Source of the DNA: a virus
Virus record (IMG/VR): IMGVR_UViG_3300044641_008938
Location: 1-22,953 of that record
Direction: 5' to 3' (one strand)
Length of the DNA stretch: 22,953 nt
Made by a program: the position numbers and the translations under genes. The notes under the pieces were generated by a model. It did no database searches. It had not been told where the DNA came from and saw only the letters and a program-made list of their open reading frames with translations. Below, piece by piece: positions 1 through 22,953 of the stretch (the first letter of the stretch is position 1; each line of letters starts with the position of its first letter).

Positions 1-1152
1 AGCGTCAACTACCATGCCCAGAGTGGCGCACCGTTACCGCCCCTTGATTTAGACACCGTCCTGTTTTACTGCAATGGCCAGTTGCTGGCACCGGGGGTGG
101 CTTATGTGGATGACGACCGTTATTTCACTTACTTTACCGACCCCGCGACTGGTGAATTTGACATAGAGTACATTCCCAGGACTTTTGCGGGTCAGGTGCA
201 GTTTCCCACCATAGCCATATCTGACTCCCTGACCACGGTCTATCGCGCGGACATTACCGGATTAGTGTTCAGTGGTGTAACATACTACATGAGCCCGAAC
301 GTATACAATGCGGAGACCCCCCTTCGTCTGTGGAAAGCGCAGGATCTTCAGGTGGCAGAGACCGTGAATCACCTGGAGGAGGACAATTACATCAACCCTC
401 TCCTTGCTGATTTGAACAACGGCCCAGGACCGGAAAACTGGGAGAAATACTTTGTGCGCCTACCGCTGGAGTACGGAAGAGACGAAGCAGTATGGCAAAA
501 AGTTGCCCTCATTTGCCAAGACTTCGCGTATTGGGGTTCCAGTGTGGATCCTGAGCAAATGCGTTGTCCTCCGGAGGATGACTTGCCAGCCATCTATGAG
601 GAACTGTTTCTGTACGATCAGCCAGTTTCGGATTACACCTATGTCTATTCGGAACCTTACTTGTACTCAAACATTGCTTATTCCAACTCCGTGGAAAGTG
701 GTGGATACCAGAATTCGGGGGTCTTCCCTGCCTCGGACGTGCAGTTTGACGAGTTTTCCGAGGCCGAGTTTGTGGAGTATGAGCCTCTTCACGATCGACA
801 GGCGGATGTAGTATCCCCCATCAACCAAGGGTATGGCAACTGGCTAGGGGAGTATGTAAATGTCAATCCCTGCGTGGCTCTGACTGGTTTCTTCACGACG
901 GACTTACTCAATGGTGGGATTTCCCCTGTTGCAGCCCCCGTGTGGGATGCCTCAATATACAAGTTTGCTCCCACCTGTGAGAATGCCAAGGAAAGTTACA
1001 ACGTCGATGCCAATCATTACAAGGTTGGCTATGCCTACTTTGTGGCGGACGCTTCAGCTGCTGAGGACTCTTTCTTTGACATCTCCAAAGAAGCCTCTTG
1101 GCGCTACACAGCAACACAGCCACGCGGATTATACCTTGTTCCACCCCGTTAA
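1..1152 (+). CDS. Virion structural protein candidate, 5' end cut by window
   Basis: The reading frame is open from the first base, so the true start lies upstream; the TTG at 82 is an internal codon. At least 383 residues are visible, ending in TAA at 1150-1152. The protein is rich in Tyr, Asp, Glu and Pro, with no transmembrane segment or signal peptide in the visible part. The early visible portion (about residues 20-60) alternates hydrophobic and polar residues as in beta-sheet proteins; the C-terminal third is Tyr/Asn/Ser-rich. I recognise no catalytic motif. It directly precedes a baseplate/tail cluster, so a structural role is inferred from context only. A promoter-like GGGTAAAA begins one base after its stop codon, so it is probably the last gene of its transcription unit. 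Confidence 0.75.
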   Translation, partial: SVNYHAQSGAPLPPLDLDTVLFYCNGQLLAPGVAYVDDDRYFTYFTDPATGEFDIEYIPRTFAGQVQFPTIAISDSLTTVYRADITGLVFSGVTYYMSPNVYNAETPLRLWKAQDLQVAETVNHLEEDNYINPLLADLNNGPGPENWEKYFVRLPLEYGRDEAVWQKVALICQDFAYWGSSVDPEQMRCPPEDDLPAIYEELFLYDQPVSDYTYVYSEPYLYSNIAYSNSVESGGYQNSGVFPASDVQFDEFSEAEFVEYEPLHDRQADVVSPINQGYGNWLGEYVNVNPCVALTGFFTTDLLNGGISPVAAPVWDASIYKFAPTCENAKESYNVDANHYKVGYAYFVADASAAEDSFFDISKEASWRYTATQPRGLYLVPPR

Positions 1153-1153
1153 C

Positions 1154-1165
1154 GGGTAAAACCAC
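1154..1165 (+). promoter_or_regulatory. GGGTAAAA promoter-like motif (copy 1)
   Basis: GGGTAAAACCAC starts one base after the TAA of the upstream gene and 31 bases before the ATG at 1185. It is an exact copy of the 8-base core that recurs through the window at near-constant distance from start codons. There is no recognisable -35 box and no Shine-Dalgarno site between it and the ATG. Confidence 0.6.
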
Positions 1166-1184
1166 TAAAACCAGATCGGTCCCC

Positions 1185-1517
1185 ATGGCAACTAGCAGAC
1201 GAAAGCCCTCGAGTTTCATCCCTCCGCAAAAAGAAGAAACACCCGCGGTCGAGGAGACCCTCGTTGAAAGTGCGGCAGAAATGTTTGAAACTTTTTTGCA
1301 AACTGAAAAGGAGCCCGACGAAAAAGTCGAGATAGTGACTTCACCACCAAAAGACTACGAAACTCTTCCGGAAATTATTCCGACAGAGGATGCAGGGCCT
1401 CGTTTTGTGGATCCACCGGCACCCCCAACTCCGCGACCTCAAGAGCCAACACCTCAACTTCAGCCACCCCCGAAACGCCACCCCCGAAACATCCCCAAGT
1501 TCTCTCGGCATAAGTAA
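1185..1517 (+). CDS. Small Pro/Glu-rich protein of unknown function
   Basis: 110 residues. The frame is open further upstream, but the ATG at 1185 is chosen because it follows the promoter-like motif by 31 bases and begins Met-Ala, like most neighbours; an earlier start would overlap the previous gene and the motif. The N-terminus is basic (MATSRRK), the middle is acidic with a possible short helix around residues 20-40, and the last 40 residues are dominated by Pro, ending in a basic tail (FSRHK). This low-complexity design suggests a disordered linker or assembly factor. I do not recognise a family. It is first in a unit with the OB-fold gene three bases downstream. Confidence 0.7.
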   Translation: MATSRRKPSSFIPPQKEETPAVEETLVESAAEMFETFLQTEKEPDEKVEIVTSPPKDYETLPEIIPTEDAGPRFVDPPAPPTPRPQEPTPQLQPPPKRHPRNIPKFSRHK

Positions 1518-1519
1518 CC

Positions 1520-2203
1520 ATGGCAACAAGTCGTGATCTACGGAGTTTAGACTGGATCAAAAAGCAAGCGACCATGAGTCAAGCTGCTGACTTGACCCGC
1601 CAAACAGCGGGATTACCTCGGGGCACGGTGAGAGGGACCGTGGTGTCAGTTGACGACCCCGAGGAACGCGGGCGTGTCAAAGTCATCTTTGACGACATGA
1701 ACCCGGACATCCCCCAAGTCTACGGGGCTGGCGAATACTCCAAAGAGCGTGAGGGGAAAGAACCCGACAAGTCCCACTGGCTGGATGTCTCCCCGGCGTT
1801 CAAGGGCAAACAACCCAAAGGCATGGTTGGAAAACGTGTAAACATCGCCGTCTCCAACGGGCAATACCAGTACGCCGTTTTACAGGATGTGGTCTACGAC
1901 CCCCAGATGCTTGCCAAAGGTAAAGGCAAGGACCTGGAAATGCCAGATAACTCGTCGATGACGCGGTTGCCAGTTTACTCCTCCGGTGATCTTCCGCCCG
2001 CAACCGCAGAGAATGTGGGTTGTGTGGTAATTGAAGAGGGAGGATTTGACGGCATGCAGTGGCTGTCTGTTTGCTTGCAGCGCTCCGGAGGGTACACTTG
2101 GGTGAATCTGATGGATCGTTTACACATTCACGATAGCCAGGCCAATGACAGTGCAGGTGACTCCGAAGGCACCGTAAACGACGATACCCACGCTACGACC
2201 TAA
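1520..2203 (+). CDS. Baseplate/spike protein with gp5-like N-terminal OB fold
   Basis: 227 residues. Residues about 34-130 carry the pattern of the gp5/VgrG-type OB domain: RGTVRGTVVSVDDPEERGRV followed by a hydrophobic KVIF strand, then WLDVSPAF and a final strand ending YAVLQDVVYDP. In T4 gp5 and Mu gp45-like proteins this domain anchors the membrane-piercing spike at the centre of the baseplate. Residues about 160-210 form a second small module (AENVGCVVIEEGG then WLSVCLQRSGGYTWV). No lysozyme domain is present, so any cell-wall hydrolase must be elsewhere. Start is an ATG two bases after the previous stop with no Shine-Dalgarno. OB-fold assignment is fairly secure; the exact baseplate position is inferred. 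Confidence 0.75.
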   Translation: MATSRDLRSLDWIKKQATMSQAADLTRQTAGLPRGTVRGTVVSVDDPEERGRVKVIFDDMNPDIPQVYGAGEYSKEREGKEPDKSHWLDVSPAFKGKQPKGMVGKRVNIAVSNGQYQYAVLQDVVYDPQMLAKGKGKDLEMPDNSSMTRLPVYSSGDLPPATAENVGCVVIEEGGFDGMQWLSVCLQRSGGYTWVNLMDRLHIHDSQANDSAGDSEGTVNDDTHATT

Positions 2204-2204
2204 C

Positions 2205-2690
2205 ATGGCAATTCGTCGTCCCAGCATCGCATCGCCCGAGTGGTTGTTTCAGGATTTCTTGTATCAGGCTTCTGATCTCCTGGGGGGCTCCGAACTTCGC
2301 TATGTTCAGGTGAAGTGGGACGGTGAGGTGTACACCCGAGTTTCACAGTCTTACGACTACAGTGATCCCCCCTACCTGGGCCCTGAGCAACGCGGGGGGA
2401 ATGTGGTTGGCCAGATTGACTACGAGGTGAACCCCTCCACGAAACTAGTGACAATCTACAACTGGAGCGTCAATTGGCGTGACGAATGGCCTTTGAGGCT
2501 TGCCTCTACTTATTTGGCCCAGTGCCTGTACCCAGACTCTCGTGGATACCTTGTCCGAGTGCAGGGCCAGGAAGTGTACAACCAGGCAGGAGAAGCTATC
2601 CCCGTGGCGGATAAAGACCCTTACGCTTTCTGGGTAAGCGAGCGTTACAACCCTGTAACCAACAATCCCAACGACTATTTGCTGCGTTAA
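2205..2690 (+). CDS. Conserved-looking phage structural protein, function unknown
   Basis: 161 residues, starting one base after the upstream TAA and ending three bases before the next gene. Composition is rich in Tyr, Trp and Asp; the middle (VKWDGEVYTRVSQSYDYSD and VTIYNWSVNWRDEWPLRLA) looks like a small alpha/beta domain. No membrane segment, no Cys cluster, no catalytic motif. The tight spacing between a spike-like protein and a connector-like protein suggests a baseplate or tail-completion role, but this rests on position alone. Confidence 0.7.
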   Translation: MAIRRPSIASPEWLFQDFLYQASDLLGGSELRYVQVKWDGEVYTRVSQSYDYSDPPYLGPEQRGGNVVGQIDYEVNPSTKLVTIYNWSVNWRDEWPLRLASTYLAQCLYPDSRGYLVRVQGQEVYNQAGEAIPVADKDPYAFWVSERYNPVTNNPNDYLLR

Positions 2691-2693
2691 GCC

Positions 2694-3773
2694 ATGGCCA
2701 TCCCTCAAATTAAAGAGATCACGGTACCAACTAGCTCCACGGTGATGCTATGGTTTGACGGCCCCCTGGACAGCAGGGTTCCGGTGCCTGTTGAGAGTTT
2801 TACTGTCAACTATGGTAACTATGGAGTCACGGCGGTAAACTACGCTTCTGACACCATGATTACCCTGAGCCTGGATTCTTTCCTGTCTCCCTGGGATGAA
2901 GTTTTTGTTTCCTACGAGCCGCCCCTGGACTTGAAGCAGTGTATTCGGGGACCGGTCCCACCCACGGCCAACGACGTCGTTGTAAAGCGTAATGCGGTGC
3001 GGGCTTTCTATCGTGTACCGGCACGCAATCAGCTAACTCCCGACGAGAAGACGGACGGTACCCAACCTCAAGCGAACCTGGGCCAGACAATCGGCGGCTT
3101 TGGCTTCCCGTACCAGAATCGCTCGGGTGTGATGACCGAGCACAAATCGGATCCTCGCTCTGCCAGCCCCGACGACTTCATTGTAGCCTACGGCCTCAAG
3201 GAAGCTATCCAACTGACAAATATTGACGATGCTGCTGCTACATCCGTCAATGTGGCAAAGCTTCGCATGGCAATTCAAGATGCGAATAGCCTGATTGACA
3301 GCTATATCGAGCAGTCAGGTAAAGCGGGAATGGTCCTCATCACCAGCAACCGCAGGCGCACGGCCCTGATTATCGCCCGGTATTACCTGGACACGGTTCG
3401 CCGTCGGGAAGATGTAAAGCAAGATTACGAAACTGCGCTAAAGCAGCTCGCTGCAGAGATGGCAATGTCATCGATACGCGCTGGAAATGGAGATAGCGCG
3501 ATTGACACTCCCGCGGGCATTATGCGGTCGTTCCACATCCCTCAGCGTTACAATAGTGCGTCGGGTAAGGGACTTTCAGGATGGGTCACGGATACTGCTG
3601 GAGATCAAGCTCCTGACTTCAGGTGGGGCTACGGTGCAATAAATCAGAATTTACAATTCCCCAACTGGATTACCCCCGAGAACATGCAAGAACTCACGGG
3701 AGGAACCCCGCAGATTCTGCAACCCATGGACTCAGGCGGTTATTCCGACGGTAACCAAGGTTGGGGTCCCTAG
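2694..3773 (+). CDS. SwmB-like Ig domain fused to DUF1320 (Mu gp36-like) head-tail connector domain
   Basis: 359 residues. Residues about 10-85 resemble the SwmB/Ig-like repeat of cyanobacterial surface proteins: VMLWFDGPLDSRVPVPVESF, then a strand-turn-strand region ending VFVSYEPP. Residues about 160-260 fit DUF1320, the Mu gp36 family thought to join head and tail: DDFIVAYGLKEAIQLTNIDD, an acidic helix with IDSYIEQ, then RRRTALIIARYYLD and a charged helix (EDVKQDYETALKQLAAE). The linker (90-155) and the C-terminal 100 residues are Gly/Asn/Gln-rich. In Mu-like phages gp36 is followed by a gp37 tail-completion protein; here the candidate for that role lies at 10791, beyond the fibre genes. 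The domain fusion is visible; function is by family analogy. Confidence 0.7.
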   Translation: MAIPQIKEITVPTSSTVMLWFDGPLDSRVPVPVESFTVNYGNYGVTAVNYASDTMITLSLDSFLSPWDEVFVSYEPPLDLKQCIRGPVPPTANDVVVKRNAVRAFYRVPARNQLTPDEKTDGTQPQANLGQTIGGFGFPYQNRSGVMTEHKSDPRSASPDDFIVAYGLKEAIQLTNIDDAAATSVNVAKLRMAIQDANSLIDSYIEQSGKAGMVLITSNRRRTALIIARYYLDTVRRREDVKQDYETALKQLAAEMAMSSIRAGNGDSAIDTPAGIMRSFHIPQRYNSASGKGLSGWVTDTAGDQAPDFRWGYGAINQNLQFPNWITPENMQELTGGTPQILQPMDSGGYSDGNQGWGP

Positions 3774-3790
3774 TTTACCCCTGGCGAAAA

Positions 3791-3801
3791 AAGCTAAACT
3801 A
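3791..3801 (+). promoter_or_regulatory. Degenerate promoter-like motif (AAGCTAAACTA)
   Basis: AAGCTAAACTA aligns with the recurring GGGTAAAACYTA element but lies only about 14-15 bases from the ATG at 3807 instead of about 31. If it is a promoter, the endonuclease transcript would be nearly leaderless. The match is weak. Confidence 0.3.
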
Positions 3802-3806
3802 TCCCC

Positions 3807-4463
3807 ATGGACACCTACAAAGCAACCAATACGAAGAACGGCAAGTTCTACATCGGTAGCACGACCAATTTTGAGCGTCGTAAAAAAGGGCACCTAAGGT
3901 CAAGAGAAAATTACCCTTTTCAGAACGCTCTCCGAAAGAACCCTGAGGTATTTGAGTGGGAGTGTTGGACAGACGAGTATAATGAGCCCATACTTGAGCA
4001 AGCACTACTGGACATGTGGTTCGGCAAGGAGTGCTGCTATAATCTAAACCCCTCTGCACAACACCCCCCTCGCGACCCGGATGGTATGCGGAAGGGGGGC
4101 GAGAGCGCCGGTAAAATCGCTAAAGAAAGAGGTCAAATACAGCAGTTAGGAAGAACAGGTGGCCAAGGAAAGAAGAACGTAGAGTCAGGCCTACTAAAAC
4201 GGATTGCGCCCCTAGGCGCAGCAGCATTAAGTACCGAGCAGCGCTCTTGTGCAGGAAAGCGCGGTGGTACAACTCAGGGGAATAGAAATGTGGCCTCAGG
4301 CTTACTTGATTCGATAAGAACCCAGGAAGGGTGCAGAAGGGGAGGAGAGACGACGGGAAACAAACCTTATTGGACGGACGGTAAGAAAAATAAAAGAAGC
4401 TATGAGTGCCCAGGTGAAGGTTGGCGCCGAGGAATGACCAAAAGAAAGAAGGCAACCGGGTAA
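3807..4463 (+). CDS. GIY-YIG homing-type endonuclease with NUMOD3-like repeats
   Basis: 218 residues. The N-terminal 85 residues are a GIY-YIG nuclease: TYKATNTKNGKFYIGSTTNF, then ERRKKGHL with the expected Arg, and Glu64 (EPILEQALLD) as the likely metal-binding acid. The first motif reads Asp-Thr-Tyr rather than Gly-Ile-Tyr, a divergence that may or may not affect activity. Residues 90-190 contain Gly/Lys-rich NUMOD3-like DNA-binding repeats, including two near copies of the pattern QG(K/N)xNVxSGLL. The end (SYECPGEGWRRGM) is a tail motif I associate with phage GIY-YIG and HNH proteins. Base composition looks more A-rich than the flanking structural genes. It sits between two structural units and its last codon and stop overlap the next promoter-like motif. 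Confidence 0.88.
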   Translation: MDTYKATNTKNGKFYIGSTTNFERRKKGHLRSRENYPFQNALRKNPEVFEWECWTDEYNEPILEQALLDMWFGKECCYNLNPSAQHPPRDPDGMRKGGESAGKIAKERGQIQQLGRTGGQGKKNVESGLLKRIAPLGAAALSTEQRSCAGKRGGTTQGNRNVASGLLDSIRTQEGCRRGGETTGNKPYWTDGKKNKRSYECPGEGWRRGMTKRKKATG

Positions 4464-4469
4464 AACCTA
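4458..4469 (+). promoter_or_regulatory. GGGTAAAA promoter-like motif (copy 2)
   Basis: GGGTAAAACCTA overlaps the final Gly codon and TAA stop of the GIY-YIG gene and lies 33 bases before the ATG at 4491. No Shine-Dalgarno follows. It is positioned to drive the two fibre-region genes, which end at the terminator at 10722. Confidence 0.6.
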
Positions 4470-4490
4470 ATTGATAAATGCCTGGTTAAA

Positions 4491-4961
4491 ATGGCTGCGT
4501 CTTTCCCGCCGAATCCATCTGTGGGACAACTATATACCAGTAATGGTAGGACTTGGAAGTGGACAGGAACCCAATGGACTGCGCAAGCGGTTACCACACC
4601 AACCTCTGCACCGGTGTATGTAAGTGTCTCCCCTCCGCCCAACCCTATCCAAGGCTCTCTTTGGTATGACAGCAATAATTCTTATTTGAATATATGGTAT
4701 ACTGACCTGAACGGTGGTGCCTGGATTTCAGTGACCCCTTTCCCCGAAGATAATATCGACCAGAACGGCGGTGTCTTCCAGGGTGCCATCTACGCGCAGT
4801 ACGAAATCCCAAACAATCCCGCTGCCTTCATTACCGTTGGCTACTTCCAAGATCAGCTTGTCGCATATCTGACAGGCGAGGGATACGTGCGAGCAGGCAA
4901 CGGCATCCAACTCGACGTCAGCGGCGAAGTTCTCTCCATCGATTCCGGACTTATCGTTTAA
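4491..4961 (+). CDS. Small tail-fibre-associated structural protein
   Basis: 156 residues, starting Met-Ala. Two repeats typical of phage fibre and appendage proteins are visible: residues 6-30 (PPNPSVGQLYTSNGRTWKW, then a TQW turn) and residues 47-80 (PPPNPIQGSLWYDSNNSYLN, then GGAWISV). The C-terminal third (GYVRAGNGIQLDVSGEVLSI) resembles the beta-rich segments of fibre shafts. No signal peptide or membrane segment is present. It directly precedes the giant fibre gene by four bases, so it is probably an attachment or chaperone-like partner of that fibre. The family is recognised only in general terms. Confidence 0.72.
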   Translation: MAASFPPNPSVGQLYTSNGRTWKWTGTQWTAQAVTTPTSAPVYVSVSPPPNPIQGSLWYDSNNSYLNIWYTDLNGGAWISVTPFPEDNIDQNGGVFQGAIYAQYEIPNNPAAFITVGYFQDQLVAYLTGEGYVRAGNGIQLDVSGEVLSIDSGLIV

Positions 4962-4965
4962 TACC

Positions 4966-7900
4966 ATGGCACTTACCGTTCAAAATCTTCGCGCCATTGG
5001 CAACGGCGTCGAGCCCGCCTCGCTCCTGCCAGGCCAAATCGCCTTCAACATCACCGATAAGATCCTTTACGTTGGTGACGGATCTAATACAAAGACCTCT
5101 TTCGACGGCACACAGGCTTCGGGTGTCCCTGGCGAAGGCTGGTACTCCATGCCCATGGACTTCGCCTCCCTGGGCGATTACTATGTGGTCAATCCCGAGG
5201 TCTACGGTGACACTCCCACCGATCAACAGGTTCTCACCTGGAGTGACGCATACAATCACCCCATCTGGACTTCAGGTGGTGGTGGTGGCAGCAACCAGGT
5301 TTACATCACCGATAACGCCACTGTTGCCGCCGCTTCCGGCGCCACTGTCAGCGACAAAATCACCACGGCCATCGGCGTAGCCTCCCCTGACGAAGGCAAT
5401 GTCACCATTGTCACTGGTTTGCCCGACGATGTATACGAAGGTCTCTACTTCTTCACCACCGAGTGGGTGCGCGGCGCATCTTACGCCTACCCGAGCGCCT
5501 CTGAGGTTATCTATGATAACACAGCTCACCCAGGCCTGACCGCTACCGTTCAAGGCGCCATCAGTGACCTTGATGACGGTCTCGCTGCCACTACAGCCAT
5601 CGCGAACACTGCCAACAGCACAGCCAACTCTGCTCTGAGCATCGCTAGCGCAGCTCTGCCTAAGGCTGGTGGAACCATGGTGGGCACCATCGTTGCCCGC
5701 AACATTGATATTCAAACCTCCTATTTCCTTCAGTTCAACGGCGGTGGTGACGGCCAAATCTTTGGCATTACTGACTCCACTGTTTTCAACTCCTCAACTA
5801 CCGCAGCTTCTGCAAAAGCCGTAGCCGATACCTACGCCGTGGCTGCTGCTGCTCTGCCCGTGGCAGGCGGCATCATGACCGGCCCTATCACCTTTGCTGC
5901 CGGTCAGATTTTCCCAGTCTCCGGCATCCAGGACGCCACCTACATTCAGAAAGGTGTTGTCCAGGTTGGCACGAACATCGACGTGCTGGGTGGTGTAATT
6001 TCTGTTGCCACTTCTTCTCTTGGCAACCTTGGAGTTGTTCAGCTGAACAACCTCACCAACAGCACCTCCACATCACAGGCCGCCACTGCAAATGCAGTAA
6101 AGCTGACTTACGACTTGGCCACCAACGCCAACAACACCGCCAATGCTGCGGTACCTCGCGCTTCCTACACAGCGTCTGGCGACCTCGTGGTAGGAACGGG
6201 CGCAGGCACTTTCACACACCTGACTGCAGGGCCTGCGGACTACATCCTGGCTTCTACTGGCGCGGGAACTTTGGCCTGGGTTTCTCAGTCTGAGGGTGAC
6301 GTTACCGGTGTCACCGGGACAGCTCCAGTCACTGTGGACAACCTTGACCCACAGAACCCGATCATTGGTGTGAACCAGGCAACCACCGCCACCACGGGTG
6401 TTGTTCAGGTCGATGTTCTCGGCAACATCAACATTGCCAGCGGTGTAATTACTGTTCCAAACGCCTCTACAACCGTTCGCGGCGCGGTCCAACTTTACAA
6501 CGGAGTGGACAGTGGCTCTACTACCCTTGCGCTGACTGCTGCCCAAGGCCAGTTCCTGCAAGGTCAAATTGACACCCTGACCCTATCCAACAGTGTAATC
6601 CTTGCTGGCGGATACGACGCCACAACCGGTCTTGTCGACGGAGTGACAAGCCAGGGCACCACCGCTGGATTTGCTGATGGCTTTGCGCCGCCTGCTGCAG
6701 ATGCCACAACCGTTGACCACTACCTCATTTGCACAGCTGCCGGCAACAATCCGTCAGCGATGGAAAACGGTGACTGGCTGCTGGCTGTTGAGACATCTCC
6801 CGGTGTTTATGCCTATCAGGTTCTCGGCGTTGGCGCCCGCCCCGCCGTTGCTTCCTACACCCAAGTAGGCGTCACTCAGCTGGCTGACGGCGCAGCCGTC
6901 CTTGCGGGAACTGCTGACTCTCTGGCAATCACTCCCCAGGCGTTGCAGGACAACGTCATTGACTCGGTCACCACCGCCAATAGCAATCAAATTGCCTCGG
7001 CTACCGCTGTAAAGACAGCGAACGATAACGCTCTCGCAGCCCAGTCCACTGCCAACGCAGCTCTGCCAAAAGCCGGCGGCACGATGACGGGCAGTATTGT
7101 TGCGCATGACGTCAATGTTCAGACCGGGTACTCCATCTTGTTCGCTAACGGGCTGAGTGGCACTGTTAATGCAGTTAGTGATTCAACTTCCACCACGTCT
7201 AGCACCACTGCTGCCTCAAGCACCGCTGTAAAGGCTGCTTACGATGCAGGGGCTGCGGCTATCCCGTGCTCGACAATTACAGCCACTGGGGACATCCTGG
7301 CAGGTGTTGGTGCTGTGCCTACCGCTCTTCCCGTTGGTACTGACGGTCAGGTTCTTGTAGCCAATAGCGCTTGCGCAACGGGTCTTGAGTGGGTTACGGA
7401 CGTTCCAGGCGATGTAACCAGTGTTAGCGGTACTTCTCCGATCACGGTAGACAACACCGACCCGCAAAACCCGGCTGTCGGTATTGACGCTGCTTCGGTG
7501 CTTCAGCCTGGGGCGGTTCAACTTGACGACACTGTAACCTCAATCTCTGTAACAGAGGCAGCTACAGCAAACGCTGCCAAGACCGCATACGACGCTGGCG
7601 TTCAAGGTCAGGCCGACGCTGCTGCCGCACAAGTCACGGCTGATCAAGCTGTTCTTGATGCTGCTGCCGCTCAGGCAACCGCTGATGCTGCCGTACCTTG
7701 CGCCTCCTTTACTGCGCTTGGTGAGATTCTGGCTGGAACTGGGTCAGGAACCTACTCAGCCCTCCCCGTTGGCGCAAATGGTCAATTCCTGGCCGCTAAC
7801 TCGGGAACTGGCACAGGTCTTGAGTGGTGCACATTGTCTCTCGCCTGCGTCCCATGCTCTGCCTTCACCGCTGCCGGACAACTGCTCGCTGGTACAGGAA

Positions 7901-10710
7901 CAAGCACCTTTACTGCTCTCAACGTAGGTTCCAACAACCAGTTCCTGGTTGCGGATAGCGCCTGCACTGGTGGTCTGAAGTGGTTGACCGCCCAAGGCGC
8001 TCTCCTTTGCGGTTTCACTTGCACAGCAACACCTTTCAACACTGTCCTCGGCGGCTTAGCCGGTGCGGCACTCACGGGTCTCTCCGTAGCCAACACGGCC
8101 ATTGGCTATGCTGCTCTGGACAGCGAGACTTCCGGTGACTTCAACGTTGCAATCGGTCACAATGCTCTGACTGCTCAAAACGGTGCTTCAGGGAACACGG
8201 TTATTGGGGGAAATGCTGGTGCTCAAGTAACAAGTGGTTCTAGCAACACCTTCGTCGGTTGCTCTGCTGGTGACGTTGCAACAACTGGTTCTTTCAACTT
8301 GGCGGTTGGTCCTAACGCCTTGGGCGCTACGACTACGGGATCTTGCAACGTCGCTATCGGGTCTAACTCCCTGCTCGGCGTCACCACCGTTAACTTATTG
8401 ACCGCTGTTGGCGTTAACTCGCTTTGCGGAAACACAACTGGCACACAAAACACAGGCGTCGGTTGGAGCGTTCTAAGCACTAACACAACAGGGTCCAACA
8501 ACACCGCACTTGGCTACCGGGCGGGTGTGGCCCTCAGTGGCAGCAATAACACCATCGTCGGTAATAACGCTGGTGCAGCTCTGGGCGTCGCCTCTGGTAA
8601 CACTCTTATTGGTAACAGTGCTGGTGTTAGCCTTACCACCGGTGCCTGCAACACCCTTGTTGGTGGTTACACTGGTACGACCACACTGAGCAACAACGTC
8701 GTTCTCTCTGACGGTGCCGGAACTATCCGTTTCCAGGCCAACCAGACAGGTGCCTGGTCACCTGACGGCACCAACTTCGGCACAGCTGGTCAGTTCCTCG
8801 CCTCAAACGGTACTGTTGCCGCTCCCTCTTGGTGTACTCTGTCTCTCGCCTGCATTCCTTGCGCCGCCTTTACTACTACTGGACAACTTCTGGCGGGAAC
8901 CGGCTCAAGCACCTTCTCGGCTCTTACGGTCGGTACGAACGGTCAGTTCCTCTCGGCAAATTCAGCTTGTTCTGCAGGGCTAGAGTGGTGCACTCTGTCT
9001 TTGGCTTGTGTTCCTTGTTCCGCCTTTACCGCTGCTGGTCAGTTGCTGGCTGGTACGGGAGCAAACACCTTTACTTCTCTCAACGTTGGCACAAATGGCC
9101 AGGTCCTAATTGCTGACTCCGCTTGCACGAGTGGTGTGAAGTGGGGTGCCTCTCTGCAAGGTTACACTTGTGCCGCCACTCCGTTCAATACGGCTCTGGG
9201 CACGAACGCTGGCGACAGCATTACATCCGGTACTGACAACGTGACCCTTGGCTACAACGCTGGCACCGCGATTACGACAGGCAGTCAGAATGTTGTTATT
9301 GGCAGTGGAGCAGCCGTATCCTCAAACGCCGTTGGCGTAGTTGCCGTCGGATTCTGTTCCGGTCAAGCGTTGACTACGGGTGGATGTATTACCCACATCG
9401 GCTATGTTTCTGGTCGTAATTCTACTGGTGCAAGCAACACCTACGTAGGTGCCTTGACCGGTTGTGCCGCTTCGAATACTTCTGCCTGCGGCACCTTACT
9501 CGGCTTCTGTGCTGGTTCGGCGCTAACAACTGGTAACGGCAACATCTTGGTCGGTTTCCAAACAGGTCGTAACGTCAACAGCGGCGCCAACAACGTTGCC
9601 ATCGGTACAGCTGCCTTCCAGACTGCAACCACAGCCACCAACAACGTCGCTGTTGGTTGTGGCGCTCTGTCAGGTCTCTCCACTTCCTCAGGTAACACCG
9701 CTTTGGGCCACCGGGCGATGCTCAATGCTTCGACGGCGGCGAACAACGTTGCGGTCGGTTGCAATGCAGGTGAACAACTCTCGACCGGATCGAACAACGT
9801 TTTAATCGGGGACAGCGCCGGAGACACAATTACAACGGGCACTCAAAACACCTTCGTCGGTTCTGGCTCTGGCGGTTTGGTTGCTACTACCTCAGAGGGC
9901 AACACGGGCCTTGGTTTCAGTGCCTTGGGTCAAGGTGTTACGTCGGGTGCCTACAACACCGCTGTTGGCAACAGCGCTGGTTTGGCATTGACTTCCGGTG
10001 CCCTCAACACCCTTATCGGTTACACTGCTGGCCAGGCCATCACAACTGGCGGTAGCAACACCCTGGTGGGTCGTTACGTCGGTACCTCCACACTGGCAAA
10101 CAACGTCGTCCTTTCCGACGGTGCTGGCACCATCCGCTTCCAGTCCAACGCCTCTGGCGCTATCAGCCTGGGTGCGGGCGGTACATACGGCACTGCTGGT
10201 CAGATTCTCGTCTCCGGTGGCTCTGGTGCTGCACCTGTTTGGACCAGCTCTGGCACAGCTGCTGCCAACTACGGATCTTTTGTTCGCACAACAACTCAAA
10301 CAAACGCAGGTGGTGCCAGCGGTAACGCAGTTTCGTATGACACCACAAGTTCGGCAAATAACTTCTCGATCGTGAGTGGGTCTCGGATCACGGCAGCGGT
10401 GGCTGGAACCTACCAGATCTTGGCCAGTTTGCAGGTTCAAAAGACGGATGCTGGCTCAGACGATGTCAATTTCTGGATCAAAAAGAACGGCGTCAACGAA
10501 CCAAACTCTGCTTACAACCTAACTCTTCAAGGAAGCGGCGCTGCCCAACTCGGTTACATTAACTGGGTGGTTACTCTGGCCGCTGGGGAGTATGTGGAAC
10601 TGTGGTGGTACTCCGCAGACGCTAACGCTCGTCTTCTGACCGACCCCGCTGTTGCCCCCTACCCTGCTGTGCCCGCTTCAGGGTTCATTATTCACCCGAT
10701 GGGCGCCTAA
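4966..10710 (+). CDS. Giant tail fibre, YadA-head-like repeats with C1q-like C-terminus
   Basis: 1914 residues. N-terminal 50 residues carry a fibre attachment pattern (SLLPGQIAFNITDKILYVGD). Residues about 200-950 are Ala/Thr/Ser-rich shaft with repeated units of the type ALPKAGGTMxG, TANAVKxxYD and LAGTGxxTxxALxVG. Residues about 1019-1257 and 1399-1725 contain many short repeats of the form NTxxGxxAGxxxTxGxxN, as in the left-handed beta-roll of trimeric autotransporter heads; each block ends in a near-identical NNVVLSDGAGTIRFQ segment. Three copies of a module WCTLSLAC(V/I)PC start at residues 954, 1289 and 1341, giving unusually many cysteines. Residues about 1768-1914 resemble a C1q/TNF-like jelly roll, a common receptor-binding tip. 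The protein is probably a homotrimeric adhesin. Start ATG lacks a Shine-Dalgarno. The C-terminal fold call is the least certain part. Confidence 0.85.
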   Translation: MALTVQNLRAIGNGVEPASLLPGQIAFNITDKILYVGDGSNTKTSFDGTQASGVPGEGWYSMPMDFASLGDYYVVNPEVYGDTPTDQQVLTWSDAYNHPIWTSGGGGGSNQVYITDNATVAAASGATVSDKITTAIGVASPDEGNVTIVTGLPDDVYEGLYFFTTEWVRGASYAYPSASEVIYDNTAHPGLTATVQGAISDLDDGLAATTAIANTANSTANSALSIASAALPKAGGTMVGTIVARNIDIQTSYFLQFNGGGDGQIFGITDSTVFNSSTTAASAKAVADTYAVAAAALPVAGGIMTGPITFAAGQIFPVSGIQDATYIQKGVVQVGTNIDVLGGVISVATSSLGNLGVVQLNNLTNSTSTSQAATANAVKLTYDLATNANNTANAAVPRASYTASGDLVVGTGAGTFTHLTAGPADYILASTGAGTLAWVSQSEGDVTGVTGTAPVTVDNLDPQNPIIGVNQATTATTGVVQVDVLGNINIASGVITVPNASTTVRGAVQLYNGVDSGSTTLALTAAQGQFLQGQIDTLTLSNSVILAGGYDATTGLVDGVTSQGTTAGFADGFAPPAADATTVDHYLICTAAGNNPSAMENGDWLLAVETSPGVYAYQVLGVGARPAVASYTQVGVTQLADGAAVLAGTADSLAITPQALQDNVIDSVTTANSNQIASATAVKTANDNALAAQSTANAALPKAGGTMTGSIVAHDVNVQTGYSILFANGLSGTVNAVSDSTSTTSSTTAASSTAVKAAYDAGAAAIPCSTITATGDILAGVGAVPTALPVGTDGQVLVANSACATGLEWVTDVPGDVTSVSGTSPITVDNTDPQNPAVGIDAASVLQPGAVQLDDTVTSISVTEAATANAAKTAYDAGVQGQADAAAAQVTADQAVLDAAAAQATADAAVPCASFTALGEILAGTGSGTYSALPVGANGQFLAANSGTGTGLEWCTLSLACVPCSAFTAAGQLLAGTGTSTFTALNVGSNNQFLVADSACTGGLKWLTAQGALLCGFTCTATPFNTVLGGLAGAALTGLSVANTAIGYAALDSETSGDFNVAIGHNALTAQNGASGNTVIGGNAGAQVTSGSSNTFVGCSAGDVATTGSFNLAVGPNALGATTTGSCNVAIGSNSLLGVTTVNLLTAVGVNSLCGNTTGTQNTGVGWSVLSTNTTGSNNTALGYRAGVALSGSNNTIVGNNAGAALGVASGNTLIGNSAGVSLTTGACNTLVGGYTGTTTLSNNVVLSDGAGTIRFQANQTGAWSPDGTNFGTAGQFLASNGTVAAPSWCTLSLACIPCAAFTTTGQLLAGTGSSTFSALTVGTNGQFLSANSACSAGLEWCTLSLACVPCSAFTAAGQLLAGTGANTFTSLNVGTNGQVLIADSACTSGVKWGASLQGYTCAATPFNTALGTNAGDSITSGTDNVTLGYNAGTAITTGSQNVVIGSGAAVSSNAVGVVAVGFCSGQALTTGGCITHIGYVSGRNSTGASNTYVGALTGCAASNTSACGTLLGFCAGSALTTGNGNILVGFQTGRNVNSGANNVAIGTAAFQTATTATNNVAVGCGALSGLSTSSGNTALGHRAMLNASTAANNVAVGCNAGEQLSTGSNNVLIGDSAGDTITTGTQNTFVGSGSGGLVATTSEGNTGLGFSALGQGVTSGAYNTAVGNSAGLALTSGALNTLIGYTAGQAITTGGSNTLVGRYVGTSTLANNVVLSDGAGTIRFQSNASGAISLGAGGTYGTAGQILVSGGSGAAPVWTSSGTAAANYGSFVRTTTQTNAGGASGNAVSYDTTSSANNFSIVSGSRITAAVAGTYQILASLQVQKTDAGSDDVNFWIKKNGVNEPNSAYNLTLQGSGAAQLGYINWVVTLAAGEYVELWWYSADANARLLTDPAVAPYPAVPASGFIIHPMGA
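8020..8745 (+). repeat. First block of YadA-head-like repeats inside the fibre gene
   Basis: Within the fibre gene, coding repeats of roughly 20-25 codons follow the pattern N-x-x-x-G-x-x-A/S-G/L with intervening T-T/S-G-S. The block begins after a Cys-containing segment with TPFNTVLGG and ends with NNVVLSDGAGTIRFQ. It is paralogous to the block at 9160-10140. Confidence 0.75.
9160..10145 (+). repeat. Second block of YadA-head-like repeats inside the fibre gene
   Basis: This block repeats the architecture of the first: a Cys-containing entry with TPFNTALG, a longer run of NTxxGxxAG-type units, and a closing NNVVLSDGAGTIRFQ at about 10105-10142. The DNA of the two blocks differs at many third positions, so the duplication is not recent. 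Confidence 0.75.
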
Positions 10711-10721
10711 CTTATCTCACT

Positions 10722-10747
10722 GGGCACCTTCGGGTGCCCTTTGTTTT
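10722..10747 (+). terminator. Rho-independent terminator with UUCG loop
   Basis: GGGCACC pairs perfectly with GGTGCCC around a TTCG tetraloop and is followed by TTTGTTTT. It lies 11 bases after the fibre stop codon and 12 bases before the next promoter-like motif, so it separates the fibre unit from the terminase unit. Confidence 0.93.
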
Positions 10748-10759
10748 GCGAGGCAAACC

Positions 10760-10771
10760 GGGTAAAACTTG
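10760..10771 (+). promoter_or_regulatory. GGGTAAAA promoter-like motif (copy 3)
   Basis: GGGTAAAACTTG lies directly downstream of the terminator and 31 bases before the TTG at 10791. The usual spacing of the other copies supports that TTG as the start codon. Confidence 0.6.
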
Positions 10772-10790
10772 CTATCTGCCGTGAAGTAAC

Positions 10791-12035
10791 TTGGAGTTGA
10801 GTACGATTACGCGTATCGAGCAGTACATCTGCGACGCTCTGATTGCGAGTCCGTTGATTCCGATCAGCGTCAATGTGCTGCGCCTTGCTGACGTCATTGA
10901 CAGGGAGGGTGTTGTCAGTCAGACCAATAATATTGTCGTTCGCTATACTGGTGCAAGTAACACGGTCAAGAATCGAGTTCCGATGGTATTTGAGCGTTCC
11001 ATGAGGTTCGAGTTGAACTTCAGCGCACAAAACTATCTGACCTCGTCAGGTCACGATTTCGCGACTCAGTTGCTGACGGGAGCTTTCATCACCCTGAACG
11101 GTAGCGTCCCCGGGGGCGCCTATGTGCAAGTCATTGAACCGTTCGTGTGTGCCAGCGAGGATTTCACTGGGCTGACGGACCAAAGCCAGTACACATACAC
11201 TCAAGTCTATCAGCTAATCATTGAGGAGGCGTTGCCAGTAATTGCATTAGATCCTTGCGTTCAGCGTGGTGATTGCCGTCAGATCTTCCCCGCTCTCGGA
11301 GTTGAAACTAAGCTGCCCCTTGGTGGTATCTTGGACGAGGCCTCCGGGGACATCTATGTTCCCTCCTATCCCTTCAGTGGAACAGAGGGTGAGCCTTGCA
11401 ACATGCAGCCTGTGGAGGATTACGACGCTTGCTATGGCGTCCGCTGGTCAAACGAACTGACTCAAAGTGGCAACTGGGTGTTTATTTGTGACCCCGATTG
11501 TGTGTTCATCGAAGACCCCCTTGGCCAACCGATTTATCTCCTTTCCAATAATAACTACACCGAGGACGGCCGCTTGGTCGTCACAGTGTTCGACGCGGAG
11601 ACCGATGAGCCGCTGCGCGAAGTTTTCTACTGCAACACGGGTAAGAAGCTCGCCCGTTACGCAATTGAACTCTGGAATGACACCGTGGCGAAAAGTGGAG
11701 CCATCTCCGCCAAAGCCGTCAAGGATGCCAGCTGGTTCCAGAGCATGAACGTGGGTGAGTTCGCTGTGGTCAAGGGGGGATACCAGTTCATCTACGTGGA
11801 TCCCCTGAGCCCGGAAGCCCCTCAACTTTATTTGGATGGGGGTATTCTAATCGGGATCCAAAGTCAAACCTTTATTCAGACACCTAAGGGTAGATTTTAC
11901 TATGTGGGCCAGTCTCCGCAAGGGAAAGGGTGGATGCTCGAGGGAACTTTTGAGCTGGCCTCTATCAACTCCCTCTGGAAACTTGGTTGCCTACCTTGCT
12001 CAGACGGTCTGAATGTTCCTCCGCAACCTTGCTAA
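10791..12035 (+). CDS. Tail completion / structural protein candidate
   Basis: 414 residues from a TTG start; a second in-frame TTG at 10797 is possible, but 10791 keeps the 31-base spacing to the motif. The N-terminal 150 residues (ITRIEQYICDALIASPL, then an extended-strand region and YTQVYQLIIEEALP) loosely resemble Mu gp37-like tail-terminator proteins, which normally follow a gp36/DUF1320 gene. The remaining 260 residues are beta-rich with about a dozen Cys, several as pairs separated by three to five residues (CDPDC, CLPC), and I do not recognise them. It overlaps the next gene by one base (TAATG). The gp37 analogy is tentative. Confidence 0.65.
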   Translation: MELSTITRIEQYICDALIASPLIPISVNVLRLADVIDREGVVSQTNNIVVRYTGASNTVKNRVPMVFERSMRFELNFSAQNYLTSSGHDFATQLLTGAFITLNGSVPGGAYVQVIEPFVCASEDFTGLTDQSQYTYTQVYQLIIEEALPVIALDPCVQRGDCRQIFPALGVETKLPLGGILDEASGDIYVPSYPFSGTEGEPCNMQPVEDYDACYGVRWSNELTQSGNWVFICDPDCVFIEDPLGQPIYLLSNNNYTEDGRLVVTVFDAETDEPLREVFYCNTGKKLARYAIELWNDTVAKSGAISAKAVKDASWFQSMNVGEFAVVKGGYQFIYVDPLSPEAPQLYLDGGILIGIQSQTFIQTPKGRFYYVGQSPQGKGWMLEGTFELASINSLWKLGCLPCSDGLNVPPQPC

Positions 12036-12193
12036 TGCAATCCGCTCAGCAACTCTGGAATAGCTACCATGCAGCTGTAGCTGCGGGTAACACTGATTTG
12101 GCAAAGCGTATCTTGCGCTCCCTGCACGGTTACAAAGGCAATCCCCCGCCGACACGTGGTGGGTGTGCCAAATGCAAACGGAGACTATTCTAA
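12035..12193 (+). CDS. Small protein with CxxC motif
   Basis: 52 residues, with an ATG overlapping the previous TAA by one base and its own TAA overlapping the next ATG by one base, so it is translationally coupled on both sides. The N-terminal half is helical (MQSAQQLWNSYHAAVAAGN), the C-terminal half is basic with CAKCKRRLF. A single CxxC pair could be half of a zinc site completed in a dimer. Function unknown; its position just before the terminase genes is the only clue. Confidence 0.65.
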   Translation: MQSAQQLWNSYHAAVAAGNTDLAKRILRSLHGYKGNPPPTRGGCAKCKRRLF

Positions 12194-12471
12194 TGGAAGA
12201 CCGCAAAGACGAAGTTGTAAAACAAAAGGAATTTCTGGCTCAAGAGGCCCTGAAAGTTGCCAACGAGGCTATCGGTCTGCTTCAAGATCAAATGTCCGAG
12301 TGCTCTACTCGGGATCTGGTTCAGATTTTTACAGCATCCGTAAAAGCTCACCGGGAGATTACGGAGGATATTGTGTTGCTTACCGCGAAGGAAGCACCCT
12401 CCGAACAAGAGCTTGCTAAGGAGTATGACGGAAAGGTCGAAGAGCTTCTGAAGCGAATCAGCAACTTCTAA
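12193..12471 (+). CDS. Putative small terminase subunit
   Basis: 92 residues, highly charged and predicted to be almost entirely helical (DEVVKQKEFLAQEALKVANE, then DLVQIFTASVKAHREI and a final helix ELAKEYDGKVEELLKRI). A GGAG lies eight bases before the ATG. It ends one base before the large terminase gene, the classical place for TerS, and its size and helical oligomer-like design fit that role. I see no clear helix-turn-helix DNA-binding motif, so the call depends mostly on position. Confidence 0.6.
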   Translation: MEDRKDEVVKQKEFLAQEALKVANEAIGLLQDQMSECSTRDLVQIFTASVKAHREITEDIVLLTAKEAPSEQELAKEYDGKVEELLKRISNF

Positions 12472-12472
12472 C

Positions 12473-14224
12473 ATGCGACCCATACTCACTAAAGCCAGTT
12501 TGCTCGATGAGCACAGCACCTGGCGAACCTACATTCGTGGCATTCAAGAATTGATTGTGATGGAAGCTCCGGGTTCCGTCATTGAGGAATATAAGTATAA
12601 GGCAGCCCAGGGTTGTTTCCTGGCCTTTTGCGACATCATGAAAAAAGGCGACCTCAAGGTCGTCGCATTTCATGAGATTATCGCGTCTGCATTCGAGGAT
12701 CTTGCCAATAGGCGCTATCGACGCCTCATCGTGTCATGTCCTCCGCGATCCGGAAAGTCGATGCTTGCCTCGATGTTCGTGGCTTGGTTGCTCGGCCGTG
12801 ACCAGATGACACAGCACATTATCGCATCTTACGGTCAACAACTTTCGAACAAGTTCTTCCGGGATGCCATCGCGATGATGAAGGCTCCGGAGTTTCGTAA
12901 AATCTTCCCGGAGTGGAAGGGTTTTGCCCCTGACTCCAAGTATGACATGCTGGGTGGCGGATACATTCTGCCTACCTCCGTGGGTGGTGTGTTGACTGGC
13001 TTTACTGCCGGAACCACAAACATCACGAGCCCTGGCGTCGGCGCCATGATCGTGGACGACCCTCTCAAGGACTCCACCTCGAAAGCCGCACTCGACGAAC
13101 TCGAGTCATGGTGGGGTGAGCAGGCCTCTACCCGACGCACCAACAACTGGTGTCAGTTGGTCATTGCCACGAGATTCCACGAGAGAGACCTTCACGGTGT
13201 TCTCATTGAGAATGACGGATTGTATGACGAGGAAGATAACCCCAACGGATGGCGATGGGTCAACATCGCGGGCCTTATCGAGACCCCGGAACAAGCAGAT
13301 AATGATCCCCTGGAGCGAGAACTGGGGGAATCTCATTGGCCCAGTAACACCGCATTCACGGTGGACATGCTCATGGCTCAGAAGAAAACCATGGGTTCCT
13401 ATGCCTTTTCCGCACTGTATCAGGGCCACCCAGTGGCCGCAGAGGGGCAGATCATTAAGGACAGCTGGATTTGCTGTATGGAACAGAGTGAGTGCCCAGG
13501 CTTCGACTTGACTTGGCTTGCAGTTGACTGCGCGTTCTCCGAGAAAGAAATGGCGGACGAAACTGCCATTTGTGTGGCCTCAATCTCCCACCGGTTTCCC
13601 GGCATAGTTTACATTCGTGAGATTATAACTGGCAGACTAGGATTCCCTGACCTCATTGCCAAAGTGAAGCACCTGTACGCCTACTATGACGCACGCACCC
13701 TGTGCATCGAGAAGGCGGCTTCCGGTCAGTCCTTGATTCAAATGTTGAAGCGGGAGGCAAAGATTCCAATTGAGGAAATGAAGCCACTCAAGTCTAAGAC
13801 CGTGCGTCTCCAGGCGGTAGCGCCTCTCATGGAGTTTAGTCGGGTGAAGTTTGTCCAAGGGGACTGGATCGAGCCTTTTGTAAAGGAGCTCACGGCTTTC
13901 CCCTACGTTAAGCATGACGACCGCACAGACTCATTCACTTGGGCATTAACTTATTACTCCATGAAGCTGGATACGGTTGACCGGGGGATCCAAGATTCTA
14001 TCATACAGAATAAGCGCTTCTACGGGGATCTCACCCGCTCGGGGTTCAACAACAAAAATGTGTTTGAGAATCTTTCCCGCGGAAGGTTGAGAATGTTTCC
14101 AGCCGACCACATGTTTAATGACCCTGACTATGACTCCGTGAGTGGTGAAGCTGACAGCCGGTCTTCATTCCTTAGGGGCATTCGTGGAGGGTCTCGAAAC
14201 ATTGGGTGGGACACTGAATTGTAA
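12473..14224 (+). CDS. terL: Terminase large subunit (ATPase-nuclease packaging motor)
   Basis: 583 residues. The ATPase domain shows Walker A CPPRSGKS (89-96), Walker B MIVDDP (192-197) and the coupling segment IATRFHERDL (231-240). The RNase H-like nuclease shows the expected acids: Asp352 in LAVDCAFSE, Glu413 in LCIEKAASGQ and the cluster HDDRTDSFTWAL (481-492). It cuts concatemeric DNA and drives it into the prohead with ATP. About 85 residues follow the nuclease domain (RSGFNNKNVFENLSRGR and a Ser/Gly-rich tail) and may bind portal. The sequence resembles the Terminase_6 type rather than T4 gp17. No Shine-Dalgarno is seen. The family is certain; packaging mode (cos, pac) cannot be told from this. 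Confidence 0.97.
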   Translation: MRPILTKASLLDEHSTWRTYIRGIQELIVMEAPGSVIEEYKYKAAQGCFLAFCDIMKKGDLKVVAFHEIIASAFEDLANRRYRRLIVSCPPRSGKSMLASMFVAWLLGRDQMTQHIIASYGQQLSNKFFRDAIAMMKAPEFRKIFPEWKGFAPDSKYDMLGGGYILPTSVGGVLTGFTAGTTNITSPGVGAMIVDDPLKDSTSKAALDELESWWGEQASTRRTNNWCQLVIATRFHERDLHGVLIENDGLYDEEDNPNGWRWVNIAGLIETPEQADNDPLERELGESHWPSNTAFTVDMLMAQKKTMGSYAFSALYQGHPVAAEGQIIKDSWICCMEQSECPGFDLTWLAVDCAFSEKEMADETAICVASISHRFPGIVYIREIITGRLGFPDLIAKVKHLYAYYDARTLCIEKAASGQSLIQMLKREAKIPIEEMKPLKSKTVRLQAVAPLMEFSRVKFVQGDWIEPFVKELTAFPYVKHDDRTDSFTWALTYYSMKLDTVDRGIQDSIIQNKRFYGDLTRSGFNNKNVFENLSRGRLRMFPADHMFNDPDYDSVSGEADSRSSFLRGIRGGSRNIGWDTEL

Positions 14225-14242
14225 TTTACTCTGGTAGGTTAG

Positions 14243-14252
14243 AGGTAAAATA
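14243..14252 (+). promoter_or_regulatory. Promoter-like motif, AGGTAAAATA variant with short spacing
   Basis: AGGTAAAATA lies 14 bases before the ATG at 14257, half the usual distance. Like the element at 3791 it precedes a homing-type endonuclease, and initiation there would leave almost no leader. Confidence 0.4.
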
Positions 14253-14256
14253 AGCC

Positions 14257-14787
14257 ATGAAGCACAGTCACCACATAAAACCCAGATATGAGGGTGGTTC
14301 AGACGACCCTGAAAACCTTGTGGAGCTGACCCCCACTCAACACGCAATGTGGCACTATGCCGAATGGTTCAGAAAAAATAATCTAGAAGATTATTTGGCA
14401 TGGAAGGGTCTTGTTGGTCACATAGGGAAAGAAGACATCCTCCTGGAAATAGCACTGGAAAATGGAAGAAAACTTCAAGAGTGGTTAAAAAACAATCCGG
14501 TAAAGAGAGCCAAGTCGTCGGAAACCAAGAAGAAAATCTCCCAATCAATGGTTAAATATAGGCGAGAAAAGGATATACCCCGATTGCCTCCTCCGGTCGG
14601 AAGTAGAGGGATTAGGGGGAGAAAACCAAAACCGGTTGAACTTACCTCCCCGTGCGAAAATTTTGCCCTGGTGTTTGAGTCTGCTGTAAAAGCAGGGGAA
14701 TGCCTAAACCTGAACCCCAGCGCCATTACAAAATGTGCCAGAGGTGTGTGGACCAACACGGGCGGTTGGAGAGTTCGTTACATTTAG
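14257..14787 (+). CDS. HNH homing-type endonuclease with NUMOD3/NUMOD1-like modules
   Basis: 176 residues. The HNH nuclease begins at once: MKHSHHIKPRYEGGSDDPEN supplies His5-His6, followed by NLVELTPTQHAMWHY with the Asn and later His of the motif. Residues about 85-105 (SSETKKKISQSMVKYRR) match a NUMOD3-type DNA-binding repeat. Residues about 130-176 (FALVFESAVKAGECLNLNPS, then ITKCARG and a final GGWRVRYI) match a NUMOD1/IENR1-like helix-turn-helix. The A-rich codon use differs from the neighbouring terminase gene, supporting mobility. HNH proteins beside TerL can assist packaging in other phages, but this modular design fits a freestanding homing endonuclease better. No intron or intein boundaries were seen. 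Confidence 0.88.
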   Translation: MKHSHHIKPRYEGGSDDPENLVELTPTQHAMWHYAEWFRKNNLEDYLAWKGLVGHIGKEDILLEIALENGRKLQEWLKNNPVKRAKSSETKKKISQSMVKYRREKDIPRLPPPVGSRGIRGRKPKPVELTSPCENFALVFESAVKAGECLNLNPSAITKCARGVWTNTGGWRVRYI

Positions 14788-14814
14788 TGGTGATTGGTAA
14801 CCACCACGATAATA

Positions 14815-14825
14815 AAATAAAAGTT
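14815..14825 (+). promoter_or_regulatory. Weak promoter-like motif (AAATAAAAGTT)
   Basis: AAATAAAAGTT keeps the TAAAAG core and lies 34 bases before the ATG at 14849, but lacks the GGG. It sits in an A/T-rich stretch and could be a degenerate member of the series or chance. Confidence 0.25.
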
Positions 14826-14826
14826 G

Positions 14827-14842
14827 CTGTTGTTCACAACAG
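14827..14842 (+). other. Perfect leader hairpin upstream of small gene
   Basis: CTGTTG pairs perfectly with CAACAG around a TTCA loop and ends six bases before the ATG at 14849. There is no T-tract, so it is not a terminator. In the mRNA leader it could affect stability or ribosome entry. Confidence 0.5.
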
Positions 14843-14848
14843 ATTACC

Positions 14849-15040
14849 ATGGCACTGAATCCTGTTGACCGTAATGCTAAACTCATGCAACAAGAGTTCG
14901 GCACAAGAGTTTTAATTACTGACCTGGCTGCTGACCGCTATCTTGAGAAAGCCGCTAAAGAAAACCCCAGCCAAAAGAAATTTACCGAGTTCTGCGGAAA
15001 GCAAAACGGTTGGGACGACTACACCGAGCGCTGGCACTGA
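14849..15040 (+). CDS. Small protein of unknown function
   Basis: 63 residues starting Met-Ala, helical and charged (MALNPVDRNAKLMQQEFGTR, then an Asp/Ala-rich helix and DDYTERWH at the end). No Cys, no membrane segment. It is a single-gene unit between an HNH endonuclease and the PhoH gene. The conventional ATGGC start and a hairpin-containing leader support it as real. I do not recognise a family. Confidence 0.65.
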   Translation: MALNPVDRNAKLMQQEFGTRVLITDLAADRYLEKAAKENPSQKKFTEFCGKQNGWDDYTERWH

Positions 15041-15088
15041 GTATATTCAGTGGTTGCTAGAGAGGGAAGCATGGTGGACCCTGTAGCC

Positions 15089-15100
15089 GGGTAAAAGTAT
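15089..15100 (+). promoter_or_regulatory. GGGTAAAA promoter-like motif (copy 4)
   Basis: GGGTAAAAGTAT lies 32 bases before the ATG of the PhoH gene in the 80-base gap that precedes it. No Shine-Dalgarno lies near the ATG. It would drive a unit running to about 18255. Confidence 0.6.
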
Positions 15101-15120
15101 GGGTCGGCTGCAGTCCTCCA

Positions 15121-15936
15121 ATGCCCGATTCTATTTCTCAAGGGGGTGATTTGCATGTAGAGCTTATCGGACACGAAGCGTATGATCTACCCACAGTTGT
15201 CAATTTATTTAACATGCTCACCTCCAAGGATAAGCGCAAGAACCGTCGCGCTGAAGCTGCCCAGATGTTAGAGAACGCCTACCACAAAGGTATGGACGTT
15301 CAGCCACCCAAGTTCCTTACCTGGCGACAGGAAGAACTCTGGAACTGCTTTCAAAGGAACACCGTAACCCTGGCTCATGGTTGCGCCGGAACCGGTAAGA
15401 CCCTCATTGCTCTCCATTATGGACTTTTCGGAGTCGCCCAAGGCACTTTCGACAAGGTCTATTATGTCCGTAGCGACGTAGGTGTCGAATTCCAACGTGG
15501 ACGTGGTGCTTTACCTGGCGACCTTTCTGAAAAAATCGCTCCCCTCATTGCTCCAGTTTTAGACAATCTACCTTGCATTATGCGCTCCCAGGGCGCAGCA
15601 GAATACCTCCTCAACAAGAAAATCATTGAGCCGGTGCTTCTGGAAGACATCCGTGGCCGCTCACTGAACGAAGCCTTCATCATCGTCGATGAGTCGCAGA
15701 ACTTCCTGCCCTCGCACATCAAAACTTGCCTGTCTCGTGTAGGTAAGGACTCTAAGATCTGCCTCATCGGTGATACGAAACAGACGGACCTTGAAGTGTT
15801 CCGTCGGGAGAATGGACTTGTCGATGCCATTCACCGCCTGCGCCAACTCTCTGAAGTAGGTGTGGTGGAGTTCCACAAAGAAGACATCGTGCGCAACTCC
15901 GTTATCGCACACATTTTAGACCGCTACGACGACTGA
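15121..15936 (+). CDS. phoH: PhoH-like ATPase
   Basis: 271 residues. Walker A is GCAGTGKT (87-94), Walker B is AFIIVDESQN (185-194), and the sensor-like LIGDTKQTD lies at 215-223, all standard for the PhoH family. The preceding segment LTWRQEELWNCFQRNTVTLA matches the usual approach to the P-loop; an N-terminal extension of about 65 residues carries no known domain. PhoH is common in marine phages, including cyanophages; proposed roles are in RNA metabolism and response to phosphate stress, but its activity is not settled. Its stop overlaps the next ATG by one base (TGATG), so the two are likely translated together. Confidence 0.93.
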   Translation: MPDSISQGGDLHVELIGHEAYDLPTVVNLFNMLTSKDKRKNRRAEAAQMLENAYHKGMDVQPPKFLTWRQEELWNCFQRNTVTLAHGCAGTGKTLIALHYGLFGVAQGTFDKVYYVRSDVGVEFQRGRGALPGDLSEKIAPLIAPVLDNLPCIMRSQGAAEYLLNKKIIEPVLLEDIRGRSLNEAFIIVDESQNFLPSHIKTCLSRVGKDSKICLIGDTKQTDLEVFRRENGLVDAIHRLRQLSEVGVVEFHKEDIVRNSVIAHILDRYDD

Positions 15937-17354
15937 TGGCAACAAAGGGACCTATGACAACCGCTACCAAAGGTAAATCGGGAGCCATGGGTTCCGCCAC
16001 AGGGAGGCGGCATGCTCCAACCGCGAGTCAGGTTGAGCGAGCCAAACGTCAAGCCGTGGGGGGGAGCAGGAAAAGATGCACCCGCGGTAAGAACTGCTCT
16101 GCTGCCTGCATCTCTGCCAATAAGGTCTGCCTGGTAACCTTTCCAACCCCGGTCCAGGACCCCATTCGCAGGGTGCGGGACTTCCTGAGACAGAAGAATA
16201 ACATTCAACCCGGCAGTATTCAAGACAGGCGCATTAATGCAGCCATTGACAAGATTGTCCCCGTAATCAAGGTGGCGGCAGAAGGCAAGCATGCCACTCC
16301 AAAAACAGGTAAAATGGAGAAGCCTGAAGTCGAGTGGAAGAGGGACGCCAAGCGAGCAGAGCGTCCCGCCCTACCGTGGAACGAAATTCAAGGATTAAAG
16401 AAAAGGAAGGATCTGCTCTCTCAGGCTGAGGTGGAGAGGGAGGCAATGAGAGCCCTTCACCGAGACGCCACCTCTCGCGGTCTGCGTCTCCCACGCGCAG
16501 AGTTGGAGATGATCTACGAGGTTTTACCAAAAAATGTTCAAACATCTCTCGCGAAGTCTGGAAGAGCGGGAACCGATCAGTGGTATGCTGGAAAGGATGA
16601 CCAAGGCAAGGCAACTTTCTCCAAGGGTGCTGGAAAAGAGAGAGCTCTGGCCGTTCTGGATCTCTGGTTCAGGCAAGGGGGCACAGACGCCTATCAAGGC
16701 CGTGGAAGCAAGATGTGGGCACCACCGGATCTGAGTGTTGAGCACATTATCCCCCTATCCAAAGGCGGCGTTGACGCCCCCTCCAACTGGGTTCTCATCC
16801 GCAGGGGCACAAACCTGGAGCGCCAATCCCAAGGTCTCGGCAAGTGGATCGACAAGCTGCCGAGTTCACGCGAAGAGTATAAAACATATGTGGGCAACTA
16901 CGCCTCAAATCGTCGCAAGACACGCACCAAAAAAGCTGCCGCTGCGTTGATTAACCCCAAGCAACTCTCGGATAAAGAGGTGTTCGGGCAGAGTGCACGA
17001 GGGCTTGCATTGCTATTCCGCGCTGAAAACGGTAATAAAACTCCCGGAACTTTCACAAAGGAGTGGCTCGGGATCAAGGACACCAGCACACGGACAGGAA
17101 ACTCCGGGCCTCCGGTCCCATTCGCAAAAGGTCTGGGCCTCATCGCAAAAACTCAAGGCCTCCCTGCTGCTCGCGATGTCGGCAATCGGATGAAAACCAT
17201 CTGGAACAAAAACTGGAAACAGGACGGAAAACTAAGCAAGCAGCAAGCTTTCCAGCAGATGATGTCCGAGATGAAGTCCTCACTATCGGCAGAACAGTTT
17301 AATATGTTTTCTCCCGCTGCGATGAAGTGGGCCAACACCAACGGTTTCCTCTGA
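15936..17354 (+). CDS. Protein with N-terminal Cys cluster and internal HNH motif
   Basis: 472 residues. The first 45 residues are basic and disordered, followed by a compact Cys cluster C-x5-C-x3-C-x6-C (Cys48, 54, 58, 65; CTRGKNCSAACISANKVC), a pattern I associate with phage head-region proteins. Residues about 85-230 are Lys/Arg-rich helices. An HNH motif lies at about 265-300: SVEHIIPLSKGGVDAPSNWV, with His270 and Asn284 as expected. The final 170 residues are helical with a hydrophobic end (NMFSPAAMKWANTNGFL). No NUMOD module is present, and it is translationally coupled to PhoH and to the next gene, so unlike the other endonucleases it looks like a resident gene. It could act in DNA processing during packaging; that is inference. 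Confidence 0.78.
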   Translation: MATKGPMTTATKGKSGAMGSATGRRHAPTASQVERAKRQAVGGSRKRCTRGKNCSAACISANKVCLVTFPTPVQDPIRRVRDFLRQKNNIQPGSIQDRRINAAIDKIVPVIKVAAEGKHATPKTGKMEKPEVEWKRDAKRAERPALPWNEIQGLKKRKDLLSQAEVEREAMRALHRDATSRGLRLPRAELEMIYEVLPKNVQTSLAKSGRAGTDQWYAGKDDQGKATFSKGAGKERALAVLDLWFRQGGTDAYQGRGSKMWAPPDLSVEHIIPLSKGGVDAPSNWVLIRRGTNLERQSQGLGKWIDKLPSSREEYKTYVGNYASNRRKTRTKKAAAALINPKQLSDKEVFGQSARGLALLFRAENGNKTPGTFTKEWLGIKDTSTRTGNSGPPVPFAKGLGLIAKTQGLPAARDVGNRMKTIWNKNWKQDGKLSKQQAFQQMMSEMKSSLSAEQFNMFSPAAMKWANTNGFL

Positions 17355-17686
17355 TGAGAAAGACTACAGAGTTTAGACGCCCAGAGCGTAGTGAAATTGA
17401 GAGCCGCCTACCCGCAGGAATTCTCTCTGACCCTCAAGCCCTTGGCGTTTGGAACATGATGCTTCGCGGGGGAGACCCTTCAGACATCGCCCACACCTAC
17501 CGCTCTTTTCGGGACAGCAGCCATTGCACTGTCCCTCGTGAGCATCTGCGATCCATGCGGGATGCAATGATTACCTCCATGCGTGAGGCCAATCGAAAAG
17601 ACCCAAACCCCCGGAAAGAGAAGAAGAAAGGTGTGCATTACAATTCCATGCCAGATGGCTGGATGCCCACAAGGAAAGGAGCTTGA
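17354..17686 (+). CDS. Small basic protein of unknown function
   Basis: 110 residues. The ATG overlaps the previous TGA by one base; an upstream in-frame ATG at 17327 would overlap the 472-residue gene by more and is not preferred. Composition is rich in Arg, Ser and Met, with a predicted helical core (DPQALGVWNMMLRGGDPSDI, then ahead to REHLRSMRDAMITSMREANR) and a Lys-rich tail (NPRKEKKKGVHYN). It could bind nucleic acid. No recognised family. Confidence 0.7.
   Translation: MRKTTEFRRPERSEIESRLPAGILSDPQALGVWNMMLRGGDPSDIAHTYRSFRDSSHCTVPREHLRSMRDAMITSMREANRKDPNPRKEKKKGVHYNSMPDGWMPTRKGA
17671..17681 (+). promoter_or_regulatory. Strong Shine-Dalgarno for the gene at 17689
   Basis: AAGGAAAGGAG ends seven bases before the ATG at 17689. 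It decides between that ATG and the in-frame TTG at 17683, which would sit only one base from the site. It is the strongest ribosome-binding site in the window. Confidence 0.75.
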
Positions 17687-17688
17687 CT

Positions 17689-18255
17689 ATGAACGCTAAG
17701 AAAGAAATCGAACGCCACAGGCTCCCATGCGGCCCCATGTCCGTTTCGATTGATGGCGTGTGCCGCCGCCGCCTGCGCGATAGTATGGATGCCTTGCTAG
17801 ACAAACTCACCCAGGAAACACACCCCGAGGGTGTTGATACCGAAATCCTTGAGATGGAGGAAGAAGTGGAAATTCCTGAAGAGCCGGAGCAGGAGGAAAC
17901 AGAGGAGGAGAAGAAAGGGCGCATGCTGCAAGACGGCAAGCTGAAAATCGATGTGAAGCGGGAGTTGGCAGCCTACGAGGCAGAAACTTCAGACGAGCCT
18001 GAGGAAGAGGGGGAAGAAGAAGAGACGGAGGATGCCGCAAAGAAACGCCTCATCCGAGAGGGCAAAATGAAGGCGGATGTGAAGAAAGTGGTTCAGAAAT
18101 ATGAAGAGAAGATAATGCCTAAGCCTAAGGCCACCCCGAAAGCTAAAACATCCGATCACTCTGAACCCGAGGGGGAGGAGGAGGATCTCGAAGGCAATAG
18201 CAAACTCCTCCAACGCACTGACGGTAAGATGACCCGGTGGCAAGGAAAAGGGTAA
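17689..18255 (+). CDS. Acidic, duplicated-helix protein (scaffold-like)
   Basis: 188 residues. The first 40 are basic with two Cys (HRLPCGPMSVSIDGVCRRRL), then come two long acidic runs around residues 53-75 and 104-120. Each is followed by a similar helix: EEKKGRMLQDGKLKIDVKRE and DAAKKRLIREGKMKADVKKV, an internal duplication of about 45 residues. A Lys/Pro linker (MPKPKATPKAKT) precedes another acidic patch and a basic end (MTRWQGKG). The acidic-basic design is typical of scaffolding or disordered assembly proteins. Its final Gly codon and TAA are part of the next promoter-like motif. Function is not known. Confidence 0.72.
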   Translation: MNAKKEIERHRLPCGPMSVSIDGVCRRRLRDSMDALLDKLTQETHPEGVDTEILEMEEEVEIPEEPEQEETEEEKKGRMLQDGKLKIDVKRELAAYEAETSDEPEEEGEEEETEDAAKKRLIREGKMKADVKKVVQKYEEKIMPKPKATPKAKTSDHSEPEGEEEDLEGNSKLLQRTDGKMTRWQGKG

Positions 18256-18261
18256 AAATAT
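18250..18261 (+). promoter_or_regulatory. GGGTAAAA promoter-like motif (copy 5)
   Basis: GGGTAAAAATAT overlaps the last codon and TAA of the previous gene and lies 30 bases before the ATG at 18280. No Shine-Dalgarno follows. Confidence 0.6.
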
Positions 18262-18279
18262 TCAAAACCTTTTTCCAAA

Positions 18280-18639
18280 ATGGATAAACAAACCGGGCCA
18301 AGCAACAGGGTTGGTGGCGACTTCAATCAAGACACCATTGAAGCATTCAGGGCCGCCTACGCTCAGCAACTGGCATCCCCCGATCAAGAAAACATTGCAA
18401 ACAATTCCGGATTACCAACCAACGTGGTAACCAACACGTCCCCCTGGATTGAGCACACAGGCCTCTGGAAATACCCCAGTGGCAGGGGGCCTGACGAGGA
18501 CTTGAAGGCTCCCTTCAACCCAAACGTGTATCTCTCTGACGAGGTGATGGACGGAGACGGTGAAATCGACGAAATGAGCGAAGAGGAGATCGAGCACCTG
18601 GTGAATGAGATCACTGGGGACAACGACGAGGAAGAATAG
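18280..18639 (+). CDS. Small acidic protein of unknown function
   Basis: 119 residues ending in a run of acidic residues (MSEEEIEHLVNEITGDNDEEE region). The first half contains a helix FNQDTIEAFRAAYAQQLASP; the middle is Pro/Gly-rich (WKYPSGRGPDEDLKAPFNP). No Cys and no membrane segment. It is a single-gene unit between two copies of the promoter-like motif. Scaffold or DNA-mimic roles are possible for such an acidic protein but unsupported here. Confidence 0.68.
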   Translation: MDKQTGPSNRVGGDFNQDTIEAFRAAYAQQLASPDQENIANNSGLPTNVVTNTSPWIEHTGLWKYPSGRGPDEDLKAPFNPNVYLSDEVMDGDGEIDEMSEEEIEHLVNEITGDNDEEE

Positions 18640-18650
18640 GGTAAAACCAG
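18639..18650 (+). promoter_or_regulatory. GGGTAAAA promoter-like motif (copy 6)
   Basis: GGGTAAAACCAG begins at the last base of the upstream TAG stop and lies 30 bases before the ATG at 18669. The 30-base leader has no Shine-Dalgarno. Confidence 0.6.
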
Positions 18651-18668
18651 TTCAGTTAGTAAATCGCC

Positions 18669-19379
18669 ATGTTCGGGTCATCATTTGACTTTTCATCTGT
18701 CACCCTGCCGGGTGTAGGCGGTGGCATCAACGCTAGTAACGCAATTAGCGGTGAGCAACTCAAGAAGATGAATGAGACCGGAAAGAAGTGGCGCCCGGGA
18801 CCTGACGGTATGGGAATGTCTCACCACAATGAAAGCATTCTGAAAATGAATGCAGAGCATCGCGAAAGGCGTGCCGGTCTCGTCAATCGCGACTATAACG
18901 AAAACGCCAATAGCCAAGATGCGATGAAGGAAATCTTCGATCGCAAGAAAGCTCGGATGTCTTCCTTCAAAGAAATGAAGCGAGGCGAGTATGGCTTCGC
19001 CGAAGGCGATTCCCAGGATTCTGAACTCCTGAGCATGCCCCTCCCTGGTTTCAAGGAATCCTGCTCCTGCGGCAGCTGCCCCTCCTGCGTCAACAAGAAA
19101 CAAAAAGATCAGGAGTATCGTGAGTGGAGCACCGAGAAGCGCAAGGCCCTGAAAGAGGGTAAGGTGGAAGGGGAGTTCGCTGGGCCGGATCAAAGTTTCC
19201 CCATCGCCAGTCCCGTGGATGTTGCAGCTGCATGGGCTTCCGTGGGTCGCGCTGCCAACCCTCGCGCAATCATGCGCAAAATCATCCAAATCGCGAAACA
19301 GCATAACTGGGAGTCTGGACTCCCGGAATCCGTCAAGAAACGACTGGCAGCTGGTGAGTCTGGTTTGCCGACGGAGTAA
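18669..19379 (+). CDS. Putative head-region protein with FAGP-SFPI segment and Cys cluster
   Basis: 236 residues. The N-terminal 120 residues are charged and likely flexible (SGEQLKKMNETGKKWRPGPD). Residues about 130-145 hold a tight Cys cluster, CSCGSCPSC, that could bind zinc. Residues about 174-232 contain a domain I associate with capsid and protease-linked phage proteins: FAGPDQSFPIASPVDVAAAW followed by a helical ASVGRAANPRAIMRKIIQIA and ESVKKRL. No catalytic residues are evident. It heads a unit of five closely packed genes. The head assignment is by resemblance of one segment and is tentative. Confidence 0.7.
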   Translation: MFGSSFDFSSVTLPGVGGGINASNAISGEQLKKMNETGKKWRPGPDGMGMSHHNESILKMNAEHRERRAGLVNRDYNENANSQDAMKEIFDRKKARMSSFKEMKRGEYGFAEGDSQDSELLSMPLPGFKESCSCGSCPSCVNKKQKDQEYREWSTEKRKALKEGKVEGEFAGPDQSFPIASPVDVAAAWASVGRAANPRAIMRKIIQIAKQHNWESGLPESVKKRLAAGESGLPTE

Positions 19380-19381
19380 TC

Positions 19382-19660
19382 ATGGGTGTTGAAACACTGG
19401 TGGCAATCGTTGCCTCCCTGGTAACAACAATGAGCGGTCTAGGGTGGGTCATTGATCGAAACGGGCGTAGAACTGACATACGGTTTGACACCGTTATCGC
19501 ACACATGTCAAAAGTAGAAAAAATGCTTAACGACATGCGAGCAGAGATGCCGATTAAGTACACCCTCAGGGAAGACCACATTCGCCTATCTGAAAAGGTT
19601 GAGCGAATCGAAACCGACATCCTGATCTGGAAGCACAAGGAGAGACCCACTAATGATTGA
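19382..19660 (+). CDS. Small membrane-anchored coiled-coil protein
   Basis: 92 residues. Residues 3-22 (VETLVAIVASLVTTMSGLGW) form one predicted membrane segment; the rest is a charged helix with heptad-like spacing, including DMRAEMPIKYTLREDHIRLS. This N-terminal anchor plus coiled coil is seen in small phage proteins close to lysis or tail genes, so a holin-accessory or spanin-like role is possible but unproven. GGAG lies five bases before the ATG. It overlaps the next gene by eight bases. Confidence 0.7.
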   Translation: MGVETLVAIVASLVTTMSGLGWVIDRNGRRTDIRFDTVIAHMSKVEKMLNDMRAEMPIKYTLREDHIRLSEKVERIETDILIWKHKERPTND

Positions 19661-20228
19661 AGATTACGACTGGGGCAGGCTGAGCGGGATGTATCCGGCT
19701 GAGTTTGTTGAAAAGATGAAAGGACTTGATGGGAAAGCCTGTTGGGATGGTTACAAGCTAGCAGGCACAAAGAAAAAAGGCGGTAAGAACGTTGACGATT
19801 GTGTTAAAATAAAGAAAGACGCTGAGCATGGCGAAGGCGACGTTGCCACTGCGGAAATGACTCCAAACTATTTGCCGAAAGAACCTGGCAAAGGCGACGA
19901 GAAGAACCCTCAAATGGGTGAACAAAAAATCCGCATGCCTCGCATGGAGGAGATTGTAAAGTCCTCCAACCGTAACGGCCATCTGGCAATGGCAGCTGCT
20001 CCCAACTATGCGGAAACCGAAGATTTTCATGATGCGTTCCAGTCAATGGAACCTAATGGCGGTATGGCAATCAACCAGCTTCGCGTAATGCGCGAAAAAA
20101 TTGACATCATGCTGGGAATGCTTTATCCCGACGACAACCTGGAGCCTTGGATGGCAACAAAACTAACAATGAGTGCTCAGAACCTGGCTTCTGTGGCCGA
20201 CTACATGCGTTTCGGAGCAGAACTGTGA
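19653..20228 (+). CDS. Conserved-looking phage protein, GKACWxGYK type, function unknown
   Basis: 191 residues, with AAGGAG ten bases before the ATG. Residues about 28-50 (DGKACWDGYKLAGTKKKGGK, then NVDDCVKI) match a short motif that recurs in structural and core proteins of cyanophages. The C-terminal region (DNLEPWMATKLTMSAQNLAS, then VADYMRF) resembles another recurrent phage helix of the form EPWxxSKIxxAxDYxxxVxDY. The middle is Lys/Glu/Pro-rich linker. The resemblance points to a head or packaging-associated protein, but the role is unknown. Its TGA overlaps the GTG of the next small gene. Confidence 0.7.
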   Translation: MIEDYDWGRLSGMYPAEFVEKMKGLDGKACWDGYKLAGTKKKGGKNVDDCVKIKKDAEHGEGDVATAEMTPNYLPKEPGKGDEKNPQMGEQKIRMPRMEEIVKSSNRNGHLAMAAAPNYAETEDFHDAFQSMEPNGGMAINQLRVMREKIDIMLGMLYPDDNLEPWMATKLTMSAQNLASVADYMRFGAEL

Positions 20229-20359
20229 ACCCCGAACTTCACCACAAGTGGAATGCCGAGCGCACTCCGGACAGAGAAGCAAGCAAAGAAGGCGTGGTTG
20301 TCCTGAAAGAGGACTTAGCCAAAAACAAAGTAACCCTGAAGCAGAACAAACCGAGGTAA
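20225..20359 (+). CDS. Tiny protein, GTG start, overlapping its neighbour
   Basis: 44 residues. The GTG at 20225 overlaps the previous TGA (GTGA), and CGGAG lies seven bases upstream, so it is translationally coupled; a longer frame from 20147 would be embedded in the previous gene and is not preferred. The sequence is basic and acidic with no Cys (MNPELHHKWNAERTPDREAS, then a Lys-rich end). The next gene starts two bases after its stop. Function unknown. Confidence 0.62.
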   Translation: MNPELHHKWNAERTPDREASKEGVVVLKEDLAKNKVTLKQNKPR

Positions 20360-20361
20360 CC

Positions 20362-20727
20362 ATGTTTGGCGATTTTCCAGAAGACTTGCTAGAACAGTTC
20401 AAACGGGATTACGCTGAGCGTCAAGCAATGGCCATTGGCTACCCTCAGCCCTCCTTCATTGAGAAGGGGGATCTCAAGTGTAACTCCCCCAAGGCTGACC
20501 CGGTCGGTGACAGCACAACCGGTAAATCCCATGTGGTGAAAGCTTGCTCTGGTGGCCAGGAAAAACTCATTCGATTTGGTCAGCGAGGTGTGAAAGGGTC
20601 CCCGAAGAAGGAGGGTGAGTCCGAAGCCTACCGCAGTCGACGAGAGAGATTCAAAACTCGGCATGCAAAAAACATTGCCAAAGGAAAAATGAGCGCAGCA
20701 TACTGGTCTAATCGTACGAAGTGGTGA
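20362..20727 (+). CDS. Conserved small phage protein, KMSAAYWSNRTKW type
   Basis: 121 residues, with GAGG five bases before the ATG; the frame is open upstream, but that portion overlaps earlier genes. The N-terminal 35 residues are acidic (MFGDFPEDLLEQFKRDYAER). The C-terminal 60 residues carry a widespread small-protein signature: EKLIRFGQRGVKGSPKKEGE, then RSRRERFKTRHAKNIAKGKM and AAYWSNRTKW. I have seen this signature in unrelated phages without a known function. The basic end may bind nucleic acid. It is the last gene of its unit. Confidence 0.78.
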   Translation: MFGDFPEDLLEQFKRDYAERQAMAIGYPQPSFIEKGDLKCNSPKADPVGDSTTGKSHVVKACSGGQEKLIRFGQRGVKGSPKKEGESEAYRSRRERFKTRHAKNIAKGKMSAAYWSNRTKW

Positions 20728-20739
20728 GCAAGGTGAAGT

Positions 20740-20751
20740 GGGTATAACTAA
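20740..20751 (+). promoter_or_regulatory. Promoter-like motif, GGGTATAACTAA variant
   Basis: GGGTATAACTAA differs by one base in the core and lies 30 bases before the ATG of the HNH gene at 20770. Its spacing is identical to that of the exact copies at 18250 and 18639. Confidence 0.55.
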
Positions 20752-20769
20752 TTTAGTTACAACCACATC

Positions 20770-21261
20770 ATGCAAGTTACCAAAGGGCCTGACGGACGAT
20801 ACTATAAACCTTGCCCAGAGTGTGGAGAAACACAAAGCTACCTCCGTGCTTGCTATGCCAGAGAATCTCTCCGCCTAAGTAAAGCGTGTAAAAAATGCAG
20901 TAACCGAAAAACAGACAATTCCCATCGTGGGTGGTACAGAGGTATTAGAATTAGTTGGTTCAACAAGTTTAGAGTCTGTGCGGAAACTCGTGGAAAAGTT
21001 TATAACATTTCTCTCGACGATGTTGCCGATGCCCATGAAAAACAAGGTGGTCGATGTGCTCTCACGGGGTGGGACATAACCTTCCCGGAAATTGGTCATC
21101 CCTCCAACCTCAATTGCAGCATCGATCGCATCGACAACTCCCGTGGATACGAGCCCGATAACATCCAACTCATTGACGGCCGGGTAAATATGATGAAGGG
21201 GAAGTACTCCCAAGAACTTTTCAAAGAAGTCTGCAAAGCAGTTGCAGATAACCTGGGGTAA
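20770..21261 (+). CDS. HNH endonuclease with zinc-ribbon-like N-terminus
   Basis: 163 residues. Two Cys pairs (CPEC at 15-18 and CKKC at 40-43) form a likely zinc site. The nuclease core follows: GGRCALTGWDITF (93-105), SIDRIDNSRGYEPDNIQLID (117-136) and RVNMMKGKYS (138-147), with the DRID-type HNH core in place of the usual first His and Asn residues at 131 and 140. Such proteins act as freestanding homing nucleases. It is flanked on both sides by promoter-like motifs, and its last Gly codon and TAA lie inside the downstream copy. No NUMOD module is present. Whether it is active cannot be told. Confidence 0.87.
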   Translation: MQVTKGPDGRYYKPCPECGETQSYLRACYARESLRLSKACKKCSNRKTDNSHRGWYRGIRISWFNKFRVCAETRGKVYNISLDDVADAHEKQGGRCALTGWDITFPEIGHPSNLNCSIDRIDNSRGYEPDNIQLIDGRVNMMKGKYSQELFKEVCKAVADNLG

Positions 21262-21267
21262 AACCTA
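21256..21267 (+). promoter_or_regulatory. GGGTAAAA promoter-like motif (copy 7)
   Basis: GGGTAAAACCTA overlaps the final Gly codon and TAA of the HNH gene and lies 35 bases before the ATG at 21291. It matches the copy at 4458 over 12 bases, and both follow endonuclease genes. Confidence 0.6.
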
Positions 21268-21290
21268 ACATATGATGTCCCATTACGGCG

Positions 21291-21812
21291 ATGCGTAAAG
21301 ATTCCATCGATAACAGTGCTCTTGAGAAAGCATACCTGATCTTCAAAGAGCACGGTCACCAAATCGTCGACTATGACTTTTCGCACCCGCCTACTGACTA
21401 TAAGCGGAATACTGTAGAAGAGCCCGAAGTCACAAGCAAACTGCGTGACGCCTTCAATGAGCTGCTGCCTGCCAATGTAATGAATGGCGAGCGCTACGAG
21501 GACCTGGAAAAGCAAGCTCATGCTCTAAACCTCCGCATCGACCAGCAACAAGACAAGCTGCGTGTGTGCCGCATGCGGGGGAACTTCACCGAGTTTCACC
21601 GGTGTATGCAGGAAATGCAAGACATGATCAAAGAGAAGGAGCGCCTGGATGCCAAGATGGCGGTAGCTGCTCCCGGCGGTAACGCGGGTCAGAAGCAAGT
21701 GGAAGACTACAACCGCACCTACGAGCAAGAAAGTTCATACTCGGAAATGGAAGACCTTGGCGCTCAGATTGCCGCCCTCGAGGAGATGCTGCAAGACTAC
21801 TTGGAGCAATGA
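21291..21812 (+). CDS. Coiled-coil protein of unknown function
   Basis: 173 residues. The N-terminal 75 residues mix hydrophobic and acidic residues (LEKAYLIFKEHGHQIVDYDF, then PEVTSKLRDAFNELLP). From about residue 82 to 125 a charged, heptad-like helix is clear (YEDLEKQAHALNLRIDQQQD and onwards to EMQDMIKEKERLDAKM). After a Gly/Ala linker the protein ends in another short coiled coil (EMEDLGAQIAALEEMLQDYL). It is a single-gene unit between two promoter-like motifs. A structural or assembly role is plausible; no family recognised. Confidence 0.7.
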   Translation: MRKDSIDNSALEKAYLIFKEHGHQIVDYDFSHPPTDYKRNTVEEPEVTSKLRDAFNELLPANVMNGERYEDLEKQAHALNLRIDQQQDKLRVCRMRGNFTEFHRCMQEMQDMIKEKERLDAKMAVAAPGGNAGQKQVEDYNRTYEQESSYSEMEDLGAQIAALEEMLQDYLEQ

Positions 21813-21822
21813 GGGTAAGAGT
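21813..21822 (+). promoter_or_regulatory. Promoter-like motif, GGGTAAGAGT variant with long leader
   Basis: GGGTAAGAGT begins directly after the TGA of the previous gene and lies 54 bases before the ATG at 21867. The extra distance is filled by the hairpin at 21820-21853. Confidence 0.45.
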
Positions 21823-21853
21823 GTAGCAACGTGTCTTTACACGGGCTACCACT
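21820..21853 (+). other. Leader hairpin upstream of the large structural gene
   Basis: A two-part stem is visible: AGTG-TAGC pairs with GCTA-C-CACT with one bulged base, and inside it CGTGT pairs perfectly with ACACG around a CTTT loop. No T-tract follows directly, so termination is unlikely. It ends 13 bases before the ATG and occupies most of the leader, suggesting a role in mRNA stability or translation control. Confidence 0.6.
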
Positions 21854-21866
21854 CGCTCTTTAGCAT

Positions 21867-22953
21867 ATGTCTGCCGTCAAGATCATCTTCAAGCGTTCAA
21901 GTCTGCTGGGAAAGCGCCCCACCGGCGCTAATCTTGAACCGGGGGAAATCGGTCTAAACACCAACAGCACTGACCCAGGTCTCTTTTTTGAGATCAATGA
22001 CGGCAGCGTAGTTAAGGCAGGTCCCACAGCGTATCTTCCAGAGGCACCAGCCCAAGTACCAGCTCGTGGAGAGCTCTGGGTAGACAGCGACACCAAGGCA
22101 ATGAGCATCGGGAACGGTGCTGGAAAGTGGCAAAAAGTAGCCGCACCCTTCCTCGGTGGCACATCCGGACTCACAGTGTTTGTGGCCCCCGAGTATGAAA
22201 ATGCCACCGACTCCTTAGCTAACGACGGCCAGACGGTGCCCTTTGTCACCATCAACCGCGCCATACTCGAAGTAAGCAAGTCCATAATTCAAGAAACACT
22301 GAGCGGAATTTCCACCGGAAACAACAGATATCTCATCATCATCGCCCCAGGCCAACACTGTGTAGTCAACAGCGCGGGTAATGCCTCCGAGACTTTCACG
22401 GTAGATCTATCCAACCCTTACACGGAAGTTACTCAAGATATCCTGCGTCAATTCAATCCCTCCACGGGAGGCCTCATTTTGCCACGCGGCGTGTCAATCA
22501 TTGGCATGGACCTCAAGAAGTGTGAAATCCACCCCACCTACGTTCCCAACTACACCCACCCTGCGTTCCCCCCGGAGTATCAGCAACAACCCGGAGGCCC
22601 AGTATTCAAGAATCAACCCCTCTCCTCCATCTTTAAGTGGTCCGGTAACACCTATGTGAGTAACTTCACTGGGCTCGACAAGCTGGAGCATCGCCTTGTG
22701 ACTAAAGTTGTTAGGCAGGAAGGAACCAACTACGCTGTTTTCCAGTCCAGCCGCCCTCACGGGATCGGGTTCAACGACTTTGTTCAAGTTACTTACAGTG
22801 ACTCTGCCGACCAGGTTGGAGCCACATTCGCCTCGGGCTCGTACTATGCCTATCCGGTAACAAGCTATCAGTTCCTGCTGTCTCCCGTGAGCTGGAGCAG
22901 CGACAGTGTTTCTCCAGTGCTTTTCTCTGAGTTACCACCCTCTTACTTCACCA
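21867..22953 (+). CDS. Large structural/appendage protein, 3' end cut by window
   Basis: At least 362 residues; the frame is open to the last base. It starts ATG after a hairpin leader without Shine-Dalgarno. Residues 1-50 hold the fibre-attachment type segment KIIFKRSSLLGKRPTGANLE, then PGEIGLNTNS and an NDGS turn, similar in layout to the start of the giant fibre. Residues about 60-95 add an ELWVDSDT-type repeat. From about 110 the sequence (NDGQTVPFVTINRAILEVSK, then YLIIIAPGQHCVV and LILPRGVSIIGMDL) resembles the pectate-lyase-like region of large structural proteins in marine cyanophages. It is probably a fibre or baseplate appendage. Identification is by pattern only. Confidence 0.82.
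   Translation, partial: MSAVKIIFKRSSLLGKRPTGANLEPGEIGLNTNSTDPGLFFEINDGSVVKAGPTAYLPEAPAQVPARGELWVDSDTKAMSIGNGAGKWQKVAAPFLGGTSGLTVFVAPEYENATDSLANDGQTVPFVTINRAILEVSKSIIQETLSGISTGNNRYLIIIAPGQHCVVNSAGNASETFTVDLSNPYTEVTQDILRQFNPSTGGLILPRGVSIIGMDLKKCEIHPTYVPNYTHPAFPPEYQQQPGGPVFKNQPLSSIFKWSGNTYVSNFTGLDKLEHRLVTKVVRQEGTNYAVFQSSRPHGIGFNDFVQVTYSDSADQVGATFASGSYYAYPVTSYQFLLSPVSWSSDSVSPVLFSELPPSYFT

Follow-up and report, generated by a model that had tools for sequence, protein, structure and literature searches.

Free-standing homing endonuclease genes of several designs as precise inserts in short intergenic gaps of a cyanophage-like virus

Three endonuclease genes of differing design each lie at a boundary between transcription units of one viral contig and disrupt no visible gene—are such sites simply harmless, or do the enzymes recognize a target near the promoter motif that two of them touch? 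An earlier note on this DNA had offered both readings, and here we weigh them by comparing the contig, a 22,953-base IMG/VR virus sequence (hereafter the window), with its relatives. A megablast search of the window against phage records returned no close match to isolated phages. At the terminase the window shares 55% identity with Synechococcus phage S-CBWM1, and its late genes (adaptor, terminase, PhoH) have S-CBWM1 counterparts in the same order. By these similarities the virus is S-CBWM1-related and cyanophage-like, and its hosts would be those suggested by way of S-CBWM1. S-CBWM1 itself (L179-L181) carries two annotated sigma factors, a ribonucleotide reductase intein, and a group I intron homing endonuclease gene (HEG) in psbA.

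The discovery set comprised about 140 related IMG/VR loci, fetched with three conserved genes; the contigs compared are metagenomic and mostly partial. HEGs in the relatives were called from Pfam GIY-YIG, HNH, NUMOD3, or NUMOD-like matches for many, and from similarity plus motif for the rest. A held-out sample of 80 loci around the portal gene was then counted with predictions fixed beforehand and only previously unseen ORFs included; an earlier held-out scan, which used a poorly conserved gene, had yielded only two loci. The features discussed below are collected in Table 1.

Table 1. Endonuclease ORFs, inserts, and promoter-like or repeated elements in the window.
Feature	Position	Strand	Details
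GIY-YIG free-standing endonuclease ORF, 218 aa	3807-4463	+	PF01541, E=1.9e-7, above Pfam cut-off
HNH free-standing endonuclease ORF, 176 aa, I-HmuI NUMOD-like C-terminus	14257-14787	+	PF01844 just at cut-off
DRID-type HNH free-standing endonuclease ORF, 163 aa, two CxxC pairs	20770-21261	+	PHROG matches, sequence motifs
Insert 1, ~684 bp	3774-4457	+	Between stop of head-tail adaptor-like gene (2694-3773) and next gene's GGGTAAAAC motif
Insert 2, ~562 bp	14225-14786	+	Between TerL stop and hairpin-like leader of 63-aa gene
Insert 3, ~528 bp	20728-21255	+	Between PHROG 7595 gene (20362-20727) and GGGTAAAAC motif of 21291 gene
TTTAC-N16-TAAACT, promoter-like, directly after upstream stop	3774-3800	+	ATG 6 bp past -10-like hexamer
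TTTAC-N16-TAAAAT, promoter-like	14225-14251	+	ATG 5 bp downstream
GGGTAAAACCTAA, late-type promoter motif of 4491 gene	4458-4470	+	TAA is the GIY-YIG stop
GGGTAAAACCTAA, late-type promoter motif of 21291 gene	21256-21268	+	TAA is the third HEG stop
GAAGTGG direct repeat, period 17 bp	20718-20741	+	Copy 1 is the upstream gene end, copy 2 at HEG leader
GGGTATAAC, promoter-like variant before third HEG	20740-20748	+	Overlaps the repeat in the window

That the window holds three homing-type ORFs of differing design, as first noted, holds up: the coordinates are right and GIY-YIG or HNH motifs are recognizable. Pfam assigns a GIY-YIG or HNH domain to the first two, and all three match PHROG families annotated as homing endonuclease or endonuclease. 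The I-HmuI NUMOD-like match of the second ORF falls below the Pfam threshold (E=0.0018); its orthologue at the same site in L069 passes (7.5e-7). The third ORF has no Pfam match above cut-off but matches PHROG 3322 'endonuclease' (2e-18) and PHROG 1035 'endonuclease VII' (9e-18), and contains two CxxC pairs with DRIDN..GY..DN. The endonuclease VII match and the CxxC pairs recall the F-CphI and other DHHRN cyanophage endonucleases (PMC6083498); however, the third ORF has DRID in place of their DHDH core. It reads SIDRIDNSRGY and lacks the invariant first histidine of the DH(D)H core, and its assignment as a DHHRN (F-CphI / Endo VII) enzyme was rejected; we found no solved structures for it. A fourth HNH-bearing ORF of 472 aa (15936-17354) follows PhoH and is conserved in the relatives; it is a core gene of the clade and not an insert, and looks unlike a mobile HEG.

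Each of the three sites has an empty counterpart. Site 1 has 19 distinct empty alleles whose flanks are homologous; their gap measures 32-41 bp, compared with 717 bp in the window, and most relatives lack this insert. At site 2 the gap is 48-68 bp in 51 distinct empty alleles, as against 624 bp in the window, with L069 and L189 also occupied; at site 3 it is 32-39 bp in 9 distinct empty alleles, as against 563 bp. Insert borders are accurate within a few bases; no intron or intein is involved, and the flanking genes are intact at all three sites. The earlier note had held its proposal open to two outcomes, unrelated flanks in relatives lacking the endonucleases and vertical conservation of all three: the alignments instead give precise borders and homologous, related flanks throughout, and the genes are not vertically fixed. 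In the empty state the upstream stop and the motif overlap or lie a few bases apart, so an insertion anywhere but where the inserts lie would damage one of the two genes or the promoter. A further junction of the window, 18639-18669 (g119b/g236), lacks a conserved gene of 204-213 aa that about a dozen relatives carry.

The distribution of these genes is sporadic, with close relatives lacking one or more of the three and carrying others. Three contigs whose TerL is about 90% identical (L004-L006) have no HEG at site 2, and two of them (L005 and L006) none at site 1, while other HEGs lie elsewhere. In the corresponding 20 kb, the relatives together have about 30 HEG inserts; these belong to several unrelated designs and are spread over about a dozen junctions. 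This presence and absence pattern is, on comparative grounds, that of mobile rather than vertically inherited genes with high turnover, and by the same comparison the three inserts are recent gains. All 31 placeable HEG ORFs lie between two different core genes, and none is inside a core gene. The proposal of recurrent insertion at harmless boundaries is thus borne out by the empty alleles, by other HEGs at the same or other junctions, and by the lack of any split core gene. A separate GIY-YIG HEG, 31-34% identical to the 3807 enzyme, directly precedes the portal gene in L203, L212, L251, L240, L241, L229, L216, and L193, and its stop codon touches or nears the portal ATG.

Could survivorship alone produce this pattern, with insertions anywhere, aimed at no particular target, and only those in gaps persisting? 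The tiny gaps are the only neutral places and no HEG was found inside core genes, as such a process would leave them; however, divergent phages can carry a given HEG type at an identical junction—the third HEG after PHROG 7595, an LDHIDP HNH type at E1914/F414, and a YWG type at G102/TerL. This recurrence suggests site-specific homing on top of selection, and we regard survivorship by itself as unlikely.

What, then, would set the site? In the clade, GGGTAAAA is a real, strand-specific motif, with forward/reverse counts of 29/0, 31/0, and 16/0 in three clade contigs and 31/1 in S-CBWM1. The start codon lies a median of 24 bp downstream (180 genes), and we infer a late-type promoter. Copies in S-CBWM1 (L179-L181) mostly read GGGTAAAAT, and those in G001 and G002 mostly GGGTAAAAC. 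Classical TTGACA promoters, considered as an early class, showed no clear strand bias. Two HEGs of the window do end in an identical promoter motif, the GGGTAAAACCTAA copies at 4458 and 21256, which agree over 13 bases (12 in the earlier note). The claim that each HEG sits at a promoter boundary stands for sites 1 and 3 but not for site 2, because the junction of TerL and the 63-aa gene has a conserved tandem-hairpin-like leader and no GGGTAAAA motif. That leader (14787-14847) includes GTGGTGATTGGTAACCACCAC, TAAAAGTT, and CTGTTGTTCACAACAG, and its hairpin arms appear to covary across about 50 relatives; RNAalifold returned no pairs from a very gappy alignment that included one wrong 2-base row, and an Rfam search gave nothing credible.

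The suggestion that the endonucleases recognize the conserved late-promoter motif, hopping from promoter to promoter, draws on the discovery set, in which 11 of 47 HEGs (2 in the window and 9 others) end exactly in GGGTAAAA, significantly more than the 28 of 1913 other ORFs. None of the 25 held-out HEGs has its stop inside the motif, however, and we rejected the feature as a general rule. Its absence there indicates that it reflects local geometry: HEGs adjoin the motif because in tiny gaps stop codon and motif nearly touch. Many HEGs also lie at junctions without GGGTAAAA, including G102/TerL, TerL/63-aa gene, and PhoH/HNH472, and since contigs of 92-112 kb carry about 30 copies of the motif each, an enzyme that cut there would probably shred its own genome. 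Relatives of the third HEG (48-71% identity) occur near genes for an endolysin, terminases, a portal, or a virion structural protein, and the gene downstream differs between phages, yet immediately upstream there is a gene with the PHROG 7595 domain. What stays the same is thus the 3' end of this upstream gene rather than the promoter. Recognition near the motif is thus not supported as a general account of these sites and is very unlikely; HEG position is better explained, as the junctions compare, by tolerated gaps and putative gene-end targets.

Many inserts begin with a promoter-like element, TTTAC-N16-TANNNT, immediately behind the upstream stop, and it is present in unrelated HEG designs of the relatives; the third HEG of the window lacks it. 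The strict pattern precedes 17 of 47 discovery HEGs compared with 11 of 1913 other ORFs (p=2e-22), counts in which related HEGs are not independent events. As the pattern had been drawn from these same HEGs, predictions were fixed and unseen loci counted: the held-out count, the only independent one, replicates it in 9 of 25 HEGs compared with 7 of 1209 others (p=1e-12). Five of those seven other ORFs begin like DNA polymerase, in G001 and G002 the element stands before DNA polymerase with spacers of 16 and 17 and the ATG 6 bp past the -10, and a primase gene in one contig carries it with a leader. Since the element precedes DNA polymerase, the class looks like a replication-time promoter, a timing read only from the DNA polymerase and primase genes that carry it. 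An ATG 5-7 bp after the -10 was found in 14 of 24 discovery HEGs, compared with none of 180 genes behind GGGTAAAA, and in 3 of 8 held-out HEGs, under the predicted half; the most that can be said is that transcription is often predicted to begin at the ATG, so that such mRNAs would often be leaderless. A search for dyad operators over the TTTAC promoters gave no consistent dyad.

HEGs that sit in structural clusters and are probably expressed with replication genes might be taken for domesticated nucleases that serve the phage, not selfish elements; however, presence and absence turn over between close relatives, and domestication is highly improbable.

The third HEG has a different head. In the window and in L146, L149, L150, L151, L152, and L153, the PHROG 7595 gene has an AARTGG at its end, and a second copy lies exactly 17 bp further on; L167 shares the 17-bp spacing and in L154 it differs. 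The second copy is absent from all alleles compared that lack this HEG (HNH3). We hypothesize, by analogy, that the 17-bp repeat could be an operator. I-TevI, which is intron-encoded, represses itself via a homing-site-like operator over its promoter, an effect that has been measured (PMC2988022); at the leader of the third HEG there is likewise a repeat of the region that it presumably targets, here a sequence pattern only. The promoter-like GGGTATAAC lies upstream of 4 of 47 discovery HEGs, compared with 0 of 1913 other ORFs, and before none of the held-out HEGs. Beside the ATG, the leader also contains an inverted repeat with 18-nt arms (83%) at 20734-20770, with an 8-bp one at the same place in L153.

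Behind these heads the enzymes appear modular. Enzymes of one catalytic type agree well over their first 90 residues but often have unrelated C-terminal parts, even at the same site, while several pairs of GIY-YIG and HNH enzymes have C-terminal segments in common; the 3807 enzyme, for instance, is similar in its C-terminal half to HNH enzymes from a different junction (35% over 128 residues, E=5e-16). Judged by these alignments, GIY-YIG and HNH nucleases exchange their C-terminal modules.

Such exchange, together with inserts that often start exactly at the TTTAC element and sometimes end in GGGTAAAA, is also what one would expect if cassettes moved by recombination between shared regulatory sequences, with the promoter as seam, rather than by endonuclease cutting. 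Promoter-early stem-loop cassettes have been proposed for T4-type phages. However, the stretch of identical motif is short (9-13 bp), no motif is common to the right-hand borders at other junctions, and catalytic motifs look conserved by eye; movement at promoter seams is improbable.

The closest known kind is that of the T4 seg/mob genes, to which the genes here belong. T4 has 12 free-standing seg/mob HEGs, intergenic, seven of them promoterless, with HEG-specific promoters of the middle (5) or late (2) class; as here, GIY-YIG and HNH enzymes lie between conserved genes, and downstream promoters overlap or lie within HEG ends (PMC2988022). We rejected a description of the present genes as T4-type promoterless HEGs, given the predicted TTTAC-N16-TANNNT before ORFs 1 and 2 and GGGTATAAC before ORF 3. 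Unlike in T4, a single promoter-like element recurs here before unrelated designs, in many cases adjoining the stop codon of the preceding gene and with transcription expected to begin at the ATG: the variant is a predicted replication-class promoter, shared and placed at the upstream stop. A search of open-access papers turned up no description of this arrangement, a weak sign that it is new. That phage HEGs shuffle domains is already known, and as in the HEG islands of ICP1 and other phages, HEGs cluster at essential genes and exchange domains (PMC10448857); in contrast to those islands, C-terminal modules here cross the GIY-YIG/HNH catalytic types inside one phage clade. The main text of PMC10448857 mentions promoters 0 times.

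The comparison documents precise inserts, empty alleles, turnover among several families, a shared promoter-like element, and swapped C-terminal modules, and we consider it quite probable that the three are free-standing HEGs acquired independently in short gaps through homing and selection and equipped with their own promoters. Insertion of each HEG would have taken place in the narrow interval that separates one gene's stop codon from the regulatory region opening the following late gene, with no damage to either gene or to the promoter downstream. When a relative with an empty allele infects the same cell, each enzyme would cut that allele; conserved coding sequence beside the gap probably determines where (for the third HEG, the 3' end of the PHROG 7595 gene), and repair of the break would copy the cassette into the cut allele. 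Selection would retain only insertions that spare stop codon and promoter. Many HEGs may be transcribed from their own TTTAC-N16-TANNNT promoter, often as leaderless mRNA, and would thus be made during replication, though placed among structural genes. More tentatively, and with less than even likelihood, all this may form one system: unrelated nucleases sharing a replication-class promoter head (at the upstream stop, with the ATG at the predicted start), exchanging catalytic and C-terminal modules behind it, and acting as interchangeable replication-window cassettes within late operons, with the 17-bp-spaced copy of the target end at the third HEG as operator or self-protection.

Free-standing HEGs must fit a compact phage transcription program, and the full and empty alleles at about a dozen junctions provide a natural series showing how they do so: they occupy tiny gaps, share a promoter class with replication genes, are predicted to start without a leader, and trade modules across the GIY-YIG and HNH types. 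Because close empty alleles exist at every site, the putative targets are directly testable.

Follow-up and report, generated by a model that had tools for sequence, protein, structure and literature searches.

The window analysed here, a 22,953-base IMG/VR fragment of a cyanophage-like virus, contains a gene for a 472-residue protein lying between a PhoH gene and a small conserved gene (Table 1). As the original prediction had stated, this gene overlaps each of its neighbours by a single base, with TGATG at both junctions: at 15934-15938 the PhoH stop codon (15934-15936) shares a base with the ATG at 15936, and at 17352-17356 the stop codon of the 472-residue gene (17352-17354) shares one with the ATG of the next gene at 17354. 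A Pfam scan agreed with the prediction that the protein lacks NUMOD modules, and the C-x5-C-x3-C-x6-C cluster (Cys 48, 54, 58 and 65) and the HNH motif are both present in the one open reading frame. Elsewhere in the window, three other genes are likely mobile endonuclease genes, namely those at 3807-4463 (GIY-YIG-like by eye), 14257-14787 (HNH, with a weak I-HmuI NUMOD-like match) and 20770-21261 (HNH-like by eye, with a Cys-rich start). Small proteins encoded at 19653-20228 and 20173-20727 have matches to phrog_4359, phrog_7595 and phrog_220, short motifs that terminate both large uncharacterised phage proteins and minor head or DNA pilot proteins.

Table 1. Features of the PhoH-associated slot and of the second slot in the window
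Feature	Position	Strand	Evidence
PhoH gene, left slot border	15121..15936	+	Pfam PhoH, 1.5e-48; order kept in relatives
Tagged HNH protein, 472 aa	15936..17354	+	ORF list; 26 relatives aligned
Four-Cys tag, C48-C54-C58-C65	16077..16130	+	27/27 of the close family; also on unrelated enzymes
HNH (beta-beta-alpha metal) core, residues 264-297	16725..16826	+	Pfam; PDB profile match to Cas9 HNH; model
Small conserved gene, right slot border	17354..17686	+	77 loci found via the right gene alone
Second-slot site	21813..21866		Empty in window; ORF borders; in relatives, 8 kinase-like and 1 other

Analysis of the HNH region, which contains SVEHIIPLSKGG with E269-H270 (codons at 16740-16745), N284 (16785-16787) and N293 (16812-16814), revealed a recognisable nuclease core. 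Pfam HNH, HNH_4 and HNH_5 matched residues 264-297 with E-values of 0.0018-0.0098, every one under its curated cut-off (18.8 bits versus 21.4 for HNH and 18.1 versus 22 for HNH_4), and the family profile matched the HNH domain of Cas9 in the PDB (E 5.3e-4). The AlphaFold model of the window protein (mean pLDDT 78.5) placed a strand at 266-270, a second strand at 285-289 and a helix at 290-296, the beta-beta-alpha order, with the expected D/E-H followed by N and N/H on strand, strand and helix; a PDB fold search gave no match with E < 0.001. In the profile match, E269, H270, N284 and N293 fall opposite D839, H840, N854 and N863 of Cas9. The likeness to Cas9 is limited to the HNH part, however, and the window protein contains no RuvC, guide-RNA or PAM parts, so that identity with Cas9 was rejected.

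Alignment of the window protein with 26 relatives (loci L094 upward, BLAST E < 1e-40; a few clipped by contig ends and some near-identical) showed that the four Cys residues are all kept in 27 of 27 sequences. E269, H270 and N284 were kept in all 26 sequences long enough to include them, indicating that the HNH core is not degenerate. Position 293, Asn in the window protein, was N in nine of these 26 sequences and Q in 17, and the predicted cutting activity may therefore vary among relatives. Relatives at 30-64% identity retain both the tag and the HNH core, and the core is common to three phage lineages; the HNH part is thus retained in homologues, and neither its loss or degeneration nor its recent insertion, the findings that the original prediction had named as telling against it, was seen.

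The four cysteines, together with the next stretch of about 20 residues, make up a shared N-terminal module, and residues 48-65 of the window protein fit the pattern C-x2-G-K-x-C-x3-C-I-x5-C that we propose for a family of four-Cys-tagged cargo. The exact Cys spacing occurred five times in the six-frame ORF set of cyanophage S-CBWM1, compared to a mean of 0.04 in shuffled sequences, and 511 other Cys spacings tried there totalled 14. A search of DNA for C-x2-G-K-x-C-G-x2-C-I, a pattern that excludes the fourth Cys, identified 70 stretches in viral contigs and seven in the cellular genome collection. With a last gap of 4-9 residues permitted, the four-Cys motif was in frame in 69 of the 70 viral stretches (the exception being L064) and in none of the seven cellular stretches, and reversed-order codons, used as a control, gave no matches in viral contigs. 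Among 63 distinct sequence windows from elsewhere, C, G, K, C, C and C were kept in every one and I in 62; the search pattern itself had fixed G, K and the first three Cys, whereas the fourth Cys, which was free, lay exactly at the x6 spacing in all 63. A looser pattern yielded 60 matches in 20 viral records selected because they bear the tag, with none for the mirrored control, and 20 matches in eight of 12 records (one also among the 20), again with none for the control; one 47-kb record had eight tag matches.

The four-Cys module is undescribed within the libraries and literature searched here. A tblastn search of 50,697 phage records with the window tag peptide found S-CBWM1 only (two records of one phage), comparison of 29 tag peptides with PHROGs, Pfam, NCBIfam and the PDB found no family matching more than three of the 29, and no tag of this kind was found in the titles and abstract openings searched. 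The best single match, Pfam PDGF/VEGF (E 5.5e-4, one of the 29), was taken as chance. In the AlphaFold model of the window protein, residues 1-29 and 37-73, including the Cys cluster, had pLDDT values below 50, as did the tag region (residues 1-41) of S-CBWM1 gp113, the kinase part of which was modelled confidently. Both models thus predict an unstructured tag before well-folded enzyme parts.

The original prediction had suggested a search for the Cys cluster without HNH, and the cluster was indeed found on kinase-like, HExxH, zeta-like and J-domain proteins. Five S-CBWM1 proteins carry the tag near the N-terminus; gp113, gp161 and gp162 are annotated as RIO-, ChoK- and APH-like kinases, gp106 and gp174 are two different HNH proteins, and a further kinase, gp173, is untagged. 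The GenBank starts of gp113 (L010) and gp161 (L011) fall inside the tag, and in each case an upstream open frame spans the whole of it. Overall, 94 tag hits represented 80 distinct proteins, with the tag starting no more than 60 residues from the protein start in 75 of them. When compared with the tag excluded, the 80 proteins formed 17 groups (39, 16, 5, 4, 3, 2 and 11 singletons), the largest of which is possibly held together in part by the residues that directly follow the tag. Sorted by motif, the 68 complete tagged proteins comprised 22 kinase-like, 14 HNH, seven HExxH, one zeta-like P-loop, one J-domain and 23 other proteins. These results show that the four cysteines form a modular tag at the N-terminus of unrelated enzymes, rather than part of one fold that also contains the HNH motif.

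Pfam analysis of 18 tagged representatives identified zeta toxin (7.9e-22), DnaJ (7.7e-15), kinase families and HNH_4. Among the HExxH proteins, matches to a metalloprotease-type family were weak or absent, and several of the 18 had no Pfam match. The L046 protein gives the impression of being ADP-ribosyltransferase-like, and Pfam found nothing in it. One long record (L051, IMG/VR 3300041964_000083, 153,952 bases) has the tag at six places. Two of the proteins concerned are a J-domain protein and an HExxH protein that has DUF6496- and LPD1-like parts and bears the tag at residue 154.

Relatives of the locus were located via the gene right of the slot, to avoid choosing them by tag or HNH, giving 77 loci and, after removal of 19 duplicates, 58 distinct loci. 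A tagged HNH gene was present between PhoH and the right gene in 35 of the 58 (26 identified by script, L191 and L201 (both with D-H-R) and L184 (variant GTNC) by reading, and six on re-examination of two-gene slots). The slot held a tagged HExxH gene at three loci, an HExxH gene clipped at its 5' end at one, a tagged kinase gene at one, mobile-type HNH genes at two (L180 and L222) and a protein with another Cys motif at one, and was empty at 15 (14 plus L219). At the empty sites PhoH is joined directly to the right gene, for example by CTAATG in L171, in which PhoH and the terminase are 91.0% and 85.2% identical to those of the window. In L013 these two proteins are 97.8% and 89.5% identical to their window counterparts, and the slot protein aligns to the window protein over about 107 residues around the tag only. 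The window also has a second slot, bounded by the genes at 21291 and 21867, with nothing in it; pooled over all loci, this slot held eight tagged kinases and one other gene. The records of L160, L161, L166 and L202, in which the first slot is empty, contained no tag match at all. In sum, tagged genes occupy exchangeable gene slots, and the proposal that the 472-residue gene is a fixed resident does not hold, with the slot empty at 15 of 58 loci and filled by an HExxH- or kinase-type gene at five.

Several of these slots had additional contents. A second gene lies between PhoH and the right gene in L187, L189, L190, L192, L196, L199 and L200. A recurring motif of the type FTRCVRPDGSAYGTGGKCRKG was read in this gene in L190, L192, L196, L199 and L200, and the second-gene frames of L187 and L189 have a start similar to those that bear it; this motif is possibly another address or virion module. 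The mobile-type HNH frame of L180 continues into SSIAHILDRYED, which resembles the last residues of PhoH, as if it had been inserted near the PhoH 3' end.

Searching the 50,697 phage records with the whole window protein (tblastn) matched seven records, all from cyanophages, and searches with three homologues added S-CRM01, ACG-2014f, S-B05, S-H68, RB11-B and S-TIM54. A single-sequence query of viral_contigs with the window protein found no relative, and an alignment query of IMG/VR found 67 loci. Two of the homologues, S-CBWM1 gp174 and that of S-TIM5, are annotated as virion structural proteins and also came top in a structural search of predicted viral proteins; the gp174 gene lies directly upstream of, and adjoins, the major capsid protein gene. 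Both gp174 and gp106 resemble the window protein in having the tag and the HNH core, and gp106 is also located after PhoH, but gp174 is only 22-25% identical to the window protein and gp106 can be aligned to it mainly at the tag.

Comparison of our data with published virion analyses connected both the HNH family and the tagged kinases to phage particles. In a 2023 paper (PMC10665884), mass spectrometry of S-CREM2 virions detected gp12, named there a 'CRISPR-Cas9 nuclease', with 28 unique peptides at 27.4% coverage, as well as kinase gp14 (21 peptides). S-CREM2 gp12 is homologous to the window HNH family, with a likeness that can be recognised only in the HNH region. Its gene (L093:7704-10313) is annotated as CRISPR-associated endonuclease Cas9/Csn1, and the protein has no Pfam match at all; because of this and its homology to the HNH family, the Cas9 name is probably misleading. 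The same later paper reports APH, ChoK and RIO kinases as detected in S-CBWM1 virions, names that match the three tagged kinases, and its accessible text does not name the untagged gp173. The NMNAT of S-CBWM1 is also reported in virions (PMC9602691, accessible text) and is not among the tagged proteins, indicating that some virion enzymes do without the tag. Both papers, in the text accessible, caution that highly expressed proteins may be carried over into virion samples (PMC10665884, PMC9602691).

The pairing of one leader with both HNH proteins and kinases extends beyond the four-Cys tag. In S-TIM5, an N-terminal stretch (55.6% over 54 residues, E 8e-14) is common to the HNH protein and a kinase-like protein (Pkinase, E 1.2e-4), and the kinase domain of the latter aligns with a four-Cys-tagged kinase (44% over 210 residues, E 8e-51) solely after the leaders; this S-TIM5 kinase is not labelled as a virion protein. 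In T4-like cyanophages another module is common to HNH proteins (S-B05, RN05-S, ACG-2014f and S-CREM2 gp12) and kinases (S-CREM2 gp14 and S-CRM01). A search with this module matched 13 records, made up of annotated kinase genes, the HNH gene in S-B05 and in the related S-H68 and RB11-B, and two genes that are labelled hypothetical only (S-B68 and MC09). As judged by these comparisons, three different N-terminal modules are each joined both to HNH and to kinase in cyanophage lineages. The virion-associated kinases of S-CBWM1, S-CRM01, S-TIM5 and S-CREM2 thus have the same N-terminal modules as the HNH proteins of their own lineages but a catalytic domain that is not HNH. The accessible text of PMC10665884 does not mention common leaders of virion kinases and HNH proteins, and literature searches returned a T4 review as the sole match for cyanophage capsid targeting and an unrelated match only for cyanophage virion-associated kinases with cysteine.

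This arrangement resembles that of the T4 internal head proteins (IPI, IPII, IPIII and Alt), in which a short N-terminal address precedes variable cargo. According to the accessible text of PMC9026906, T4 internal proteins are loaded into the head via a short N-terminal capsid targeting sequence (CTS), cleaved after L/I-x-E, and the cargo is ejected into the host. The T4-like homologues of the window HNH protein and the kinases have a similar leader: F-x-x-[FYLM]-[LIM]-x-E was found within the first 30 residues of six of 727 mechanical S-CREM2 ORFs, of which four (SAM hydrolase, HNH protein, kinase and cytidylyltransferase) are all in the virion table, and two, small hypothetical proteins, are absent from it. 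The motif was shaped on the beginnings of the first three of these enzymes, leaving the cytidylyltransferase as its sole independent success. With the exception of the two endolysins, every S-CREM2 virion enzyme, namely gp6, gp12, gp14 and gp154, starts with such a T4-CTS-like leader. The first 73 residues of the window protein lack [LI]-x-E, and it is therefore not a T4-type CTS protein; its leader is instead the four-Cys module, which is longer and often internal by 3-60 residues. Going by sequence, the four-Cys module occupies the place that corresponds to the CTS-like leader.

We propose, with a probability of about 0.6, that the window protein is head-loaded virion cargo, an HNH nuclease addressed by the four-Cys tag and delivered with the DNA. 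The lineage-specific tag would mark the nuclease for head loading, and the nuclease would enter the host together with phage DNA and there cut DNA, most likely that of the host or of a competitor. We infer that the tag does the loading, and likewise that the window protein is present in the virion, is ejected and cuts DNA, because the tag occurs on five S-CBWM1 proteins, three of which match by name virion-reported kinases; because it is in frame in 69 of the 70 viral stretches and none of the seven cellular ones, with controls at zero; because the S-CREM2 homologue gp12 is a virion protein and other homologues are labelled virion structural proteins; because three N-terminal modules are each joined to HNH and kinase; because a T4-CTS-like motif occurs on four S-CREM2 virion enzymes; because slot contents exchange; and because the tag is modelled as unstructured before well-folded enzyme parts in both models. 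Counting against this proposal are the untagged NMNAT in virions and the carry-over caveat, the 15 of 58 empty slots and the four such records lacking any tag, the Q at position 293 in 17 of 26 relatives, the S-TIM5 leader-bearing kinase that is not labelled as a virion protein, and the fact that the S-CBWM1 kinase detections are known via a later paper.

One possible but unlikely alternative is that the tag is a zinc- or disulfide-stabilised docking element that acts inside the infected cell, unrelated to packaging, and brings different effectors to one target, such as host polymerase, ribosome, DNA or membrane. Four clustered cysteines could plausibly bind a metal, the cargos resemble host-takeover enzymes, and not all virion enzymes require the tag; however, virions are reported to contain three of the tagged kinases, homologues carry the label of virion protein, and T4-like relatives have a capsid-targeting-like leader at the same place on the same cargos. 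The original prediction viewed the protein as a structural or packaging protein that has domesticated an HNH nuclease, its HNH fold serving as a scaffold or acting in genome packaging. The association with virions is consistent with our data, since homologues in other phages are labelled virion (structural) proteins, and the position of gp174 directly upstream of the major capsid protein gene and the Q at position 293 in most relatives also favour a head component, but a loaded cargo enzyme fits better. A structural role is improbable given that 15 of 58 relatives lack the gene and five have an HExxH- or kinase-type gene in its place, that E-H-N is kept in 26 of 26 and that S-CBWM1 has two different tagged HNH proteins.

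Many phages encode nucleases that are made after infection, and the HNH core would suit one used in the cell to break down host DNA, to take part in recombination or to exclude other phages, with a leader that affects stability only. The presence of the same leader on kinases and on HExxH, zeta-like and J-domain proteins, as well as the reported detection of the S-CREM2 homologue in virions, makes this very improbable. Least credible is a mobile or homing HNH gene, to which patchy presence and the two mobile-type HNH genes in the slot (L180 and L222) might point. The window protein shares the HNH fold with I-HmuI-type homing endonucleases but differs from them in having no NUMOD match and in a gene that overlaps each neighbour by one base; its slot is taken at other loci by tagged HExxH and kinase genes, and distant relatives retain tag and core. 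A homing element was therefore rejected, in agreement with the original prediction.

Loading addresses as such are already known in T4. At even odds, the four-Cys module represents a class of capsid-loading address that is new and has no relation to the T4 CTS, and the heads of a non-T4 cyanophage lineage would be filled through it with exchangeable injected enzymes (nuclease, kinases, HExxH, zeta-like and J-domain proteins), the cargo being swapped at fixed slots behind a constant address. Published work describes enzymes in the particles of cyanophages, and the accessible text of those reports gives no rule for their entry or recognition. If the four-Cys module is such an entry rule, environmental phage sequence would directly reveal which enzymes are delivered by virions, many hypothetical proteins could be assigned to where and when they act, and the use of a short address to carry proteins into cyanobacteria would become testable. 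The 'Cas9' reported in S-CREM2 virions would also be plainly explained, as a member of this HNH family that resembles no CRISPR nuclease beyond that domain.
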